A stretch of 64,000 nt of DNA from Vulcanimicrobiota bacterium. GTDB lineage: Bacteria > Vulcanimicrobiota > Vulcanimicrobiia > Vulcanimicrobiales > Vulcanimicrobiaceae. A program made the translations under genes and the position numbers. The stretch covers positions 83,439 through 147,438 of the forward strand of contig PMOS01000020.1 of the NCBI GenBank assembly GCA_003161435.1, in the 5' to 3' direction. The notes below the pieces were generated by a model. It searched no databases. It worked only from the letters and a program-made list of their open reading frames with translations, and had not been told where the DNA came from. Positions 1 through 64,000 of the stretch are shown here, in pieces (position 1 is the first letter of the stretch; each line of letters opens with the position of its first letter).

Positions 1-518
1 ACCTTGAAGTAGAAGAGCATCCGCCAATCGGTGTTGTCGAGCAGATAGCCGCCGATGACGGGGCCGAGCGCGAACGGCGCGACCGACGCGAAGCTGAACG
101 CCGCCACCATGTCGCTGCGCCGATCCGCCGGCGCCGATCCCAGCAGGATCGAAAGCGCGATCGGCTGCAACGCGCCGCCGCCGAAGCCTTGCAGCACGCG
201 AAAGACGATCAACGTGCCGATGGTCGGCGCAGCGCCGCAAAGACACGACATTACCGTGAACAGGCCGAACGCCGCGAGGTAGTACCGCTTCTGGCCCAGC
301 CGCGCGGTCAGCCAGCCGTTGAGCGGCATGACGATCATCATGCCGAGCGTGTAACCGGTCGCGACCCACGCCGCGAGGTCAGGCGCGGCGCCGAGATTTC
401 CCGAGATCGTGGGGATCGCCACGTTCACGATCGCGGCGTCGAGCACGCCCATCAGCACGCCGATCATGACGGTGACGACGACCAGAGCGAGCGAGGAAGA
501 GCGAGCGGGCTGGGTCAC
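1..518 (-). CDS. MFS drug exporter, DHA2/EmrB-QacA type, N-terminal part (cut by window edge)
   Basis: Inner-membrane proton-driven exporter; only the first 172 residues lie in the window. The start is a GTG at 518 with a GGAGG ribosome site 10 bases upstream. Visible DHA2 hallmarks are the TM1 motif LDAAIVNVAIPTI, the WVATGYTLG segment, and the RVLQGFGGGALQP motif, followed by the conserved GPVIGGYLLD segment. These identify the 14-TM multidrug subfamily with good confidence, but the substrate cannot be read. It diverges from the XRE-type regulator at 566, and a shared palindromic site between them suggests that the regulator controls this exporter. Confidence 0.9.
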   Translation of the reverse strand, partial: MTQPARSSSLALVVVTVMIGVLMGVLDAAIVNVAIPTISGNLGAAPDLAAWVATGYTLGMMIVMPLNGWLTARLGQKRYYLAAFGLFTVMSCLCGAAPTIGTLIVFRVLQGFGGGALQPIALSILLGSAPADRRSDMVAAFSFASVAPFALGPVIGGYLLDNTDWRMLFYFK

Positions 519-519
519 G

Positions 520-587
520 TACCACCATCCTCCCACGCGGCTCCGAGGCCTGGAAGGAGGACGCCATGGTGGTACGAGATACCACCA
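520..587. promoter_or_regulatory. Candidate operator for the XRE regulator / MFS exporter pair
   Basis: A perfect 8-bp inverted repeat TGGTGGTA-N5-TACCACCA spans 567-587 and covers the start codon of the regulator. A further half-site TACCACCA lies at 520-527, directly next to the exporter start. Operators overlapping the regulator start and the divergent target gene are typical of autoregulated exporter pairs. That the protein at 566 binds here is inference. Confidence 0.55.
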
Positions 588-1408
588 CAGTGATTCGACC
601 GGAGCTCGGCGCGAAAGAGGCCGGCCGGCGCGCGCTGCTCACGGAGTTTCTCCGGGCGCGGCGCGCCCGGCTCACGTCGGAAGAAGTCGGGTTACCGGCG
701 GGGACGCATCGGCGCGTTCCGGGGCTGCGGCGCGAGGAGGTTGCGATCCTCGCCGACGTCGGCATCACCTGGTACACCTGGCTCGAGCAGGGTCGCCCGA
801 TCCGCATGGCGCCCGCGACGCTCGAGCGCATCGCCGGCGCGCTGCGCCTCGATCGCCACGAGCGCGGATATCTGCGGGGGCTCGTGTTCTTCGAACCGGC
901 AGGCGTCGGTTGGGATCTCCCGATCCCGGCGCGCGTCGCGGACATCGTTCGCTCGTACGCCGCGGGACCCGCCTTCATTCGCGGGCCGCGCTGGGACGTG
1001 CTCGCCTGGAACGACATCTTCTCGCGCATCTTCGGATTTCCGGGCAGCTCGCCCGACGATCGCAACGCGCTGCGGCACGCCTTTCTCGATCCGCGCGTTC
1101 GCCGGCTCAACGTCGATTGGCCCGCGCTCGCACGACAACTCGTGGCGTCGTTTCGTACCGAATACGCGCAGCACACCGGCGACGAAGCGTTCGAGGCGCT
1201 GATCGCCGAGCTCAAGCGCGAGAGCACGACGTTCGCGCGGCTGTGGCGGGAATCGACGGTGCTCTCGCCGACCGAAGCGCGCTCCGTCCAGCTCCGGCAC
1301 CCCACGCTCGGGTCGATATTTTACGGAACGGTGAGCCTGTTGATCCCCGACGTGCCGCACGCAACCGTCGTCTTCGGCACGCTCGACGCGGCGGAGCCGA
1401 AGCCGTAG
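566..1408 (+). CDS. XRE-family regulator with MmyB-like ligand-binding domain
   Basis: 280-residue DNA-binding repressor or activator. Residues about 22-85 form the helix-turn-helix with the family signature PGLRREEVAILADVGITWYT followed by LEQGR. Residues about 105-270 match the MmyB-like sensor domain usual in this family (PAS-like, about 170 residues). The ATG at 566 has GGAGG 6 bases upstream. The gene diverges from the MFS exporter, and its start codon sits inside a perfect palindrome, so it probably regulates both itself and the exporter in response to an unknown small molecule. Confidence 0.88.
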   Translation: MVVRDTTTVIRPELGAKEAGRRALLTEFLRARRARLTSEEVGLPAGTHRRVPGLRREEVAILADVGITWYTWLEQGRPIRMAPATLERIAGALRLDRHERGYLRGLVFFEPAGVGWDLPIPARVADIVRSYAAGPAFIRGPRWDVLAWNDIFSRIFGFPGSSPDDRNALRHAFLDPRVRRLNVDWPALARQLVASFRTEYAQHTGDEAFEALIAELKRESTTFARLWRESTVLSPTEARSVQLRHPTLGSIFYGTVSLLIPDVPHATVVFGTLDAAEPKP

Positions 1409-1438
1409 CTGCGCGCCGAGACGATTGCTCTCTCGAAA

Positions 1439-2218
1439 TCAGAGCGTGCCGGGGTATGCGCCTCCGTCGATGAGGAGATTCTGGCCGGTCATATAGCCGG
1501 AGTGCACGCTGCACATGAAGGCGCACAACGCCCCGAACTCTTCGGACGTCCCCAAACGCCGCGCGGGTATCGATTGCTTCCGAGATTCCACCTGTTCTTC
1601 GAACGTGTGGCCGGCGCGTTGCGCGGCAGCGCCCAAGACCGTGTGCAGCCGGCCGGTGTCGAAGGCGCCGGGCAAAATATTGTTGATCGTGACGCCGTAC
1701 GCTGCGACGTCGCGCGCGAGGCCCGCGATGAAGCCCGTCAAGCCGCTGCGTGCGCCGTTCGTCAGCCCGAGGATCTGGATCGGCGCTTTGACCGTGCTGG
1801 ACGTAATATTGATGATGCGGCCGAAGCGCCGTGCGATCATCCCGTCGATGGTTCCTTTGATGAGCTCGATCGGTGCGAGCATGTTCGCCTCGAGAGCGCC
1901 GATCCAGTCTTCGTGCGTCCACTCACGAAACTCGCCCGGTGGTTCGCCGCCCGTGTTGTTTACGAGGATGTCCGGTTCGGCGCACGCTTCGAGCAGTGCT
2001 GCCCGACCGGACGGTGTCGTGATGTCGGCGACGACGGGGATCACCGGCACGCCGGCTTCCGCTGCGATCTCGCGCGCCGCCGCTTCGAGCGTGTCGCGCG
2101 TGCGCGCCGTGATGGTGACGCGCACGCCCTCGTGTGCCAGCGCCTCCGCGCAGGCGCGTCCGAGGCCTTTGCTCGCCCCACACACGATCGCCCGCTTCTC
2201 TTTGATGCCGAGATCCAT
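1439..2218 (-). CDS. SDR-family oxidoreductase with altered active site
   Basis: About 259-residue Rossmann-fold NAD(P)-dependent oxidoreductase. The cofactor motif GASKGLG is near the N-terminus and NNTGG replaces the usual NNAG. The segment after the catalytic Ser region (NITSSTVK) reads LGLTNGARSGL where classical SDRs have YxxxK, so the catalytic Tyr/Lys pair is absent. SDR subfamilies with a similar S...N..R pattern exist, and their activity is poorly known. The ATG at 2218 is chosen because it aligns with family N-termini; an in-frame ATG at 2299 would add 27 poorly conserved residues. Neither has a strong ribosome site. The gene diverges from the cyclase gene at 2347. Confidence 0.8.
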   Translation of the reverse strand: MDLGIKEKRAIVCGASKGLGRACAEALAHEGVRVTITARTRDTLEAAAREIAAEAGVPVIPVVADITTPSGRAALLEACAEPDILVNNTGGEPPGEFREWTHEDWIGALEANMLAPIELIKGTIDGMIARRFGRIINITSSTVKAPIQILGLTNGARSGLTGFIAGLARDVAAYGVTINNILPGAFDTGRLHTVLGAAAQRAGHTFEEQVESRKQSIPARRLGTSEEFGALCAFMCSVHSGYMTGQNLLIDGGAYPGTL

Positions 2219-2346
2219 TTCGAGCGTTTCGCCGGTTCGACGAGGAGAACATGCGCTGAGCAAACGCGGCGGCCCGGCCCGGAGTGCGGCCAGGGTCATC
2301 GACGCGATCGTGCAAAGAAGCGACGTGTCGTTGAAGGAGGACGGAA

Positions 2347-3300
2347 ATGCGGTACCGACCGCCCGGCTCGAACTGGGGCGATTACGGGATCGACGATCGC
2401 GTCGGACGTCTCAACGAGCTGACGCCTGAGCGGGTCGTTCACGCCGCCGCGGAGATTCGAACCGGGCGGCGGTTCTGCCTCAGCCTACCGCTCGACTACC
2501 CAGGCGGGAACATCGTCTTTCCGTTCCGACATCCACCCGAGCGTAGGCTCGTCGATCGGATGGGACACCCGGCGACTGATTTTCCGTTCTCGCATCAACG
2601 CGCAGGCGCGACCGGCGTCGTCAACGACGACATCGTCACGCTGTGGACGCAGTACTCGACGCAATGGGATGCGTTCGGCCACGTCGGCTCACGGTTCGAT
2701 GCGGACGGCGACGGCGAGCCCGAGGTCGTCTACTACAACGGACACTATCCGGGACCGGACGTCGACGGCATGGCGACCGCCGGTCTGCAAGGGCGCGGAG
2801 TCCTGGTCGACCTCCACCACAGGTACGGGAACGCGAAGGTCGCCGTCGGCCACGCGATGTTGGCCGAGGTCATGCGCCAGCAACGCGTCGTCGTCGAACC
2901 GGGCGACATCCTCGCGCTGCGTACCGGTTGGGCGCAGCTTCTCGTCGACATGCAGGGCACACCGGAGCGCGAGACCCTACGAACTTCGTGCGCGGGGCTC
3001 GATTCGAGCGATCCGGCGCTGCTGGAATGGATCGCGGCGAGCGGTGTCGCCGCGATCGTCGCCGACAATCTCGCCGTCGAGGCGTTTCCGCCCAAAGACG
3101 GCGGCACCGGCACGCCGTACTTGCCGCTCCACGAGCTGTGCCTCTTCAAGCTCGGGATCAACCTGGGCGAGATGTGGTATCTTACCGAGCTGGCGGACTG
3201 GCTGCGCGCGAACAACCGCACGCGATTCTTCTTGACCGCGCCGCCGCTGCGCTTGCGCGGCCACGTCGGCTCGCCTGTAACGCCGATCGCGACGGTCTGA
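2347..3300 (+). CDS. Cyclase-family metal hydrolase (kynurenine formamidase-like)
   Basis: 317-residue member of the cyclase/kynurenine formamidase superfamily, cytoplasmic, metal-dependent. The segment QYSTQWDAFGHVG corresponds to the metal-binding T-x-D-x-x-x-H signature of the family; DGEPEVVYYN and the C-terminal LHELCLFKLGINLGEMW are also typical. The length fits the longer type in this family. A strong ribosome site (GGAGG, 6 bases upstream) supports the ATG at 2347. The stop is one base before the GTG start of the next gene, so the two are probably cotranslated. The substrate is unknown (an amide or lactone by family analogy). Confidence 0.82.
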   Translation: MRYRPPGSNWGDYGIDDRVGRLNELTPERVVHAAAEIRTGRRFCLSLPLDYPGGNIVFPFRHPPERRLVDRMGHPATDFPFSHQRAGATGVVNDDIVTLWTQYSTQWDAFGHVGSRFDADGDGEPEVVYYNGHYPGPDVDGMATAGLQGRGVLVDLHHRYGNAKVAVGHAMLAEVMRQQRVVVEPGDILALRTGWAQLLVDMQGTPERETLRTSCAGLDSSDPALLEWIAASGVAAIVADNLAVEAFPPKDGGTGTPYLPLHELCLFKLGINLGEMWYLTELADWLRANNRTRFFLTAPPLRLRGHVGSPVTPIATV

Positions 3301-3301
3301 C

Positions 3302-3835
3302 GTGCAAGTCGTGAAGAGCGTGAACTCGAACACTCGCGAGCCGCTCGATGTCATCGTCGAATTCCTGCGTTCGGTCGGCTTCACCGTCCGGCTCGAACCG
3401 GTATCCGGCGCGCAAGGTCTGCCCGGCATTGCGGTCGATCGCGGCGTCATGGTCGTCGACGCCGAGCAGCTCGTCGGCGAGGGTGATCTGCTGCATGAGG
3501 CTGCACACCTTGCGGTAATGTCGCCTGCACGGCGTCGCCTTGCCGGCGGGCGCTTCCACTCGAGTCAGGCGGAAGAGATGATGGCGTTCGCCTGGTCGTA
3601 CGCCGCGGCGTTGCATCTGGGGCTCGACCCAGCGCTCGTGTTTCACCAGCGCGGCTACGGCGAGCTCGGGGGCGCCTGGGCGATCGACGCCTTCGCGCGC
3701 GGCGGCAACATTGGCGTGCCGGGGTTGTGCTGGCTCGGATTCACCTCGCACAAGTGCGCCGGGCAGGTCATCCCCGGCGCGATCTACCCGAAGTTGATCG
3801 CCTGGCTCAACGAAACCGAAAACGAGCTGCTCTAA
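3302..3835 (+). CDS. Uncharacterised protein with HExxH zinc-protease-like motif
   Basis: 177 residues, no signal peptide and no membrane segment. It contains GDLLHEAAHLAV (H65, E66, H69), the HExxH zinc-binding motif of gluzincin-type metallopeptidases. About 25 residues later the helix SQAEEMMAFAWSYAA offers Glu residues that could be the third ligand. The rest is not recognised. The GTG start begins one base after the stop of the cyclase gene, suggesting an operon and a joint role. Whether it is an active peptidase or only a metal-binding scaffold cannot be told. Confidence 0.65.
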   Translation: MQVVKSVNSNTREPLDVIVEFLRSVGFTVRLEPVSGAQGLPGIAVDRGVMVVDAEQLVGEGDLLHEAAHLAVMSPARRRLAGGRFHSSQAEEMMAFAWSYAAALHLGLDPALVFHQRGYGELGGAWAIDAFARGGNIGVPGLCWLGFTSHKCAGQVIPGAIYPKLIAWLNETENELL

Positions 3836-3871
3836 GCCGCGAACGCGCCTGTCACCGTAAGCACTTGCGCG

Positions 3872-4054
3872 GTGACCGATATGTACAACCCCGCGAGCAC
3901 GGCCGACCGCGGCCGCTTCAGCCAGGGCGTCGCGATCGACCACACCTTCGACGGCCGGGCCGGTTTCAGCGACGGCTCGGCCTCGTGCGCCGTCGCCCGA
4001 ATCGCGTTTGGCGACGGCCACGTGTGGACCGCGCCGGACTCGGCAGGGCAGTAG
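3872..4054 (+). pseudogene. Possible remnant of a small secreted-protein domain
   Basis: A short reading frame of 60 residues, open back to the stop at 3835. It encodes RGRFSQGVAIDHTF and later ARIAFGDGHVW, a pattern that looks like the end of a conserved secreted domain rather than random sequence. There is no signal peptide, no clear ribosome site, and the middle seems shortened. It may be a truncated relic or a real short gene. The assignment rests on my impression of the sequence pattern only. Confidence 0.3.
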
Positions 4055-4076
4055 GCGCCGAACCTCGGCGGCCGTC

Positions 4077-4475
4077 CTACGACGTGGTCCGCTCCGAGGG
4101 CGACCACACGGGAGCGAGGCCTCCGTCGCGAAAGATCTGCGCCGGCTGGTGCTCGCTGAGATAGACTGCGACGCGCGCCGCCGGCACGCCGAGCTCGCGC
4201 GAGCAGGCCTCGGTGATCGCACGTCCGAGCGCCTCGAGCATCTCGGGCGAACGGCCGGCGCGGACCTCGCACGTCACGATCGTCATCGCTTGCGGCTCGT
4301 CGTTCGCCGCATCGTAGCGAACGAGCTCGCCCTCGGCGTAGTGCACGAAGCCGACGTTCACGATGCGCAGGCTGGTCTGCATGTGCTCGCCGTAGGCATT
4401 CGCCAAAGCGAACCCGAGGGAGCGCCGAACGGACGGCGACGCGTCACGAGAAGTGTGGACCTGCATGAAGGGCAT
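4077..4475 (-). CDS. Tautomerase-superfamily protein
   Basis: 132-residue protein that begins Met-Pro (MPFMQVHTSRDAS); loss of the initiator Met would expose the N-terminal Pro used as the catalytic base in 4-oxalocrotonate tautomerase, MIF and malonate-semialdehyde decarboxylase folds. The doubled length and the ITEACSRELGVPAARVAVYL helix fit the fused two-unit tautomerase type. It lies 9 bases after the secreted-protein gene at 4485-5021, probably cotranscribed. The substrate is unknown. Confidence 0.72.
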   Translation of the reverse strand: MPFMQVHTSRDASPSVRRSLGFALANAYGEHMQTSLRIVNVGFVHYAEGELVRYDAANDEPQAMTIVTCEVRAGRSPEMLEALGRAITEACSRELGVPAARVAVYLSEHQPAQIFRDGGLAPVWSPSERTTS

Positions 4476-4484
4476 GGCCCTGGC

Positions 4485-5021
4485 TTACATCGGGGCCGTG
4501 ATCGTTACCGGTTCGTTGAACTTGGTAAAACGAATCACCAGGGGACCGCTCTCGACGCGAGCCATCCGTCCGCTTCCGTCGACGTAGATCGTCTCGGTTC
4601 GGTGTGTCTTGGCGTTGTTGACCAAATAGGCATGCATCGGGGCGCCGTCGACGATCTTGGTCCCCAGATCGGTCGACGTATAGTCGCCGCGATACTTTGC
4701 GATGGCCTGCGCGACGTCCGTTTGCGTGGAACCCATCCCGCCGGCGTCCATCTTGCGCCACGAGCCGCCGATCTTCAAGTACGCTGTCTGGCCGATGATG
4801 ATCGTTTCGATGCCCTTGCTCACCATGCGCATGCGGCCGGGGTTCACTACGTCGCCTTCTTGCGTGCCCTGAGCCGTCGTAATCGAGACGTGATAGGAGC
4901 TCTGCTTCGTCGTGTTGATGGCAGCCTTCGCCAGGTCGTCGCCCGCCAGAGCGGGCATGGCGAACGCCACGAAACCGATCGCCGCGGGCAGAGACACCGC
5001 CAGGGAGAGAACACGTCGCAC
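4485..5021 (-). CDS. Small exported protein, function unknown
   Basis: 178 residues with a clear signal peptide (MRRVLSLAVSLPAAIGFVAF, cleavage likely after MPALA). The mature part reads as a beta-rich periplasmic domain (YHVSITTAQGTQEGDVVNPG, IIIGQTAYLKIGGSWRKM), reminiscent of LolA/LprG-type lipid-carrier or outer-membrane-carrier folds, but no family motif is decisive. The GTG start at 5021 has GGAGG 8 bases upstream. A TATACT hexamer about 35 bases upstream of the start could be the -10 element. Confidence 0.7.
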   Translation of the reverse strand: MRRVLSLAVSLPAAIGFVAFAMPALAGDDLAKAAINTTKQSSYHVSITTAQGTQEGDVVNPGRMRMVSKGIETIIIGQTAYLKIGGSWRKMDAGGMGSTQTDVAQAIAKYRGDYTSTDLGTKIVDGAPMHAYLVNNAKTHRTETIYVDGSGRMARVESGPLVIRFTKFNEPVTITAPM

Positions 5022-5132
5022 GTGATTGGCCTCCGTCGTTACTGAGAGTTCGAGTATAGCCTCGGCAGCGTTCCCGCAGCGTTCCGACCGCGCCGTTCGG
5101 TCCCTTTCAGGCGTCGCGGGACCGTGCTGAAT

Positions 5133-5339
5133 TCACGTGCCCCGGTCGCCGTCATCCGGATTGGGCCGCGCGGTGTAGCCGGCCAGGAACGTCACGAGCT
5201 GCACGATGTCCGTGAAGTAGAGCCGTCGTCGCGTGGTGAGGTGCTCGACGCTGCCGCGCCAGCCGGCGCCCTGTGGTTCACCGGCCCGGTCCGGTTCGAA
5301 CCACAGGTTGACGAGGAACGCGTCTTTGCGCCGTGCCAT
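5133..5339 (-). CDS. Short conserved hypothetical protein (68 aa)
   Basis: 68 residues starting MARRKDAFLVNLWFEP. The pattern of an N-terminal strand (FLVNLW), a central WRGSVEHL and a C-terminal YFTDIVQLVTFL matches a small soluble protein type that I recall from many environmental bacteria, always of unknown function. No signal peptide. It stands alone between two leftward secreted-protein genes. Confidence comes from the protein-like composition and pattern, not from any known role. Confidence 0.6.
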   Translation of the reverse strand: MARRKDAFLVNLWFEPDRAGEPQGAGWRGSVEHLTTRRRLYFTDIVQLVTFLAGYTARPNPDDGDRGT

Positions 5340-5498
5340 GCTACATCAAGTTCAACCGGCTACGCGCCGCAGGTCAGATCGATCCGGTCGCTCTGCGCGG
5401 TGACTTGCGTCGAGCCGCCTTCGTTGGTCGCAGCATCGCCGCGATGAATCGAACCTTGGCTTGAGAGCGAATGATGATCACATCCTATCGGAGAGAGC

Positions 5499-6242
5499 TT
5501 AGTGAACGGCTTGGAAAACGATCGAGCTCGTGTCCGAAGTGCTGACCAGCCCGCGACCCGGGACCAGCTTCAGGCTCCACGTGTTCGGTCCGATCTTGAC
5601 CGTATAGATCAGCGCCCCGGGGTCGAAGCTCGTCCACGTTCCGGCCGTCCCGTCCGCCGCCTTGACCGTGCCGTTCGGAAAGAACCGGACCGCCTGACAA
5701 TCGAGCCCGGGGGGGCAGATCATCAACGAATAGGTGCCTGCGATGCGCTCGGGCCCTTGCGCCTTCACGTTCGCGTAGGAGACGGCACCGGTGACCTGGA
5801 TGCTGTAGTCTCCGCCGGTTCGGACCAGACTGTTGCCCGGCGGGCGAATTTCGAGCACGACGATGCCGGGCTTGCCGAACGTCCCCGGCCACTTCACTTC
5901 GACCGGCTTCCCGGTCGAAGTGATCGACTCGGAGCCGAATGCCTTGCCGGTGGTATCGTGCATCACGACCTGGATCGTCGCTGAGGTCGCGTTCCCGAAC
6001 AGGCCCATCGAACCGAAGCGCACGATCACGATCGCGCTGCCCTTCTCGGACTGGAACGACCAGAATTGCGGGCCGACCATGCTGTCGACGGTACCGGTAT
6101 TCTCGCCGGCGACGAGCGGCGCGGGGTGCTTCGCATCGAGCGACTGTGCCTCGGCGCCGCCCGGCACCAGGGCCAGGAACGAGCCGGCGACGGCACTGGC
6201 GAACGCAGCCGCGAACAGGGGATGCGGGATCCGGATAGACAT
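5499..6242 (-). CDS. Exported protein, function unknown
   Basis: 247 residues. The N-terminus has a signal peptide with a hydrophobic core (LFAAAFASAVAGSFLALV) and a likely cleavage site after GGAEA. The mature domain is beta-rich with Trp and Gly turns (VGPQFWSFQSEKGSAIVIV, GKPGIVVLEIRPPGNSLV), like a bacterial pre-peptidase or C2-like beta-sandwich, ending with a second small domain containing a Cys pair (MICPPGLDC). GAGAGGG-like purines precede the ATG. No family is recognised. The gene diverges from the DUF5069 gene. Confidence 0.68.
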   Translation of the reverse strand: MSIRIPHPLFAAAFASAVAGSFLALVPGGAEAQSLDAKHPAPLVAGENTGTVDSMVGPQFWSFQSEKGSAIVIVRFGSMGLFGNATSATIQVVMHDTTGKAFGSESITSTGKPVEVKWPGTFGKPGIVVLEIRPPGNSLVRTGGDYSIQVTGAVSYANVKAQGPERIAGTYSLMICPPGLDCQAVRFFPNGTVKAADGTAGTWTSFDPGALIYTVKIGPNTWSLKLVPGRGLVSTSDTSSIVFQAVH

Positions 6243-6327
6243 GCGAGCCCTCTCTGACGGTGTATCCGTATGCTACGCGGCCGGCGTTCCACGAGCGTTC
6301 CGAGCCTTGCGCCGCGAAACGCCGGTC

Positions 6328-6765
6328 ATGGCCACCAACGCACCCGTCCCGCGCCGCTGGAACGTCGAGCTCGACGGCATCCGCTGGCTGCCGCGCATGA
6401 TCGACAAGGCGCGCATGCGGAGCCGCGGTCAGCTCGGAAGCTATCTGCTTGGGCACTCGCCGGTCGATCACGGCCTGCTCACGCGCGCAGGGGTGTCGAC
6501 CGAACGGTTCGCCGAGATGGTGGGTGCCGCGGTCGACGACGATGCGGTCTTGGCCGCGCTCCGCTCCAATGATGGCTGGGACGAAGCGCGCGTGCGTCGC
6601 TGGTCCGAGCGTTTCATGACGACCTACCGCCGGTACATCCCGCTCTGGGATCTCGACGAAGGATATCTGCGTCCGAACCCCTTGCAAGCGTTCGGCCTGG
6701 CCGTGTTCCGGCCCATCGAGGGCGCGACCATGGCACTGGTCAGGCGGGCGCGCCGAGCACCCTAG
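6328..6765 (+). CDS. DUF5069-type protein
   Basis: 145 residues. The N-terminal signature LDGIRWLPRMIDKARMRSRG and the following GQLGSYLLG are characteristic of DUF5069, a small cytoplasmic family of unknown function. The family also has the Trp/Arg-rich end seen here (RWSERFMTTYRRYIPLWDLDEG). The ATG at 6328 gives the family-standard length, while longer in-frame starts add no conserved sequence. Two TTC repeats 11 bp apart lie upstream, but the expected -10 hexamer is not found. Confidence 0.75.
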   Translation: MATNAPVPRRWNVELDGIRWLPRMIDKARMRSRGQLGSYLLGHSPVDHGLLTRAGVSTERFAEMVGAAVDDDAVLAALRSNDGWDEARVRRWSERFMTTYRRYIPLWDLDEGYLRPNPLQAFGLAVFRPIEGATMALVRRARRAP

Positions 6766-7002
6766 AGGTCAGACGTCGTTTACGCTTTGCGGTCGTAGCG
6801 TGCGGCGGTACTCCATGTTGTAGGCGGCGGCGTTCGCGACGTCCCCTCCGTAGTAGCGGTGCGTCTGCGAACGTGTGCTGCAGTTGAATGGAGTGCGTAT
6901 TATGGCATTGGCGCGGCGGGAAGGCAACGTCTGGGAATGACCCGGCTCCGTGCCGGCCGAAGATCGCGCGGAAAGCACAACGACCGGAAGGCAGGAAGGT
7001 CC

Positions 7003-7089
7003 GTGACGATAAAGCCGCGCTACGTCGCACTCATCATCGGCGTTCTCCTCGTCGTCGTGATAGCCGTCACGCTGCGGAGACTCGCGTGA
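7003..7089 (+). CDS. 28-residue single-pass membrane miniprotein
   Basis: GTG start with a good ribosome site (AGGAAGG, 3 bases spacer). The product has a short basic N-terminus, one hydrophobic helix (YVALIIGVLLVVVIAVTL) and a basic tail RRLA. Its stop overlaps the start of the SDR gene (GTGA), so it is the first gene of the SDR-dehydrogenase operon and could couple its translation. It may be a regulatory or anchoring peptide, or only a translational leader. Confidence 0.55.
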   Translation: MTIKPRYVALIIGVLLVVVIAVTLRRLA

Positions 7090-7850
7090 GCAAACTCGAC
7101 GGTGCGGTCGCCGTCGTCACCGGTTCGTCCGACGGCATCGGCTTGGCCACCGCGCGCAGGCTCGCTGAGTTGGGCGCATCCGTGGTCATCAACTCGCGGT
7201 CGCAGGAGCGCGCCGACGACGTCGCGCGCGCGTTGACCGGCGACGGCCTGCGCGCGACGGCGGTCGGTGCGGATCTCGGTTCGCCCGACGGTGTCGAAGG
7301 GCTGATCGCGGGTGCCGTCGCGGCCTTCGGCACGGTCGACATTCTGGTCAACAATGCAGGAATGCCGAACGTCACCCCCGCTGAAGAGTTGCGTCTCGAA
7401 GACTGGCGCGCGGTGATCGACCTCAACTTGACGGCTCCGTTTCTGTGCGCGCAGGCCGCCGGGCGCATCATGCTGGCGAAAGGCAAGGGCGTTATCGTCA
7501 ACGTCGGATCGGTGTTCTCCAAGCTCGGCATGCCCGGGCGTGTTGCGTACAGTGCCAGCAAGCATGGCCTCGATGGGCTCACGGCGACGCTCGGTGTCGA
7601 GTGGGGATCGCGCGGCGTGCGCGTCGTGTCGGTCAACGCGGGCTACACCGCCACGGCGCTGGTCGAACGTGCGATGTCGACGGGCCGCTTCAACTACGAC
7701 GATCTCGCGCGCCGCACGCCGCTCGGGCGCCTCGCGACGCCGCTCGAGGTCGCGAACGCGATCGCATTCGTCGTTTCCGCCGACGCGTCGTTCGTCAACG
7801 CGACGTCGATCTACGTCGACGGCGGTTGGACGGGATACGGCGGATGGTGA
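7086..7850 (+). CDS. Classical SDR oxidoreductase (FabG-like)
   Basis: 254-residue cytoplasmic NAD(P)H-dependent oxidoreductase. It shows GSSDGIG for cofactor binding, NNAG, the catalytic Ser (VNVGSVFSK), and YSASK as the YxxxK motif, so the active site is intact. The GTG start overlaps the stop of the membrane miniprotein, and the stop overlaps the E1alpha start (ATGGTGA). Cotranscription with 2-oxoacid dehydrogenase subunits suggests that it reduces or oxidises a keto or hydroxy acyl compound in that pathway; the actual substrate is unknown. Confidence 0.85.
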   Translation: MSKLDGAVAVVTGSSDGIGLATARRLAELGASVVINSRSQERADDVARALTGDGLRATAVGADLGSPDGVEGLIAGAVAAFGTVDILVNNAGMPNVTPAEELRLEDWRAVIDLNLTAPFLCAQAAGRIMLAKGKGVIVNVGSVFSKLGMPGRVAYSASKHGLDGLTATLGVEWGSRGVRVVSVNAGYTATALVERAMSTGRFNYDDLARRTPLGRLATPLEVANAIAFVVSADASFVNATSIYVDGGWTGYGGW

Positions 7851-8881
7851 ACGTCCTCGATCCGTCCGGCACGCTTGCGGCTGGAACTGCGTCGCCGCTC
7901 GACGACGACGAGGTGCTGGCAGCGCTGCGGCTGATGAAGCTGAGCCGTGCATTCGATGCGAAAGGCGCGAGCTTGCAGCGGCAGGGCCGCTTCGGAACGT
8001 TCTCACAGGTCGCCGGCCAAGAGGCGTCGGTCGTCGGCTCCGCTTGGGCGCTCGATCCCGTCCGAGACTGGATCGTCCCGCAGTACCGTGAGTTGCCGGC
8101 GCTGCTGCGGCACGGCTATCCGCTCTCGAATTTCATCCGCTACTTCCAAGGCAACCCGGCGGGCGGCGCGATCCCCGACGGCGTGAACCTCCTCCCGATC
8201 CAGATCTCGATCGCCGCGCAACTGCCGCACGCGGTCGGGCTCGCGTGGGGTTTGCAGCGACAAGCCAAGGACGCGGTCGTGCTGGTGTACTTCGGCGACG
8301 GCGCGTCGAGCGAAGGCGACTTTCACGAGGCCTGCAACCTCGCCGGACTCGTCGGTGCACCAGTTGTGTTCTTCTTGCAGAACAACGGTTGGGCGATCTC
8401 GACGCCGCGCCGCAAGCAGAGCGCCGGCCGGACGCTGGCCGAACGCGCGGCGGCGTACGGCTTTCCCGGTGCGGTCGTCGATGGAAACGACCTTTTCGCC
8501 GTCTACGCCGAAACCGCGCGCGCGGTCGCACGCGCGCGCGACGGCGGCGGTCCGACGTTGATCGAGTCGGTAACGCGCCGGCTCGGTCCACACAACACCG
8601 CCGACGATCCGACGCGCTACGTCGATCCGGCCGACGCCGAGCACTGGCGCGCGCTGGACCCGATCGACCGCGTGGAGCGCTACCTCGTGCAGCGCGACGC
8701 GCACCATGCCGCGCGTATCGCGGCGTTCGACGCCGACGTTGCCGGCGAGATCGAACGCGCGCTCGCCGACGCGGACGGCGGCGACGCGGTCAACCGGGAT
8801 CAGCTGTTCGCGCACGTCTATGCCGACCCGCCGGTCCGCGTGGTGCGGCAGCGGGCGCAACGCGTGCTGGGCGACCGCTGA
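7844..8881 (+). CDS. 2-oxoacid dehydrogenase E1 component, alpha subunit
   Basis: 345 residues. Thiamine-diphosphate-dependent decarboxylase subunit of a pyruvate/branched-chain 2-oxoacid dehydrogenase complex. The ThDP/Mg motif is GDGASSEGDFHEACNLAG ending in QNNGW, and the phosphorylation-loop-like HNTADDPTRY segment is typical of Gram-positive-type E1alpha and branched-chain enzymes. Pyruvate, branched-chain and acetoin specificities cannot be separated by eye. The gene overlaps both the SDR upstream and E1beta downstream (TGATG). Confidence 0.9.
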   Translation: MVNVLDPSGTLAAGTASPLDDDEVLAALRLMKLSRAFDAKGASLQRQGRFGTFSQVAGQEASVVGSAWALDPVRDWIVPQYRELPALLRHGYPLSNFIRYFQGNPAGGAIPDGVNLLPIQISIAAQLPHAVGLAWGLQRQAKDAVVLVYFGDGASSEGDFHEACNLAGLVGAPVVFFLQNNGWAISTPRRKQSAGRTLAERAAAYGFPGAVVDGNDLFAVYAETARAVARARDGGGPTLIESVTRRLGPHNTADDPTRYVDPADAEHWRALDPIDRVERYLVQRDAHHAARIAAFDADVAGEIERALADADGGDAVNRDQLFAHVYADPPVRVVRQRAQRVLGDR

Positions 8882-9861
8882 TGCCGGTGATGACGATGAT
8901 CCAGGCGATCCGCGCGGGCCTGGACGAAGCACTCGAAACCGACCCGCGCGTGATGATCGTCGGCGAAGACGTCGGCGCGCTCGGCGGCGTGTTCCGCGCA
9001 ACGGACGGACTGCAGGCCAAGTACGGTGAAGCGCGGGTCGTCGACATGCCGCTCGCCGAAGCATCGATCGTCGGCGCGGCGCTGGGGCTCGCCGTCTCCG
9101 GGATGAGGCCGATCGCAGAGATCCAGTTTCTCGGTTTCGCCCACCAAGCGTTCCACCAGATCGGCCAGCAGGTCGCGCGGATGCGCTTTCGCTCGCAGGG
9201 TCATTGCGCCGTCCCGCTCGTGCTGCGCGCCGCGTTCGGCGGCGGAGTTCGAACGCCCGAGCTGCACAGCGACGCATTCGAAGCGTTCTACGCGCATTGC
9301 CCCGGGCTCAAAGTCGTCATGCCGGCGACCGCCTACGACGCGAAAGGTCTGCTTGCGACCGCAATCGCCGATCCCGATCCCGTGTTGTTCTGCGAGCCGC
9401 TGCGCGGCTACCGGCTGGTGAAAGACGACGTCCCCGACGAACCGTATCGCGTGCCGTTCGGACAGTTGCGCATCGCGCGCGCCGGCCGTGAGGTGACGCT
9501 GGTCGCGTGGAGCGCCGCCGTGCAGCTCGCCGAACGCGCCGCCGACGCGCTCGCCGCGGGCGGGATCAGCGCAGAAGTCCTGGACTTGCGGACGCTGAAC
9601 CCGCTCGACGTCGACGGCTTAGCGGCGGCGGTCGCGCGAACCGGCCGCTGTGTCGTCGTCCAGGAAGCCCCGCTGAGCGGGGGATTCGGCGCCGAAGTCG
9701 TCGCGACGCTGGTCGAAACCGCGTTCTACCATCTGCAGGCGCCGGTCGAGCGCGTGAGCGCACCCGACACGCCGTATCCGTTGGCGGGAGTCGAGGACTT
9801 CTATCTGCCGTCGGTCGACGATGTCGTCCACGCGGCACGGCGTACGCTCGCGGCAGCGTGA
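8881..9861 (+). CDS. 2-oxoacid dehydrogenase E1 component, beta subunit
   Basis: 326 residues, full family length. Contains the transketolase-like pyrimidine-binding domain (IVGEDVGALGGVFRAT, DMPLAEASIVGAALGLA, IAEIQFLGF) followed by the C-terminal domain (VLDLRTLNPLD, VVVQEAPLSGGFGAEV). It forms the heterotetramer with the alpha subunit encoded just upstream and supplies half of each ThDP site. The ATG overlaps the stop of E1alpha by one base, supporting equimolar translation. Confidence 0.92.
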   Translation: MPVMTMIQAIRAGLDEALETDPRVMIVGEDVGALGGVFRATDGLQAKYGEARVVDMPLAEASIVGAALGLAVSGMRPIAEIQFLGFAHQAFHQIGQQVARMRFRSQGHCAVPLVLRAAFGGGVRTPELHSDAFEAFYAHCPGLKVVMPATAYDAKGLLATAIADPDPVLFCEPLRGYRLVKDDVPDEPYRVPFGQLRIARAGREVTLVAWSAAVQLAERAADALAAGGISAEVLDLRTLNPLDVDGLAAAVARTGRCVVVQEAPLSGGFGAEVVATLVETAFYHLQAPVERVSAPDTPYPLAGVEDFYLPSVDDVVHAARRTLAAA

Positions 9862-10979
9862 ACGATTCAGCGCTGGTCGAGCTGCGGCTCGCCGACGTCG
9901 GCGAAGGTCTCGCCGAGGCGGAGATCGTCGAGTGGCTCGTTCGGCCCGGCGATACGGTGAAGGCCGATCAGCCGGTGGTCGTCGTGATGACCGACAAAGC
10001 GTCGGTCGAGATTCCGGCGCCGGTCGCCGGCCGCGTGCGCGAATGTCTGGGTACGCCCGGCTCGATCGTCGCCACCGGTTCGGTGTTGCTGCGGATGGAA
10101 AGCGACATGCCAGGCATTGCCGCGCCGAGCTCGGCTGCACCGCAAGCCGCACCGAGCACGCGTCGTCGCGCTGCGGAACTCGGCGTCGACTTACGTGCCG
10201 TCGCCGGGAGCGGTCCGAACGGCCGCGTCCTGGCCGAGGACGTCGAACGCACCGCCGGATCACCGCGGCCCGCTGCGGGCGCGGCGAGCGATGAGATCGT
10301 ACCGTTGCGCGGGTTGCGACGGCAGACGGCGCACGCAGTCGCGCACGCGTGGCGCACCGTCCCGCAGATATCAGAGTTTCGCGACGTGGACGCAACGCGA
10401 CTCGTGTCGGCTCGCGGCGAGATTCTCGCGCGTCGAGCGCCGGGCGATCCACCGTTCACCTATCTGCCGTTCTTCGTGCGCGCGGTTGCGACGGCGTTGC
10501 GCCGGCATCCGAACTTCAACGGCTTCATCGACTTGGAACGCGACGAGATCACGCGACGCAGTGCCTGCAACATCGGCATCGCGACGGCGACCGACGATGC
10601 GCTGATCGTTCCCGTCTTACGCGATGCGGCGGAGTTGGAGCTCGACCTGATCGCGGCCCAGCTCGAGCGACTCGTCACGCGGGCGCGCGCGGGGCGGCTG
10701 CAACCAGCCGATCTCACCGGCGCCTGCGTCACGATCACGAACTTCGGCAGCTACGGGACCGAGTTCGGCGTGCCGATCGTGCGCGCCGGCGAGTCCGCCA
10801 TCGTCGGCTTCGGCCGGATTCGGGACGCCGTCGTTGCGATCGACGGTCTTCCAGCCGTCCGTCCCATGCTTCCGATCACGGTGTCCGCCGATCACCGGCT
10901 CAACGACGGCGCGCAGCTCGCTGCCTTCACGTCAGCGATCGCGGAACGGCTCCGCGACCCGGCGAACGCTCAAGCGTAG
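9858..10979 (+). CDS. 2-oxoacid dehydrogenase E2 (dihydrolipoamide acyltransferase)
   Basis: 373 residues. Domain order: one lipoyl domain (residues about 4-80, lipoylation Lys in MTDKASVEIPAP), an E3/E1-binding domain (RRRAAELGVDLRAVAGSG then GRVLAEDV), and the catalytic acyltransferase domain ending with SADHRLNDGA, which holds the active-site His and Asp. The GTG start overlaps the E1beta stop. No dihydrolipoamide dehydrogenase (E3) gene lies in the operon, so E3 must come from elsewhere. Its 3' end overlaps the convergent c-di-GMP gene by 10 bases. Confidence 0.92.
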   Translation: MNDSALVELRLADVGEGLAEAEIVEWLVRPGDTVKADQPVVVVMTDKASVEIPAPVAGRVRECLGTPGSIVATGSVLLRMESDMPGIAAPSSAAPQAAPSTRRRAAELGVDLRAVAGSGPNGRVLAEDVERTAGSPRPAAGAASDEIVPLRGLRRQTAHAVAHAWRTVPQISEFRDVDATRLVSARGEILARRAPGDPPFTYLPFFVRAVATALRRHPNFNGFIDLERDEITRRSACNIGIATATDDALIVPVLRDAAELELDLIAAQLERLVTRARAGRLQPADLTGACVTITNFGSYGTEFGVPIVRAGESAIVGFGRIRDAVVAIDGLPAVRPMLPITVSADHRLNDGAQLAAFTSAIAERLRDPANAQA

Positions 10980-12760
10980 ACCGGGACCGACGATTCGGCG
11001 CGGAGCAACGCACCGAATTGCTCGGCCGACATCGGCCTGGCGAACAGGAAGCCTTGCACGGCGTCGCATTTGAGCGCCCTGAGGATGGCGCTCTGTGCGG
11101 CCGTCTCCACACCTTCCGCAATGACCTTTGCTCCCAGCCCGTGCGCGGCGGCGATCACCGCGGCCGCGATCGCCTGGTCGACCTGGCTCTTCGCGATGTC
11201 GACGACGAAGCACCGATCGAGCTTCAGCGTGTCGACGACGTACGACCGCAGTGTGGCCAGCGAGTTGTACCCGGTTCCGAAGTCATCGATCGCAATACGC
11301 ACGCCGAGGTCGTGCAATTCGCGAACGACTGCAGCGGTGCGTTCGATGTTCACGGTCATGACCGATTCGGTGAGTTCCAACTCGAGAAGGGCCGGGGCCA
11401 ATTTGGCGTCGCGGAGCGCCTCGCGTACGGTTCGGACGAAACTCGGGTCGGCAAGCTGCTTTCCGGAAACGTTGACGCTCACGCGCAGCGGACGCGTGGC
11501 GCGGCTCCATTTCGCGCTTTGAACGCAGGCGGATCGCAGGACCCAGGCGCCCATCGGAACGATGAGCCCAGATTCTTCCGCGTACGAGATGAAGGAGTTC
11601 GGTTGTACGACGGTGCCGTCAGACTGCGGCCATCGGATGAGCGCTTCACTTGACCGCAGCGCCCCGTCCATTTCGTAGATCGGTTGATAGACGAGTTCGA
11701 AGGCATCTTCCTCGAGCGCCTTCTGCAGCCGCCCCTGGAGGCGCAGGCGCTGCGCTGCCGCGTGATGCATCGCGGGCGTGAAGAAGCACGCGGTCGCGCG
11801 TCCGGCGCGCTTGGCCTGATACATCGCGGTGTCCGCGTTGCGGATGAGCGTTTCGGCATCGTCTCCGTCGCGAGGAAACATCGCGATCCCGATGCTGCAC
11901 GTCGCATTGATCTCGCCATCGTCGATACGAATCGGTTCCGCGGTCACGCGCGCGAGTTCTCGGGCGATCTCGGCGGCGTGATCGACGTTGGTGATGTCGC
12001 CGAGAACGGCGATGAACTCGTCGCCGCCCATTCGAGCGAGGCAGTCGACTTGTCGCGCGTTCGAACGCAGACGACGAGCGATCTCTTTGAGGAGCGCGTC
12101 ACCGGCCGAGTGGCCCATCGTGTCGTTCACCGTCTTGAACTCGTCGATATCGATGAAGAGGACGGCTGTCATGTGGTTGCGTTCGCGGGCGCGTTCGACG
12201 GCCGCCGTAAGCCGCTCGTTGAGCAGCGTCCGATTTGGGAGGCCGGTCAGCCGGTCGTGGAGCGTGTCGTGGGCAAGCAGAGCTTCGCTTCGAAGCGCCC
12301 GGGCCAGCGTCTCGTTCCGCTCGGTCATATCCTGAACGGTCACGATGTAGACCCGGTCGTCCTCGTGCTCGACGGTGACGACCGTGAGGTGCACATCGAG
12401 GCGCGATCCGTCGGCACGCAGGTGAACCGTATCGATCGTGTTCGAGGCGTCACGATCGAACTTGCTGAGCGCCTCGGCTAAGTCCCCGATGTGTCCGGCC
12501 TCGCGGAGATCGTAGGGGCCTTTCGTGAGGAATTCCTCGCGCGTATATCCGTACACGTCGATCGCGGCTTGATTGACATCGACATAGCGGAGCGTCGCCG
12601 CTTCGAGCAGCAACATCGGATTGGGGTTGTGCTCGAACGCGTCCCGGCCCCGACGAAACGGGACCTCGGCAGCGCGCTTGCTGCGCTCGGCAACAAGCCG
12701 AGCGCTCGTACGCGCCGACACATCGCTCGGTGTCTCTAGGGCAGTCATCTCGGCGCTCAC
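10970..12760 (-). CDS. PAS-GGDEF-EAL c-di-GMP signalling protein
   Basis: 596 residues, soluble. PAS domain at about 40-150 (FEHNPNPMLLLEAATLRYVD), GGDEF domain at about 165-330 with an intact active site (RMGGDEF) and TGLPNR motif, and EAL domain at about 345-590 with SEALIRW, LELTES, IDDFGTGYNSL and IAEGVE, so both cyclase and phosphodiesterase residues are present. The GTG at 12760 is preceded by TACGCT with 6 bases between, so it is probably leaderless. It is a close relative of the pair at 61.5-64 kb, indicating duplication. The PAS ligand is unknown. Confidence 0.9.
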   Translation of the reverse strand: MSAEMTALETPSDVSARTSARLVAERSKRAAEVPFRRGRDAFEHNPNPMLLLEAATLRYVDVNQAAIDVYGYTREEFLTKGPYDLREAGHIGDLAEALSKFDRDASNTIDTVHLRADGSRLDVHLTVVTVEHEDDRVYIVTVQDMTERNETLARALRSEALLAHDTLHDRLTGLPNRTLLNERLTAAVERARERNHMTAVLFIDIDEFKTVNDTMGHSAGDALLKEIARRLRSNARQVDCLARMGGDEFIAVLGDITNVDHAAEIARELARVTAEPIRIDDGEINATCSIGIAMFPRDGDDAETLIRNADTAMYQAKRAGRATACFFTPAMHHAAAQRLRLQGRLQKALEEDAFELVYQPIYEMDGALRSSEALIRWPQSDGTVVQPNSFISYAEESGLIVPMGAWVLRSACVQSAKWSRATRPLRVSVNVSGKQLADPSFVRTVREALRDAKLAPALLELELTESVMTVNIERTAAVVRELHDLGVRIAIDDFGTGYNSLATLRSYVVDTLKLDRCFVVDIAKSQVDQAIAAAVIAAAHGLGAKVIAEGVETAAQSAILRALKCDAVQGFLFARPMSAEQFGALLRAESSVPVYA

Positions 12761-12892
12761 GCCCTGAGCGTACGCGGCAAAGGTAACGCAGCACGGCCTT
12801 ACATCGCGCGTGCGGTAACCGCCGGTCGCCCTACGCCGAGCGATTGCTTGACTATTTGCTCGGCAGCCCCTCAGGGCCGTACGCTCGGCCGG

Positions 12893-13468
12893 CTATCGAT
12901 CGCCGGGCAGCCACGTCACCGAACCGAGGACCTTCGACATGACGTCCGGCGCGATCCGTTCGCCGATGAGGTGATAGAACGGCCCCGATCCGAGCCAGTC
13001 GCAATAGAGCTCGTTCTGCACGGCGTGCATCTGCGCCGCCGAAGGTGCGAGGCCGACGCCGTCGGGTCCCGCGCCGAAACGGAGGTCGACTTTGCCGAAG
13101 GCCTTCGTCGTGACGGGCGTCTTGTAGGTGAGGCTCGTGCCGCCGATGCCGCCGCCGGTACCCTCCATGGCGAACCACGACGAACCCTTGTGATAACGCA
13201 CGAAATAGTCGGGCCCGCCCGAGCACGTTCCGCTGGCGCTGCGCCGCACGCGGGTCGCGCAGGGCGTCGTCTTCACTTCTTCGAGGGCAAATCCCGGCGG
13301 GACGTACGTCGGAACGGCGACGCGGATGCCGAGCGCGTCGAGGGACGCGGCCTGCTTCGCCGTCAACTCGCCGGCGGTTGCCGCGGCGGAGGCCGTCAGC
13401 GCTATCACGCCGCCGGCGAGGACGGCCAGCGCACCATGAATCGCGCGCGACACAAACATGTTACTCAT
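12893..13468 (-). CDS. Exported protein, function unknown
   Basis: 191 residues with a signal peptide (ALAVLAGGVIALTASAAATA, cleavage near TAG-EL). The mature part starts with VAVPTYVPPGFALEEV, resembling DUF4367/MucB-type beta domains where a P-x-Y-x-P-x-G-F motif is common, followed by Cys-containing and Gly-rich loops (GTCSGGPDYFVRYHKG). A C-terminal Trp-rich end is present. An internal ATG at 13459 could equally be the start. No partner genes are evident. Confidence 0.65.
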   Translation of the reverse strand: MSNMFVSRAIHGALAVLAGGVIALTASAAATAGELTAKQAASLDALGIRVAVPTYVPPGFALEEVKTTPCATRVRRSASGTCSGGPDYFVRYHKGSSWFAMEGTGGGIGGTSLTYKTPVTTKAFGKVDLRFGAGPDGVGLAPSAAQMHAVQNELYCDWLGSGPFYHLIGERIAPDVMSKVLGSVTWLPGDR

Positions 13469-13682
13469 CGAGACGGCGCTTCGTCATGCGGAGGCGAGCT
13501 CCCTCAAGGCCGCGCCGCCGGCGTACCGATCTAGCGGTCTACCGAGCCTCCATTCCCCGCCGCTCCATGTACCCGCGGCCTGGGCGTTACGGCGCAACGC
13601 TCACTTCATGCCGACAAAAGTCTGCTGCCGTTTGGAGATCGGGAACACCGATCCGAACGCTGCGCAGCGGCGTAGTGTAGGC

Positions 13683-14072
13683 ATGAACAAGTACGCAGGC
13701 ACAATCGCGAAACGTGCCACGCTGGTGGCGGCCGTCGCCGCACTCGTTGCGACGTCGACACTATTCGCGGATGCGGCGGAAGTCGCAACCGACGGAATCT
13801 CGCCGCTCGCCGTGCCCGGCGCCCACTACGAGTTAGTCGATCCGCAGGGCAACGTCGTCGGAGAGCTGGTGAGCGAAAGCGCGACACGCCTGCGCCTGCG
13901 GGTCATCGGCGTGACGACGGTCCGAAGCATGCCGCAGCCGGTGGTTCTACCTCGGGCCGACGCGACGTTTCATCCCGACTACAGCAAAGCGCTCAGCGTC
14001 GGACAGATGTCCGCCGCCTGGCAGGCCGAGCTCGACCGCCTGTTTCCGCAACCCGTCACGGGCGGCGGTTAA
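13683..14072 (+). CDS. Small exported protein, function unknown
   Basis: 129 residues with a signal peptide (RATLVAAVAALVATSTLFA, cleavage near ADAAE). The mature part is short and beta-like (GAHYELVDPQGNVVGELV). A longer in-frame extension exists upstream, but the start at 13683 is chosen because the signal peptide begins there and the extension is unlike protein. TAGTGT four bases before the ATG may be a -10 element of a nearly leaderless message. Not recognised. Confidence 0.55.
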   Translation: MNKYAGTIAKRATLVAAVAALVATSTLFADAAEVATDGISPLAVPGAHYELVDPQGNVVGELVSESATRLRLRVIGVTTVRSMPQPVVLPRADATFHPDYSKALSVGQMSAAWQAELDRLFPQPVTGGG

Positions 14073-14120
14073 CCACCCTTGTCACACATCACACCGCACA
14101 CAACACTTGGAGAACGAATC

Positions 14121-14423
14121 GTGAACCGCACCATCTCAGTCACCGCCCTCGCCGCGCTCTTCGTCTTGAGCGCGCAGGCCGCGTTCGCCGACACCTCGTC
14201 GGACGCCGCAATTGCCGCCCCCGTCCTCGTCGCCGCGACGAGCACCGTCGCCGCAACACCCACGACCGCGTCGGTAGCGATCCCGGGCATCGCCCACGTC
14301 CGCCCGGCCGCGCGCATCCCCGGCACTTTCGCCGTCACCGGTTTCGCGCTGTCGAGCCAGGACGCGATCGAACAGCAATACCAGTTGCACGTCCTGTTGC
14401 CGGCGCTCTCCGGCAACGCCTGA
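14121..14423 (+). CDS. Small exported Ala/Thr-rich protein, function unknown
   Basis: 100 residues. GTG start preceded by GGAGAA 6 bases upstream. Signal peptide (VTALAALFVLSAQAAFA) then an Ala/Thr/Val-rich low-complexity stretch (about 28-60) and a short tail with a possible amphipathic helix (SSQDAIEQQYQLHVLL). It follows the preceding secreted-protein gene by 48 bases and may share its transcript. No function can be assigned. Confidence 0.5.
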   Translation: MNRTISVTALAALFVLSAQAAFADTSSDAAIAAPVLVAATSTVAATPTTASVAIPGIAHVRPAARIPGTFAVTGFALSSQDAIEQQYQLHVLLPALSGNA

Positions 14424-14478
14424 GTCCGGACGCACGCCCCGGCGGGCACGGTCGGCGACTGCGCCACCGCGCCCGCCG

Positions 14479-14979
14479 TCAGACCGGCAGCGTCACCTCG
14501 CGGACGTGGCCGGTTTCAACTTCATAGACGAAGCCCCGCACGCGATCGCGGTGCGGGAGATACGGATGCGCGCGGACGCGCGCGATCGCGCTGCGCACGG
14601 CCGCGTCGATGTCCTCGAACGCGCCGAACGCGTACGGTGGAGCGTGGCCCGCATCGGCTGCGATCTCGGCGCGGAGCGCCGGCTCGTCGGCGCCGTGCAG
14701 TCCGCAGTTGGTGTGGTGCATGAGGATCACTTCGCGCGTTTGCAGCAGCCGTTGCGAGAGCACGAGCGATCGCAGAACGTCATCGGTCACCAGACCGCCC
14801 GCATTGCGCAAGATGTGCGCTTCGCCGGAGTCGAGCCCGAAGATCCGGAAGCTGTCGATCCGCGAATCCATGCAGGTCACGATCGCGACGTGCTTGGCGG
14901 GGATGACGGCGCGCGGACCCTCGAAGTCGGCTTCGTGCGCGACGGCATTGCCGACGAGTTCATCGATCGCGGTGTTCAC
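14479..14979 (-). CDS. Beta-class carbonic anhydrase
   Basis: 166 residues; catalyses reversible CO2 hydration in the cytoplasm. Zinc ligands are visible as the C-x-D-x-R motif (VTCMDSRID) and H-x-x-C (HHTNCGLHGAD). The compact length and the LRNAGGLVTDDVLRSL segment match the short beta-class clade found in actinobacteria and other soil bacteria. The GTG at 14979 fits the family N-terminus; the in-frame extension to 15261 is not conserved-looking. It is transcribed convergently with the secreted-protein gene before it. Confidence 0.88.
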   Translation of the reverse strand: MNTAIDELVGNAVAHEADFEGPRAVIPAKHVAIVTCMDSRIDSFRIFGLDSGEAHILRNAGGLVTDDVLRSLVLSQRLLQTREVILMHHTNCGLHGADEPALRAEIAADAGHAPPYAFGAFEDIDAAVRSAIARVRAHPYLPHRDRVRGFVYEVETGHVREVTLPV

Positions 14980-15287
14980 GAGCCGTAGCCGTTGGCGATG
15001 GCAGAAGGACAGCCCTCGGTTGAGGTCGGGGTGGTCACTGGCACCAAGGGTGACCGACGAGATTGTAAACGTCCTGGCCTGAGCATGTTCGGGCGGCCGG
15101 CTAGGCCGAATCGAAATGGAGTGGAGATCGGCTTCGGCGGTCGCGCTTCGCCTCGGTACCCAGCATGGTCGGCGCGCGGTTGGGCGTGCGTTCCGTGCAG
15201 TACCTAGGTGCGGTACGGGGGAGCATTCGCCGGCGATGGATGACCTTTGGCGGGCGGCCAAGGAAAGCGTACCTAACCGTAAAGCAG
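14980..15287. other. Intergenic region between carbonic anhydrase and methyltransferase genes
   Basis: About 308 bases with no convincing gene. A TACAAT hexamer on the minus strand (15062-15067) could be a -10 element for the carbonic anhydrase gene; no clear -35 is seen. Frames open here on both strands give Arg/Ser-rich products unlike real proteins. Confidence 0.4.
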
Positions 15288-15881
15288 ATGAGCGGCGAGC
15301 GACATGGGGCGAAGCAGCCCGACCGGTTCGATCCAGCCCGCGCGGCGATCCTCGACGACCCGGCGCGTTTTGGCTACGTTCCCGTCGAGGTGCTGCTCGC
15401 GATGCTGGAATTGCCCGACGGCGGGACGCTCGTCGACTTCGGCGCCGGGACAGGACTGTACGCGCTCGAGATCGCGCGACGTAGGCCGGACCTCCGCGTC
15501 GTTGCGCTCGACGAGCAGGCCCAGATGCTCGCGCACGTTCGCGCGGCGATCGCCCGCTCAGGATTGGTCAATGTCGAGGCGGTGTCGCCCGACGCGTCGG
15601 TTTCGCTGATGGGCCGTGCGAACGGCGTGCTCGCGTTGAACGTCCTGCACGAGCTCGGCGACCGCGCGCTGGCCGAGGTGCGCGCGCTCCTGGCCGACGG
15701 CGGGCGCGTCGCGTTCGTCGACTGGAGCGCCGACGTTGACCGTCCGGTCGGCCCGCCGCGCGATCACGTCTACGGCGTCGCCGAAGCGACGGACCGGCTC
15801 GTTCGGGCCGGCTTCGGCGTCGTCGAAAGGCCGACGCTGGCGTACCATTACGCGCTCGTCGCCACAGCGGAGCGAACGTAG
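15288..15881 (+). CDS. Class I SAM-dependent methyltransferase
   Basis: 197 residues. The N-terminus carries a PDRFDPARAAILDDPARF segment, then the SAM-binding motif I (TLVDFGAGTGLYALEIA), motif II (LRVVALDEQ) and a conserved post-motif (GVLALNVLHEL). This is the Rossmann-like methyltransferase fold related to UbiE/ArsM-type enzymes, but the substrate-binding part is not diagnostic. The ATG at 15288 is preferred over upstream in-frame starts, which add an Arg-rich tail. It stands alone between carbonic anhydrase and the RND operon. Confidence 0.8.
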   Translation: MSGERHGAKQPDRFDPARAAILDDPARFGYVPVEVLLAMLELPDGGTLVDFGAGTGLYALEIARRRPDLRVVALDEQAQMLAHVRAAIARSGLVNVEAVSPDASVSLMGRANGVLALNVLHELGDRALAEVRALLADGGRVAFVDWSADVDRPVGPPRDHVYGVAEATDRLVRAGFGVVERPTLAYHYALVATAERT

Positions 15882-15992
15882 CCGCATCTGTGGTTGGGGC
15901 GACGCTGCCCTTGCGAGCGACCGCTTTCCTGGGAAATGGGGTCGGAGGGCGTTTAACCCGCTCGGCACGGGGCAGAAGCCAGCCACGCCGCT

Positions 15993-17276
15993 ATGGAACG
16001 CTCGCTCCGCTGGTTCATGCTTTTACCTTTCGCGGCATGCGCCGGGTGCGGGAACGCGTCCGCGGACGCGAAGCCGTCGCCCTCACCGCCGTCGATCGCG
16101 ACGGCCGTCGCGCGCCAGGGCATCGTTCACGCCACGCTGCAGATCGCCGGCGTCATCACGCCGTACCGGCAGGTCGGGATCGCCGCGAACCTGTCCGAGC
16201 CGATCACCGTCGTCTCGGTGCAGGAGGGCCAGCGGGTGCGCGCCGGTCAGGTTCTCGCGCGGCTGCTGACCGACGATCTCGAAGCGTCCCTAGCATCGGC
16301 CGAGCGCGTCGTCGCCGAAGACGTCGCGCGGTACGGACAGACCTCGTACCAAACCAACGCGGTTTCCGCGCAGGACGCAGCGGCGGTGCGCTCGGCGCAA
16401 GCTTCGCTGCATCAGGCCGAGGTGAACCTGTCCGGGGCGACGACCGATCTGCGGCGCTACGAATCGCTCTTCTCGCAGGGCTACCTCCCCGAGCAGACCG
16501 TCGAGCAGCAGCGCACGACCGTTTCGAGCGATGCCGCTGCGGTGCAGTCGGCGCGCGCCTCGCTCAATCAAGCTGTTGCGAACGCGCAGGCTAACGGCAG
16601 CGGACAGAACGCGGGGGAGCAGCAGCAGGAGCTGGCTGCGGCGCGCGCGACAGCCGATGCTGCCGAAGCGGATGCGGAGCAGTTGCGCCGTCAGATCGCG
16701 CGCGCAACGATCGTCGCGCCCGTCGACGGCATCATCGACGCGGTCAACGCAAACCCCGGTGAATATCCCTCCGGCCGGCAGCTGTTCACCGAGGAGCAAA
16801 TCGATCGCGTGTACGCCGTCTTGCCCGCATCGACGACGCAGGCGCTCGACGTCCGTCCCGGTGCGGCAGTGATCGTCACGACCGGCGGCCGGCGGCGCGA
16901 CCGTGGAACGGTCGCTGCGGTTCTCGACCAGGTCCAACCCGGCACGACAAACTTCACCATCAAGGTGCTCGTCGCGAACGCCGACTATCATCTGCGCGCC
17001 GGGATGCCGGTGACGGGTTTGGTCGACGAGCAGCCGGTCAGCGGCGTAATGATCCCGGTCACCGCCTTCGTCGACGACTCGCGCAGCAGCGTCTACATCG
17101 TCAGCAACGGCGTCGCGCGCACGCACACGGTTTCCGAAGTGAAGGACGACGGCCACAACGCGATCGTGACCGGGCTCGGTCCCGGCGCGGTCGTGGTCGC
17201 CGACGTCGCCGCGGCGAACATCGGGAACGGGGATCGCGTTACGACGTCGTCGCCGAGCTCGGCCAACAACCCGTAG
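15993..17276 (+). CDS. RND efflux periplasmic adaptor (membrane fusion protein)
   Basis: 427 residues; links the inner-membrane RND pump to an outer-membrane channel. The N-terminal signal ends in a lipobox-like FAACAGC, suggesting a lipoprotein. Residues about 60-100 and 240-275 form the split lipoyl domain (VQEGQRVRAGQVLARL, IVAPVDGIIDAVNANPGEY). The middle is a long Ala/Gln-rich coiled-coil hairpin (residues about 105-235). A beta-barrel and membrane-proximal domain follow. The stop is immediately before the permease ATG, so the two form an operon. No TolC-type gene is nearby. Confidence 0.88.
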   Translation: MERSLRWFMLLPFAACAGCGNASADAKPSPSPPSIATAVARQGIVHATLQIAGVITPYRQVGIAANLSEPITVVSVQEGQRVRAGQVLARLLTDDLEASLASAERVVAEDVARYGQTSYQTNAVSAQDAAAVRSAQASLHQAEVNLSGATTDLRRYESLFSQGYLPEQTVEQQRTTVSSDAAAVQSARASLNQAVANAQANGSGQNAGEQQQELAAARATADAAEADAEQLRRQIARATIVAPVDGIIDAVNANPGEYPSGRQLFTEEQIDRVYAVLPASTTQALDVRPGAAVIVTTGGRRRDRGTVAAVLDQVQPGTTNFTIKVLVANADYHLRAGMPVTGLVDEQPVSGVMIPVTAFVDDSRSSVYIVSNGVARTHTVSEVKDDGHNAIVTGLGPGAVVVADVAAANIGNGDRVTTSSPSSANNP

Positions 17277-20200
17277 ATGTATCTTACACGCGTCTTCCTC
17301 AAACGGCCGACGCTGGTGTTCGTGCTGATCGCGCTGACGACTCTGGCGGCGATCATGGCGCTGCGCTCGCTGGTCGTCCAGCAAACGCCGAACAGCGGGT
17401 TGCCGTCGATCTCGGTGAGTGTCGGGTATCCGGGCGCGTCGACGACCGAGCTGGTGACCGAGATCGCGCAGCCGATCGAAGACCAGCTCGCCGGGACACC
17501 GTTTCTCGATCACATCGACACCACGATTCAAACCGGTCAAGTCAATATCTCGGCCTCGTTCGCGACGCAGTCGACCGACACCGAGAACATCGCGAACGTC
17601 GAGAAGGCGATTCAGGCCGCGGCGCGGAGCCTGCCTTCGACGATCGCCGCGCCGTCGATCCGCGTCGCCGATCCGAGCGAGCCGACCGTCATCGCGCTCG
17701 CGCTCGTGTCGTCGAAGTATCCCGAAGCGGTGCTCGCCTCGATTGCGAACAACTCGATCGTTCCGGCGATCGAGCAACTGCCGGGGATCTCGAACGTCAA
17801 CGTCACCGGCACCACCCAACCGGCGTTCGTCGTGACGGTCGACCCGAACATGCTCGCTGCCGACAACCTCACGTTGACCGACGTCGTCGGATCGATCACG
17901 CCGAACAACGTGCGCGCGCCCGGCGGCATCGTCTACGGTTCGGGACACGAGACGCAGCTCGACGTGCGCGGCGATCTGCCTAACCCGCAAGCGGTCGCCA
18001 ACCTTCCGATCCACGTCGCATACGCAGGTACGACCGTTGCGGGCGCGACGACCGGCGGCGCGAGCGGCGTATCGGCGACCGGCGGATCCTCGGCGGGCGG
18101 GACGTCGGCCGGTGGGTCATCGGCCGGTGGATCGACGGGTGGAACGACGGCGTCGGGCTCTGCTGCGAGCGGTACCGCGGCCGGCGCGCCCGGATCCGCG
18201 ACGATCGCGCGCGGCACCGCTCCGCGTGCCAACGCGACCGTGCCGCCGGCGGGCATCAACGCTCCGGTCCAGACGCTGCGCTCGGGAGCGAGTCTCGCGA
18301 CGATGCCGCCGTTACCGTCCGGCGCGACGACCGGCTCGTCCGCAACCAGCGGCGGCACGTCGACGGGCGGCTCGGCGGCAACGGGGACGTCCACGGCGGG
18401 CACCTCGACGACCGGAACCACAACGAGCCCGGGTGGCACGAGCACCGGCGGCACGAGCACGGGCGGAACGAGTACCGGCGGAACGAGCGGAACTGCGGCG
18501 TCCGGCGGCTACTCGACAGCCACGTCGACCGCGACGACGACGAGCGCCACGACTACGTCGACGTCGAACATCGTCAACTCGGAGAACCCGACGGCGAACG
18601 TTCCGGTCGACCCGCCACTGACGCCCTCGACGATAACGTCCACCAGCGCGTCGACCGGCACATCGACCGCCGGCGCGCTCCCGTCGACCGGTTCGAGCTC
18701 GTACGGAAGCGGCGCCGGAACGTCGACCTCGGGTTTCGTCGGGGCGCTGCAGAGCTGGGCTGTGCCCAGTGCCGACAAGCGCATCTCCGACGTTGCGACG
18801 GTCTTGAACGGGACCGTCGTCCAGCGCGTCTTCTCTTCGCAGAACGGCAAGCCCGGCGTGACGCTGCTGGTGCAAAAGGCGACGCAAGCCAGCGAGGTCA
18901 CCGTCGCCGACGAGGTCGTAAAGGCGCTGCCGGCGCTCAAGGCGCAATTCCCCAACGTCGACTTTCAGATCGCGCACGTGCAGGCAACCTACACCGAGCA
19001 ACAGGTCGAAGGCGTCGAGCACACGCTGATCGAGGGCATCGCTCTCACCGCGATCGTAATGCTGTTCTTCCTGGGTTCGTGGCGCAACGCGGTCGTCGTG
19101 ATGATCGCAATCCCGACTTCGCTAGGCGTGACGCTGTTCGTCATGCAGATGCTGAGCCTGACGCTCGACACGATCTCGTTGATGGCGATGACGCTGGTGA
19201 TCGGGATCTTGATCGACGACTCGACCGTCGTGCTCGAGAACATCGAACGGCACCACGCGATGGGTGAGGAGCCGGCCGACGCGGCGCTCAACGGCCGCAG
19301 CGAGATCGGGATGGCGGCGATCGTCCTCACGACCGTCGACGTGATCGTCTTTCTGCCGATCGCATTCGCCGGCGGTCAGGTCGGCCAGCTGCTCACCGAG
19401 TTCGCGATCGTCGTGACGGTCGCGACTGTGACCTCGCTGTTCGTCTCCTTCACGATCACGCCGGCGCTCGCGGGGCTGTGGTCGATGAAATCGACCTGGC
19501 GGCCGTGGCGGCCGATTCGTTGGTTCAACGGGCGCTTCGACGCGCTGCGCACGCACTACGCGCAACGCTGGCTCCCCGCCGCGATGCGCCGGCCGTGGCC
19601 GATCGTCATCGTCGCCGTCGTCACCTGCGCGATCGCGTTTCTGCTGGTTCCAACCGGGCTGGTCGGCGAGGAGTTCATCCCACCGCAGAACCAAGGGATC
19701 ATCACCGTTCAAGTGACGTACCCGGCCGGCTATCCGGTCGCGCAGACGAACGCGGCGATGTCGCGTCTCGAAGCGATCGTGAAGCAGGCGATCCCGGAAA
19801 AAGCGCTTCAGTACGAAACGACCGTCGCCGGCGCGTACAGCGCCGCGTTCGGCGGTTTCGTGCAGGAAGGTAACGTCGGCCAGATCACGGTCTATCTGAA
19901 CAACCCGCAGCAGACGACGCAGTACACGAACGTGCTGCAGCAGAAGCTACCCGGAGCCGCGAGCGGCGCGCACGTCGCGGTGACGGCGTCGACCGGACTC
20001 GGTGGCGGCGCTCAGCAGCCGATGGACGAACTGGTGTCGACGACCGACGGCTCGGACCCGACCGCGTCCGCGCAGAAGGTGTTCCAAGCGCTGTCGGCCA
20101 CTCCCGGCGCGACCGGCGCGCAGGACAGCGCGACAAACGCGGCGCCGCAGATGGAAGTCCAGTTCGACCGGCCGCGCCTGCAGGCGCTCGACGTGAGCGA

Positions 20201-21179
20201 CGGCACCGCGGCGGCGGCCGTCGAGGCCGCGTTCGGCGGCGACGTCGCGTCGCAGATCGAGACGCCCGACCGCGGGCTTACCGACATTGAAGTGATCTAT
20301 CCGCGTTCGGCGCAAACCTCGCTCGACGACGTCCTGGCGATACCGATCCGCGCCCAGAGCGGCGGGATCGTGCGGCTCGGTGACGTCGCGCAGCTCAAGT
20401 ACGTCCCGGCGCCGCTCTTGATCACGCGCGAGAACCGCGCGACCGTGATCCACGTCTCCGCGAACGTCGCGCCGGGCTCGAACCTCTCCGACGTGACCCG
20501 GACGTTCACGAAGCGCGTCGCGGCGCTCCATCTGCCCAAGAACGTCCGCATCCATCCGGCGGCCCAAGGGCAACAGGACCTGATGGGTCAGGCACTGCGA
20601 ACGCTCGGCGGCAGCCTCTTGATCTCGATCGTGCTCGTCTTCTTGGTGATCGTCGCGCTGTACAACAGCTACCGCACGCCGTTCGTGACCTTGTTCGCGA
20701 TCCCGGTCGCCGCGATCGGGGCGCTCGGCGCGCTGTTCATCACCCGCCAAACGCTCAATCTGTACTCGCTGATCGGGATCATTCTGTTGGTCGGCCTGGT
20801 CACGAAGAACGGGATCCTGCTGGTGGACTTCGCCGACACCATGCGCGAGCGCGAGGGCAAATCGCGCGAGGACGGGATGCGCGAAGCCGCCCAGACCCGG
20901 TTCCGGCCGATCATCATGACGACGATCGCGATGGTTGCCGGGATGCTCCCGCTCGCGCTGGGCTTGGAGCCGGGCGGAGCGCAGCGCACCTCGCTCGCGA
21001 TCGTCGTGATCGGCGGCCTGCTCAGCTCGCTGGTGCTCACGCTGTTCATCGTCCCGATCATGTACAGCTGGATCGCGCCGAAGGAGCTGCGGCACGGCGT
21101 CGTCTTCGCCGACGAGCACAAGGACGACCGCAAGGACGAGCCGCCGCGGCGCGGTGGGCCCGCGCCGCAGCCGGCCTGA
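17277..21179 (+). CDS. RND efflux permease with large low-complexity insertion
   Basis: 1300 residues, against about 1030-1060 for the family. Twelve-TM proton-driven exporter of the AcrB/HAE1 type: TM1 (TLVFVLIALTTLAAIMAL), porter domains, TM2-6 block with the relay-motif region LVIGILIDDSTVVLENIE, second half ending in TMIAMVAGMLPLALG-like sequence (TTIAMVAGMLPLALGL). The extra length is one insertion at about residues 252-490, rich in Ser, Thr, Gly, Ala and Pro. It falls between the strands NLPIHVAYAG and RISDVATVLNG in the docking/porter region. The core is otherwise intact, so it is probably functional. Confidence 0.9.
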   Translation: MYLTRVFLKRPTLVFVLIALTTLAAIMALRSLVVQQTPNSGLPSISVSVGYPGASTTELVTEIAQPIEDQLAGTPFLDHIDTTIQTGQVNISASFATQSTDTENIANVEKAIQAAARSLPSTIAAPSIRVADPSEPTVIALALVSSKYPEAVLASIANNSIVPAIEQLPGISNVNVTGTTQPAFVVTVDPNMLAADNLTLTDVVGSITPNNVRAPGGIVYGSGHETQLDVRGDLPNPQAVANLPIHVAYAGTTVAGATTGGASGVSATGGSSAGGTSAGGSSAGGSTGGTTASGSAASGTAAGAPGSATIARGTAPRANATVPPAGINAPVQTLRSGASLATMPPLPSGATTGSSATSGGTSTGGSAATGTSTAGTSTTGTTTSPGGTSTGGTSTGGTSTGGTSGTAASGGYSTATSTATTTSATTTSTSNIVNSENPTANVPVDPPLTPSTITSTSASTGTSTAGALPSTGSSSYGSGAGTSTSGFVGALQSWAVPSADKRISDVATVLNGTVVQRVFSSQNGKPGVTLLVQKATQASEVTVADEVVKALPALKAQFPNVDFQIAHVQATYTEQQVEGVEHTLIEGIALTAIVMLFFLGSWRNAVVVMIAIPTSLGVTLFVMQMLSLTLDTISLMAMTLVIGILIDDSTVVLENIERHHAMGEEPADAALNGRSEIGMAAIVLTTVDVIVFLPIAFAGGQVGQLLTEFAIVVTVATVTSLFVSFTITPALAGLWSMKSTWRPWRPIRWFNGRFDALRTHYAQRWLPAAMRRPWPIVIVAVVTCAIAFLLVPTGLVGEEFIPPQNQGIITVQVTYPAGYPVAQTNAAMSRLEAIVKQAIPEKALQYETTVAGAYSAAFGGFVQEGNVGQITVYLNNPQQTTQYTNVLQQKLPGAASGAHVAVTASTGLGGGAQQPMDELVSTTDGSDPTASAQKVFQALSATPGATGAQDSATNAAPQMEVQFDRPRLQALDVSDGTAAAAVEAAFGGDVASQIETPDRGLTDIEVIYPRSAQTSLDDVLAIPIRAQSGGIVRLGDVAQLKYVPAPLLITRENRATVIHVSANVAPGSNLSDVTRTFTKRVAALHLPKNVRIHPAAQGQQDLMGQALRTLGGSLLISIVLVFLVIVALYNSYRTPFVTLFAIPVAAIGALGALFITRQTLNLYSLIGIILLVGLVTKNGILLVDFADTMREREGKSREDGMREAAQTRFRPIIMTTIAMVAGMLPLALGLEPGGAQRTSLAIVVIGGLLSSLVLTLFIVPIMYSWIAPKELRHGVVFADEHKDDRKDEPPRRGGPAPQPA
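18432..18491 (+). repeat. 15-bp tandem repeat inside the RND permease insertion
   Basis: Four in-frame units of the form GGN-GGN-ACG-AGN-ACN (the last unit ends in GGA) encode repeated GGTST peptides. They lie inside the insertion of the permease and could vary in copy number by slippage without breaking the frame. Confidence 0.8.
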
Positions 21180-21180
21180 T

Positions 21181-22263
21181 CTATTTCGCCAGCGCCGATT
21201 CGATCGGCTTGGCGGTCGTCCACTGCGCGTCCTGACCGCTTTTGCCGCCATTGTAGAGCTCGGCGAAGTCCGCGCCGTTCGCGTCGTGCTCCATCCACGA
21301 GTACGCGCCGGTCGTGCCGCCGTTCTTGCCGTAGACCAGCCGCCCGGAGCTGTCGTGGTAGACGACGTCCCAGCCGCCGCCGTAGTAGGCGCCGTTCGAG
21401 CGCGGGTGCAGTCCCGAGGGCAGCGGCCCGAACATCGCCGCACGGCTCTTCGCCGAGATGATCTTGCCCGCGTCGAGCGCGACGAGGATCTTCACGATGT
21501 CGGTGGCCGACATGACCCAGCCGCCGGCCGGCGTCCCTGCTAGCGGGATGGTGTTGGTCGCGGGCTGCTTCGACTTATTATACTGCTTGACCGCGTTCGG
21601 GATCGGCGCCGCCAGGTTGGCTGCGGCGGCCGTGACGCCGGCCGGCGTGAAGACGTGCTGCTGCGTGTACGTCTGGTACTTCTCGCCGCTCGCCTTCTCG
21701 ATGACCGCACCGAGCACGTTGAAGCCCGTGTTGGAGTAGACTTGCTTCTGGCCCGGGGTGAAGTTCAGCGTCTTCGCCGCCGCGGCTTTGGCAATGTCGA
21801 GCGGATCGCTCGTCGTGACGTGGATGTTGTCGTTGAGCCCGGACGAGTGGTTCAGCAGCTCCGCGATCGTGATGTTGGGCAGTCGCTTGTCGGGACCGTG
21901 CAGGCCCAGGTAGGTGAAGGCTTTCGTGGTGACGGCGATCTTGCCGCTGTCGATCAGCGTGAAGATCGCCATCGCGGTGAACGGCTTCGAACCGCTGGCC
22001 AGCAGGAAGACGGACGTGTTGGTGACCGGCTTCTTCGCAGCCACGTCGGCGAAACCGAAGCTCTTCGCGTCGGCGATCTTGCCGCCGACCGCGGCGGCGA
22101 ACTGCGCGCCGGGGACGCCATAGCTCGTCTGGAGCTTGGCGACCACAGCGTCCGCCGCGGTTCCGCTCGCGGCAGGCTTCGGCTTGCTCTTGGCGAGCAC
22201 GAGGCCGCCGGAAAACACGAACGCTGCGATCCCGCAGCATACAACCAAACGACGCACGTACAA
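21181..22263 (-). CDS. Exported serine hydrolase, beta-lactamase/PBP4 class C-like
   Basis: About 360 residues. Signal peptide (VVCCGIAAFVFSGGLVLA), then the serine-hydrolase fold with the S-x-x-K nucleophile motif (LLASGSKPFTAM), Tyr motif YSNTGFN, and the C-terminal KNGGTTG box replacing KTG. This is the family of beta-lactamases class C, esterases and D-Ala-D-Ala peptidases; the true substrate is unknown. The start is TTG 22263 or GTG 22257, both after a GGAGG ribosome site; an ATG-like GTG at 22299 lacks one. It converges with the RND permease with one base between stops. Confidence 0.85.
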   Translation of the reverse strand: MYVRRLVVCCGIAAFVFSGGLVLAKSKPKPAASGTAADAVVAKLQTSYGVPGAQFAAAVGGKIADAKSFGFADVAAKKPVTNTSVFLLASGSKPFTAMAIFTLIDSGKIAVTTKAFTYLGLHGPDKRLPNITIAELLNHSSGLNDNIHVTTSDPLDIAKAAAAKTLNFTPGQKQVYSNTGFNVLGAVIEKASGEKYQTYTQQHVFTPAGVTAAAANLAAPIPNAVKQYNKSKQPATNTIPLAGTPAGGWVMSATDIVKILVALDAGKIISAKSRAAMFGPLPSGLHPRSNGAYYGGGWDVVYHDSSGRLVYGKNGGTTGAYSWMEHDANGADFAELYNGGKSGQDAQWTTAKPIESALAK

Positions 22264-22395
22264 ACGATCCTCCGGAACGCAAAGGCGAGAGCGCACCAAC
22301 TTCGCGGATGAAGGCTGCGTGAACCTTCCCTCAGCGTACGGTTAGAGGCGATCGCTCCCAAGCGGAATGCCAGGTGCGCGCGCGACCGTCGTCCC

Positions 22396-23223
22396 ATGGA
22401 ACGCGATCAGGTTCATCCGCGGCATGTCCGCATCGCACACTGGATCAACGCCGTCGTTCTGTTGGTCATGCTGTGGAGCGGCTTCGCGATGCTCGTCGCG
22501 GACCGGCACTTCGCGGCGTACGTGCACGTGGTCCCGAGCGCCGTCTGGAGTGCGCTGCAGCTCACCGGACATCGCGTGCAAGGCCGCGCTTGGCATCTGG
22601 GGACGGCGATCGCGTTCGCCGCGAACGCGATCTTCTACGCGTGGACGTCGCTCGCCAACGGCACGTGGCGGCGCATCATGCCGCGGCGCACGTGGCTGCG
22701 CGATGCCTGGGCGGCGATTGTCCAAGAACTCGGCGCGTCGCGCGCGCCCGTGCAGCGGGCGGAGTACAACGGGGCGCAGCGCCTGTCGTATGCGCTGGTG
22801 ATGGCCGGCGGCGCCGTGATGGTGATGACGGGACTCGCCCTTTGGTTCGGGCGGCGCTTTCCCTGGATGATGGCCGTTTTCGGCGGCGAGCGAATCGCGC
22901 TGACGATTCACGTCGTGCTCGCGGTCGCGCTCCTCGCCTTCATCGCAATCCACGTCGTGCAGGTGCTGCGCGCCGGCTTGCCCACGCTACTCGCCATGGT
23001 CACGGGGGCTGCTGAGCCGCGCCCGGCGCGTGCGCGCCTCGGTCTTGCGTGGAGCGCGAGCGTCATGGCGTCGCTGGTCGCCGCGTTCGCGATCGTCAAC
23101 CAAACGAGCGGGCCGACCGGCGTCCCCGCGTTCCTGCGCTGGGCGGTCCCGTCGCACGGCGGCCGGCACGTATCGCGCACCATCCCGCGCCACGACCGCG
23201 AGGAGAAAAACGAAGCCGGCTAG
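22396..23223 (+). CDS. Membrane cytochrome b (b561/hydrogenase-type)
   Basis: 275 residues with four to five TM helices. Haem-ligand His candidates are in VRIAHWINAVVLLVMLWSG, HRVQGRAWHLG and IHVVLAVALLAFIAIHVV, the pattern of Ni/Fe-hydrogenase and formate/thiosulfate reductase cytochrome b subunits that pass electrons between quinone and a periplasmic enzyme. No catalytic partner gene is adjacent. GACCGT 6 bases before the ATG might be a -10 element of a leaderless message. Convergent with the next gene. Confidence 0.82.
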   Translation: MERDQVHPRHVRIAHWINAVVLLVMLWSGFAMLVADRHFAAYVHVVPSAVWSALQLTGHRVQGRAWHLGTAIAFAANAIFYAWTSLANGTWRRIMPRRTWLRDAWAAIVQELGASRAPVQRAEYNGAQRLSYALVMAGGAVMVMTGLALWFGRRFPWMMAVFGGERIALTIHVVLAVALLAFIAIHVVQVLRAGLPTLLAMVTGAAEPRPARARLGLAWSASVMASLVAAFAIVNQTSGPTGVPAFLRWAVPSHGGRHVSRTIPRHDREEKNEAG

Positions 23224-23224
23224 G

Positions 23225-23695
23225 CTATCGACCTTCACGTCTTCGGATGTTGAGCTCGGAGCGGCGGATCTCGTCGATCACGTCGGAGCGGATTCGGTCG
23301 AGGAACGAGCGGAGGGTTCGCTCGGCGGCGTGCCCCAAGATGGTGACGTCGGCCAGCTCGCCGATCGCCCCGAGCGGCGTCTCGTAGCTTCCCACGAGGC
23401 GCAGGATCGACTCCAACGGTCCGACGGCCTCGCTGCGGACCTGGCCACGAAAGCTGGGAAACCACGCGGTGCGATGCGTTGCGTGCATGGAGAGGGGTAT
23501 TGCGCTCGGCGTGCCCGTGTCGGCGGCGGCCGTTTCGACGGTGACGGGGACCGTCACCGCGGCACCGGCGACGCGGAGGTCGTGGGTCAGCGCGACGTCC
23601 GTGCGTTGCTCGTAGCCGCGCAGCACGGTAGCGAGCCGCGGCGCCACCACCGCCTGTGGGCTCGGAAGGCTCGCTTCGATCGTAATGTCCGGCAT
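23225..23695 (-). CDS. SRPBCC-like protein, divergent member of a six-copy family
   Basis: 156 residues, no signal peptide. The N-terminus (MPDITIEASLPSPQAVVAPRL) resembles the first strand and helix of SRPBCC (START/CoxG-like) folds, and the C-terminal part VGSYETPLGAIGELADV followed by a helix RTLRSFLDRIRSDV corresponds to the GxYxPPxGxxGxxFD motif seen in five other proteins of this window. It is the most divergent of the six. It lies 6 bases after the next family member at 23702-24187, so the two are cotranscribed. Function unknown. Confidence 0.6.
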   Translation of the reverse strand: MPDITIEASLPSPQAVVAPRLATVLRGYEQRTDVALTHDLRVAGAAVTVPVTVETAAADTGTPSAIPLSMHATHRTAWFPSFRGQVRSEAVGPLESILRLVGSYETPLGAIGELADVTILGHAAERTLRSFLDRIRSDVIDEIRRSELNIRRREGR

Positions 23696-23701
23696 CGCCT
23701 T

Positions 23702-24187
23702 TTAGTGGGTCTTTTTCTCGGCTTCGATCTGCGCGTGCGCGTCGCGCAGTTCTTCGCCGACGCCGGACAGTAGGGCGCTCATGGTCGCATGCGCCATGCG
23801 CCGCCCCAGCAGGTCGTCGAACGCCCGCCCCACATTACCTCCGGGCGGCTCGTACGTTCCGTTGATTTGCAGCGCCGTTTCGTCGTAGTCCTCGCCGGCG
23901 CTGATGGCGAGCGTCCCTTCGAACGCCGGCGTGGGAATGCCGCGCGCGGTGAGTCCTGCGGCCCATGCGACGCGATAGCGAGACGTGTAGTTTCCGCTGC
24001 CCGGAAGCTTCTCGGTCTGCGCTTTCACAATGCGGCCGATCTCGTGGTCAGTACCGACCGGAAGGGCGAGCGAGAGCATGCACTCTCCGTGGTCCGCTCC
24101 GGGCGGGATGCCCAGCCGGCGTTGAAAGACGCCGACCGTCTGGACGTACGGCGCTTCGACGTAAAGGCGTTCTTTCACGGCGGTCAT
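23702..24187 (-). CDS. SRPBCC-like protein, six-copy family
   Basis: 161 residues. Contains the shared signature NGTYEPPGGNVGRAFDDLLG then RRMAHATMSALL and ends in a Lys/Glu tail. SRPBCC folds bind hydrophobic ligands or lipids; the role here is unknown. The ATG has AGGAG upstream. A possible promoter half (GTTCACC, 20 bp, TACACT) lies about 50 bases upstream. It diverges from the ba3 oxidase operon, with both starts facing the 209-bp intergenic region. Confidence 0.65.
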   Translation of the reverse strand: MTAVKERLYVEAPYVQTVGVFQRRLGIPPGADHGECMLSLALPVGTDHEIGRIVKAQTEKLPGSGNYTSRYRVAWAAGLTARGIPTPAFEGTLAISAGEDYDETALQINGTYEPPGGNVGRAFDDLLGRRMAHATMSALLSGVGEELRDAHAQIEAEKKTH

Positions 24188-24245
24188 TCGAACATCGTCT
24201 CCTGTGGAGGGCCGGAAAAACCCCGGGCCCGTCAGCTTCGTCCCC

Positions 24246-24278
24246 AGTGTACCGGCCCCATGTGCGGAACCGGTGAAC
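24246..24278 (-). promoter_or_regulatory. Candidate heptamer/-10 promoter of the SRPBCC pair (half site)
   Basis: On the minus strand: one heptamer GTTCACC, 20 bases, then TACACT. The second heptamer expected 11 bp upstream is not recognisable, so this is a weaker match to the shared promoter design. Confidence 0.35.
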
Positions 24279-24346
24279 GGCGCCGGTCGAACGGCCGCAG
24301 CGGCGCCGGCGAACCGAGAATCCGAGTGAACGCCGTCAGAACGTCC

Positions 24347-24390
24347 GTTCACGCGCCGTTCACACGTCGCGGGCGACCGTCTCGTACGAT
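24347..24390 (+). promoter_or_regulatory. Heptamer-repeat promoter of the ba3 oxidase operon
   Basis: GTTCACG-N4-GTTCACA, then 20 bases, then TACGAT as -10, 6 bases before the ATG of the oxidase subunit IIa. The transcript should be leaderless. Long-spacing class. Confidence 0.55.
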
Positions 24391-24396
24391 CGGCGC

Positions 24397-24513
24397 ATGG
24401 AACCACAAGGCGACGAGCCGCTTCCCGCGACGCTCGTCTTCGTCTCGGCGCTCGGCGCGCTGATCTTCGTCGGCTGGTTCGCCATGTACGCGCTGCTCCG
24501 GGCGAGGTGGTGA
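24397..24513 (+). CDS. Cytochrome c oxidase subunit IIa, ba3 type
   Basis: 38-residue single-pass membrane protein (PATLVFVSALGALIFVGWFA) with an acidic N-terminus and basic C-terminus. Its size, topology and place directly before subunit II match the small helix (subunit IIa) of ba3-type oxidases, which replaces the first helix missing from subunit II. The stop overlaps the start of subunit II (GTGA). Too short for automatic gene finders. Confidence 0.8.
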   Translation: MEPQGDEPLPATLVFVSALGALIFVGWFAMYALLRARW

Positions 24514-24983
24514 GCGTGCACGTCCACCGCCAAGAACGGATCTGGATGACGTTCGGGCTGGCGATGCTGGTCATCTTCTTGGCCGTCATCACCACCGCCG
24601 CCGTCGTCGACGGCTTCGTCCCGCCCAGCCACGTGCAGAGCATCGATCCGACCAAGGTCGCGCAGACGCCGCCGTTCGACCATCCGGGGCTGCGCAAGGT
24701 CGCCGACGGCGCGTACGAAGCCTACTACGTCGCGCGCATCTTTTCGTTCACTCCGGCGTCGATCGAGGTTCCGGTCGGCTCGCGGGTGACGTTCTACGTG
24801 ACGAGCGCCGACGTCGAGCACGGTTTCAGCATCCCGGAGACCGGCGTCAACACGATGGTCACGCCGGGCTGGGTGAGCCAGGTCTCGCACACGTTCAAGG
24901 AACGTGGGACGTTCCTGCTGGTCTGCAACGAGTACTGCGGCTCCGGACACCACATGATGGCCGCCAAGGTCGAGGTCAAGTGA
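24510..24983 (+). CDS. Cytochrome c oxidase subunit II, ba3 type (CuA)
   Basis: About 157 residues. One N-terminal TM helix (MTFGLAMLVIFLAVITTAA) then the periplasmic cupredoxin domain with the binuclear CuA site: His in DVEHGFSIP and CNEYCGSGHHMM giving C-x3-C-x3-H-x2-M. It accepts electrons from cytochrome c. Start at GTG 24510 gives the overlap with subunit IIa; GTG 24507 or 24516 are alternatives. The stop overlaps the ATG of subunit I. Confidence 0.92.
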   Translation: MSVHVHRQERIWMTFGLAMLVIFLAVITTAAVVDGFVPPSHVQSIDPTKVAQTPPFDHPGLRKVADGAYEAYYVARIFSFTPASIEVPVGSRVTFYVTSADVEHGFSIPETGVNTMVTPGWVSQVSHTFKERGTFLLVCNEYCGSGHHMMAAKVEVK

Positions 24984-26650
24984 TGGTCACGACGATCGCG
25001 CCGTCGCGGGGCGGCGACGCGCTGGAGCTCTCGCGCGCGAACGGCGACTTGCTGGTGCTCACGCACATCTACACGTCGACGCTCGTGCTGGGGATCGGCG
25101 CGCTGTTCGGGATGCTGCAGGGCTTCTCGCGCGCGAACTGGATCGTCATGCCGGCTTGGTTCGACTACTACCGCATGCTGACCGCGCACGGCGTGCTGAT
25201 GGCGCTGGTCTTCACCACGTTCTTCATCACGGGATTCTTCACGTACAGCGTCTACCACACGATCCCGCGCGTGCGCTCGACCCGGTTGGGCTGGATCGGC
25301 TACTGCGTGATGCTGGTCGGCACCGTCATGGCCGCCGTCGCGATCCTCGACGGCAGCGCCAGCGTGCTCTACACGTTCTACGCGCCGCTCAAGGCCAGCC
25401 CGCTGTTCTATTTCGGCGCGACGCTGCTCGTCGCCGGGACGTGGTTCGTCGCCGCCGACGTCTTCTTGAACGTCGCGTGGTTCAAGAAGCAGCATCCGAA
25501 CGAGCGAATTCCGCTGCCCGCGTTCATCGCGGCGTGCACGCTCACCATGTGGATCATCGCGACGCTCGGCGTCGTCGCCGAGATGGGGCTGCTCATCCCC
25601 TGGTCGCTGGGCTGGACCAGCGGGATCGACGTCGGCTTGACGCGGATGTTCTTCTGGTACTTCGGCCACCCGCTGGTGTACTTCTGGATCATGGCTGCCT
25701 ATGCGATCTGGTACACGGTCGTGCCGGCGACGTTCGGCGGCCGCATCTTCAGCGACGGCCTCACGCGGCTCGCGTTCGTGATGCTGCTGCTGCTGTCGAC
25801 GCCGGTCGGCTTGCACCACCAGTTCCTCGACCCGGGGATCTCGGCCGGCTGGAAGTGGCTGCACACGGTCACGACGTACGGCGTCGTCATCCCGTCCTTC
25901 ATGACCGCGTTCGCGATCTTCGCGACGTTCGAGCTGGCGGCGCGCAAGGCCGGGCGCCGCGGTTTCGTCAACGTCGTGCGCTGGCTGCCGTGGAAGGACC
26001 CGGTGTTCGCCGGACCCGCGCTCGGCATGATCCTGTTCATCTTCGGCGGCTTCGGCGGCATCGTGAACAACTCGTACTCGATGGACGTGCTGGTGCACAA
26101 CACGATGTGGATCGTCGGCCACTTCCACATCACCGTCGGCGGCCCGGCGGCGCTGACGTTCATCGGCGCGACCTACGGGCTCGTTCCGGCGCTCACCGGG
26201 CGCACGCTCTTCGCGCCCCGGCTCGCGCTGATTCAGGTCTATACGTGGTTCGTCGGAATGGCGATCATGTCGACGTCGATGCACTGGGCAGGATTGCTCG
26301 GGTCGCCGCGTCGCACCGCGGATGTCAGCTATTTCGGCGCGCAGGGCGCTGCGACGTGGCATCCGCAGATGGTCGGCGCCGCCGTCGGCGGGACGATCAT
26401 CGCGCTCTCCGTGGTGATGTTCATCATCGTGGCGACGGGCACGTTTCTCACCGATCGAAGCGCCCAAGTCCGCCCGGCGTTCACGTTCGCCACGACCAAC
26501 GAAGACGCGCTCGAGACGCCCGCTGTGCTCGACCGGCTCGGCCGCTGGGGCGTGCTCGCGTTCGCGCTGGCCGTACTAGCCTACGCCGGGCCGGTGACGC
26601 AGCAGATTCAGGCGCACGCGTATCTCGCGCCGGGCATGCGTACGTGGTAG
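24983..26650 (+). CDS. Cytochrome c oxidase subunit I, ba3 type
   Basis: 555 residues, 12-13 TM helices. Haem-copper oxidase catalytic subunit: low-spin haem His in LTAHGVLMALVF, CuB ligands in FFWYFGHPLVYFW and LHHQFLDPG, and the haem a3 and b ligands in MWIVGHFHITVG. The proton-channel pattern and YFGHP motif fit the B-type (ba3) group with high oxygen affinity. It follows subunits IIa and II with overlapping codons, and its stop overlaps the SCO gene. Confidence 0.95.
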   Translation: MVTTIAPSRGGDALELSRANGDLLVLTHIYTSTLVLGIGALFGMLQGFSRANWIVMPAWFDYYRMLTAHGVLMALVFTTFFITGFFTYSVYHTIPRVRSTRLGWIGYCVMLVGTVMAAVAILDGSASVLYTFYAPLKASPLFYFGATLLVAGTWFVAADVFLNVAWFKKQHPNERIPLPAFIAACTLTMWIIATLGVVAEMGLLIPWSLGWTSGIDVGLTRMFFWYFGHPLVYFWIMAAYAIWYTVVPATFGGRIFSDGLTRLAFVMLLLLSTPVGLHHQFLDPGISAGWKWLHTVTTYGVVIPSFMTAFAIFATFELAARKAGRRGFVNVVRWLPWKDPVFAGPALGMILFIFGGFGGIVNNSYSMDVLVHNTMWIVGHFHITVGGPAALTFIGATYGLVPALTGRTLFAPRLALIQVYTWFVGMAIMSTSMHWAGLLGSPRRTADVSYFGAQGAATWHPQMVGAAVGGTIIALSVVMFIIVATGTFLTDRSAQVRPAFTFATTNEDALETPAVLDRLGRWGVLAFALAVLAYAGPVTQQIQAHAYLAPGMRTW

Positions 26651-27381
26651 CACACGCGCCGCCGGCGATGCACATGCTCATGCCGGCGCCGAAGCAGCGG
26701 CCGTACGTGCCGCTGTTGCGGCTGGGCGACGCAGTTCCGTCGGTCGCGCTGGTCGATGAGCGCGGGCGCCCGTTCGATCTCGCGGCAACAGGGCGAACGA
26801 CGGTCCTGTCGTTCCTGTACACGCGCTGCCGCGACGAGCGGATGTGTCCGCTGGTGGCGGCGAAGTTTGCTCGCCTGCAGCAGAGGCTGCGGGGAACCAC
26901 GATCAGGCTGGTGACGATCACGCTCGATCCCGGCTACGATACGCCGCCGGTGCTCCGGCGCTACGGCGCCGCGTTCGGCGCCGATCCCGCGAGATGGTCG
27001 CTGGTAACGGGTGCGCCGGCAGCGGTCGACGAGCTCGCGGCCCGGCTCGGCATCACCGTCGAGCGTCCGCATCCGGGAACGATCGTCCACACCGAAGCGG
27101 CGATCGTAGTCGACGAGCACGGTAGCGTCGCACGCGTCGTCGACGGCGCGACGTGGCTGCCTGAAGATCTCGCAGCCGAGGCACGCAGCGTCGCGGCCTT
27201 GCCGCAAAGCCCGCTGCTGCGGCTCCGGCTCTGGCTTTCAACGAGTGCGAGCGCGTTGTGCGGCGGACGAGGTGCGACGCCGCTGAGCGTCGGTGCCGTC
27301 CTCGCCGTTCTCCTGGCGCTCATGCTTGCCCTCGGCGTGACATTCGCGCGCGCGTTCCGCGGGCCGGCGCCGACACGCTGA
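26644..27381 (+). CDS. SCO-type copper chaperone for CuA assembly
   Basis: 245 residues. Thioredoxin-fold domain with VLSFLYTRCRDERMCPL, in which the two copper Cys are separated by five residues instead of three, a variant I recall from ba3-linked SCO proteins. The third ligand is likely the His in GTIVHTEAAIVVDEHG. A C-terminal TM helix (LAVLLALMLALGVTF) anchors it. Start GTG 26644 overlaps the subunit I stop; ATG 26668 or 26674 are alternatives. It would deliver copper to subunit II. Confidence 0.82.
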   Translation: MVAHAPPAMHMLMPAPKQRPYVPLLRLGDAVPSVALVDERGRPFDLAATGRTTVLSFLYTRCRDERMCPLVAAKFARLQQRLRGTTIRLVTITLDPGYDTPPVLRRYGAAFGADPARWSLVTGAPAAVDELAARLGITVERPHPGTIVHTEAAIVVDEHGSVARVVDGATWLPEDLAAEARSVAALPQSPLLRLRLWLSTSASALCGGRGATPLSVGAVLAVLLALMLALGVTFARAFRGPAPTR

Positions 27382-27410
27382 CGCACGTCAGACCGCGTTG
27401 CGCGCGGTAA

Positions 27411-27624
27411 TCACCGCAACGTGTTCGGACCACGGTCGTCGCGCGCGAGGTTGGCCGCCTTCTGGCTATCCGGGCCGCAGAGAAAATAGAGGGTGAGCCC
27501 GTCGCTGGCGAAGCCGACGGGTGGTCGCTTGTGGCCACCCGTCCGGTCGTAACGTGGCGATCGTCATGATCCGGTTTCCGTCCAACACGGCCTGGATCTT
27601 TTGCCTGATCCGGTCGTCTATCAT
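27411..27624 (-). pseudogene. Frameshifted pyridoxamine 5'-phosphate oxidase-like gene
   Basis: The ATG at 27624 has a strong AAGGAGG ribosome site. It encodes MIDDRIRQKIQAVLDG, then MTIATLRPDGWPQATT typical of the FMN-binding split-barrel family. One extra C near 27527-27531 shifts the frame; the shifted frame continues VGFASDGLTLYFLCGPDSQK then AANLARDDR and ends early. Both halves are needed to give the family pattern, so this is a pseudogene or a sequence error, and the C-terminal half of the domain is lost. Confidence 0.7.
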
Positions 27625-27634
27625 CGTCGCCTCC

Positions 27635-27868
27635 TTACCGGGGAAAGCGCCGCTGCTGTGAGCGAGCCGTCGGTGGGATGGCCTCGCTGCGATGCTCGTG
27701 CAGCTTCGGTGCGTGCTGCGTCGTCTCGTGGTAGTGCGGCTCGAGTCCGTGGGTGGCGCCGCCTTCCAGCCCTTCCAGCGGCCGGACCGGCGCGACCGGC
27801 TTGCCCTTTTTCACGACTGCGTCACCCTTTTCCGAAGGAGGCGAAGGTGCCTCACGAGGTTTTTTCAT
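27635..27868 (-). CDS. Small hydrophilic protein (77 aa), unknown
   Basis: 77 residues, highly charged and Pro/His-rich (MKKPREAPSPPSEKGDAVVK, HGLEPHYHETTQHAPKLHEH). Probably intrinsically disordered; the His-rich segment might bind metal. The ATG at 27868 has GGGAGG 5 bases upstream, better than the in-frame upstream starts. It is followed 10 bases later by the frameshifted split-barrel gene and may share its transcript. Confidence 0.5.
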   Translation of the reverse strand: MKKPREAPSPPSEKGDAVVKKGKPVAPVRPLEGLEGGATHGLEPHYHETTQHAPKLHEHRSEAIPPTARSQQRRFPR

Positions 27869-28026
27869 GGAGTCCTCCCGACGGCGTGCGGTACGGGCAA
27901 TCATACTCGCCCGATGGGAGAACGATGTGAACGCGACCGCCGCGGAAGCGGACAGGGCGTTCATAGGTTCGTCGCGCCGGCCTCAATCGCGACAGCATCG
28001 TGCCGTACCTTCAGCGCCGGAAAGGA

Positions 28027-28045
28027 ACGCCGCTCGCCTAGCGGC
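28027..28045 (-). terminator. Hairpin downstream of the phosphoribosyltransferase gene
   Basis: Perfect 7-bp stem CGCCGCT / AGCGGCG with a 5-base loop, about 40 bases beyond the stop of the gene at 28085. No T-tract follows, so termination is only likely. Just before it are two copies of GGCGTTAGCG. Confidence 0.4.
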
Positions 28046-28084
28046 GCCGCTTCCACGTAACGGCGTTAGCGCGCGCTTGCGGCG

Positions 28085-28768
28085 TTAGCGGGCGGCAGCG
28101 CGGTTCAGCAGTGCGCGGACGTCGTCGTCCGCGACCTGAGAGAAGTCTTCATACCAGCTTCCGACGCTCGAGAACGGCTCGGGCGTCATGTAGCAGACCA
28201 CCTCGTCCGCGTGACGGCGCAGTAAGTCCGCCACGTCCGGCGCCGCGACCGGAACGGCCACGACGACCCGGGAGGGATGCTTCTGGCGCAGCGCGAGCAC
28301 GGCGACCAGCATCGACGCGCCGGTCGCGAGCCCGTCGTCGACGAGGATCACGGTCTTCCCGTCGAGCACGGGATACGGGCGGCTATCGCGGTAGAGATGC
28401 TCGCGTCTGGCGAGCTCGCGGCGCTCCTCGTCGACCACGTGGACGATCGACGCCCGCGGGATTCGTAGCATGTCGAGCGCCTCGAAGTTGAGCACCTGCG
28501 CGCCTCCGCTTGCGATCGCGCCCATCGCAAACTCCTCGTGCCCCGGGACGCCCAGCTTGCGCACCGTGAACACGTCCAACGGAAGGCCGAGATCGCGCGC
28601 CACCTCGTACGCTACCGGGACGCCGCCGCGAGGCAGGGCGAGCACGACGACGTCGTCGCGGTTCGCGAACCGGCGCAGCCGCGAGGCGAGGAGTTCTCCC
28701 GCCTCACGGCGGTCGCGGAATGCGCGCGGCGCGTCGCACCGCGCGCGATCGGAGCTAGCGTTCTGCAT
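28085..28768 (-). CDS. Phosphoribosyltransferase-family protein
   Basis: 227 residues. Type I PRTase fold with the PRPP-binding motif VILVDDGLATGASM and an LPRGGVPVAYEVA segment, plus the N-terminal FRDRREAGELLASRL typical of the stand-alone PRTases of dormancy and stress islands (comparable proteins lie next to universal stress proteins in other bacteria). The base substrate cannot be told. TAGGCT lies 6 bases before the ATG, so it is probably leaderless. Confidence 0.85.
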   Translation of the reverse strand: MQNASSDRARCDAPRAFRDRREAGELLASRLRRFANRDDVVVLALPRGGVPVAYEVARDLGLPLDVFTVRKLGVPGHEEFAMGAIASGGAQVLNFEALDMLRIPRASIVHVVDEERRELARREHLYRDSRPYPVLDGKTVILVDDGLATGASMLVAVLALRQKHPSRVVVAVPVAAPDVADLLRRHADEVVCYMTPEPFSSVGSWYEDFSQVADDDVRALLNRAAAR

Positions 28769-28774
28769 GGTGGT

Positions 28775-28808
28775 AGCCTACTACGGCGTTGTCGCGTCCG
28801 GCGTGAAG
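28775..28808 (-). promoter_or_regulatory. Candidate leaderless promoter of the phosphoribosyltransferase gene
   Basis: TAGGCT 6 bases before the ATG and one heptamer CTTCACG 21 bases upstream of it. The second repeat appears only in inverted form (TTGTGAA). Weak match. Confidence 0.3.
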
Positions 28809-28862
28809 AGGCGTTCACAAGTCGGGCTCATCTGCGCCCTTGGAGCAGCTGGGAGGCCACGA

Positions 28863-29336
28863 TCAGCGCCGCGGTCCGCGGTGCGGACTCATGATGCCCA
28901 CGCGCCACGCCGCTTCGCGGGCCGACGCTCTCGCGGCGATCCGCGTGACGAGATCGGCCGCCGTCGCTCGTGCGATGCGGCGGCCGGCGATTCGGTCGAA
29001 CAGCGCGCCCAAGATCCCGCTCGGCGGGACGTACGTCCCCTCGATGATGAACCGCGTGCGCGGTCCGTGGATGCGAAAGCGCAACGTGCCGGCGAAGTCG
29101 GGGAGCAGCGGGCTCTGCGCGGTCCAGTGCAAGGCGATCTCTTCGTGCATCCGGCCGCGCTCGAGCACGTCGTTCCGCACTTCGAAACCAAAGCGGACCG
29201 TCAGGTGCGCCGGACCTGCACGAACGGTCGCTTCGGGCTCGCCGCGTTCGGCCGCCGCGAGATACTCTTCGGCGTAGCTCTGCGCCATCGAGAACGGGCA
29301 GTCAGCGGTTCGCTCGGCGCGCACCGAAGCCGTCAT
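28863..29336 (-). CDS. SRPBCC-like protein, six-copy family
   Basis: 157 residues. N-terminus MTASVRAERTADCPFSMAQS resembles the start of START-like folds; signature IEGTYVPPSGILGALFDRIA then RRIARATAADLVTRI. Its ATG overlaps the stop of the molybdenum hydroxylase large subunit (ATGA), placing it as the last gene of that operon. It may act on, or protect, the membrane or hydrophobic substrate of the operon; this is speculation. Confidence 0.65.
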   Translation of the reverse strand: MTASVRAERTADCPFSMAQSYAEEYLAAAERGEPEATVRAGPAHLTVRFGFEVRNDVLERGRMHEEIALHWTAQSPLLPDFAGTLRFRIHGPRTRFIIEGTYVPPSGILGALFDRIAGRRIARATAADLVTRIAARASAREAAWRVGIMSPHRGPRR

Positions 29337-31399
29337 CTGCGGATCCCCTCCGCAAACAGCGCAAGCGCGTCGACGAAGCGCGCCTTGGTGAACGGCACGC
29401 GGCGCAGGCGAACTCCGGTCGCCGCGAACACGGCGTTCGCGATCGCCGGCGCGACGACGATCGTTGTCGGCTCGCCGGCGCCGAGCGCAGGCTGGTCGGG
29501 CCGATCGATGACGGCGATGCGCACCGCCGGCGCGGCGGGGAACCGCAGGATCGGGTACGCGCTCCAGTCGGTCGAGGTGACCCGTTCGCGGTCGAAGCGG
29601 ACTTCTTCGAGCAGCGCGCGGCTGGTCGCCTGAATCGCGTTGCCTTCGATCTGGTTTCGCAATCCGTCCGGATTGACGACGAGGCCGCAGTCGTGCGCGA
29701 TCGCGAGCTCGCGGACGCCGACCGCGCCGTCTTCCGCGATGGTGCATGTCGCGACCGCGGCGACGTACGCTCCGTGCCCGTTGTAGCGGGCGAATGCGAT
29801 CCCGAGCCCGCAGCGCAGCGCGCCGTACGTCCAGGCGTGCTCACCCGCCCGCCAAGCGACGAGGTCGGCCGCGCGCTCGAGGACGTCGCGCGCCCGCGCG
29901 TCCGAGAGGTGATCGAGCCGGAACGCCAGCGGATCGGCCCCCGCGACATGGGCGAGCTCGTCGACGAAGCTCTCGTTCGCGAAGACGTTGTGTGCCGCGC
30001 CGAGCGACCGAAACGCCGATGTCTCGAGATCTGCGTGCGGCGCGACGTGCACGACGACGCGCTGCGGAACGTCGTAGTCGACCGCGGCGTTGCGATCGCC
30101 CGCTACGGCTCCGCCGAGCGCTCGCGCGCCCGCCCCGCGCAGGTGCAGATGCGGCGGCGTCCAGACGTCGTGCTCCCACGCGACGATTCGGCCCTCGCGC
30201 ACGACGCCGCGGAGCTCGGAGCACATCGCGGGTCCCTTCGGGTCCCAGCCGAGCTGCTCCGCCGCGCTCCACTGCAGGCGCACCGGGGCGCCGACGGAGC
30301 GCGATATCGTCGCCGCCTGCGCCGCGGCATCGTCGCTCCCGTTGTCGCCGAAGCACCCCGAGCCCTCGACGTATACGACGCGCACGGCGTCGTCGTCGAA
30401 GCCGAGCTGCGCGGCGAGGCGCGCGCGCAGCGCGTAGACGCCTTGCGACGAGCACCAAATCGTCGCGCCGTCCTTGCGGACGTCGGCGACCGCGCACGGC
30501 GGGCCGAGCGACGCGTGTGACTGGAACGGCCAGCGGTAGTCGGCTTCGCAGGTTGCGTCGGTCGCGAGCACCTCGATCGCGGCGCCCGCGCGCGTGACCA
30601 CCGGATCGCCGGCAGCGTCGCGCAGCCGGTCGAACGTGTCGCGTTCGTCGGGGAGACCGCCGCCGGTCCACTGCACGGCGAGCGCGCGCGCTGCTTCCGC
30701 CGTGCTCCACTGCTCCGGACCCGCAACTGCCAGGAGCTCACCTTCGTGAACGATTCGAGTGCCGGCGAATCGTTGAATCGATGCCGCGTCGACATCGGCG
30801 CAGTGCGCACCGACCGCCGGCGGTCGCACGATCCGTACGTGCAGCATTCCGGGGACCGCGACGTCCTGGACGTACGTGAACGTGCCGTGTGCCTTGGCGG
30901 GAAGATCGACACGCGGCGTGCTGTGCCCGACCCAGCGGTATGCCGACGGCGCGCGGAGCGCCGGCAGCGCGTCGACCTCGCATCCGAAGCCGTCGCCGAC
31001 CAGCTCGCCGTAGCTCAACGACGTCGCAGCCGCATGCGGACCATCGATGAGGATCACGGCACCGTCACGCGTGTCGAGACGATCGACCGTGACACCCAGG
31101 CGCTGCGCGGCGCGCCGCAACAAGACGGCGCGTGCAGTGGCCGCCGCGGCCCGCAGCGGAGGTGCACCGGACTGCAAGCTTTGGCTCCCGACCGTCGATC
31201 CTTGGTCCGGCGTGATCCCGGTGCGTCCCTCGACGACAGTGATACGCTCCGGCGGGACGTCGAGCTCGTCGGCGACGATCTGCGCGAATGCGGTGCGAAT
31301 TCCCGTGCCGAGATCGACCTTCCCGACGAGGACTCGCACGCCGCCGTCGCGATCGATCGCGATCCAGCGGTCGACCAGGAGCTCCGGTGTTCCGTTCAC
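29333..31399 (-). CDS. Molybdenum hydroxylase large subunit (xanthine dehydrogenase family)
   Basis: 688 residues; binds molybdopterin cofactor and hydroxylates an aromatic heterocycle or aldehyde. Visible family features include VLVGKVDLGTGIRTAFAQIV, GSTVGSQSLQSGAPPLR, HSTPRVDLPAKAHGTFTYVQ, and the catalytic Glu in LGAGEPTTIVVAPAIANAV. The composition resembles the IorB (isoquinoline 1-oxidoreductase beta) subgroup. The GTG start overlaps the stop of the 2Fe-2S subunit. No FAD subunit is in the operon, so electrons must go to another acceptor such as a cytochrome. Confidence 0.88.
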   Translation of the reverse strand: MNGTPELLVDRWIAIDRDGGVRVLVGKVDLGTGIRTAFAQIVADELDVPPERITVVEGRTGITPDQGSTVGSQSLQSGAPPLRAAAATARAVLLRRAAQRLGVTVDRLDTRDGAVILIDGPHAAATSLSYGELVGDGFGCEVDALPALRAPSAYRWVGHSTPRVDLPAKAHGTFTYVQDVAVPGMLHVRIVRPPAVGAHCADVDAASIQRFAGTRIVHEGELLAVAGPEQWSTAEAARALAVQWTGGGLPDERDTFDRLRDAAGDPVVTRAGAAIEVLATDATCEADYRWPFQSHASLGPPCAVADVRKDGATIWCSSQGVYALRARLAAQLGFDDDAVRVVYVEGSGCFGDNGSDDAAAQAATISRSVGAPVRLQWSAAEQLGWDPKGPAMCSELRGVVREGRIVAWEHDVWTPPHLHLRGAGARALGGAVAGDRNAAVDYDVPQRVVVHVAPHADLETSAFRSLGAAHNVFANESFVDELAHVAGADPLAFRLDHLSDARARDVLERAADLVAWRAGEHAWTYGALRCGLGIAFARYNGHGAYVAAVATCTIAEDGAVGVRELAIAHDCGLVVNPDGLRNQIEGNAIQATSRALLEEVRFDRERVTSTDWSAYPILRFPAAPAVRIAVIDRPDQPALGAGEPTTIVVAPAIANAVFAATGVRLRRVPFTKARFVDALALFAEGIRR

Positions 31400-31896
31400 G
31401 GCCGAACCGCCCCGGCATGTGCTGCACGCCGGACCGTCCGGACGACGCGCCCGTACGTGCCGCACCGGCACAGGTGCGGCGCCAGCGCGTCGGCGATCGC
31501 CTCTTCGGACGGATCGGAATTGCGCGCGAGAAGTGCCGTCGCCGCAACGACCATCCCGGGCAGACAGTATCCGCATTGCGATGCCTGCTCGACGTCGATC
31601 GCATCGCGCAGGCTGCACGCGATATCGCTTTCGCCGAGCCCCTCGACGGTCGTGACCTCGTGGTCGAGCACGTCGACGAGCGCGGTCGTGCACGCGCGCG
31701 CCTCGACTCCGTCGATCAGCACGGCGCACGCGCCGCATTGCCCGTGACCGCAAGAAACCTTCGTGCCGCGCAGCCCCAGCTCGTCGCGCAGCACGAAGAC
31801 CAGCGGCTTGTTCGGATCCGCCGCGCTCACCACGCAGGCTTTGCCGTTCACAACGAGGACCGCCGTGTCCGAGGCGAGTGCAGGGTGACCGATCAT
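31396..31896 (-). CDS. Molybdenum hydroxylase 2Fe-2S subunit
   Basis: 166 residues. Plant-type 2Fe-2S domain with CGHGQCGACAVLIDG and the helical 2Fe-2S domain with QCGYCLPGMVV and CRCGTYGRV, all cysteines present. It transfers electrons out of the large subunit at 29333. ATG with GGAGGA 10 bases upstream. It follows the MacB-type permease by 35 bases, so it may share the efflux transcript. Confidence 0.9.
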   Translation of the reverse strand: MIGHPALASDTAVLVVNGKACVVSAADPNKPLVFVLRDELGLRGTKVSCGHGQCGACAVLIDGVEARACTTALVDVLDHEVTTVEGLGESDIACSLRDAIDVEQASQCGYCLPGMVVAATALLARNSDPSEEAIADALAPHLCRCGTYGRVVRTVRRAAHAGAVRP

Positions 31897-31931
31897 GGCC
31901 GTCGTGTCCTCCGAGGGTGTGGTGATGCTGT

Positions 31932-33146
31932 TTATTCGAAGCGCAGCGCGTCGATGGGATTGAGGTGCGCGGCTTTCGAGGCCGGGTAGTAACCGAAGAA
32001 GACCCCCGTCAGCGCGGCGAACACGAAGGCCAGCACGATCGACTCGGGCGGGATCACCATCGGCCACTTCCCGAAGACCGAAACCGCGCCCGAGCCGAGG
32101 ACGCCCAGCGCGATTCCCAACGCGCCGCCGGCGCTCGACAGCACGACGGCTTCGATCAGGAACTGCTCGAGAATCGCGCTGCTCCGCGCGCCCACGGCGA
32201 TGCGCAGTCCGATCTCGCGCGTGCGCTCTGTGACGGAGACCAGCATGATGTTCATGATCCCGATCCCGCCGACGAGCAGCGATACCGCCGCGACTCCGGC
32301 CAGCAGGTACTCCATTACCGACGCCGTCGCCGAGGCGGCGTTCGCGATGTCTTGCAGGCTCCGCACGCTGAAGTCGTCTTCCTGCGTTCCCACGATGCGG
32401 TGGCGCTGCTCGAGCAGCGGTGTGATCTCGTTCTCGACCGGAACGATCGACGACACGTCGTCGGCCGAGATGGCGAGCGCGTTGATGAACCGGTTGCCGG
32501 TCAGCCGCTCCATCGCCGCCGTGTACGGAATGACGATCGCGTCGTCTTGATCCTGCCCGGCGGCGCTCTGTCCGCGAGCGGCCAGCACGCCGATCACGGT
32601 GAACGGGACGTTGCGGATCAGGACGGTTTTTCCGAGGGGCGAACCGCCGGGGAACAGGTTGTCGACCACCGTCTGACCGAGCACGCAGACCTTCGCCGAC
32701 TGCGCGACGTCGGCATCGGTGAAGAAAGAGCCGGACGAGAGCGCCCACTCGCGGATGTACGTGAACGTCGGGGCGGCGCCGGCGACGCTGGTGGACCAGT
32801 TGTTCTCGCCGGCGACGACTTGCGTGCGCACCTGGACTGCCGGAGTGACGGCTGCGACATGCGGCAATTTGGCGATCGCGAGACCGTCGTCGGGCGTCAG
32901 CGTCGAGGCGGCGCCGCTCCCCGTACGAACGCCGTTCAGCGTGACGTTCCCCGGGATCACGATCACCAAGTTGCTTCCGATGCCGTTGATCTGCGCGGCG
33001 ATCGAGGCGCGCGCGCCGGCGCCGATCGATACCGTGATGACGACCGCGGCGACGCCGATGATCACGCCGAGCATGGTGAGCAGCGAGCGAACGCGGTTCC
33101 GCACCAGCGCTCGCCAGGCGATGGTGATCAGCGTGCGCAGGCTCAT
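31932..33146 (-). CDS. macB: MacB-type ABC transporter permease
   Basis: 404 residues. MacB_PCD periplasmic core domain between TM1 (residues about 10-40) and the three C-terminal helices of the FtsX domain (VSLLVGGIGIMNIMLV, GGALGIALGVLG, VLAFVFAALTGVFFGYYPA). It transmits ATPase motion to the periplasm, driving outward transport with the adaptor. In most proteobacterial MacB the ATPase is fused; here it is a separate gene (33143) whose stop overlaps this ATG. Confidence 0.85.
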   Translation of the reverse strand: MSLRTLITIAWRALVRNRVRSLLTMLGVIIGVAAVVITVSIGAGARASIAAQINGIGSNLVIVIPGNVTLNGVRTGSGAASTLTPDDGLAIAKLPHVAAVTPAVQVRTQVVAGENNWSTSVAGAAPTFTYIREWALSSGSFFTDADVAQSAKVCVLGQTVVDNLFPGGSPLGKTVLIRNVPFTVIGVLAARGQSAAGQDQDDAIVIPYTAAMERLTGNRFINALAISADDVSSIVPVENEITPLLEQRHRIVGTQEDDFSVRSLQDIANAASATASVMEYLLAGVAAVSLLVGGIGIMNIMLVSVTERTREIGLRIAVGARSSAILEQFLIEAVVLSSAGGALGIALGVLGSGAVSVFGKWPMVIPPESIVLAFVFAALTGVFFGYYPASKAAHLNPIDALRFE

Positions 33147-33865
33147 GCGGGGACTCCGTCGAGCTGCGCCCCGGCGACCGGCGTGTCGGAGACGATGCGC
33201 CCGTCACGGAAGGTGACGATGCGCTTCGCGCGGCGGCCGACGTCGGGCTCGTGCGTGACGAGCAGCACGGTGATGCCGCGTTCGCGGTTCAGGCGCGCGA
33301 AAAGATCCATGATCTCCTGCGAGGATTTCGTGTCGAGAGCACCCGTCGGCTCGTCGGCGAGGATCAAGCCGGGGTCGTTGACGAGCGCGCGCGCGATCGC
33401 GACGCGCTGCTGCTGGCCGCCGGACATCTGGTTGGAGACGTGGTACGCCATGTCGGCGATTCCGACCGTCTCGAGCGCCGCCAGCGCGCGCCGGCGGCGC
33501 TCGGCGTCGGGGACGCCGGCATAGATCATCGGCAGCTCGACGTTCTCGACCGACGTGGTGCGCGCGAGCAAGTTGTACGACTGGAACACGAATCCAAGCC
33601 GCCGCGAGCGCAGATCGGCGAGGCTGTCACCGTCGAGCTGGGAGACGTCTTGGCCCTCCAAGAGATACAGCCCCGACGTCGGCCGGTCCAGTAGCCCGAT
33701 CATGTGAAGCAGCGTCGATTTTCCGGACCCCGAAGCGCCCATGACGGCGACGAACTCGCCGTGCTCGAGGGTCAGGTCGACACCGTCGAGCGCCACGACC
33801 TCTTGATCGCCCATCGCGTAGGTCTTGCGGAGGTTCTCGAGTCGCACGACCGGGGTCTGTGTCAT
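33143..33865 (-). CDS. MacB-type ABC transporter ATPase (LolD/FtsE-like)
   Basis: 240 residues. Walker A GASGSGKST, signature MSGGQQQRVAIARAL, Walker B LILADEPTGALD, H-loop VTHEP. Full-length single ATPase of the MacAB/LolCDE type. Start ATG 33865 overlaps the adaptor stop, and the stop overlaps the permease start, so the order is adaptor, ATPase, permease. Confidence 0.92.
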   Translation of the reverse strand: MTQTPVVRLENLRKTYAMGDQEVVALDGVDLTLEHGEFVAVMGASGSGKSTLLHMIGLLDRPTSGLYLLEGQDVSQLDGDSLADLRSRRLGFVFQSYNLLARTTSVENVELPMIYAGVPDAERRRRALAALETVGIADMAYHVSNQMSGGQQQRVAIARALVNDPGLILADEPTGALDTKSSQEIMDLFARLNRERGITVLLVTHEPDVGRRAKRIVTFRDGRIVSDTPVAGAQLDGVPA

Positions 33866-35406
33866 CAGCGCGACGCTCCGCGGTTGTTCACCGCTGAACG
33901 TACGAGCGCCGCAGCCGCCTCGGCGGCGCCGGCCGGGACGGTGTCGTCCGCCACGATCGCGGCGTCGCCGGGGCGCAGGGACGTGCCTACCGGGACGATC
34001 GCGGCCTGCGCGCCGCTGACCAGCTCGATGCGCACCGGAACGTACGCCGGCGCGCCGCCGCGCAGCACGAACAGACGTCCGCTGCGTCCCGCGACGATCG
34101 TGCGCGTCGCCGACGCGGCGGTCGTCCCCCACGGAGAGGACGCCGCGGCCCGCGCGAGCGGTCGTGCGCTCTGCGGCGGAGCATACTGCAGCGCCGCCAC
34201 CGGCACGATCAGCGCATTCTGTACCTTCGCGACGTGAATGCTCGCGTTCGCGGTCATTCCGGGATACAACGCCCCGTCACGGTTTTCGACATAGACGACC
34301 GTGTCGTACGTGACCACGTTGTTGAGCGTCGTGGGGTTGCGGCGAACCTGGTAGACGACTCCATGAAAGGTGCGGTTCGGATACGCGAGGACGGTGAAAT
34401 CCGAGACATCGCCCGCGCGCACGCCGCCGATGTCCGGCTCGCCGACCGAGATGTCGATCTCCATCTTCGAGAGGTCCTGGGCGATGGTGAACAGTGTCGG
34501 TGTCTGAAAGCTCGCCGCGACGGTCTGACCGACCGAGACGTTCCGCGCGATCACCGTGCCGTTGACCGGCGATACGATCACGCTCTGCCGCAGGTTGTAC
34601 GACGCCTGATCGACCTGCGCCGCCGATGCGGCTGCCTGCGCGCGCGTCGCGTCGGCCGCTGCGGCGACACTTTGCGACTGTGCCCGGTCGGCGCGCACGA
34701 CGGCGTTCTGCGCTTCGAGCTGGGCGCGCGCCTGGTCGACCGCGAGCACCGCGGCCGCGTACGCGGCATCGGCCGCAACCGCATTCGACGCGTCCGCATC
34801 GTACTGGTTCTGCGCGATGTACCCTTGCGCGAGGAGGGTGCCGTCGCGGCGCACGGTCAGCCGGGCGAGGTCGCGCGCGGTCTTCGTCTTTGCGACTTGC
34901 GCGGCGGCGGAATTGAGGGCGGCCTGCGAAGCCGCCGCGTTTCGCTGCGCCGACGCCGCGGTTTGCAGGGCGCTCTGCGTCGAGGCGATTCCGGCACCGT
35001 ACTGGCGCTCGAACTGCGTCTGCGTGGCTCGCGCTCCGTTCAGCGCGTCCCGGAACGTCGTCGGATCGATCTTTGCCATGATCTGACCGGTCTTCACGGG
35101 CGAGTTGTAGTCGACGTCGAGCTCCGAGATCGTCCCGGAGACCTGCGTGCCGACCGAGATGAGGTTCTGCGGATTGACCGTCCCTTCGGCCGTGACGGTC
35201 TGCACGAGGCCGCCGCGCTGGAACGGCTGCGTGACGTAGTGGGGCACGTGTCCGCTTCGCAGCCGTAGTGCAAGCGCAACGCCGATGACGGTGACGACGA
35301 GTATCGCCGCGATCCACATCACCGCCGACGTGCGCCGATGCGGACGAATCTCCAGGGTTCTCGGCTTGGGAAGTGGAGCGGTGCCGGACGGAACGAGGAC
35401 GCTCAT
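33865..35406 (-). CDS. MacA-like periplasmic adaptor protein
   Basis: 513 residues. N-terminal TM anchor (AVMWIAAILVVTVIGVALAL), lipoyl halves (ELDVDYNSPVKTGQIMAKID, IVSPVNGTVIARNVSVGQ), a long Ala/Gln-rich coiled-coil at about residues 120-270, then barrel and membrane-proximal domains. Works with the ATPase and permease downstream; an outer-membrane channel is not encoded nearby. The ATG is 7 bases after TAGAAT, so the message is likely leaderless. Confidence 0.88.
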   Translation of the reverse strand: MSVLVPSGTAPLPKPRTLEIRPHRRTSAVMWIAAILVVTVIGVALALRLRSGHVPHYVTQPFQRGGLVQTVTAEGTVNPQNLISVGTQVSGTISELDVDYNSPVKTGQIMAKIDPTTFRDALNGARATQTQFERQYGAGIASTQSALQTAASAQRNAAASQAALNSAAAQVAKTKTARDLARLTVRRDGTLLAQGYIAQNQYDADASNAVAADAAYAAAVLAVDQARAQLEAQNAVVRADRAQSQSVAAAADATRAQAAASAAQVDQASYNLRQSVIVSPVNGTVIARNVSVGQTVAASFQTPTLFTIAQDLSKMEIDISVGEPDIGGVRAGDVSDFTVLAYPNRTFHGVVYQVRRNPTTLNNVVTYDTVVYVENRDGALYPGMTANASIHVAKVQNALIVPVAALQYAPPQSARPLARAAASSPWGTTAASATRTIVAGRSGRLFVLRGGAPAYVPVRIELVSGAQAAIVPVGTSLRPGDAAIVADDTVPAGAAEAAAALVRSAVNNRGASR

Positions 35407-35413
35407 GAGCCGG

Positions 35414-35456
35414 ATTCTAGCCGCGGCACGTCGCGATGCGATGAACGGAGGTGAAG
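35414..35456 (-). promoter_or_regulatory. Heptamer-repeat promoter of the MacAB operon
   Basis: Reading the minus strand: CTTCACC-N3-GTTCATC, 20 bases, TAGAAT, 7 bases, ATG. The inter-repeat spacer is one base shorter than usual (10-bp period). Long-spacing class. Confidence 0.45.
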
Positions 35457-35506
35457 AAGTCGTTCACGATCCGTTCTTCCGGCGGACGCACCGATCGGCG
35501 CCCCGG

Positions 35507-36355
35507 CTATGCCGCGCGGCGTACGGTGACGACCGGGACATGAGCGCGCTCGACGACGGCGGCGGCCACGCTGCCCAGCACGAGCCGCGCCATCAGCGCG
35601 CGGCCATGGGTCCCCATGACGATCATGCAGCAGTCGTGCGCGTCGGCTTCGCGCAGCAGTTCTTCGGCGGGCGCGCCGTCGTGGACGGCGACCCTAGCCG
35701 CGACGCCGTGCGAACGCGCGAGTTCCACCGCTCGATCGAGGATCGCCTTCACGCGTGCATCGTCGTCGTCCTGATCGTTGCGGCGGCTCACGTGAACGAG
35801 GAGCAATGACATCCCGCGGTCGGCGGCGATGCGGATGGCCAGGTCGAGCGCAGCCTGTGCCGCCGGCGAGGAGTCCAGCGCGACGGCGATCGGGCCGGTC
35901 CGTATGACGTCGTTCTCGTGCACGGCGACGACCGGGATTCGCATGTTTCGCAGGATCCCTTCGGCGACGCTTCCGAGCATGGCGCGTGCGATGCCGGAAC
36001 GGCCGTGCGTGCCGATCACGATGGCGTCCGAGGCGTTCTGTTCGGCGAACGACTCGATCTCTTCGGCACACAACCCGTGCAGAACCGACGTATCGGCGGC
36101 GATCGCGCGTTTCGCGGCCTCGTCTCGAGCGCTGCGGCAGAAGATGTCGGCGTCTTCGTCGAGGACCTCGATCATCGGACCGGGATCGACGGCGACGCCG
36201 TATGCCGCGGGCGCGAAGGCGAGCATCGGGTCGACGACGCTGCAGAAGGAGACGCGGCCGCCGTCGCGGGCCAGCTCGAGCGCGAAAGCGACGCCGCGCT
36301 CGGAGGTGGTCGAGCCATCGACCGGGACGGTGATGTGTTCGAAGACGGGAGTCAT
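35507..36355 (-). CDS. Tandem universal stress protein
   Basis: 282 residues, two UspA-type domains. Each carries the ATP-binding pattern G-x2-G-x9-G-S (GTHGRSGIARAMLGSVAEG; GTHGRALMARLVLGSVAAA). These proteins bind ATP and are linked to survival under hypoxia, starvation or oxidative stress. The ATG is 6 bases after CACCAT, so a leaderless message is likely. It diverges from acetate kinase. Confidence 0.9.
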   Translation of the reverse strand: MTPVFEHITVPVDGSTTSERGVAFALELARDGGRVSFCSVVDPMLAFAPAAYGVAVDPGPMIEVLDEDADIFCRSARDEAAKRAIAADTSVLHGLCAEEIESFAEQNASDAIVIGTHGRSGIARAMLGSVAEGILRNMRIPVVAVHENDVIRTGPIAVALDSSPAAQAALDLAIRIAADRGMSLLLVHVSRRNDQDDDDARVKAILDRAVELARSHGVAARVAVHDGAPAEELLREADAHDCCMIVMGTHGRALMARLVLGSVAAAVVERAHVPVVTVRRAA

Positions 36356-36361
36356 GTCCCG

Positions 36362-36405
36362 ATGGTGCCGCGTTAGTGAGAAGGATTCACGAACGAACGG
36401 AGAAC
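36362..36405 (-). promoter_or_regulatory. Triple heptamer-repeat promoter of a universal stress protein gene
   Basis: Reading the minus strand: GTTCTCC-N4-GTTCGTG-N4-CTTCTCA, 9 bases, CACCAT, 6 bases, ATG. Three repeats at 11-bp intervals, the fullest example of the motif. It also lies in front of the divergent acetate kinase gene. Confidence 0.5.
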
Positions 36406-36420
36406 GCAGCCGCGCCTGTC

Positions 36421-37428
36421 GTGCGCATCCTGACCGTCAACGCGGGCTCGACGTCGCTCAAGCTCGAGGCGTATGAGCTCAGTGCAGCCCTCCCGCCGAT
36501 TGGTGAACCGCCCGAGCCGGTCGCCCGCTACGCTGCATTGGAAGCGGCGCTCGCGCAGCCCTTCGACGCGGTCGCGCATCGGATCGTCCGCGTGCCTGAC
36601 GACTGGGGAGCGGTGACGCTACTCGATCCGAAAGCGCAGTTGCTGATCGCGGGCGTCGGATCGGACGCCCCGCTGCACGATGCGCCGGCGCTGCGCGCGG
36701 TGGCGACGATTCGTGCCGCGCATCCGGACGTGCCGCATTATGCGGTCGCCGACGGAGCCTTTCACCGCACGCTCGCGCCGGCAGCGTACACCTACGCGAT
36801 CCCAGCCGAGCTCACGCGGGCGGGCCTGCGGCGCCGAGGATATCATGGCCTCAGCCATGAGTACGCCGCGCACCGAGCGGCATGGCAGGCGGGGCACGAC
36901 GATCCGCGCGGCTTGCGGATCGTCACGTTGCATCTCGGCGGCGGCTCGTCGTTGTGTGCCGTGCACGACGGCGCGAGCGTCGACACGACGATGGGCTACA
37001 CGCCGCTCGAAGGCATTCCGATGGCGACGCGCAGCGGCTCGGTCGATCCGGGCCTGCTCGTCCACCTCCTGCGCGGCGGGATGACCGTCGACGCGCTCGA
37101 GGAGATGCTCGAGCACCGTTCCGGTCTGCTGGGCATGTCTGGCCGCAGCGGCGACGTGCGCGAGCTCCTCGCTGCGGGCGACGACCCCGGCGCGCGGCTC
37201 GCGCTCGACGTATTCGTGTGGCGCACGCGCGCAGCGCTCGGCGCGATGATCGCCGTGCTCGGCGGCGCCGATCTGATCGCGTTCACCGGCGGTATCGGCG
37301 AGAACGCCGCTGTGCTGCGTCCCCAGATTCTCGATGGCGCCGGCGGATGGGGCGCCCCGCCCGCGCAGGTCGTCGCCGCCCGGGAGAACTGGATGCTCGC
37401 GCGCGCGGTCGCGACCGTCGGCGGGTAG
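36421..37428 (+). CDS. ackA: Acetate kinase
   Basis: 335 residues, shorter than the usual about 400. Acetyl phosphate + ADP to acetate + ATP. Family motifs: TVNAGSTSLKLEAYE at the N-terminus, YHGLSHEYAA, LGGGSSLCAV, GYTPLEGIPMATRSGSVDPG and FTGGIGENA. All active-site regions are present, so it is a compact but complete enzyme. GTG 36421 is taken as start because it matches the family N-terminus; a GTG at 36376 is in frame. With phosphoketolase at 38009 it completes an ATP-yielding pathway from sugar phosphates. Confidence 0.9.
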   Translation: MRILTVNAGSTSLKLEAYELSAALPPIGEPPEPVARYAALEAALAQPFDAVAHRIVRVPDDWGAVTLLDPKAQLLIAGVGSDAPLHDAPALRAVATIRAAHPDVPHYAVADGAFHRTLAPAAYTYAIPAELTRAGLRRRGYHGLSHEYAAHRAAWQAGHDDPRGLRIVTLHLGGGSSLCAVHDGASVDTTMGYTPLEGIPMATRSGSVDPGLLVHLLRGGMTVDALEEMLEHRSGLLGMSGRSGDVRELLAAGDDPGARLALDVFVWRTRAALGAMIAVLGGADLIAFTGGIGENAAVLRPQILDGAGGWGAPPAQVVAARENWMLARAVATVGG

Positions 37429-37496
37429 GCCGGCAGGCGAGCGTCCCGCCCGACCCGGTCGCGGCCGAGCCGGAAAAAGAGAATCGTGAACGCCGC

Positions 37497-37529
37497 ATTC
37501 ATACGCACTTCTTGCGGCCGAGCGATCCT
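37497..37529 (+). promoter_or_regulatory. Heptamer-repeat promoter of the split-barrel gene
   Basis: ATTCATA-N4-CTTCTTG, 9 bases, GATCCT, 6 bases, ATG. The heptamers are degenerate but the spacing is exact. Short-spacing class. Confidence 0.4.
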
Positions 37530-37535
37530 GTCTGC

Positions 37536-37985
37536 ATGATCGGCGACCTAAACGAGCACGAGGTCGAGTCGCTTCTGCGCGAGGAGCTGATCGCGCGTAT
37601 CGGCTACGTCGACCGGCGCGGTCACCCGCACATCGCGCCGATCACCTATGCGTACGACGGAATCGCTGTGTTGGGTTATAGCCCCGACGGCGCGAAGCTC
37701 GAGGGGATGCGGCGCTTTCCGCACGTCTGCGTCGAGGTCGATCGGGTGCACGATGCCTCCGACTGGCTGTCGGTCGTCGCTTTCGGACGCTTCGAGGAAC
37801 TGCGCGGCGACGCCGCGCTCGACGCCGTGTACCGGATTTCGGATCGCCTGTCGACGATGGCCCGCGCAGGCTCGCTCTCAGCTCCGGCGTGGCGGACATA
37901 TGTCGCGCGGCTCGGCTCTCCCGGGATCGCCTATCGCATCAAGATCGAAGCCAAGCGTGGGCGGTTCGCGCGAATCGACGCGTAA
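37536..37985 (+). CDS. Pyridoxamine 5'-phosphate oxidase-like FMN/F420-binding protein
   Basis: 149 residues, split-barrel fold. MIGDLNEHEVESLLREELI with IARIGYVDRRGHPHIAPITY and FPHVCVEVDRV matches the nitroimidazole-resistance/PNPOx-like family, which binds flavin or F420 and often occurs in low-oxygen stress islands. Short length, cytoplasmic. A frameshifted relative lies at 27411. The ATG is 6 bases after the proposed -10. Confidence 0.82.
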   Translation: MIGDLNEHEVESLLREELIARIGYVDRRGHPHIAPITYAYDGIAVLGYSPDGAKLEGMRRFPHVCVEVDRVHDASDWLSVVAFGRFEELRGDAALDAVYRISDRLSTMARAGSLSAPAWRTYVARLGSPGIAYRIKIEAKRGRFARIDA

Positions 37986-38008
37986 TCGCGCGGCCGTCCT
38001 GCGATTCG

Positions 38009-40381
38009 CTAGACGGCGCTCCAGGTCCAGTCGCGAATCTCGGGCGGGTCGTCGCCGCGTTCGATGATATAGCGGCGATGGTCGACGAGCAGATCGTCGA
38101 TTTTTTGTTTGATGTGGCCGCTGCGGTCGCGCAGGCGCGGAACGCGGTCGAGCACGTCTCCCGCCAGGTGGTAGCGGTCGATCCGGTTGCGCACGCACAT
38201 GTCGAACGGCGTCGTGGTGGTGCCTTCTTCGATGTAGCCGCGTACGTGGAAGTTGTCATGGCCGTGTCGCCGGTAGGTGAGCCGGTGGATTACCGATGGA
38301 TAGCCGTGGAACGCGAAGATCACCGGCACGTCGGCGGTGAAGAGCGCGTCGAAATCGGCGTCGGAGATCCCGTGCGGGTGTTCGCTGGGCGGCTGCAGCG
38401 TCATCAGATCGACGACGTTCACGAAGCGGATCCGAATGTCGGGAACGTGCGCGCGCAGGAACTCGGTCGCGGCCAGCGCCTCGAGCGCCGGAACGTCGCC
38501 GGCGGAGGCGAGAACGACGTCGGGCGCCGCGCCGTCGTCGCTGCTCGCCCATTCCCAAATCCCTAAGCCCGTCGTGCAGTGCCTGATCGCGGCGTCGATG
38601 TCGAGCCACTGCGGCGCGGGCTGTTTGCCGGCCACGATCACGTTGATGTAGTCGCGGCTGCGCAGGCAATGGTCGGCGACCGAGAGCAGCGTGTTCGCGT
38701 CGGGCGGCAGATAGATGCGCACGACGTCGGCCTTTTTGTTGAGGACGTGGTCGATGAAGCCCGGGTCCTGGTGGCTGAAGCCGTTGTGGTCCTGGCGCCA
38801 GACGTGCGAGGTGAGCAGGTAGGTCAGCGACGCGATCGGGCGGCGCCACGCGACTTCCTTGCTGATCTTGAGCCACTTCGCGTGCTGGTTCACCATCGAG
38901 TCGACGATGTGGATGAACGCTTCGTAGCAGTTGAACAGCCCGTGGCGGCCGGTGAGCAAGTACCCCTCGAGCCAGCCTTCGCACAGGTGCTCGCTGAGCA
39001 CCTCGAGCACGCGTCCGTCGGGCGCGAGGTGATCGTCGCTGGGCAGAATGCGCTCGGTCCACATCCGGTTGGTGGCCTCGAAGACGTCGCCGAGGCGGTT
39101 CGACGCCGTCTCGTCCGGACCGAAGAGCCGGAAGGTCGCCGGGTTGTCGCGGATGACGTCGCGCAGCCAGCGCCCGAGCACGCGCGTCGACTCGGCGCTC
39201 GTCGCACCGTGCTCGCCGACGGCCAACGCGTACGCGCGAAAGTCGGGCAGGCGCAGATCGCGCAGCCGCAAGCCGCCGTTGGCGCGCGTGCTGGCGCTCA
39301 TCCGCTTCTCGCCGCTCGGCGCGAAGGCACGGATCTCGGGGCGCGGCGCACCCGCGGCGTCGAACAGCTCCTCGGGACGATACGAGCGCATCCAGCTCTC
39401 GAGGATCGCGAGGTGCTCGGGATGGGCGGCAAAATCCGCCACCGGGACCTGGTGCGCGCGAAATGTCCCCTCGATCGGCAGGCCGTCGACCACTTTCGGA
39501 CCGGTCCATCCCTTGGGGCTGATCAGCACGATGACGGGCCAGCGGGGCCGCGCCGTAATGCCGAGTTCGCGTGCCTCGAGCTGGATCGTGCGAATGCGCG
39601 CGTACGCCGCGTCGAGCGTCGCGGCCATGAGCCGGTGCATCGCCGGCGGCTCGTGCCCCTCGACGTACATCGGATCGTAGCCGTAGCCGCGCAGCAGCGC
39701 GTCGAGCTCTTCGCGCGGGATGCGCGCCAAGATCGTGGGGCTGGCGATCTTGTAGCCGTTGAGGTGCAGGATCGGCAGCACGGCGCCGTCGCGCGCCGGA
39801 TCGACGAACTTGTTGGCGTGCCAGCTCGTCGCCAACGGGCCGGTTTCGGCTTCGCCGTCGCCGACGACGCAGGCGACGAGCAGGTCCGGATCGTCGAAGG
39901 CGGCGCCGTAAGCATGCCCGAGCGAGTAGCCGAGCTCGCCTCCTTCGTGGATCGATCCCGGGGTCTCGGGGGTCGCGTGACTGCCGACGCCGCCCGGGAA
40001 GGAGAACTGCTTCATGAGGCGCCGCACCGCGTCGATGCCGCCGTCCATCGCGGGATAGAGCTCCGCATAGGTGCCCTCTAAGAACGCGTTGGCCACCAGG
40101 CCCGGCCCGCCGTGGCCGGGGCCGGCGACGAACAGCACGTCGGCGTTCTCGCGGCGGATCAACCGGTTGAGGTGAGCGTAGACGAAGTTCAGCCCCGGCG
40201 TCGTTCCCCAGTGGCCGAGCAGCCGCGGCTTGAGGTGCTCGAGACGAAGGGGCTCGCGCAGCAATGGGTTGTCGAGCAGATAGATCTGTCCCGCGGAGAG
40301 ATAGTTGGCCGCCCGCCAATAGGTGTCGAGGGCCTGGAGCTCGAGCTCGTCGATGGTTGGGGCAACGTTCGCGACCGGCAT
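38009..40381 (-). CDS. xfp: Phosphoketolase (xylulose 5-phosphate/fructose 6-phosphate)
   Basis: 790 residues, full family length. ThDP-dependent cleavage of xylulose 5-phosphate or fructose 6-phosphate with phosphate to acetyl phosphate. Motifs include [68 protein letters not shown] and [11 protein letters not shown]. The ATG at 40381 is 6 bases after TACGCT, so leaderless. Together with acetate kinase (36421) it can give ATP without respiration. Confidence 0.95.
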
Positions 40382-40387
40382 GCCGAC

Positions 40388-40431
40388 AGCGTACCTGAGA
40401 ACGGGCCTCGTGCGGTGAAGGCCGTGTGAAC
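40388..40431 (-). promoter_or_regulatory. Heptamer-repeat promoter of phosphoketolase
   Basis: Reading the minus strand: GTTCACA-N4-CTTCACC, 20 bases, TACGCT, 6 bases, ATG. Long-spacing class, exact 11-bp period. Confidence 0.55.
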
Positions 40432-40625
40432 GCGTCTTCCCACCTCCCTTCGCGTGGCTTGGTCTACCGCCCAGACCACGAGCACGCGCTTTCCGGTCGA
40501 CGCGATGCCACCGGTTGCAGATCGTCCGCGGCATCATCATTCGGGCTGGTCGTGTTCACCACAGCGGTGCTGCGCTTCCGCAAGCGGATCGACTAGCGGT
40601 CCGTGTGAACGGCGCATCGTCGTTC

Positions 40626-40658
40626 CTTCGCACGCCGTTCCGACCCGCTCCGTACACT
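40626..40658 (+). promoter_or_regulatory. Heptamer-repeat promoter of a universal stress protein gene
   Basis: CTTCGCA-N4-GTTCCGA, 9 bases, TACACT, 7 bases, ATG. Short-spacing class. Confidence 0.55.
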
Positions 40659-40665
40659 TCGCCCC

Positions 40666-41553
40666 ATGGGAACCTTCAGCGAGATCGTCGTCGCCCTCGA
40701 TGGCTCGGATCCGTCGCAGCGCGCTTCCGCGTTTGCCATTGCGCTCGCCGCCTGCGAAGGGGCGCACCTTGCGTTTTGCAGCGCGGCCAGCCCCGTCGGC
40801 AGCTACGTCGCCGCGATCGAAGGTTCGCCCACCAACCTGACGAGCACGCGGCAGGCCGTCGATGCGGCTGCCCGCGGCTACTGCCTTGAAGCGATGAGCC
40901 GTGCCGCGGCGCACGGCGTCGATGCGTCCAGCGTCGTGCTCGACGGCGACCCGGCCAGCGAGATCCTACGCCTCGCGCAGGACCATTCGTCCACGGCGAT
41001 CGTCGTCGGAACGCACGGCCGGCGCGGCATCGCGCGAGCGCTGCTCGGCAGCGTCGCAGCCGCGATCGTCCGCGGTGCCCGCATTCCCGTTTTCGTGGTC
41101 GGCCCGCAGGCGGCGATCGACCGGAAGGGTCCGATTCTCGTTGCGGTCGATGCTTCGCCGGCGGCGCGCGACGCGGTGCGCGTCGCGGGCGATCTGGCCG
41201 TATCCCAGCATACTTCGCTGCAGGTGGTTCACGTCTTCGACGAGCGCGACGTGGACCGGATCCCCGATTGTCCGGGCTACGATCCCGAGGTCGCGCGCCG
41301 TGAAGCGATGACCGTGGTGAGCGACGAGCTCGACGAGATTACCGACCGTCTTCGAGATGAGAACGTGCCGTTCGCGAGCGAGATGTGCGAAGGTGATTCG
41401 GTGACCGAGATCGTGGCCGCCGCAACCCGCGTAAACGCGCGGTTCATCGTGACCGGGACGCACGGCGGCGACGCGCTCGACCGGCTCTTCTTCGGCAGCG
41501 TCGCCGAACGGCTGCTGCGCGAGTCGCCGGTACCGGTGATGACGATGCGATGA
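40666..41553 (+). CDS. Tandem universal stress protein
   Basis: 295 residues with two UspA domains. ATP-binding patterns GTHGRRGIARALLGSVAAA and GTHGGDALDRLFFGSVAER. The start (MGTFSEIVVALDGSDPSQRA) matches the first strand of the fold. Leaderless by promoter position. Convergent with the next universal stress protein gene, with 70 bases between stops. Confidence 0.9.
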   Translation: MGTFSEIVVALDGSDPSQRASAFAIALAACEGAHLAFCSAASPVGSYVAAIEGSPTNLTSTRQAVDAAARGYCLEAMSRAAAHGVDASSVVLDGDPASEILRLAQDHSSTAIVVGTHGRRGIARALLGSVAAAIVRGARIPVFVVGPQAAIDRKGPILVAVDASPAARDAVRVAGDLAVSQHTSLQVVHVFDERDVDRIPDCPGYDPEVARREAMTVVSDELDEITDRLRDENVPFASEMCEGDSVTEIVAAATRVNARFIVTGTHGGDALDRLFFGSVAERLLRESPVPVMTMR

Positions 41554-41623
41554 TGATGTGCCGGTGCCCTGCGCGAACGTCGTCGCGTCGCGGTACACAG
41601 ACCTAGCGCAACGTGCATCCTGC

Positions 41624-42538
41624 TCAGCATGCGACCGAGCTCGCTCGCAGCGGGACGGGGCCGGCCGCGACCGGCGATCGCCGGTGCATGACCAAGACGG
41701 GGACGCCGGCGTCGTGGATGACGCCTTCGGCCGTGCTTCCGAGCAGCGCGCGGCTCAGACCGCGGCGCCCGTGCGTCCCCATCACGATCAGGTCGCAACC
41801 GAACTGCGTCGCGCAGCCCGCGATGACGCCCGCGACGTCTGCACCGCCGGCGACGTGCAGCGCGACGCGCAGACCGCTCGCCGCTTTGGCCGCGGCGAGC
41901 GCCTTGAGCTCGCGTTTGGCGTCGTCGTACAGCCGTCCGATCGAACCGTCGGGGTCGAACCCGTCGCGTTCGTAACCGGACGCGTACAGATCGTCGAGCT
42001 GCACGACGGAGAGGAGGTGGAGCTCGGCGCCGCGATTCGCCGCGAGCCGCGCGGCGGCTTCAAAGGCGCGCCGCGCCGCAGCCGAGCCGTCGAACGCGCA
42101 CATCAGACGGCCGAGGAGCGCCGCGGGCTGCGGTCCGGCGTGAACGGCCAGCAACGGTCGCACGTTGCGCTCCAGAACTCCCTCGGAGATGCTCCCGAAC
42201 GTAATGCGCGAGAGACCCGTGCGTCCGTGCGTGCCGGTGACGATGCAGGTTGCGTTCCAGGCGTCGGCCTCGGCCGTGATCTCGTCGCCGGGGGCGCCCG
42301 TGCGCATCACCGCCGTCACCGTGACGCCTGCGTTTCGCGCGCACGACAGAGCCGCGTCGAGTGCCCGGCGACAGACGTCGTCGTCGAGGATCGTGCGGTC
42401 GAACACCGACAGGAACCGAATCGCCGGCCGCGGCGTGAGCACGCCGAGGCGCAAAGCGACGCCGACGGCAGCGTCGGATGGAGTCGAGCCGTCGACAGCG
42501 ACGAGGAGGCGCGAGATGACGTCCATACCGGAGATCAT
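41624..42538 (-). CDS. Tandem universal stress protein
   Basis: 304 residues, two UspA domains (GTHGRTGLSRITFGSISEG; GTHGRRGLSRALLGSTAEG). The ATG at 42538 is preferred to the internal ATG at 42526 because it lies exactly 6 bases after CATCTT, as in the other leaderless genes of the region. It diverges from the GNAT gene; both promoters lie in the 82-bp gap. Confidence 0.88.
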   Translation of the reverse strand: MISGMDVISRLLVAVDGSTPSDAAVGVALRLGVLTPRPAIRFLSVFDRTILDDDVCRRALDAALSCARNAGVTVTAVMRTGAPGDEITAEADAWNATCIVTGTHGRTGLSRITFGSISEGVLERNVRPLLAVHAGPQPAALLGRLMCAFDGSAAARRAFEAAARLAANRGAELHLLSVVQLDDLYASGYERDGFDPDGSIGRLYDDAKRELKALAAAKAASGLRVALHVAGGADVAGVIAGCATQFGCDLIVMGTHGRRGLSRALLGSTAEGVIHDAGVPVLVMHRRSPVAAGPVPLRASSVAC

Positions 42539-42544
42539 GCGGAG

Positions 42545-42566
42545 AAGATGTGACGCTTGCGTGAAG
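42545..42566 (-). promoter_or_regulatory. Candidate promoter of a universal stress protein gene (single heptamer)
   Basis: Reading the minus strand: CTTCACG, 9 bases, CATCTT, 6 bases, ATG. The distal repeat is not recognisable (CCGTACG). Confidence 0.38.
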
Positions 42567-42580
42567 TTTTCGTACGGTTT

Positions 42581-42613
42581 CTTCGCGGGGCGTTCACGTC
42601 GCACTGTCATCCT
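42581..42613 (+). promoter_or_regulatory. Heptamer-repeat promoter of the GNAT-phosphatase-stress protein operon
   Basis: CTTCGCG-N4-GTTCACG, 9 bases, CATCCT, 7 bases, ATG. Short-spacing class, divergent from the neighbouring stress-protein promoter. Confidence 0.5.
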
Positions 42614-42620
42614 CACGAGC

Positions 42621-43133
42621 ATGGACGGCGACGAACGAGCAGCGATCAGGGTTCGCCCCGCGATGCCCTACGACGACCGCCGCGTGGCGGCATTGGGCCG
42701 AGGGCTGTCGACGGATTCGCTGCGCCGCCGTTTCCTGGGCGCCGTGAGCCGCGACTTCGCGGTGGGCGAGCTGGTTCGCGAGACCGGTTGCGGAGCGCGC
42801 GAAATCGCTTTCGTCGCCGAGGACGTCGACGGCATCGCGGTCGGCGAAGCGTATGCGGTGCTGCTCGATGCGACCTCTGCCGAAGCCGCGTTCGTCGTGG
42901 CCGACGGCAGCCAGCATCATGGTGTCGGGACGTTGCTGTTCGACGCCGTCGTGCGTGGGCTCGCCGCGCGAGGCGTGCAAACGATGATCCTGGAAACCCA
43001 TGTCCGGAACGCCGCGATGCTCGGCATCGTGCGCGCGTCGGGATTGTCCTACGGCCTGCGCGGCGCCGGTGGCACCGTCGAGGTCATGGTGCATCTCCCG
43101 ATCGGCGGTGCCGAGAGGGCGGTCGCGTCGTGA
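42621..43133 (+). CDS. GNAT-family N-acetyltransferase
   Basis: 170 residues. Acetyl-CoA-dependent acyltransferase: VRPAMPYDDRRVAALGRGLS at the N-terminus, the beta-strand AEAAFVVADGSQHHGVGTLL with the Q/H-x-x-G-x-G/A CoA loop, and METHVRNAAMLGIVRASGL-like end (LETHVRNAAML). It resembles the acetyltransferase half of protein lysine acetyltransferases that modify acyl-CoA synthetases. First gene of a four-gene overlapping operon. Confidence 0.82.
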   Translation: MDGDERAAIRVRPAMPYDDRRVAALGRGLSTDSLRRRFLGAVSRDFAVGELVRETGCGAREIAFVAEDVDGIAVGEAYAVLLDATSAEAAFVVADGSQHHGVGTLLFDAVVRGLAARGVQTMILETHVRNAAMLGIVRASGLSYGLRGAGGTVEVMVHLPIGGAERAVAS

Positions 43134-43588
43134 CGACGCTGTTCGCCGAGGAGCCGCTGCGCGGCACGAGCGGTGCAAATCCCGCCGCGATCGAACGCGC
43201 GATCCGGACCGTGCTGGCCGGCGAATCGCTGCTGGTCCGCGTGCCGGCCCACGTCGGCGCCCGGGCGGAGGTGGATCTGACCTACCGCGTCCGTTGCGTG
43301 GTGTGGCGCGGCCGAGATGCTTCGCGGCTGAACGAGGTCGTCAAGGTCGAGTGGTATCCGGGGGGCGGCGTCCCGCTGCCGAAGCTGCGCGCGTCGGTCG
43401 AATCGGACTGGAACGACGACGGCACGGTCAGGGTGCTGCGGTTGGAAGGCGGCTACGAACCGCCGGGCGGCGAGCTGGGGCACGCGTTCGACGTCGAGCT
43501 GGGACACCGCATCGCCGAGGCGTCCGCGCACGATTTTCTCCGCCGGATCGCCGGCGAGCTGAGCGCGGCGAAGGTGAACGATGTTTAG
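43130..43588 (+). CDS. SRPBCC-like protein, six-copy family
   Basis: 152 residues with a longer variable N-terminus. Shared signature LEGGYEPPGGELGHAFDVEL then HRIAEASAHDFLRRI. GTG start overlaps the GNAT stop, and the stop overlaps the phosphatase start. Its place between an acetyltransferase and a SpoIIE-type phosphatase makes it a possible signalling or membrane-associated partner, but nothing shows this directly. Confidence 0.65.
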   Translation: MTTLFAEEPLRGTSGANPAAIERAIRTVLAGESLLVRVPAHVGARAEVDLTYRVRCVVWRGRDASRLNEVVKVEWYPGGGVPLPKLRASVESDWNDDGTVRVLRLEGGYEPPGGELGHAFDVELGHRIAEASAHDFLRRIAGELSAAKVNDV

Positions 43589-44381
43589 CGCGGTCCCCGT
43601 TACGGCCGACGCGCCGGGGCTCGTGGGCTGGTTCGAGATCCGCGGCAGCGACGGCTTGGACCGCTGCGGCGACGCGGTCACGTTGCGGCATCTCGCCGAC
43701 GGCAGCGCGGCGGTCGTGATGGTCGACGTCGCGGGTCACGGCAGGGCCTGTGCGCACCTCTCGTTCTACGCATCGACCCACCTGATGGCGCTGCTCGCGG
43801 TCGGGACGCCGCCGGCCGAGGCCGCGCGGCTGGCCGATCTCGACCTGCGCCTCGAACGCGGAAGCGGCGCGCCGGCATTCGTCACCGCGTTCATCGCCCG
43901 TCTCGATCCCGCGAGCGCTCAGCTTCGGTACGCATCGGCAGGTCACGAGACTGCCTTGCTGCTGCATGCGGACGGAACGCACGACGAGTTGTCCGCGAAC
44001 GGGCCGGCGCTGGGATTTCTCGACGCGGCCGATTTCGCGCAAACCGCCGTGTCGTATCGGGACGGCGATCGGCTCCTGGTCGTCACCGACGGCGTCACCG
44101 AAAGCCGCGACGACCAGGGTCGCATGTTCGGAACGACCGGCGTCGTACGCGCGGCGGCGCGCGCGCGGCAAGCTCGTGCCTGCCCGCATCACATCATCGC
44201 TGCGGCCCAGGCGCACGCATCTGACGGACTACGCGATGACGCCTGCGCGCTGATCATCGACACGACGCTTCTGGCGGAGTTTTCGGTGCCCGCGGACCGG
44301 ACCTCGCGACTTCTTCGCGAGATTCCGCGAGGCGCTCGTCCTGATCTCGCTACGACGCACTTCCGGAGAGCTGCACCATGA
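43581..44381 (+). CDS. SpoIIE-type PP2C serine/threonine phosphatase
   Basis: 266 residues, a nearly bare PPM catalytic domain. Metal-binding Asp motifs VMVDVAGHGRAC, SAGHETALLLHADG, VTDGVTESRDDQG and LRDDACALIID. Such phosphatases usually act on anti-sigma-factor antagonists or other STAS-like partners; none is encoded in this window. It overlaps the SRPBCC gene (8 bases) and the next stress-protein gene (ATGA), so it is cotranslated with them. Confidence 0.85.
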   Translation: MFSAVPVTADAPGLVGWFEIRGSDGLDRCGDAVTLRHLADGSAAVVMVDVAGHGRACAHLSFYASTHLMALLAVGTPPAEAARLADLDLRLERGSGAPAFVTAFIARLDPASAQLRYASAGHETALLLHADGTHDELSANGPALGFLDAADFAQTAVSYRDGDRLLVVTDGVTESRDDQGRMFGTTGVVRAAARARQARACPHHIIAAAQAHASDGLRDDACALIIDTTLLAEFSVPADRTSRLLREIPRGARPDLATTHFRRAAP

Positions 44382-45349
44382 ACTCGTTCAACCCGTTCGC
44401 GCGGATCGTCGTCGGCTACGACGAATCGGCGCCGGCCGACGCCGCGCTCGACCAAGCGCTGCTCCTGGCCGAAGAGTCCGGCGGGGAGGTCGTCATCGTG
44501 AACGTGTCGGACCTTGCGGCGGCAGCCGTGATCCCGCTACAAACGGTCGCGGGGCCGGCCGAAGGAGCGGCCGCGGCGGTCCTCGGATCCGTCGACCCGT
44601 TCCGCCGGCGCATCTTCAACCGGCTGAGCTCAATGGTGGCGGCACGATCGGTGCCGGTGACCCTGGAGTTTTCGACCAATGGACCCGCGGCGGGAATCAT
44701 CGATGCCGCGCTGCGCTGGACCGCGACCGCGATCGCGATCGGAACGCACGCGCGATCCGGTATCGCCCGAGCCGCATTGGGGAGCGTGGCCGAAGAAGTC
44801 GTGCGAACGGCGGGGGTCCCGGTCATCATCACACGCGCGGCTGCGTCGGCCAAACCGCTGCGGCGCATCGTCGTCGGCATCGATCCGGCGGAGCCGGCTT
44901 CCGATGCGGCGCTTGCGGCGATCGCGATTGCGAACGAACGGGACGTACGGCTCGTCTATGCCACCGTCGTCGACGTGAAGAGCATCCTGCAGCCGATCGC
45001 CGACGTACCGTTCGATCCCGAACCCTACGTGGCGCAGCTCAAAGCGGACGCCCGCGACGCACTCGACGCCGCGGTGCTCGACGCCAACGCGGCAGGCTCG
45101 TACCCGGATCGCGAGCTGAGCGATGCGCGGGATCCGGCGGACGGTCTGATCGACGTCGCCCGGCGCCGGCGCGCCGACGCCATCGTCGTCGGCACCCACC
45201 AGCGCGGCAACGTCGCGCGCTTCTTCCTCGGTAGCACGGCGGAGTCGGTGCTCCGGCGGAGTGACGTTCCGGTGATCGTGGTGCCGCTTGCGACCGCATC
45301 GGCGGCAACCCACGACGTTCACGCGCGGGCCGAAAGGCCGCGATGGTAA
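44378..45349 (+). CDS. Tandem universal stress protein
   Basis: 323 residues, two UspA domains with longer linkers than the other copies. Begins MNSFNPFARIVVGYDES. ATP-binding loops GTHARSGIARAALGSVAEE (first Gly of the pattern replaced by Ala) and GTHQRGNVARFFLGSTAES. Its start overlaps the phosphatase stop. It is a close paralogue of the protein at 45432 (both start with NPFARIVVGYDES). Confidence 0.88.
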   Translation: MNSFNPFARIVVGYDESAPADAALDQALLLAEESGGEVVIVNVSDLAAAAVIPLQTVAGPAEGAAAAVLGSVDPFRRRIFNRLSSMVAARSVPVTLEFSTNGPAAGIIDAALRWTATAIAIGTHARSGIARAALGSVAEEVVRTAGVPVIITRAAASAKPLRRIVVGIDPAEPASDAALAAIAIANERDVRLVYATVVDVKSILQPIADVPFDPEPYVAQLKADARDALDAAVLDANAAGSYPDRELSDARDPADGLIDVARRRRADAIVVGTHQRGNVARFFLGSTAESVLRRSDVPVIVVPLATASAATHDVHARAERPRW

Positions 45350-45381
45350 CGCCGCGCGCAGAGCTCCGTAACGTCGGGCGC

Positions 45382-45425
45382 GTTCTCAAGTTCTTCGCCG
45401 GATCGTCACGGCGCCGATCTATGCT
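45382..45425 (+). promoter_or_regulatory. Heptamer-repeat promoter of a universal stress protein gene
   Basis: GTTCTCA-N4-CTTCGCC, 20 bases (containing a third partial repeat CGTCACG at the expected position), TATGCT, 6 bases, ATG. Long-spacing class. Confidence 0.5.
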
Positions 45426-45431
45426 CGTGAA

Positions 45432-46430
45432 ATGAATGACTCGTTGCCGCATCCCGGCATGGACGCCGCCCCGGCGCGAGGGGTCAACCCGTTCGCGCGG
45501 ATCGTCGTGGGCTACGACGAGTCGCCGGCCTCGGTCGGAGCGCTCGAGAACGCGCTTGCGTATGCGACCGACTATGGCGGCGACGTGGTCGTGGTCCACG
45601 TGTCGGGCGTACCGCCCGCGGCTTCGGTCCGGCTCGAAACGGCGACTCTCACGCCCGGTACGGACCCGCGGCCGGTCCTGGAATCGGTCGGCCCGCAGAA
45701 CCATTGCCTGTACGAACGGCTGCGGCCGCGCATCGCCGATCGCGGCGTCTCCGTAACGCTCGAGTTCTGCTGGAACGAGCCGGCTGCAGGTATACTCGAT
45801 GCTGCCGTGCGGTGGAAGGCTTCCGCGATCGCCGTCGGTACCCACGGGCGCAAGGCATTGCCGCATGCGTTTCTGGGCAGCGTCGCGGAAGCGGTCGTCC
45901 AGCAAGCGCGCGTGCCGGTGGTCGTCGCTCGAGACTTCATGCCGGGCCGTATGCTCAGGCGCGTGGCCGTCGGCGTGGACCCGAACGAGCCGGTTGCAGC
46001 CGCCGTCACCTTTGCCGTCAGCCTCGCCGCCATTCGAGCGGTTCGCCTCGTGTTGTGTACGGTGATCGACACGGCGTCGCTGATGAGTCCCTCGGCCCAC
46101 ATGCCGTTCGATCCAACCCCGCTGGCGCATCAGATGCGCGCCGCGGCTCGCGATGCGCTCGACGCCGCGGTTCTCACCGTTCGGGCCGATGAAGCCTTTA
46201 CCGCGACCGAGGTCGCCGCGGCGCGTGAACCCGCCGCCGGACTCGTCGAGATCGCGCGCCGGCAGTTAGCCGACGCGATCGTGGTTGGAGCGCACCAACG
46301 CCGCGGCGTCGCTCGCCTCATGTTGGGGAGCACCGCCGAGACGCTGATGCGCATCAGCGAGGTGCCGGTGATCATCGTTCCGAGCGACGGCTCGCGGGCC
46401 GTCTCGCGCGACCACGGGTCGTCGCGCTAA
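45432..46430 (+). CDS. Tandem universal stress protein
   Basis: 332 residues, two UspA domains (GTHGRKALPHAFLGSVAEA; GAHQRRGVARLMLGSTAET). Close paralogue of the product of 44378, from which it is separated by only 82 bases, so the two arose by tandem duplication. It has its own leaderless promoter while the upstream copy is inside the GNAT-phosphatase operon. Confidence 0.88.
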   Translation: MNDSLPHPGMDAAPARGVNPFARIVVGYDESPASVGALENALAYATDYGGDVVVVHVSGVPPAASVRLETATLTPGTDPRPVLESVGPQNHCLYERLRPRIADRGVSVTLEFCWNEPAAGILDAAVRWKASAIAVGTHGRKALPHAFLGSVAEAVVQQARVPVVVARDFMPGRMLRRVAVGVDPNEPVAAAVTFAVSLAAIRAVRLVLCTVIDTASLMSPSAHMPFDPTPLAHQMRAAARDALDAAVLTVRADEAFTATEVAAAREPAAGLVEIARRQLADAIVVGAHQRRGVARLMLGSTAETLMRISEVPVIIVPSDGSRAVSRDHGSSR

Positions 46431-46539
46431 AGGGTAGGGCACCCGAGCTCCCGCACCGGAGCCGATCCCAGGGGCTTGGGGAACCGGATCACGCGCCGCC
46501 GAACCAGGTTACCGGCAGCCCGCGCCGGATCAGTACGCA

Positions 46540-48768
46540 TTGAAGAATCCTGAACAGCTTCGTCTCTTCGTCGAGGCGGCTCCTATGGCGGCCGTCGTCG
46601 CCGACGCCTCCGGGGCCGTCGTGCTCGCCAACGAGCGCGCCGCGATGCTCTTCGATTGCGAGCGTGAAGCGCTCATCGGACGCGGTCTGGGGAGCTTGAT
46701 CCCAGGCATCGGGGCGAACGGGCAGCAAAGCCGCGATCTCGTCGCCGTGCGGGCGGGCGAAGGTACGGTCCCGGTCGAGGTCGCGCTCAACCGCATCTCG
46801 ATCGCGGACGGCGAGTTCTCGCTCGTCGCGCTCGTCGACATCAGCGAGCGCCGCAGCGCCGAAGAACACCTGCGTCTCGTCGTCGAGGGTGCTCCCAACG
46901 CGAACGTCGTCGTCGATGACGCCGGCCGCATTACGCTGGTCAACGCGCAGACGGAACGGCTGTTCGGTTACGACCGCGTCGAGCTGTTGGGGATGCCGGT
47001 CGACCTGCTCGTGCCCGAACGATTTCGCACCGGGCACGGTGCATTGCGCGTGGCATACCACGGGACGGCGAGTCCGCGACTCATGGGCGCCGGCCGCGAC
47101 CTCTACTGCTTGCGCAAGGACGGTACGGAGGTGCCCGTCGAGATCGGTCTCAACCCGATCCGCACGCCCAAGGGCGATTTCGTGTTGGCGTCGGTCATCG
47201 ACATCACCGAGCGCAAGCTCTTGGAGGAGTTGCGACGCGAGCGCGATCGAGCGGTCGACGCTTCGCAACTCAAGTCGCAGTTCGTCGCGACGATGAGCCA
47301 CGAGCTGCGAACGCCGCTCAATGCGATCATCGCCGCGGCCGAGCTGCTCACGAGCACCGATCTCGACTCGTTGCAGCGCTCCTACACCGAGGCGATCGAC
47401 GAGTCGGCTGAAGCCCTGCTCGCCGTCATCAGCAGCATCCTGGACTTCTCGAAGATCGAAGCCGGCAAGCTCGACCTCGAGATGCGGACGTTCGACCTCG
47501 AGGGGCTGGTCGAAGGCGCCGCCGGCGTGCTCGCGTCGCAGGTGCGGCAAAAAGGATTGCGTCTTCACGTCTACGTCGATCCGTCGATCCCGGGCGTCGT
47601 TCGCGGCGACGCCGACCGCCTGCGGCAGATTCTGCTCAACCTCGTCTCCAACGCCGTAAAGTTCACTGCCGAAGGGAAAATCTTCGTGCGAGCACTGCCG
47701 GTGGAGACGTCGAGCCGGCATGCTTTGGTGCGGTTCGAGGTGGAGGACACGGGTATTGGCATCGAGCCCGATGCCGTCGCGAAGCTGTTCGAGCCGTTCG
47801 TGCAGGCCGACGGCTCGTCGTCGCGCCGGTTCGGCGGAACGGGCTTGGGACTCTCGATCAGCAAGCGACTCGTCGAGCTCATGAACGGAGAGATCGGGGT
47901 GACGACCGAGGCCGGCCGCGGCTCCGTGTTCTGGTTCACGGCGGAGTTCGGACGGCCGAGCGCCGTCGTTCCGAGCCGGCGGCTCTTCGGTGTGCGCGCG
48001 CTGCTCGTCTCGACCGATCAGGTCTTCAAAGACATCGCAGGACGATATGCCGAGGCCTGGGGAATCGCGACCCATTCGGCGGCCGACGGCGTCGCGGCGC
48101 TCGAGATCATCCAAGGCAGGAACGCAGCGGAACGGAACGAGGACTGGATTGCGATCGTCGACGTCGAGACCGTGGATGTCGAAGCGACGGTGCGGCTGCT
48201 CACCGCGCACGGCATGCCGGCGCGAAGCGTACTGCGCGCGGGCGCCGGCGAGCGTCTCGCCAGGCCGGTGCGCCACTCCCAGCTCTTCGATTCCATCGTC
48301 CAAGCGCTCGAGGAGCCGGGCCCCATTACCTATACGACCGCAGCTAGTCAGCGCTCGAGCGGCGCCTCGTCCACGCGAAAGATCTTGGTCGCCGAAGACA
48401 ATGCGGCGCTGCAGCAGATCCTCGCGCAGCAGCTCGCGCATCTCGACGTTTCCGCGACGATCGTCGGCAACGGAGCCGAAGCGGTCGCGGCGCTCGCGCG
48501 CGAGCCGTTCGCGCTGGTGTTCATGGATTGTCACATGCCCGAGTTGGACGGCTTCGCCGCGACGCGCGCCATTCGCGACGCGGAGAGGGCGACCGGCGCG
48601 CATGTGCCGATCATCGCGATGACGGCCAACGCGTTCAAGGAAGACCGCGAAGCGTGTCTGGCGATCGGGATGGACGATTATCTTGCGAAGCCGGTGCGGT
48701 TGGCCGACCTGCGGGACGCCCTCAGCCGCTGGATCCCCGAGCGAGAGCGAGAGCCGGAACCGACCTGA
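46540..48768 (+). CDS. Hybrid sensor histidine kinase (PAS-PAS-HisKA-HATPase-REC-REC)
   Basis: 742 residues, no membrane segments. Two PAS domains (about 5-115 and 115-235), HisKA with MSHELRTPLNAI (phospho-His), HATPase with NLVSNAVKFT, DTGIGIEP and GTGLGLSI boxes, a degenerate receiver at about 490-600 with only VDVETVDV in place of a clean phospho-Asp site, and a canonical C-terminal receiver with VFMDCHMPELDG. A TTG start is assumed; no ATG or ribosome site fits better. It is the only full sensor kinase near the response regulator at 51498, a possible partner. Confidence 0.85.
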   Translation: MKNPEQLRLFVEAAPMAAVVADASGAVVLANERAAMLFDCEREALIGRGLGSLIPGIGANGQQSRDLVAVRAGEGTVPVEVALNRISIADGEFSLVALVDISERRSAEEHLRLVVEGAPNANVVVDDAGRITLVNAQTERLFGYDRVELLGMPVDLLVPERFRTGHGALRVAYHGTASPRLMGAGRDLYCLRKDGTEVPVEIGLNPIRTPKGDFVLASVIDITERKLLEELRRERDRAVDASQLKSQFVATMSHELRTPLNAIIAAAELLTSTDLDSLQRSYTEAIDESAEALLAVISSILDFSKIEAGKLDLEMRTFDLEGLVEGAAGVLASQVRQKGLRLHVYVDPSIPGVVRGDADRLRQILLNLVSNAVKFTAEGKIFVRALPVETSSRHALVRFEVEDTGIGIEPDAVAKLFEPFVQADGSSSRRFGGTGLGLSISKRLVELMNGEIGVTTEAGRGSVFWFTAEFGRPSAVVPSRRLFGVRALLVSTDQVFKDIAGRYAEAWGIATHSAADGVAALEIIQGRNAAERNEDWIAIVDVETVDVEATVRLLTAHGMPARSVLRAGAGERLARPVRHSQLFDSIVQALEEPGPITYTTAASQRSSGASSTRKILVAEDNAALQQILAQQLAHLDVSATIVGNGAEAVAALAREPFALVFMDCHMPELDGFAATRAIRDAERATGAHVPIIAMTANAFKEDREACLAIGMDDYLAKPVRLADLRDALSRWIPEREREPEPT

Positions 48769-48805
48769 GTCCGAAGTGTGGCCGGGCGGCCGCGCTTCAC
48801 GAGGT

Positions 48806-48838
48806 TTTCACAAAGCGTTCTCATGCCTCGTCGAACAT
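48806..48838 (+). promoter_or_regulatory. Heptamer-repeat promoter of the BON gene
   Basis: TTTCACA-N4-GTTCTCA, 9 bases, GAACAT (imperfect -10). The BON ATG is about 57 bases further on and has its own ribosome site (AGAGGA), so this message has a leader. Confidence 0.42.
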
Positions 48839-48894
48839 GAGCGTGCCGAGTCGCGCTCGCGGTCCGGCACTCATCACACGAAGAAGAGGAAACC

Positions 48895-49548
48895 ATGAAA
48901 CCCGACCTGACTCTGCAAGAGGACGTAGCCGAAGAGCTCGCGTTCGATCCCAGCGTCGATGCCGCCGCGATCGGCGTCGCAGCGAAGGACGGCGTCGTGA
49001 CGCTCACCGGAAAGGTGCCGAGTTTCTCCGACAAGTTCGCAGCCGAAAAGGCGGCGAAGCGCGTGGCCGGAGTGCGCGGGATCGCTCCCGAGATCGAAGT
49101 CGTGCTGCCCGCTTTCCGCCGCCGCGACGATGCCGACATCGCAGCCGCGGCGCTGAACGTGCTTCAGTGGAACGATACGATTCCGCGCGACGCGATCACG
49201 ATCAAAGTCGAGCAGGGCTGGCTGACGCTCGAAGGGCACGTCGAGTGGCAGTTCCAGAAGGAAAACGCCGAACACGCGGTGAGACATCTGATCGGCGTGC
49301 GCGGCGTCTTCAACGCCATCACGGTGACGCCGCGCGTCAAGAGCATCGACGTGGAGAACAAGATCCGCAAGACGTTCGAGCGCAGCGCCGACATCGACGC
49401 TTCGCGGGTATACGCCGAAACCCACGACGGAACGGTGACGCTGCGCGGCGCCGTCCGCACGTGGAGCGAGCGCGACGACGCGAGCCGCGCAGCGTACGCC
49501 GTCCCGGGGGTTTCCACCGTCGAAAACCTTACCGCGGTCGGCGTCTGA
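48895..49548 (+). CDS. Triple BON-domain protein
   Basis: 217 residues made of three BON domains (about 3-70, 78-147 and 148-217), each with a V-T-L-x-G strand (VVTLTGKV, WLTLEGHV, TVTLRGAV). No signal peptide, so cytoplasmic like YgaU/OsmY-type stress proteins without export. BON domains bind membranes or ligands and are induced by osmotic and other stress. Good ribosome site AGAGGAAACC before the ATG. Confidence 0.88.
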   Translation: MKPDLTLQEDVAEELAFDPSVDAAAIGVAAKDGVVTLTGKVPSFSDKFAAEKAAKRVAGVRGIAPEIEVVLPAFRRRDDADIAAAALNVLQWNDTIPRDAITIKVEQGWLTLEGHVEWQFQKENAEHAVRHLIGVRGVFNAITVTPRVKSIDVENKIRKTFERSADIDASRVYAETHDGTVTLRGAVRTWSERDDASRAAYAVPGVSTVENLTAVGV

Positions 49549-49572
49549 TCGTCGCGCTGCGAGCCTCGTAGA

Positions 49573-49603
49573 CCGAACGCGCCGCCTCGAGCGGCGCGTT
49601 CGG
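49573..49603. terminator. Bidirectional hairpin between convergent genes
   Basis: Perfect 13-bp stem (CCGAACGCGCCGC paired with GCGGCGCGTTCGG) with a 5-base loop, placed between the stops of the BON gene and the triheme cytochrome gene. No T-run on either side; likely a shared terminator. Confidence 0.65.
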
Positions 49604-49614
49604 GCGCGAAGGCG

Positions 49615-50652
49615 CTATTTCACGGCGTCGACGTCTTGTTCGGTGACCGGGCCGCCTTTGTTGCCCCATGACGAACGGACGAACGTCATCACGGCCGCGA
49701 TGTCTCCCGGCGAGAGCTGACCCTTCCAGGACGGCATCATGCTGCGCCCGTGCTCGATCACCGCGGCCATCCCGGCGGGACTCGCCGCGTTGACCAGCGC
49801 GTCGCCGGCCAGCGCCGGGAACGCGCCGCGCCCGCCGCCTTGGCCGTTCGCCCCGTGGCAGGCCACACACTTCGCGCTGTAGATCGACGCGCCGACCGCC
49901 GTCAGCACGGGCGCCCCGGCCGCCGCCACCTGTTGTTCGGTAACACCGGACGCCTTGTTCGTCCAGGCGGAGCGCACGTACGTGGCGACCGCCGCAATGT
50001 CGGCGTTCGAGAGTTGACCTTTCCAGGTCGGCATCTTTCCGTTGTACGTCGTACCGTTCACGACCAGCGGGCCCGACCGGCCGTTGACGATCGTCGCGAT
50101 CATCCCCTTCGGATCGGCCGCGACGACGTCCGGGTTCCCGCTGAGCGGCGGATACGCGCTGGAGCCTTGGCCGGACGCCTGATGGCACGCCGCGCACTTC
50201 GCCGCAAATATCTGCCTCCCGCTGAACGCGACGGGGTTGCGCGCGACGGCGACCTGATCGGCGGTGACCGCCGCCGCCTTGTTGGTCCAAGCGGAACGAA
50301 CGTAGGTGAGCACGGCGGCGATGTCGTCGTTGGAGAGCTGGTCCTTCCACGCGGGCATCGCACCGCTGAACGTCTTTCCGTTCACGTGGATCGGGCCGCT
50401 GCGGCCGTTGAGCACCGTCGCGATCGCCGTCGCCGTGTCGGCCGACGTCACGTCGGCGTTCCCCGCCAACGGCGGATACGGCCCGGCGCCCGCACCGTTC
50501 GCTTGGTGGCACGCGGCACATTTCGAAGCGAAGATCGCGCTCCCGTCCGGTGATGCTGCCGCGGCGGTCGGTGAGGCACCGCGACCGTAGATCGTCGCCA
50601 CGACGGCGGCGAAGATGGCGAACGCGATGGCGCTCGAGGCTCGTCGGCTCAC
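49615..50652 (-). CDS. Exported triheme c-type cytochrome
   Basis: 345 residues. A hydrophobic N-terminus (SSAIAFAIFAAVVATIY) acts as signal or anchor. Three homologous modules of about 100 residues follow, each with one C-x-x-C-H haem site (CAACH near 45, CAACH near 145, CVACH near 245), a GxGxxxYPPLxG segment, an axial Met in MPxWKxQLS and an end DIAAVxTYVRSAW. The GTG start has GGAGGA upstream. It converges with the BON gene across a hairpin and diverges from an SRPBCC gene. Confidence 0.9.
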   Translation of the reverse strand: MSRRASSAIAFAIFAAVVATIYGRGASPTAAAASPDGSAIFASKCAACHQANGAGAGPYPPLAGNADVTSADTATAIATVLNGRSGPIHVNGKTFSGAMPAWKDQLSNDDIAAVLTYVRSAWTNKAAAVTADQVAVARNPVAFSGRQIFAAKCAACHQASGQGSSAYPPLSGNPDVVAADPKGMIATIVNGRSGPLVVNGTTYNGKMPTWKGQLSNADIAAVATYVRSAWTNKASGVTEQQVAAAGAPVLTAVGASIYSAKCVACHGANGQGGGRGAFPALAGDALVNAASPAGMAAVIEHGRSMMPSWKGQLSPGDIAAVMTFVRSSWGNKGGPVTEQDVDAVK

Positions 50653-50788
50653 GCGGTCTTCCTCCGGGGCGATGCGGCCGCCGTTCGACCGGCGGGCCAG
50701 ACAGAAGTAGCACGTCGGCTCCCACAATGCCTGCGACGTTCTTGGCGCGGCCTCTTGTGAATGCGGCGTTCACATCGCGGTCATCGCC

Positions 50789-50821
50789 GTTCGCAGCACG
50801 TTCTGACGATGGTCCTATACT
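50789..50821 (+). promoter_or_regulatory. Heptamer-repeat promoter of uORF and SRPBCC gene
   Basis: GTTCGCA-N4-GTTCTGA, 9 bases, TATACT, 7 bases, ATG of a 17-residue upstream ORF. Short-spacing class with the best -10 element of the set. A further pair in inverted form (GTGAA...TTCAC) lies upstream at about 50754-50773. Confidence 0.55.
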
Positions 50822-50828
50822 AGCGGTC

Positions 50829-50882
50829 ATGGACGCCGCGCGTTCATGGTGGATGCTGCCGAGCGCAAAGCCCAAAGGATAG
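50829..50882 (+). CDS. 17-residue leaderless upstream ORF
   Basis: ATG placed 7 bases after TATACT, as in other leaderless genes here. Encodes MDAARSWWMLPSAKPKG and stops 5 bases before the ATG of the SRPBCC gene at 50888, in a different frame. It could couple translation to the next gene or act as a regulatory peptide; whether the peptide is made is untested. Confidence 0.35.
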   Translation: MDAARSWWMLPSAKPKG

Positions 50883-50887
50883 AAAGC

Positions 50888-51307
50888 ATGAGTACGATAC
50901 GCGAGTTCACCACGGTGGCATGCCCGTTCGACAAAGTGCCCGAGCGGCTCGTCGCGCACTTCGACGGCGGTGACGCGATCTTGCCGTTGCGCGTTCGGAT
51001 CGGCGAGTTCAAGGTCGAGCGCGACGTCGAGTTCCACCTCAAGAGCAAGCCCGCGTATCCGGGGTACGAGCTGCTCGACGTCTCGTGGTCGCCGAAGAAT
51101 GGCGGTCCGTATCCGACCTTCAGCGGCACGCTCAGCGTAGGGGAAGATGCGGTCGGATGGAGCCGCCTGGAAATCGACGGGACCTACAAGCCGCCGTTCG
51201 GCGTCGTCGGTGCGGCCTTCGATGCCGCCCTGGGGAACCGTATCGCGCAGGGCACGGCAGTCGAGCTGTTGGCGGAGCTCAAGCGGATTCTGTCCTCGCC
51301 GAACTGA
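50888..51307 (+). CDS. SRPBCC-like protein, six-copy family (copy A)
   Basis: 139 residues. START/SRPBCC-like beginning MSTIREFTTVACPFDKVPER with signature IDGTYKPPFGVVGAAFDAAL then NRIAQGTAVELLAELKRI. It differs from the product of 54101 at only about 20 of 139 positions in my alignment, so the two are recent duplicates. Preceded by a 17-residue upstream ORF and a heptamer-repeat promoter. Function unknown. Confidence 0.68.
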   Translation: MSTIREFTTVACPFDKVPERLVAHFDGGDAILPLRVRIGEFKVERDVEFHLKSKPAYPGYELLDVSWSPKNGGPYPTFSGTLSVGEDAVGWSRLEIDGTYKPPFGVVGAAFDAALGNRIAQGTAVELLAELKRILSSPN

Positions 51308-51402
51308 GCTGCCGCCGTCCCGGACCAGTCGCGGCGCCTGCGTCGACGCAGGCATGGCGGATGAGCCGATTGGGGCGGCCGCGGCGAAAGGTGTGAACGT
51401 CC

Positions 51403-51436
51403 GTTCCGCCGGCCGTTCGCTTCCGGATCGTAGCAT
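51403..51436 (+). promoter_or_regulatory. Heptamer-repeat promoter of the response regulator gene
   Basis: GTTCCGC-N5-GTTCGCT, 9 bases, TAGCAT. The spacer between repeats is one base longer than usual (12-bp period). A short leaderless frame from GTG 51443 overlaps the start of the regulator. If real, the site would mean the regulator controls itself. Confidence 0.4.
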
Positions 51437-51497
51437 CGAACGGTGATGGACCTTCCCGAACGGGGACTCGCCGCGGCCCGGCAAGAAATGCGACGAA

Positions 51498-52199
51498 GTG
51501 GTAACGATCTCGAGCCGCGAGGTGCTCCTCGTCGATGACGAGCCGGGGCTGATGGACGTCCTCGAGCAGTATTTGCGCGACGAGGGCTTCGGCGTATTGC
51601 GCGCCGTCGACGGTCCGTCGGCGGTCGAGACGTTCAAGCGCGAGCTGCCCGTCGTCGTCGTGCTCGACCTCAACCTACCGGGCTTTCCGGGGACCGAAGT
51701 GCTGCGCCGAATCCGGGAGATCTGCGACGTGCCGATCATCATGCTGACCGCGCGCGTTGCGGAGGTCGATCGCGTCGTCGGTCTCGAGCTCGGTGCGGAC
51801 GACTACGTCGCCAAACCGTTCAGCCCGCGCGAGGTCGTCGCCCGCGTAAAGAGCGTGCTTCGTCGAACGGAGCGCGGCGAAGGCAGCGCGCCGTCGCGAG
51901 AGAAACGCGTCGGCGCCATCGCGATCGACGTGCTGGCGCATGAGGTTCGCGTCGAAGGCAAGCTGGTGACGCTCACGCCGACGCAGTTCAAGATCCTCGA
52001 CGTGCTCGCGTCGCACGTCGGGCAGACGCTCACCCGGGACCAGTTGCTCGAGCGCGTAACCTCCGACGGCGATGTCTTCGACCGGACCCTGGACCGCCAC
52101 ATCGCGAACCTCCGCGCGCGCGTAGAACCGAATCCGTCGAACCCGCGGTACATCGTGACGGTCTTCGGCGTCGGCTACAAGATGGTCGACCCCTCGTGA
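51498..52199 (+). CDS. OmpR/PhoB-family response regulator
   Basis: 233 residues. Receiver domain at 1-120 with VLLVDDEPGLM, phospho-Asp in VVVLDLNLPGFPGTE, Thr in MLTARVAEVD and Lys in DDYVAKPFS. Winged-helix effector at about 135-230 (LTPTQFKILDVLASHVGQTL, RHIANLRARVEPNPSNPRYI). Proteins of this class bind direct repeats with an 11-bp period, matching the heptamer pairs seen across this region, so it is the best candidate for their regulator. The stop overlaps the DHp-like gene. Confidence 0.9.
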   Translation: MVTISSREVLLVDDEPGLMDVLEQYLRDEGFGVLRAVDGPSAVETFKRELPVVVVLDLNLPGFPGTEVLRRIREICDVPIIMLTARVAEVDRVVGLELGADDYVAKPFSPREVVARVKSVLRRTERGEGSAPSREKRVGAIAIDVLAHEVRVEGKLVTLTPTQFKILDVLASHVGQTLTRDQLLERVTSDGDVFDRTLDRHIANLRARVEPNPSNPRYIVTVFGVGYKMVDPS

Positions 52200-52408
52200 G
52201 GAAGATAGTGCACGATGTCCGCAACCAGCTCGCGGTGGCGGTCGCCAACGTCGAGGCCATGCGAGACGGGATGATAGATCCGTCACGCGAGCGGTTCGAA
52301 ACGGTGCTCGCGGCACTCGCCCAAGCCGACGGGCTGTTGCACCGGCTCAACGTCCTCTCGCCGCCGCCAGCGGGCGGTGACGCGTCCGGGCTCGAGCCGC
52401 GGGCCTGA
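52196..52408 (+). CDS. Stand-alone DHp-like histidine phosphoacceptor (70 aa)
   Basis: 70 residues beginning MRKIVHDVRNQLAVAVANVE, a histidine-kinase H-box with a likely phospho-His at position 6, and a second helix ending LAQADGLLHRLNVL, as in DHp hairpins. No ATPase domain follows; the gene ends in a short Pro/Gly tail. The GTG start overlaps the stop of the response regulator (GTGA), so the two proteins are made together. It may relay phosphate from another kinase, or dephosphorylate or titrate the regulator. Confidence 0.6.
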   Translation: MRKIVHDVRNQLAVAVANVEAMRDGMIDPSRERFETVLAALAQADGLLHRLNVLSPPPAGGDASGLEPRA

Positions 52409-52513
52409 CGGCGCGACGGCTTGCGAGCGGACCGGGCGTTGCGCCGGCTGCCTCTGAGCAAATCGAGACACCAGCATTCGCTGTGAATGCAAGCTTCATG
52501 GAGGACGGTTATC

Positions 52514-52546
52514 GTTCACAGGGCATTCTCATGCCGGACGTACACT
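52514..52546 (+). promoter_or_regulatory. Heptamer-repeat promoter of the cupredoxin operon
   Basis: GTTCACA-N4-ATTCTCA, 9 bases, TACACT. The ATG is 24 bases further on behind a ribosome site (AAAGGAG), so this message has a short leader. Short-spacing class. Confidence 0.55.
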
Positions 52547-52570
52547 GGACCAAAGGAGAAACTCGCCTCT

Positions 52571-52933
52571 ATGCGTTTGTCAGCCGTTTTGCTCGCCGGA
52601 ATCGCCATTTCCGCAATCGCCCTCCCCGCCTCCGCGGCGAAGCCTGCGGCAGCGACCGCGATCAACATCACCGCGACGGCCCAGCAGAAGTTCTCGCCCG
52701 ATCACGTCGTCCTGCACGTTGGAAAGCCGCAGACGCTGCGCTTCACGTCAACGGGCGGCGTCCACGGCGTGGCGTCCAAGGACCTCGGCATCCCGGCGAC
52801 CACGATCATGCCCGGCACACCCGTCTCAGTTGTCGTTACGCCGGCGAAGGCCGGGACGTACGCGGTTCATTGCACCATCGTGTGCGGGCCCGGGCACGCA
52901 GACATGGCGCTCACGGTGGAAGTGAAGCCGTGA
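52571..52933 (+). CDS. Exported CuA-type cupredoxin domain protein
   Basis: 120 residues: signal peptide (LSAVLLAGIAISAIALPASA) then a single cupredoxin domain. The ligand pattern His in GGVHGVASK and HCTIVCGPGHADM (C-x3-C-x3-H-x2-M) is that of the binuclear CuA site of oxidase subunit II, yet there is no membrane helix or oxidase neighbour. It would be a soluble periplasmic copper electron carrier. It overlaps the next gene (TGATG). Confidence 0.82.
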   Translation: MRLSAVLLAGIAISAIALPASAAKPAAATAINITATAQQKFSPDHVVLHVGKPQTLRFTSTGGVHGVASKDLGIPATTIMPGTPVSVVVTPAKAGTYAVHCTIVCGPGHADMALTVEVKP

Positions 52934-54093
52934 TGCTGGCATTGCGGTACCTTGCCGGCGCAGCGTTCTGTGCGCTTTTGCTCGTCTGCGGGCGCGCTCC
53001 ATCGATAGCGATGCCAAACTTCGCGCAGGCCTATGGCGTCCAGTGCTCCACCTGCCATACCGCAGTGCCGACCCTCAACGCATACGGGCGCTACATTCAG
53101 CGCTCGCAGTACGCCTACATGGATCCCATCGTGCTCAAGAAAGCCGTTCCGGTCTGGATTGGTTATCAAGCAAACTACGACTCCCAAGCGGGACCTCCGG
53201 ACACCCACCGCGTGATCTGGGGGAACCTCGCCGTCCACCTGGACGGTCTCGTAGGCGACAACTGGTCGTATCACGTTCAGCAATGGCTCGTGAACGACAA
53301 CCAGGGTGGCCCGCTCGACACCGCCTGGGTGAGTTTCAACAACTTGTTCAAGCACAACGGCTACCTCGCGGTCGGCAAGCTCGAGGTTCCTGCACCTTCG
53401 CCGTTTAGCCAGTGGTTCGAGGTCGCGCCGTTCGCGACGGCCGAGGTCACGGTCGGCGAGCATGCTTATGCGCTCGACGCCAATCGTTGGGGCGCAAAGA
53501 TGGGGTATCTTCACAACTCCCTCAGCGTCGATGTGGCCTATGTGGGAAGCGACGCCGACCTCAACGGCGCAACCGACTTCGTCCCGGCCGCCGGAAAGAC
53601 GCTGCAGTATCGTGCCGCGTTCATGCGCCCAAAGAACCCGCTGGAGTTTGGAGTGTACGGAGCCTCCGGGACGTTCCCGATCTCCGACGGCCTGACCGAT
53701 CGCTTCTCGGCGATCGCCGGCTACGTACAGCGCGATCCGACAAACGGTGTTCCCGGTGTGTTCTTCGTCTACCAGACGACGCACGACAGCTATCCGATGG
53801 CGGGAGCCGTCGGCCCGGCAAACGGGCGTGACTATACGCTCAACGTCTACGAGCCCATCATCAAGGACAAAGTGGTCATCGGCTTCCGGCGTGAGATGAC
53901 GTACGACGGCTTGGGAAACGTCAACCACTACGGCAACATCGACCTGACCATCCAGCTTGCCAAGTACCTGCACCTCTATACCGAGGCGGGTCTGTCCGGA
54001 TCGAACCCCGGCAACGGTGTAGATCGGATCGGAACGCCTGCCTGGCGCGCGTTCATCTGGTGGACCATGCCTATCGCGCGGGCCAAAGGGTAG
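52933..54093 (+). CDS. Exported monoheme cytochrome fused to barrel-like domain
   Basis: 386 residues. Signal peptide (LRYLAGAAFCALLLVCG), then one haem c site in GVQCSTCHTAVPTLNAYG, after which about 330 residues of alternating beta-strand pattern (Gly/aromatic-rich, VSFNNLFKHNGYLAVGKLEV, DLTIQLAKYLHLYTEAG) ending with a terminal aromatic strand, as in outer-membrane porins. Similar haem-plus-barrel proteins are widespread but uncharacterised. It follows the CuA-type protein directly and precedes an SRPBCC gene, making a possible extracytoplasmic electron-transfer unit. Confidence 0.75.
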   Translation: MLALRYLAGAAFCALLLVCGRAPSIAMPNFAQAYGVQCSTCHTAVPTLNAYGRYIQRSQYAYMDPIVLKKAVPVWIGYQANYDSQAGPPDTHRVIWGNLAVHLDGLVGDNWSYHVQQWLVNDNQGGPLDTAWVSFNNLFKHNGYLAVGKLEVPAPSPFSQWFEVAPFATAEVTVGEHAYALDANRWGAKMGYLHNSLSVDVAYVGSDADLNGATDFVPAAGKTLQYRAAFMRPKNPLEFGVYGASGTFPISDGLTDRFSAIAGYVQRDPTNGVPGVFFVYQTTHDSYPMAGAVGPANGRDYTLNVYEPIIKDKVVIGFRREMTYDGLGNVNHYGNIDLTIQLAKYLHLYTEAGLSGSNPGNGVDRIGTPAWRAFIWWTMPIARAKG

Positions 54094-54100
54094 AGATCAC

Positions 54101-54520
54101 ATGAGTACGATACACGACTTCACCACGGTGGCGTGCCCGTTCGATAAGGTGCCGGATCGCTTGTGCGCGCACTTCGACGGCGGCGACGCTATCTTGCCCT
54201 TGCGCGTTCGCATCGGCGAGCTCAAGATCGAGCGCGACGTCGAGTTGCACCTCAAGAGCAGGCCCGCGTATCCCGGCTACAAACTGCTCGACGTGTCATG
54301 GGAGCCGAAGGAAGGCGGGCCGTACCCGACGTTCGCCGGTACGCTGAGCGTCGCGCAGGACGCGCTTGGCTGGAGTCGCATCGAGATCGACGGTACCTAT
54401 AAGCCGCCCTTCGGCGTCGCCGGCGCGGCGTTCGATGCGGCGGCGGTCGGCAATCGCATCGCGCAGGGCACCGCCGCCGAGTTGCTGGCCGAACTCAAGC
54501 GGATTCTGTCCGCGCCGTGA
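54101..54520 (+). CDS. SRPBCC-like protein, six-copy family (copy B)
   Basis: 139 residues, near-duplicate of the product of 50888 (MSTIHDFTTVACPFDKVPDR and IDGTYKPPFGVAGAAFDAAA, one inserted Ala). Starts 7 bases after the stop of the haem-barrel gene, so it is the third gene of that operon. The recent duplication, one copy in each operon, suggests both operons need this protein. Confidence 0.68.
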   Translation: MSTIHDFTTVACPFDKVPDRLCAHFDGGDAILPLRVRIGELKIERDVELHLKSRPAYPGYKLLDVSWEPKEGGPYPTFAGTLSVAQDALGWSRIEIDGTYKPPFGVAGAAFDAAAVGNRIAQGTAAELLAELKRILSAP

Positions 54521-54559
54521 CCCTAGCTGCCTGACGAAAAACCGACGAGGCGCCGGCGA

Positions 54560-54817
54560 TCAGTCAGGCGGCTTGCGACCGAATTGCGTGCGCCGGAATT
54601 GCGCTTGTTGCAGCGGCCGTCCGGCGTGCGTCTTCGTCGGGTGCTTCACCAGCCTACGCTCGACGAGGTTACGGCGCATCATCGCCTTCAGACGCGCGAG
54701 CACGGTGAACGGCTTCGCCCCGAGGCGCGCTGCAAGCGCCTCGGGGCTTACCCATGCGTCCGTCAACAGGGGCAACAGCCGATCGTCCCAGCTCGGCTCC
54801 GACACATCGTCCGGCAC
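54560..54817 (-). CDS. Small winged-helix-like DNA-binding protein
   Basis: 85 residues. WDDRLLPLLTDAWVSPEALA, then ARLGAKPFTVLARLKAMMRRN followed by LVERRLVKHP looks like a winged-helix: recognition helix plus a basic wing, with a C-terminal Arg/Gln tail. Cytoplasmic. It converges with the SRPBCC gene and precedes the start region of the aldo/keto reductase by 10 bases on the same strand. A regulator of the transporter operon is possible, but unsupported. Confidence 0.5.
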   Translation of the reverse strand: MPDDVSEPSWDDRLLPLLTDAWVSPEALAARLGAKPFTVLARLKAMMRRNLVERRLVKHPTKTHAGRPLQQAQFRRTQFGRKPPD

Positions 54818-54826
54818 GACTCGCCG

Positions 54827-55798
54827 TTACCGTTCGCTGTCGAGCATCGCCATTTGGTGCTCGTCGTAGCGCGCGCCGGCGACGGCGTCCGCGGGGACGG
54901 CGGCTTCGATGCGCGCGAGATCGCCGGCGCTCAGCGAGACGTTCAACGCGCCGATCAGATCCTCGAGCTGCGCACGCGTGCGCGCGCCCGCCAGCGGGGT
55001 AATATCCGCGCCGCGCGACAGCACCCAGGCCATCGCGAGCTGCGTCGGGGTCGCGTTCTTCTCGCGGGCGATCGCCGCCAAGCGATCGACCATCGCCAGG
55101 TTGCGCTCGAGGTTCTCGCCTCTCCAGCGCGGCATCCGCGTGCGTATGTCGCCGGCCGGAACGCCGTCGATGCGTTTCCCGGCGAGCAGACCGCGCGAGA
55201 GCACGCCATACGCCGTCGCGACGATCTTCAGCTCGCGCATCGTGGGCAGGATCGCCGCTTCGATCCCGCGGCTCATCAGCGAGTACTCGACCTGCAGCGC
55301 GGTGACGCGATGGGCGGCGTTGGCCCGCCGGATCGTCTCGACGCCCATCTCCGACAGGCCGACGTGGCGCACGTAGCCGGCTTGAATCATCTCCGCGATC
55401 GCGCCGACCGTCTCTTCGATCGGGACGTTCGGGTCGAGCCGCGCCGGTTGGTAGAGATCGATGTGGTCGGTGTTCAAGCGCCGCAGGGTGTACGCCAGCG
55501 CCGTCTTCACCGCGGCCGGCCGCGCGTCGTAGCCCAGCCAGGCGCCGGCCGGATCGCGCTGCGCGCCGAACTTCACTTGGATGAACACGCGGTCGCGCTT
55601 GCCGCCGGCCAGCGCTTTTCCCAGCAGCATCTCGTTGTGGCCCATGCCGTAGAAGTCGCCGGTGTCCAGCAGCGTCACGCCGCGATCGATCGCCTGGTGG
55701 ATCGTCGCGATGCTCTCGGCCTCGTCGGACGGCCCGTACATCCCCGACATCGCCATGCAGCCCAAGCCGATCGGAAAGTCGCTCAAGATGTTGCTCAT
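54827..55798 (-). CDS. Aldo/keto reductase
   Basis: 323 residues, TIM-barrel NADPH-dependent reductase. Motifs GLGCMAMSGMYG, LLDTGDFYG (catalytic Asp and Tyr), VFIQVKFG (catalytic Lys), and IDLYQPARLDPNVPIEETVG in the position where the catalytic His normally sits (QxHR); here it reads QPAR, as in the AKR13 relatives. Its ATG overlaps the stop of the MetE-like gene, so it ends the transporter operon. Confidence 0.85.
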   Translation of the reverse strand: MSNILSDFPIGLGCMAMSGMYGPSDEAESIATIHQAIDRGVTLLDTGDFYGMGHNEMLLGKALAGGKRDRVFIQVKFGAQRDPAGAWLGYDARPAAVKTALAYTLRRLNTDHIDLYQPARLDPNVPIEETVGAIAEMIQAGYVRHVGLSEMGVETIRRANAAHRVTALQVEYSLMSRGIEAAILPTMRELKIVATAYGVLSRGLLAGKRIDGVPAGDIRTRMPRWRGENLERNLAMVDRLAAIAREKNATPTQLAMAWVLSRGADITPLAGARTRAQLEDLIGALNVSLSAGDLARIEAAVPADAVAGARYDEHQMAMLDSER

Positions 55799-56910
55799 AG
55801 GTTTCCCCATACTTCTCGGGCCGTCTCGACGACCAACCGCAGCTTCGCCCACTGGTCGGCTTCGGTGATCACGTTCCCTTCGACCACGCTGGCGAAGCCG
55901 CACTGCGGACCAATCGCGAGGTCGGCGAGCGGAACGTGCTGCGCGGCCCACTCGATCCGCCGCAACAGGACGTCGCGCGACTCGAGGCCGCCGTGCTTGG
56001 TAGTGACCAGGCCGAGCACGACGCGCTTGCCCCGCGGCACGAAGCGCAGCGGCGCGAAGTCGCCGGAGCGCTCGTCGTCGTACTCGAGCAGAAAGTGGTC
56101 GGCGTCGAGCCGGCCGAACGTCGCCTCGGCGATGCGTTCGTAACCGCCTTCGGCGATCCAGGCCGAGCGCGCGTTGCCGCGGCAGATGTGGATCCCGATC
56201 GCGGTGCCGGACCTGCGCTCGGCGATGCAGTCGTTGATCAACCGCACGTACCGATCGAGGCGCTCGTCGGGAACGTCGCCCTCGGCTTCGATCTCGGCGC
56301 GCAGCCGGTCGCTGATGAAGTAGGAGAAGAGGGGATCGTCGATCTGCACGTAGCGGCAGCCGGCATCCTCGAGCGCGGCGATCTCGGAGCGATAGACGGT
56401 CACCACGTCGGCGAAGAAGGCCTCGATGTCGGGGTACGCGACGGAGTCGACGACGCGACGGCCGCCGTGAAAGTGCAACCGCGACGGTGAAGGGATCGTG
56501 ATCTTCGGCAGCGCGCTCGTCGTAACCGACGCCAAGAACGCGAAATCCGCGACGGCGATCGGCTGCGGCCGGTGCAGCTTCGCGACGGTGAGCACGCTCT
56601 TCGGAGCGTACGCGACCGGCGCGCCGGCGGCCTGAAATGCCGGATTGCTCGCCGCCTCGATCCGCACGCCGCCGATGCGCCCGATGAAGTCGGCGTACCA
56701 GTTCTCGCGCCGAAACTCACCGTCGGTGACGACCGGCAGGCCGACGTCTACTTGTTTCACGACGGCGGCGGCGATCGCGGCATCTTCGGCGGCGTGCAGC
56801 GGGCCGTCGTCGATCGTCCCGTTCTCGCGGTAGCCGCGCAGCAACAGCAGGTACTCGGGCCGCAGCAGGCTGCCGACGTGATCGGCTCGGAAGAACGGCC
56901 GGGCGCTCAC
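55795..56910 (-). CDS. MetE C-terminal-like cobalamin-independent methyltransferase
   Basis: 371 residues, corresponding to the C-terminal half of methionine synthase MetE (UROD/MetE fold). Zinc ligands visible as HxC in IGIHICRGNARSAW and Cys in IGPQCGFAS. The N-terminal half of classical MetE is absent, as in the archaeal-type and methyl-transfer relatives, so the acceptor may not be homocysteine. The GTG start overlaps the stop of the ABC ATPase gene. Its position in a branched-chain-type transporter operon suggests it processes the imported compound. Confidence 0.82.
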   Translation of the reverse strand: MSARPFFRADHVGSLLRPEYLLLLRGYRENGTIDDGPLHAAEDAAIAAAVVKQVDVGLPVVTDGEFRRENWYADFIGRIGGVRIEAASNPAFQAAGAPVAYAPKSVLTVAKLHRPQPIAVADFAFLASVTTSALPKITIPSPSRLHFHGGRRVVDSVAYPDIEAFFADVVTVYRSEIAALEDAGCRYVQIDDPLFSYFISDRLRAEIEAEGDVPDERLDRYVRLINDCIAERRSGTAIGIHICRGNARSAWIAEGGYERIAEATFGRLDADHFLLEYDDERSGDFAPLRFVPRGKRVVLGLVTTKHGGLESRDVLLRRIEWAAQHVPLADLAIGPQCGFASVVEGNVITEADQWAKLRLVVETAREVWGNL

Positions 56911-57653
56911 GGTGTATCGTCGTTCTCCGATGCCACGGCTTGGTGCAGGCGACGCATCCCGATCAGGCGATCGAGCAGCGGTTCGTCGGCGGCGAGCTCG
57001 GCGCTGGGCGCACGGTGCACGATGCGTCCGCGTTCCAACACGATCGCGCGCTGCGTGTTCTCCAAAGCGAAGCGCGCGTGCTGCTCGACCAAGATGATCG
57101 CGGTCCCCTCGGCGGAAATCAAGCGCCGAATGCTCGCGGCGAGCTCGGCGACGACCATCGGCGCGAGCCCTTCGAGCGGCTCGTCGAGCAGCAGCAGCGC
57201 CGGGTTCGTCATCAGCGCGCGGCCGATGGCGAGCATCTGCTGCTCGCCGCCGGAGAGCTGGTCGCCGAAGTTGCGCCGCCGATCGGCGAGCCTCGGGAAC
57301 ATCGCGTACACGCGATTGCGATTCCAAGCACCGGGCCGCGCCGCGATCGCGAGGTGCTCGTCGACCGTGCACGAGCGAAACGTGTCCCGCCCCTCGGGGA
57401 CCCAGCCCATCCCGGCGGCGACGCGCCGATGCGGTTCGGCGCGCGCGAGCTCGACGCCGCGCATCACGATCGAACCGCGCCGCGCGCGCAGGTGTCCCAT
57501 CAGCGTGAGCAGCAGCGTCGATTTTCCGGCGCCGTTGCGGCCGAGGACGGCGAGCGATCCGCTCGGCGGGATCGCGAAACCGACATCGTGCAGCACGGTG
57601 TCCTCGGCGTACCCGGCGACCAGGCCGTCGACGGCCAATAGGTCACGCGGCAT
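56907..57653 (-). CDS. livF: Branched-chain amino-acid-type ABC ATPase (LivF-like)
   Basis: 248 residues. Walker A GRNGAGKST, signature LSGGEQQMLAIGRAL, Walker B LLLLDEPLEGLAP. LivF subgroup, pairing with the LivG-like ATPase encoded upstream. Start ATG 57653 overlaps the LivG stop by 11 bases; the stop overlaps the MetE-like GTG (GTGA). Confidence 0.9.
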   Translation of the reverse strand: MPRDLLAVDGLVAGYAEDTVLHDVGFAIPPSGSLAVLGRNGAGKSTLLLTLMGHLRARRGSIVMRGVELARAEPHRRVAAGMGWVPEGRDTFRSCTVDEHLAIAARPGAWNRNRVYAMFPRLADRRRNFGDQLSGGEQQMLAIGRALMTNPALLLLDEPLEGLAPMVVAELAASIRRLISAEGTAIILVEQHARFALENTQRAIVLERGRIVHRAPSAELAADEPLLDRLIGMRRLHQAVASENDDTP

Positions 57654-58404
57654 GAACGTCGTCACCGAGGTAGACGCGCCGGACCTCGGGATCGCGCGCG
57701 ATCTCGCCGGGCGTCCCCTCGCAGAGCACGCGTCCGGCGACCAGCACGGTGATGCGCTCGGCGAACCGGAAGACGAGATCGATGTCGTGCTCGATGAACA
57801 GCACGGCGGTTTCGGACGGCAGCCGCGCGATCACGTCCAGAATCTCGACACTTTCGCTCTGCGGTACGCCGGCGGCCGGCTCGTCGAGCAGCAGGACGCT
57901 CGGCTTCGCGGCGAGCGCGAGCGCGATCTCGAGCAGCCGCTGGCGGCCGTACGCAAGCTCGGCGGTACGCTGCGTGCAGCACTCCGCCAGCCGCACCTCC
58001 TGCAGCAGCGCGTAGGCCTCGTCGATGGCGTCCGACTGCGCGCGCAACGGGCGAAACAGCACGCCGCCGACGCCCCGGCGCTGACAGACCGCCATGGTGA
58101 CCGCCTCGATCGGCGTGAGGTCGGGGAACAGCGTCGTGATCTGAAAGGTGCGCGCCAAACCGTGCCGTACCCGCCGTTGCGCGCTGCTTCGCGTGACGTC
58201 ACGACCGTGCAGCAGGATACGGCCCGAGGTCGGCGCGAGCGTTCCGGCGAGCAGGTTGATCAGTGTCGTCTTGCCCGAACCGTTCGGCCCGATCAGCGCG
58301 CGCCGCGCGCCCTTCGCCAATTCCAGGCTGACGCCGTCGGTGACGCGCAGGGCGCCGAAATCCTTGCACAGCCCGGTCGTCGCGAGCACGATCTCCGCGC
58401 TCAC
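57643..58404 (-). CDS. livG: Branched-chain amino-acid-type ABC ATPase (LivG-like)
   Basis: 253 residues. Walker A GPNGSGKTT, ELAYGRQRLLEIALAL in the signature region, Walker B VLLLDEPAAGV. LivG-type half of the ATPase pair. The GTG at 58404 overlaps the LivM stop (GTGA); an ATG at 58431 is the alternative. Confidence 0.9.
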   Translation of the reverse strand: MSAEIVLATTGLCKDFGALRVTDGVSLELAKGARRALIGPNGSGKTTLINLLAGTLAPTSGRILLHGRDVTRSSAQRRVRHGLARTFQITTLFPDLTPIEAVTMAVCQRRGVGGVLFRPLRAQSDAIDEAYALLQEVRLAECCTQRTAELAYGRQRLLEIALALAAKPSVLLLDEPAAGVPQSESVEILDVIARLPSETAVLFIEHDIDLVFRFAERITVLVAGRVLCEGTPGEIARDPEVRRVYLGDDVHAA

Positions 58405-59384
58405 GAGCTGTCCGTTCGGCGCTTGCGCCATGCGGCTGCGAGCCGGTCGAGCGCGCCGACGATCCCGCCGCGCGCGAACAGCACGAACAGCACCAGCATC
58501 AACCCGATCCAGAAGTTCCAGTAGACCGGGCTGAGCGACGAGAGCCGATCCTGCGCGACGGTGTAGACCGCGGCGCCGATGAAGCCGCCGATCAACGTGC
58601 CCAGACCGCCGAGCATCACCATGATGAGCACCGCCGCCGAGCGGTCGAAGCCGAGCACGCCGAGCGCAACCGTCTGCGTCACCTGCGCGAGCAGCGCCCC
58701 GGCGATTCCCGCCAGCACCGCCGACACGGTGAAAGCCGCCATCGTGCGGACGCGAATCGAGATTCCCAACGCCGGAACGCGCCGCGCGTTTTCGCGAATA
58801 CCTTCGAGCTGCAGCCCGAAGGGCGAGTGCACGACCCGCCGCAACGCGAGGTAGCAAAGCGCGACGACGACGAGCGTGTAGACGACCGCGGTGCGGCCGT
58901 ACAGATCGAACGCGAACAGACCCAGCACCGGGCTGGGCACGACGCCGGCCAAACCGTCGTCGCCGCCGGTCAGCCACTTCGCGGCGTGCGCCGCCTCGAA
59001 CACCAGCAGGTTCAAGCCGAGCGTGATCATGAGCAGCGCGGGACCGGTGAGTTGCGCGACGAGCGCGCTGACCACCAATCCGAACGCGCCGGCGGCGATG
59101 CCGGCGACGGCGAGTCCGCTGATCGGTTCGGTCCAGCCCGCGTGGATCAGGATCCCCGCCGCGTAGGCGCCGATCCCGAAGAACGCGGCATGACCGAGCG
59201 ACGCGATCCCGGTGTAACCGACCAGCAGGTCGAACGACGCCGCGAACAACCCGACGATCAGCAACTGCGTGATCAGGATCAAGTGGGTCGGGAACACGAT
59301 GATGCTCACGACGACGGCGAGCCAGAACGTCACTTCGGTCCAGCGCCAGCGCGAGCGCCGCGCGAAGACACCACGGGCGATCAT
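58401..59384 (-). CDS. livM: Branched-chain amino-acid-type ABC permease (LivM-like)
   Basis: 327 residues, about ten TM helices. LivM hallmarks include VGYTGIASLGHAAFFGIGAYA, LEGIRENARRVPALGI and VMLGGLGTLIGGFIGAAVY. It forms the membrane channel together with the LivH-like protein. Overlaps both neighbours by four bases. Confidence 0.92.
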   Translation of the reverse strand: MIARGVFARRSRWRWTEVTFWLAVVVSIIVFPTHLILITQLLIVGLFAASFDLLVGYTGIASLGHAAFFGIGAYAAGILIHAGWTEPISGLAVAGIAAGAFGLVVSALVAQLTGPALLMITLGLNLLVFEAAHAAKWLTGGDDGLAGVVPSPVLGLFAFDLYGRTAVVYTLVVVALCYLALRRVVHSPFGLQLEGIRENARRVPALGISIRVRTMAAFTVSAVLAGIAGALLAQVTQTVALGVLGFDRSAAVLIMVMLGGLGTLIGGFIGAAVYTVAQDRLSSLSPVYWNFWIGLMLVLFVLFARGGIVGALDRLAAAWRKRRTDSS

Positions 59385-60241
59385 CGTGGGGCGAGCAACC
59401 CTTTCGGACGCCAGAGCAGCAACGCCACCGTCACCGCGTAGATGATGAACGCACCCGCCCAGGGGATGTAGTACTTACCGACCGCATCGGCGATCCCTAA
59501 AACCAGCGCCGCCGCGAGCGTGCCGCGCAGCGAGCCCAACCCGCCGAGCGTCACGACGATCAGGATCGACGCCAGAAAGGTCAGCCCGAAGTTGGGGTCG
59601 AGCCCGAGGATCGGAATGCTCAGCGCCCCGCCGAGCCCGGCCAGACCGCTGCCCAGGAAGAAGGCGGTCATGAACAACCGGTCGACGTTGATCCCGCAAC
59701 TCGCCGTCGCGCGCCGGTCGTCGACCGCCGCCCGCAGCTTGGCGCCGAACGTCGTGCGCTCGATGCCCAGGATCAGCGCAACGATCAACAACGCGCCGAC
59801 GACGACGAGGAAGAGCCGGTAGCGGTTGATCTCGGCGCCGCCGACCACCAGGTCACCGCTCAGCCAGGCCGGGACGCTGATGGCCTGCGGATCGGAACCG
59901 AAAACGTACGTCGCCGCAGCGGTCGCCATGAAGACGAGCCCGATCGTCAGCGTGACCTGCTCGAGTTGCGACGACCGGTACAGGCGGCGGAAGATCAGCC
60001 GCTCGAGCACCGTCGCCGCGGCCGCCGTCACGACGAACGCCACCGGGAGCGTCGCCAGGAACGGCCACCCGTGAGCATTCATCAGCGTGACGGCGAGGTA
60101 ACCGCCGAACATCGCGAACGTCGCGTGGGCCAGGTTGGCGAAGCCCATCAACCCCATCGTCACCGACAAGCCGGAGGCCATGAGGAAGAGCACGACGCCG
60201 AACGCGAGGCCGGCGAACGCGATGGTGGCGAACGCGATCAT
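59381..60241 (-). CDS. livH: Branched-chain amino-acid-type ABC permease (LivH-like)
   Basis: 286 residues, about eight TM helices. LivH hallmarks: SVTMGLMGFANLAHATFAMF, GINVDRLFMTAFFLGSGLA and LGGLGSLRGTLAAALVLGIA. The start follows the binding-protein stop by 7 bases, so it belongs to the same transcript. Confidence 0.92.
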   Translation of the reverse strand: MIAFATIAFAGLAFGVVLFLMASGLSVTMGLMGFANLAHATFAMFGGYLAVTLMNAHGWPFLATLPVAFVVTAAAATVLERLIFRRLYRSSQLEQVTLTIGLVFMATAAATYVFGSDPQAISVPAWLSGDLVVGGAEINRYRLFLVVVGALLIVALILGIERTTFGAKLRAAVDDRRATASCGINVDRLFMTAFFLGSGLAGLGGALSIPILGLDPNFGLTFLASILIVVTLGGLGSLRGTLAAALVLGIADAVGKYYIPWAGAFIIYAVTVALLLWRPKGLLAPR

Positions 60242-60248
60242 TCCGGGG

Positions 60249-61442
60249 CTATTTCTCGAGCGGGTCCTTCACCATCGGAACCGTTTGGAACTCGACGTTC
60301 TGCAGTACGCCGTTCTTTTTCTCGACCCGGCGCAGGTAGATGTTCTGCACGATGTCGCGGGTCGACGCGTCGATCGTGATCGGTCCGCGCGGGCTCTCGT
60401 ACGACAATCCTTTGAGCGCGTCCATGATCTTGTCGGGCGACGTGTCGCCCTTCGTTTTTTGCACCGCCAGATAAATCGCGTGCATCGCGTCGTACGCCGC
60501 TGCAGCCATCAGGTTCGGGCGCGGGTTCGCGCCGGTCGCCGCCGTATAGTCCCGCACGAACTCGTCGTTGAGCTTCGACGGGTGGGCTTCGGAGTAGTGG
60601 TACGACGTCACCACGCCGAGCACGGCGTCGCCTTCGGCGTTGAGCGCGTCCTCGGTGACGAAGTCGCCGGTGCCGATCACTTTGATCCCGTCTTTAGCGA
60701 GATTCTGATCGGCGTACCCCTTCATGAGCGCGATCGGCATCTGGCCGGTCGGGACGAACACGTAGAGCGCGTCGGGTTTCGCGTCCTTGACGCGCTGCAG
60801 GTACGACGAGAAATCGAGATTGCCCATCGGGACGTGCACTTCGCCGACGATCGTTCCGCCGGCGGCGGTGAAGCCTTCCTTGAACTGCGTCGCCGACTCC
60901 AGGCCGGGCGCGTAGTCGGCGACCAGGATGTAGGCCTTCTTGATCCCGTTCTGCGGCGCCCACTTCGACATGGGCTGCACGATCTGCGCGATCGTCATCC
61001 CGTAGCGCGATGTATAGGGATTGTTGTTCATGATGTTCGAGGTCGCGCCGTTGACGATGAAAAATGGCTTCTTGGCCTGCGTCGAGACGCTCTCGATCGC
61101 AATGGCGGTCGGCGTGAACGCCGCGCCGAGCAGAAAGTCGACGTTCGACTGGACGACCAGCTCCTGCGCCATGCGCTTCGCGACCTCGGCGTTCGGGCCG
61201 CCGTCGTCGCGCTTGATGATCTCGACTTTGCGGCCAGACCACGTGTCGCCGTAGCGCTTGAGGAACGCCGCGATCCCGCCGTCGAGCTCCTTGCCCGCGT
61301 TGGGTGTGAGTCCGGAGAACGACGTGACGACGCCGATCCTGATCGGCGTGGAGTCGGCCGCGGGGGTCGCCGTCGGCGCGACCAGGAGCGCTGCCGCCGC
61401 CAGGGCGGCGATGCGCACGGAAGCTGCGATTGGGGTCGCCAT
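60249..61442 (-). CDS. ABC transporter substrate-binding protein (LivK-like)
   Basis: 397 residues. Signal peptide (SVRIAALAAAALLVAPTATPA), then a periplasmic-binding fold: PIRIGVVTSFSGLTPNAGKE, VDFLLGAAFTPTAIAIESV, and C-terminal YDAMHAIYLAVQKTKGDTSP. Branched-chain/urea/amide class by pattern; the ligand cannot be told. GGAGG ribosome site before the ATG. First gene of the transporter operon that ends with MetE-like and aldo/keto reductase genes. Confidence 0.9.
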   Translation of the reverse strand: MATPIAASVRIAALAAAALLVAPTATPAADSTPIRIGVVTSFSGLTPNAGKELDGGIAAFLKRYGDTWSGRKVEIIKRDDGGPNAEVAKRMAQELVVQSNVDFLLGAAFTPTAIAIESVSTQAKKPFFIVNGATSNIMNNNPYTSRYGMTIAQIVQPMSKWAPQNGIKKAYILVADYAPGLESATQFKEGFTAAGGTIVGEVHVPMGNLDFSSYLQRVKDAKPDALYVFVPTGQMPIALMKGYADQNLAKDGIKVIGTGDFVTEDALNAEGDAVLGVVTSYHYSEAHPSKLNDEFVRDYTAATGANPRPNLMAAAAYDAMHAIYLAVQKTKGDTSPDKIMDALKGLSYESPRGPITIDASTRDIVQNIYLRRVEKKNGVLQNVEFQTVPMVKDPLEK

Positions 61443-61544
61443 CAGTCGGTCCTCCGAAATATGCGATCGCCGCGTCTAAGCTCACGGCGACGTTCTCGAC
61501 TTCGCGCTCGGCAGCCCCAGTCCGCCCTGGAGGGCTCGCTCCGT

Positions 61545-62948
61545 CTAGACGGCCACTTGGAGTGCGCGTACCTCATCGGCCGAATGCTGCACGGTAGGAC
61601 TGAAGAAGCACGTCGTGGCGCGTCCGTCACGCTTTGCCTGATACATCGCCGTGTCGGCGTTGCGGATCAGCGTTTCCGCATCTTGTCCGTCCTGCGGAAA
61701 GAGCGCGACGCCGATGCTGCACGTGACGGTGATATCTCCGCCGGGGACGTGAATCGGTTCGGCGGTCACCCGCTCGAGATCGCGCACGACCTTTGCAAAC
61801 TGATCGACCTCGGCAATTTCCCCGAACACCGCGATGAACTCGTCGCCCCCCATCCGCGCAACGCAATCCGTCTGACGCGTCGCGGAGCGAAAACGCTTGG
61901 CGATCTCTTTGAGGAGCATGTCGCCGGCGGCGTGACCCATCGTGTCGTTCACGTGCTTGAACTGGTCGACGTCGATGAACAGCACCGCCACCGTCCGGTT
62001 CATCTCCCGGGCTCGAACGATTGCCGTCGCCAGCCGTTCGTTGAGCAACGAACGATTCGGCAGGCCGGTCAGCCGGTCGTGAAGCGCGTCGTGCGCGAGT
62101 TGTGCCTCGCTTTGGAGCGCTCGAGCGAGAGCGTCGTTGCGCGCAGTCATGTCTTGGACGTTCATGACGTAGACCTTGTCGTCTTCTCGCGCGATGGAGA
62201 TGGACGTTACGTGAGCGTCGAGGCGCGAGCCGTCGGCCCGGCGGTGCTTCAGGTCGACCGTCGTGGCACCTTCACGGTGATCCGCGGCGGCTTTCGGGCC
62301 CGGATGTTGGGCGTACTCGGGCGCGAGCAAGTCGTTGGTCGTCATCGCGAGGAACTGCTCGCGCGTGTAGCCGTACCACGCGATGGCGGTGTAGTTGACG
62401 TCGATGAACCGGTTCGTCGCCACGTCGACGATCATCTTCGCATTCGGATTGTGGTCGAAAACGGCGCGGCTCCGTTGGAACAGGAGCTCCGCAGCGTGTC
62501 GACGGCGCTCAGCCCGCCGGGCGGTCGACAGAATCTCGGCCAGCTCGCGGAGAAAACGCCGGTCGGGTGGTCCGGCCGCTACCCGTTTCGAACCGATCGA
62601 AAGGACGCTGTAGGTGTCTGCCCCGGTCCGGACCCCGGCGGCGATGTCGCGACGGGTTTCGCCGCGGGCACGGACGCGCGTCGCGAACGAGCCCGAGGCA
62701 CCTTCCCCGGCGGTTCGCGCCAGGTACGGATCGCCGGGCGGCAGCGCCTCGACTCCCCCTTCACGGCGCACCTCATCGTGAAGCGTCAGCGGGCCGTTCG
62801 CCTCCGACGCAGCATAGAACGCGGCGACGTCGCACGACGTCACGTCGCGAAGACGCTGTAACGCGTCGTGGACGAGCTCGTCCCAAGCGACGCCGCGTAA
62901 TGCCGCTTGGCTTATTGCCAGCAACGCGGAGGCCGCCTTGACGCTCAT
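61545..62948 (-). CDS. GAF-PAS-GGDEF diguanylate cyclase (no EAL)
   Basis: 467 residues. GAF-like sensor at about 5-150 (DVTSCDVAAFYAASEANG), PAS at about 165-290 (DHNPNAKMIVDVATNRFIDV), GGDEF at about 300-440 with intact RMGGDEF and TGLPNRSLLNER. It stops shortly after the linker CFFSPTVQHSADEV, exactly where the related proteins at 10970 and 62945 enter an EAL domain. The ATG overlaps the stop of the GGDEF-EAL gene (ATGA), so the two are cotranslated. Confidence 0.88.
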   Translation of the reverse strand: MSVKAASALLAISQAALRGVAWDELVHDALQRLRDVTSCDVAAFYAASEANGPLTLHDEVRREGGVEALPPGDPYLARTAGEGASGSFATRVRARGETRRDIAAGVRTGADTYSVLSIGSKRVAAGPPDRRFLRELAEILSTARRAERRRHAAELLFQRSRAVFDHNPNAKMIVDVATNRFIDVNYTAIAWYGYTREQFLAMTTNDLLAPEYAQHPGPKAAADHREGATTVDLKHRRADGSRLDAHVTSISIAREDDKVYVMNVQDMTARNDALARALQSEAQLAHDALHDRLTGLPNRSLLNERLATAIVRAREMNRTVAVLFIDVDQFKHVNDTMGHAAGDMLLKEIAKRFRSATRQTDCVARMGGDEFIAVFGEIAEVDQFAKVVRDLERVTAEPIHVPGGDITVTCSIGVALFPQDGQDAETLIRNADTAMYQAKRDGRATTCFFSPTVQHSADEVRALQVAV

Positions 62949-64000
62949 ACAACCCGCTGGAGCGCGCGCGGGGCCGAGCGGGCGCGGTCGCGCGCACGCG
63001 AATCGGCGCGAAGCCGCTCGCCGAACTCCGCGGCGGGCATCGGCCGAGCGAACAGGTGTCCCTGGGCCGCGTCGCAGTTCAATTTGGCTAGCATGGTGCG
63101 CTGGGCGACCGTCTCGACACCTTCGGCGATGACCTTCGCGCCCAAGCCGTGCGCCGCGGTGATCACCGCCGACGCGATCGCCTGGTCGACCGGACTGATC
63201 GCAATGCACTCGACGAAGCACATGTCGAGCTTCAACGTGTCGACCGTGTTCGAGCGTAGCGTCGCCAGCGAGTTGTAGCCCGTGCCGAAGTCGTCGATGG
63301 CGATGCGAACGCCGCCCGCGCGCAATGCCTCGACGACCGCTGAGGTGCGCTCGACGTTCGTGCTCATCGCCGTCTCGGTGAGCTCGAGTTCGAGCAGGTT
63401 CGGCGCCAGCCCGGACTCGTTGAGTGCTTGCTCCACCGTCCGCACGAAATGCGGATCGGCAAGCTGCTTCGCGGAGACGTTGACGCTGACGCGAATCGGG
63501 GATGCCTGACGGCTCCACGCCGCGTTCTGCAGGCACGCGGTGCGCAGAACCCAGGCACCGATCGGAACGATGAGCCCCGATGCCTCGGCGTACGGGATGA
63601 AGAGGTTGGGTTGAACGGTCGATCCGTCGGGCTGCGGCCAGCGGATGAGCGCTTCGCTGGCCACCAGGGTGCCGTCGAGCTCGTAGATCGGTTGGTAGGC
63701 GAGTTGAAACGCGTCGTCCTCGAGCGCTTTTCTCAGCCGCGCTTCGAGCCGGATCCGCTGCTCCGCCTCGTGCTGCATCGCCGGGGTGAAGAAGCACGTC
63801 GCCGACCGGCCGTCGCGTTTGGCCTGATACATCGCGGTGTCCGCGTTGCGGATCAGCGTTTCCGCGTCGTCCCCGTCCTGCGGGTACAGGGCGACGCCGA
63901 TGCTGCACGTCACCGCCATGTCACCGCCCGGCAGCTGCACCGGATCCGCCGCTACCTGCTCGAGCTTGCGAACGACTTGCGCGACGTGATCGATCTCGGC
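62945..64000 (-). CDS. GGDEF-EAL c-di-GMP protein (5' part beyond window)
   Basis: 351 residues within the window, open at the right edge. The GGDEF end (CSIGVALYPQDGDDAETLIR) is followed by an EAL domain with SEALIRWP, LELTETAM, IDDFGTGYNSL and IAEGVE, all catalytic residues present. Cotranslated with the next gene, the pair could set c-di-GMP levels. Close relative of the protein at 10970. Confidence 0.88.
   Translation of the reverse strand, partial: AEIDHVAQVVRKLEQVAADPVQLPGGDMAVTCSIGVALYPQDGDDAETLIRNADTAMYQAKRDGRSATCFFTPAMQHEAEQRIRLEARLRKALEDDAFQLAYQPIYELDGTLVASEALIRWPQPDGSTVQPNLFIPYAEASGLIVPIGAWVLRTACLQNAAWSRQASPIRVSVNVSAKQLADPHFVRTVEQALNESGLAPNLLELELTETAMSTNVERTSAVVEALRAGGVRIAIDDFGTGYNSLATLRSNTVDTLKLDMCFVECIAISPVDQAIASAVITAAHGLGAKVIAEGVETVAQRTMLAKLNCDAAQGHLFARPMPAAEFGERLRADSRARDRARSAPRALQRVV

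What the first reader, a model, noticed from the sequence alone, without database searches (positions are those of the whole stretch)
24246..52546. A shared promoter motif across about fifteen transcription units: a new stress regulon
Upstream of genes in 24-52.5 kb I find the same design: two 7-bp repeats (Y/G-TTC-N-C-N) with a 4-bp spacer (11-bp period), then 9 or 20 bases, then a TAnnnT-like -10 hexamer. Short class (9): 36362, 37497, 40626, 42581, 48806, 50789, 51403, 52514. Long class (20): 24347, 35414, 40388, 45382. Weaker: 24246, 28775, 42545. The two spacings differ by 11 bp, one helical turn. Repeats in this position replace a -35, as pho boxes do for PhoB. The genes are universal stress proteins, phosphoketolase, ba3 oxidase, BON, SRPBCC-like and split-barrel proteins, a CuA cupredoxin and a response regulator. 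Promoters I checked by eye outside the region lack the motif.
Basis: partly seen in the sequence, partly recalled or inferred. Interest (0 to 1): 0.92.

Follow-up and report, generated by a model that had tools for sequence, protein, structure and literature searches.

The report
Conserved stress-island promoters and stripped-down kinase
A gene island for stress and low-energy survival in a little-studied bacterium seems to be switched on by one regulator that reads paired DNA repeats set at two fixed distances from the promoter, and the regulator's partner kinase has shrunk in this group to the small piece that carries the phosphate.

Summary
In 20 stretches of related genomes around orthologs of the regulator at 51498, a matrix from the window gives 66 noncoding hits in 44 kb against 18 in 340 kb coding. 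Among those 66, TAnnnT stands at offset 29 in 14 and offset 40 in 11, with 0.44 expected per offset, so both spacing classes hold on independent data. Genome-wide the composite promoter is enriched in 40 genomes with the regulator, not in 15 without. The repeat is of PHO-box type, but 30 pstS loci lack such a promoter and the regulator is not this genome's PhoB. Best reading: an OmpR/PhoB-family regulator activates a stress and redox island from promoters without a -35. Unexpected: the regulator's adjacent kinase is cut to a phosphoacceptor hairpin (70 aa here) in nine genomes, all of which carry the island's hybrid kinase: probably a phosphorelay. DNA binding, signal and phosphotransfer are inferred, not shown.

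The parts
24345..24390 (+). Promoter, 20-bp class: repeats CCGTTCACGCGCCGTTCACACG, -10 TACGAT, ATG at 24397 (ba3 oxidase small subunit, then CuA subunit 24516-24983 and subunit I 24983-26650)
   Evidence: same promoter in 5 other genomes
36375..36407 (-). Triplet of repeats before universal stress protein 35507-36355; hexamer in register is CACCAT
37495..37516 (+). Repeat pair before split-barrel (pyridoxamine-oxidase-like) gene 37536-37985; hexamer in register is GATCCT
40388..40433 (-). Promoter, 20-bp class, -10 TACGCT, ATG at 40381 (phosphoketolase 38009-40381)
40624..40658 (+). Promoter, 9-bp class, -10 TACACT, ATG at 40666 (universal stress protein)
42579..42600 (+). Repeat pair 42 bp before ATG 42621 (GNAT-like gene to 43133; the automatic start at 42561 is probably too early)
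   Evidence: start corrected by reading the sequence
45380..45425 (+). Promoter, 20-bp class, -10 TATGCT, before universal stress protein 45459-46430
48793..48825 (+). Triplet of repeats before BON-domain gene 48895-49548
50787..50821 (+). Promoter, 9-bp class, -10 TATACT, before SRPBCC-fold gene (start 50846 or 50888, to 51307)
51403..51436 (+). Variant promoter before the regulator gene: half-sites 12 bp apart, -10 TAGCAT 12 bases after the second TTC
52512..52546 (+). Promoter, 9-bp class, -10 TACACT, before cupredoxin gene 52571-52933 (highest matrix score, 25.9)
35414..35458 (-). Variant site: half-sites 10 bp apart, -10 TAGAAT 23 bases after the second TTC, ATG 35406 (HlyD-type gene 33865-35406)
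51498..52199 (+). OmpR/PhoB-family response regulator (Response_reg + Trans_reg_C), proposed reader of the repeats
52196..52408 (+).
46585..48768 (+). Soluble hybrid kinase (PAS, HisKA, HATPase, receiver), proposed phosphodonor of the hairpin
43130..43588 (+). Member of the island's SRPBCC/CoxG-fold family (others in the window: 23225-23695 -, 23702-24187 -, 28863-29336 -, 50888-51307 +, 54101-54520 +)

Best explanation
The island is a regulon. A phosphorylated OmpR/PhoB-family response regulator (51498) binds head-to-tail to two half-sites of the form (G/C)TTCRC with 11-bp period. It takes the place of a -35 element and recruits RNA polymerase to a TAnnnT -10 that lies 9 bp (one face) or 20 bp (one helical turn further) downstream. 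Many of the transcripts appear leaderless, with ATG/GTG 12-13 bases after the start of the -10. Targets are universal stress proteins, a ba3-type oxidase, cupredoxin and cytochrome c genes, phosphoketolase, BON, split-barrel and SRPBCC-fold proteins and, outside the island, a radical-SAM/SPASM enzyme: a low-energy or redox stress programme. In this group the regulator is probably fed by a phosphorelay: hybrid kinase 46585 (His to receiver Asp), then the 70-aa DHp hairpin (His), then the regulator (Asp). Shown by sequence: the promoter design, its conservation, its co-occurrence with the regulator, the hairpin's conservation and its co-occurrence with the hybrid kinase. Inferred: binding, activation rather than repression, the inducing signal, transcript starts, phosphotransfer.
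For: Relatives only: 66 noncoding hits in 44.4 kb against 18 in 339.9 kb coding (16 of 20 stretches have at least one); TAnnnT offset 29 in 14 and 40 in 11 of 66, 0-2 at every other offset, 0.44 expected. ATG or GTG 10-15 bases after the -10 start in 38 of 43 composite sites. Whole genomes: 40 with a regulator match at 1e-60 or better: 196 against 57 reversed-pattern hits (9-bp class), 159 against 46 (20-bp class), 65 against 38 for a wrong spacing; 15 without: 28 against 41, 32 against 25, 24 against 20. Universal stress protein loci: 12 of 36 sites have the -10 in register in 7 genomes with the regulator, 0 of 5 in 5 genomes without. ba3 small-subunit promoter kept in 6 of 8 rows. Radical-SAM gene has the site in G000, G008 and G013. 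Regulator domains. Nearest solved relative RegX3; PHO-box repeats GTTCACC (PhoP) and GTTCACnnnnnGTTCaC (PolR) in print. Hairpin and hybrid kinase.
Against: G005 lacks the regulator ortholog (best match 42%, beside pstS) yet keeps one site with TATGGT at offset 29 before a phosphoribosyltransferase gene. Four of the 20 regulator stretches (L143, L152, L154, L156) have no noncoding hit. Phosphoketolase: pair and -10 in register in only 5 of 28. The correlation with the regulator's E-value as a continuous measure is weak (Spearman 0.23, P 0.09; the two-group test gives P 7e-6), and the 1e-60 cut was set after seeing the list. Genomes are related, so counts are not independent. The regulator's own promoter has a 12-bp period. 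In G009 the hybrid kinase is present but no hairpin gene follows the regulator.
Confidence: 0.78

Rival explanations
1. The repeats are ordinary PHO boxes read by this organism's PhoB, so the island is a phosphate-starvation regulon.
For: The half-site GTTCAC is that of Streptomyces PhoP and Microlunatus PolR; G005 keeps one site and its only close relative of the regulator lies beside pstS.
Against: In 30 pstS loci of relatives, 10 matrix hits at 13 bits or more: 8 coding, 2 noncoding, 0 with TAnnnT in register. In 6 of 6 phoB/pst stretches outside G005 no noncoding hit at 13 bits. The composite promoter is not enriched in genomes that have PhoB but no 51498 ortholog.
Confidence: 0.08
2. An alternative sigma factor, not a response regulator, recognises the repeats as an unusual -35.
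For: Fixed distance to the -10; no separate -35 seen in either class (consensus).
Against: A sigma factor would not tolerate two spacings 11 bp apart; two tandem 11-bp repeats and triplets are the signature of OmpR/PhoB-family dimers; no sigma-factor gene was noticed in the called island genes, though it was not searched for genome-wide.
Confidence: 0.06
3. The regulator binds but represses: the site covers the promoter and blocks polymerase, as ArcA does at many sites.
For: Sites of the 9-bp class lie within the polymerase footprint; ArcA's direct-repeat sites (11-bp period) mostly repress.
Against: No competing -35 is seen that could drive the promoters without an activator; the fixed spacing to the -10 is expected for activation, not needed for repression.
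Confidence: 0.12
4. The 70-aa ORF is a decaying remnant of a kinase, and the regulator is now fed directly by the hybrid kinase or by a small-molecule donor.
For: It has no ATPase domain and reaches Pfam HisKA only below cut-off (E 0.0021); G009 does without it beside the regulator.
Against: Ten such ORFs in nine genomes keep the phosphoacceptor motif, dN/dS 0.14-0.61 over the defined pairs, the start-stop overlap with the regulator and a predicted hairpin; in G028 a homolog is fused to the hybrid kinase.
Confidence: 0.3

Closest known systems
PHO box / PhoB and actinobacterial PhoP (GTTCACC)
   Same: Two 7-bp direct repeats with 4-bp spacer, 11-bp period, head-to-tail dimer of an OmpR/PhoB-family regulator; half-site GTTCAC (review PMC4415409, passages seen). 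Replacement of the -35 by the box is recalled, not from a call.
   Different: Target genes are stress and redox genes, not phosphate genes; pst loci lack the promoter; two discrete spacings to the -10.
PolS-PolR of Microlunatus phosphovorus
   Same: Near-identical recognition sequence GTTCACnnnnnGTTCaC, proven by footprint there; the authors speculate on oxygen input (PMC6754071, abstract and passages seen).
   Different: PolR controls phosphate and polyphosphate genes; no two-spacing rule or hairpin partner was seen in the passages.
ArcA of Escherichia coli
   Same: Redox-responsive OmpR/PhoB-family regulator on direct repeats with 11-bp period, often three or more (PMC3798270, passages seen).
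   Different: Mostly repression and variable position; different half-site.
DosR dormancy regulon of mycobacteria (recalled)
   Same: Island rich in universal stress proteins, low-oxygen physiology.
   Different: DosR is a NarL/LuxR-type regulator with a palindromic site (recalled); here the regulator is OmpR-type with direct repeats.
ChpT and Spo0B histidine phosphotransferases
   Same: Phosphotransfer proteins that descend from histidine kinases and work as DHp dimers (ChpT paper PMC3433190, listing and abstract start only; the rest recalled).
   Different: Those keep a degenerate ATPase-like domain; here only the two-helix hairpin is left.

Membership tests
OmpR/PhoB response regulators | Receiver domain plus winged-helix Trans_reg_C | tested here: met
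   Both Pfam models over cut-off
OmpR/PhoB response regulators | Phosphoacceptor Asp and conserved Lys | tested here: met
   LDLNLPG and AKPF motifs found
Pho regulon (PhoB/PhoP) | 11-bp tandem direct repeats | tested here: met
   10 of 12 sites
Pho regulon (PhoB/PhoP) | Box before pst/pho genes | tested here: not met
   0 of 10 matrix hits in 30 pstS loci have the -10 in register; 6 of 6 non-G005 phoB/pst stretches without noncoding hit
Pho regulon (PhoB/PhoP) | Regulator scores as PhoB equivalog | tested here: not met
   TIGR02154 190.9 bits, cut-off 296.2
Pho regulon (PhoB/PhoP) | Induction by phosphate starvation | not testable with these tools
   needs culture
HK-derived histidine phosphotransferase (ChpT/Spo0B type) | DHp two-helix hairpin with phosphoacceptor His | tested here: met
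   His invariant in 14 of 14 aligned; predicted hairpin; closest PDB chains are kinase DHp domains, TM 0.70 to 5ukv, though Foldseek E is only 0.3-0.5
HK-derived histidine phosphotransferase (ChpT/Spo0B type) | Degenerate ATPase-like second domain | tested here: not met
   No ATPase remnant within 1.5 kb of 10 hairpin ORFs except the neighbouring hybrid kinase in G001 and G002
HK-derived histidine phosphotransferase (ChpT/Spo0B type) | Phosphotransfer from receiver to regulator | not testable with these tools
   needs purified proteins
DosR-type regulon | NarL/LuxR-type regulator and palindromic box | tested here: not met
   Regulator is OmpR type, repeats are direct
SRPBCC / CoxG fold (island protein family) | Helix-grip fold | tested here: met
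   AF2 pLDDT 88.8; best PDB match CoxG 8uds, E 9e-6, TM 0.56

The most novel reading that the evidence does not exclude
A two-component system whose kinase was stripped to its bare phosphoacceptor hairpin when a hybrid kinase took over, giving a phosphorelay with one of the smallest phosphotransfer proteins, which drives a phylum-wide stress regulon from -35-less promoters that obey a one-helical-turn rule. Nine of nine genomes with the hairpin carry the hybrid-kinase ortholog (51-64% identity, partial in G004). Of 13 genomes with the full small kinase, one (G028, which also has a hairpin-hybrid fusion) carries it, four have only 42-46% matches, eight none.
Probability: 0.5. Interest if true: 0.75.

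Novelty: new variant of a known kind. Interest (0 to 1): 0.63.

Why it matters
It gives a well-defined regulon, with its promoter code and candidate regulator, in a phylum with almost no regulatory knowledge. It shows a PHO-box-type repeat apparently serving a stress and redox programme instead of phosphate. The two discrete spacings, found again in independent genomes, make a clean natural test of how an OmpR/PhoB-family dimer contacts polymerase from two positions one turn apart. The hairpin and hybrid kinase offer a natural before-and-after series for how a two-component system turns into a phosphorelay, with intermediates (full kinase, hairpin, fusion) in one bacterial lineage.

Tried and rejected
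Palindrome reading (GTGAA n6-7 TTCAC): GTGAA stands 8-9 or 18-20 bases upstream of many sites (34 occurrences over 83 sites at these offsets), but mostly where a divergent gene lies nearby; among 26 sites without one it is seen 9 times at those offsets. So it is mainly the partner site of the other gene, with some back-to-back arrays left open.

Whole-genome model search: models R1 and R2 scored only 150 of 3,355-5,271 candidates per genome, so they give a floor, not a census; R1/R2 were built partly from window and G008 sites, so those hits are by construction. The radical-SAM sites in G000 and G008 were not in the training set.

Genome-contig scan gave RRs of other phyla at 36-51% and no help on regulon conservation. 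Taxonomy: no call names the phylum. G005 (one contig of 3,508,363 bases; 67.7% G+C in 54 kb) fits Vulcanimicrobium alpinum WC8-2 (3.50 Mbp, 68.4%, passages of PMC9758169), so the genus is probably Vulcanimicrobium, 'Eremiobacterota'; this is inference. Literature searches listed no paper on this regulon or on a DHp-only protein; the library lacks most subscription journals and only listings were judged.

Dropped rows: G055-G059 (distant, T-rich) were left out of the 55-genome counts; including them adds background only (they show as many reversed-pattern hits). The Fisher test for hairpin against hybrid kinase used 9/0 against 1/10; the full tally is 9/0 against 1/12.
Full report
What was claimed.

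Check in the window. Ten of 12 stronger sites have TTC half-sites 11 bp apart; 51403 has 12, 35414 has 10; the three weak sites have no pair. TAnnnT lies exactly 12 or 23 bases after the second TTC in 8 of the 12. At 14 bits: 13 noncoding hits in 2,771 noncoding bases of the island, 2 in 3,984 noncoding bases of the rest of the window, 1 in called coding sequence. In 381 kb elsewhere in the genome, chosen for carrying a strict form of the motif, 2 noncoding and 15 coding hits. The strict pattern KTTCNCNNNNCGTTC occurs 43 times genome-wide against 15 for the reversed control.

Independent test in relatives. Orthologs of the regulator at 51498 (70-80% identity) are in nine of ten same-genus genomes; the exception is G005. 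In 20 stretches around orthologs from 18 genomes: 66 noncoding hits at 13 bits in 44,368 bases, 18 coding hits in 339,859 bases. 16 of the 20 stretches have at least one noncoding hit. In these 66, TAnnnT is at offset 29 in 14, at 40 in 11, and at any other offset in at most 2, with 0.44 expected (binomial P 2e-17 and 8e-13). The called gene start lies 40-44 or 51-55 bases from the site start in 31 of 66. Of 43 composite sites, 38 have ATG or GTG 10-15 bases after the first base of the -10: many transcripts look leaderless. This is not always the gene's frame: at 50789 the nearest ATG is out of frame with the called gene.

Genome-wide co-occurrence. The composite pattern TTCNC-N6-TTC-N12-TANNNT, its N23 form, and an N17 spacing control were searched in 60 genomes. 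Leaving out five distant genomes (G055-G059): 40 with a regulator match at 1e-60 or better gave 196/57, 159/46 and 65/38 (real/reversed); 15 without gave 28/41, 32/25 and 24/20. Two-group test P 7e-6; Spearman with the E-value only 0.23, P 0.09. Universal stress protein loci: 12 of 36 sites carry the -10 in register in seven genomes with the regulator (two of the 36 are cut copies of others), 0 of 5 in five genomes without.

Orthologous promoters. The ba3-oxidase small-subunit promoter keeps pair, 20-bp spacing and TAnnnT in 6 of 8 rows: G000, G003, G008, G010, G025, G050; G042 and G044 do not fit strictly. The radical-SAM/SPASM gene outside the island has the site in G000 (24.3 bits), G008 (22.1) and G013 (24.6). 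Phosphoketolase keeps pair and -10 in 5 of 28, with two partial cases; in many others it follows a neighbour closely and may be in an operon.

What reads it. The regulator is Response_reg plus Trans_reg_C, nearest solved chain RegX3 of M. tuberculosis, below every NCBIfam equivalog cut-off shown, PhoB included. This genome's PhoB candidate is another gene, C12:17006, beside pstS at C12:19121. In 30 pstS loci 10 matrix hits, 8 coding, none with the -10 in register; in six phoB/pst stretches outside G005 no noncoding hit. The repeat matches GTTCACC of Streptomyces PhoP and GTTCACnnnnnGTTCaC of PolR (passages). So the repeat is PHO-box type and the regulon is not the phosphate one. Against the link: G005 has no ortholog yet one well-formed site before a phosphoribosyltransferase gene, homologous by its N-terminal sequence to window 28085-28768.

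The kinase. Right after the regulator, with a GTGA overlap, is a 70-aa ORF (52196-52408) with HDVRNQL and two helices. Homologs of 53-66 aa (counted from the aligned residue) follow the regulator in nine genomes (ten ORFs: G000, G001 twice, G002, G003, G004, G007, G008, G010, G013); in 13 genomes the same place or another copy holds a full DHp plus ATPase kinase of 214-244 aa (G006 runs off the contig at 194). dN/dS over the defined pairs is 0.14-0.61. AF2 predicts a hairpin, pLDDT 93-98 over residues 1-50; closest PDB chains are kinase DHp domains, with weak Foldseek E-values but TM 0.70 to 5ukv. Hybrid kinase 46585 has orthologs of 51-64% in all nine hairpin genomes (partial in G004), in G009 (no hairpin beside its regulator) and in G028; not in G006, same genus, which has the full kinase and no match at 1e-120 (G006 is 83% complete). 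In G001 and G002 hairpin and hybrid kinase are neighbours; in G028 they are one 696-aa protein. Receiver Asp, kinase His and regulator Asp are present. The simplest reading is a relay: hybrid kinase, hairpin, regulator.

Function of the island. Universal stress proteins, ba3 oxidase, cytochrome c, cupredoxin, phosphoketolase with an acetate-kinase-like gene, BON, split-barrel, SpoIIE-type phosphatase, and six members of a family unknown to Pfam and NCBIfam (tested on four and two members), of which AF2 gives an SRPBCC fold near CoxG. This points to low-energy or redox stress; the signal is not shown.

Verdict. Observation confirmed with corrections; regulon reading well supported; regulator assignment likely; relay plausible. 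New variant of a known kind.

Noticed in passing
window 52196-52408: Stand-alone phosphoacceptor hairpin after the regulator, full kinase in other lineages, fused to the hybrid kinase in G028 (L151 7459-9546).
   Followed up: yes
window 23225-24187 (-), 28863-29336 (-), 43130-43588, 50888-51307, 54101-54520: Locally multiplied protein family without Pfam match; predicted SRPBCC/CoxG fold; 43 rows (some cut copies) in the fetched loci, 14 with a matrix hit of 12 bits or more within 160 bases upstream.
   Followed up: partly
L368 1842-3026 (G000 C40): Radical SAM/SPASM gene with a strong site, followed by a second radical-SAM-like gene; conserved target in G008 and G013.
   Followed up: partly
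L370 9238 (G005): A well-formed 9-bp-class site in a genome without the regulator ortholog; relic or second reader.
   Followed up: partly
G047 and G053 hits: In class f3 genomes many 9-bp-class hits read TTCAC n5 TTTCAG; possibly a related but distinct box with another reader.
   Followed up: no
window 35460 (+), 28811 (+), 14128 (-): Noncoding matrix hits of 16-20 bits with no called gene downstream on that strand.
   Followed up: no
window 28863-31896 (-): Molybdopterin oxidoreductase subunits with an SRPBCC/CoxG-like gene beside them, as in CO-dehydrogenase-type operons.
   Followed up: no
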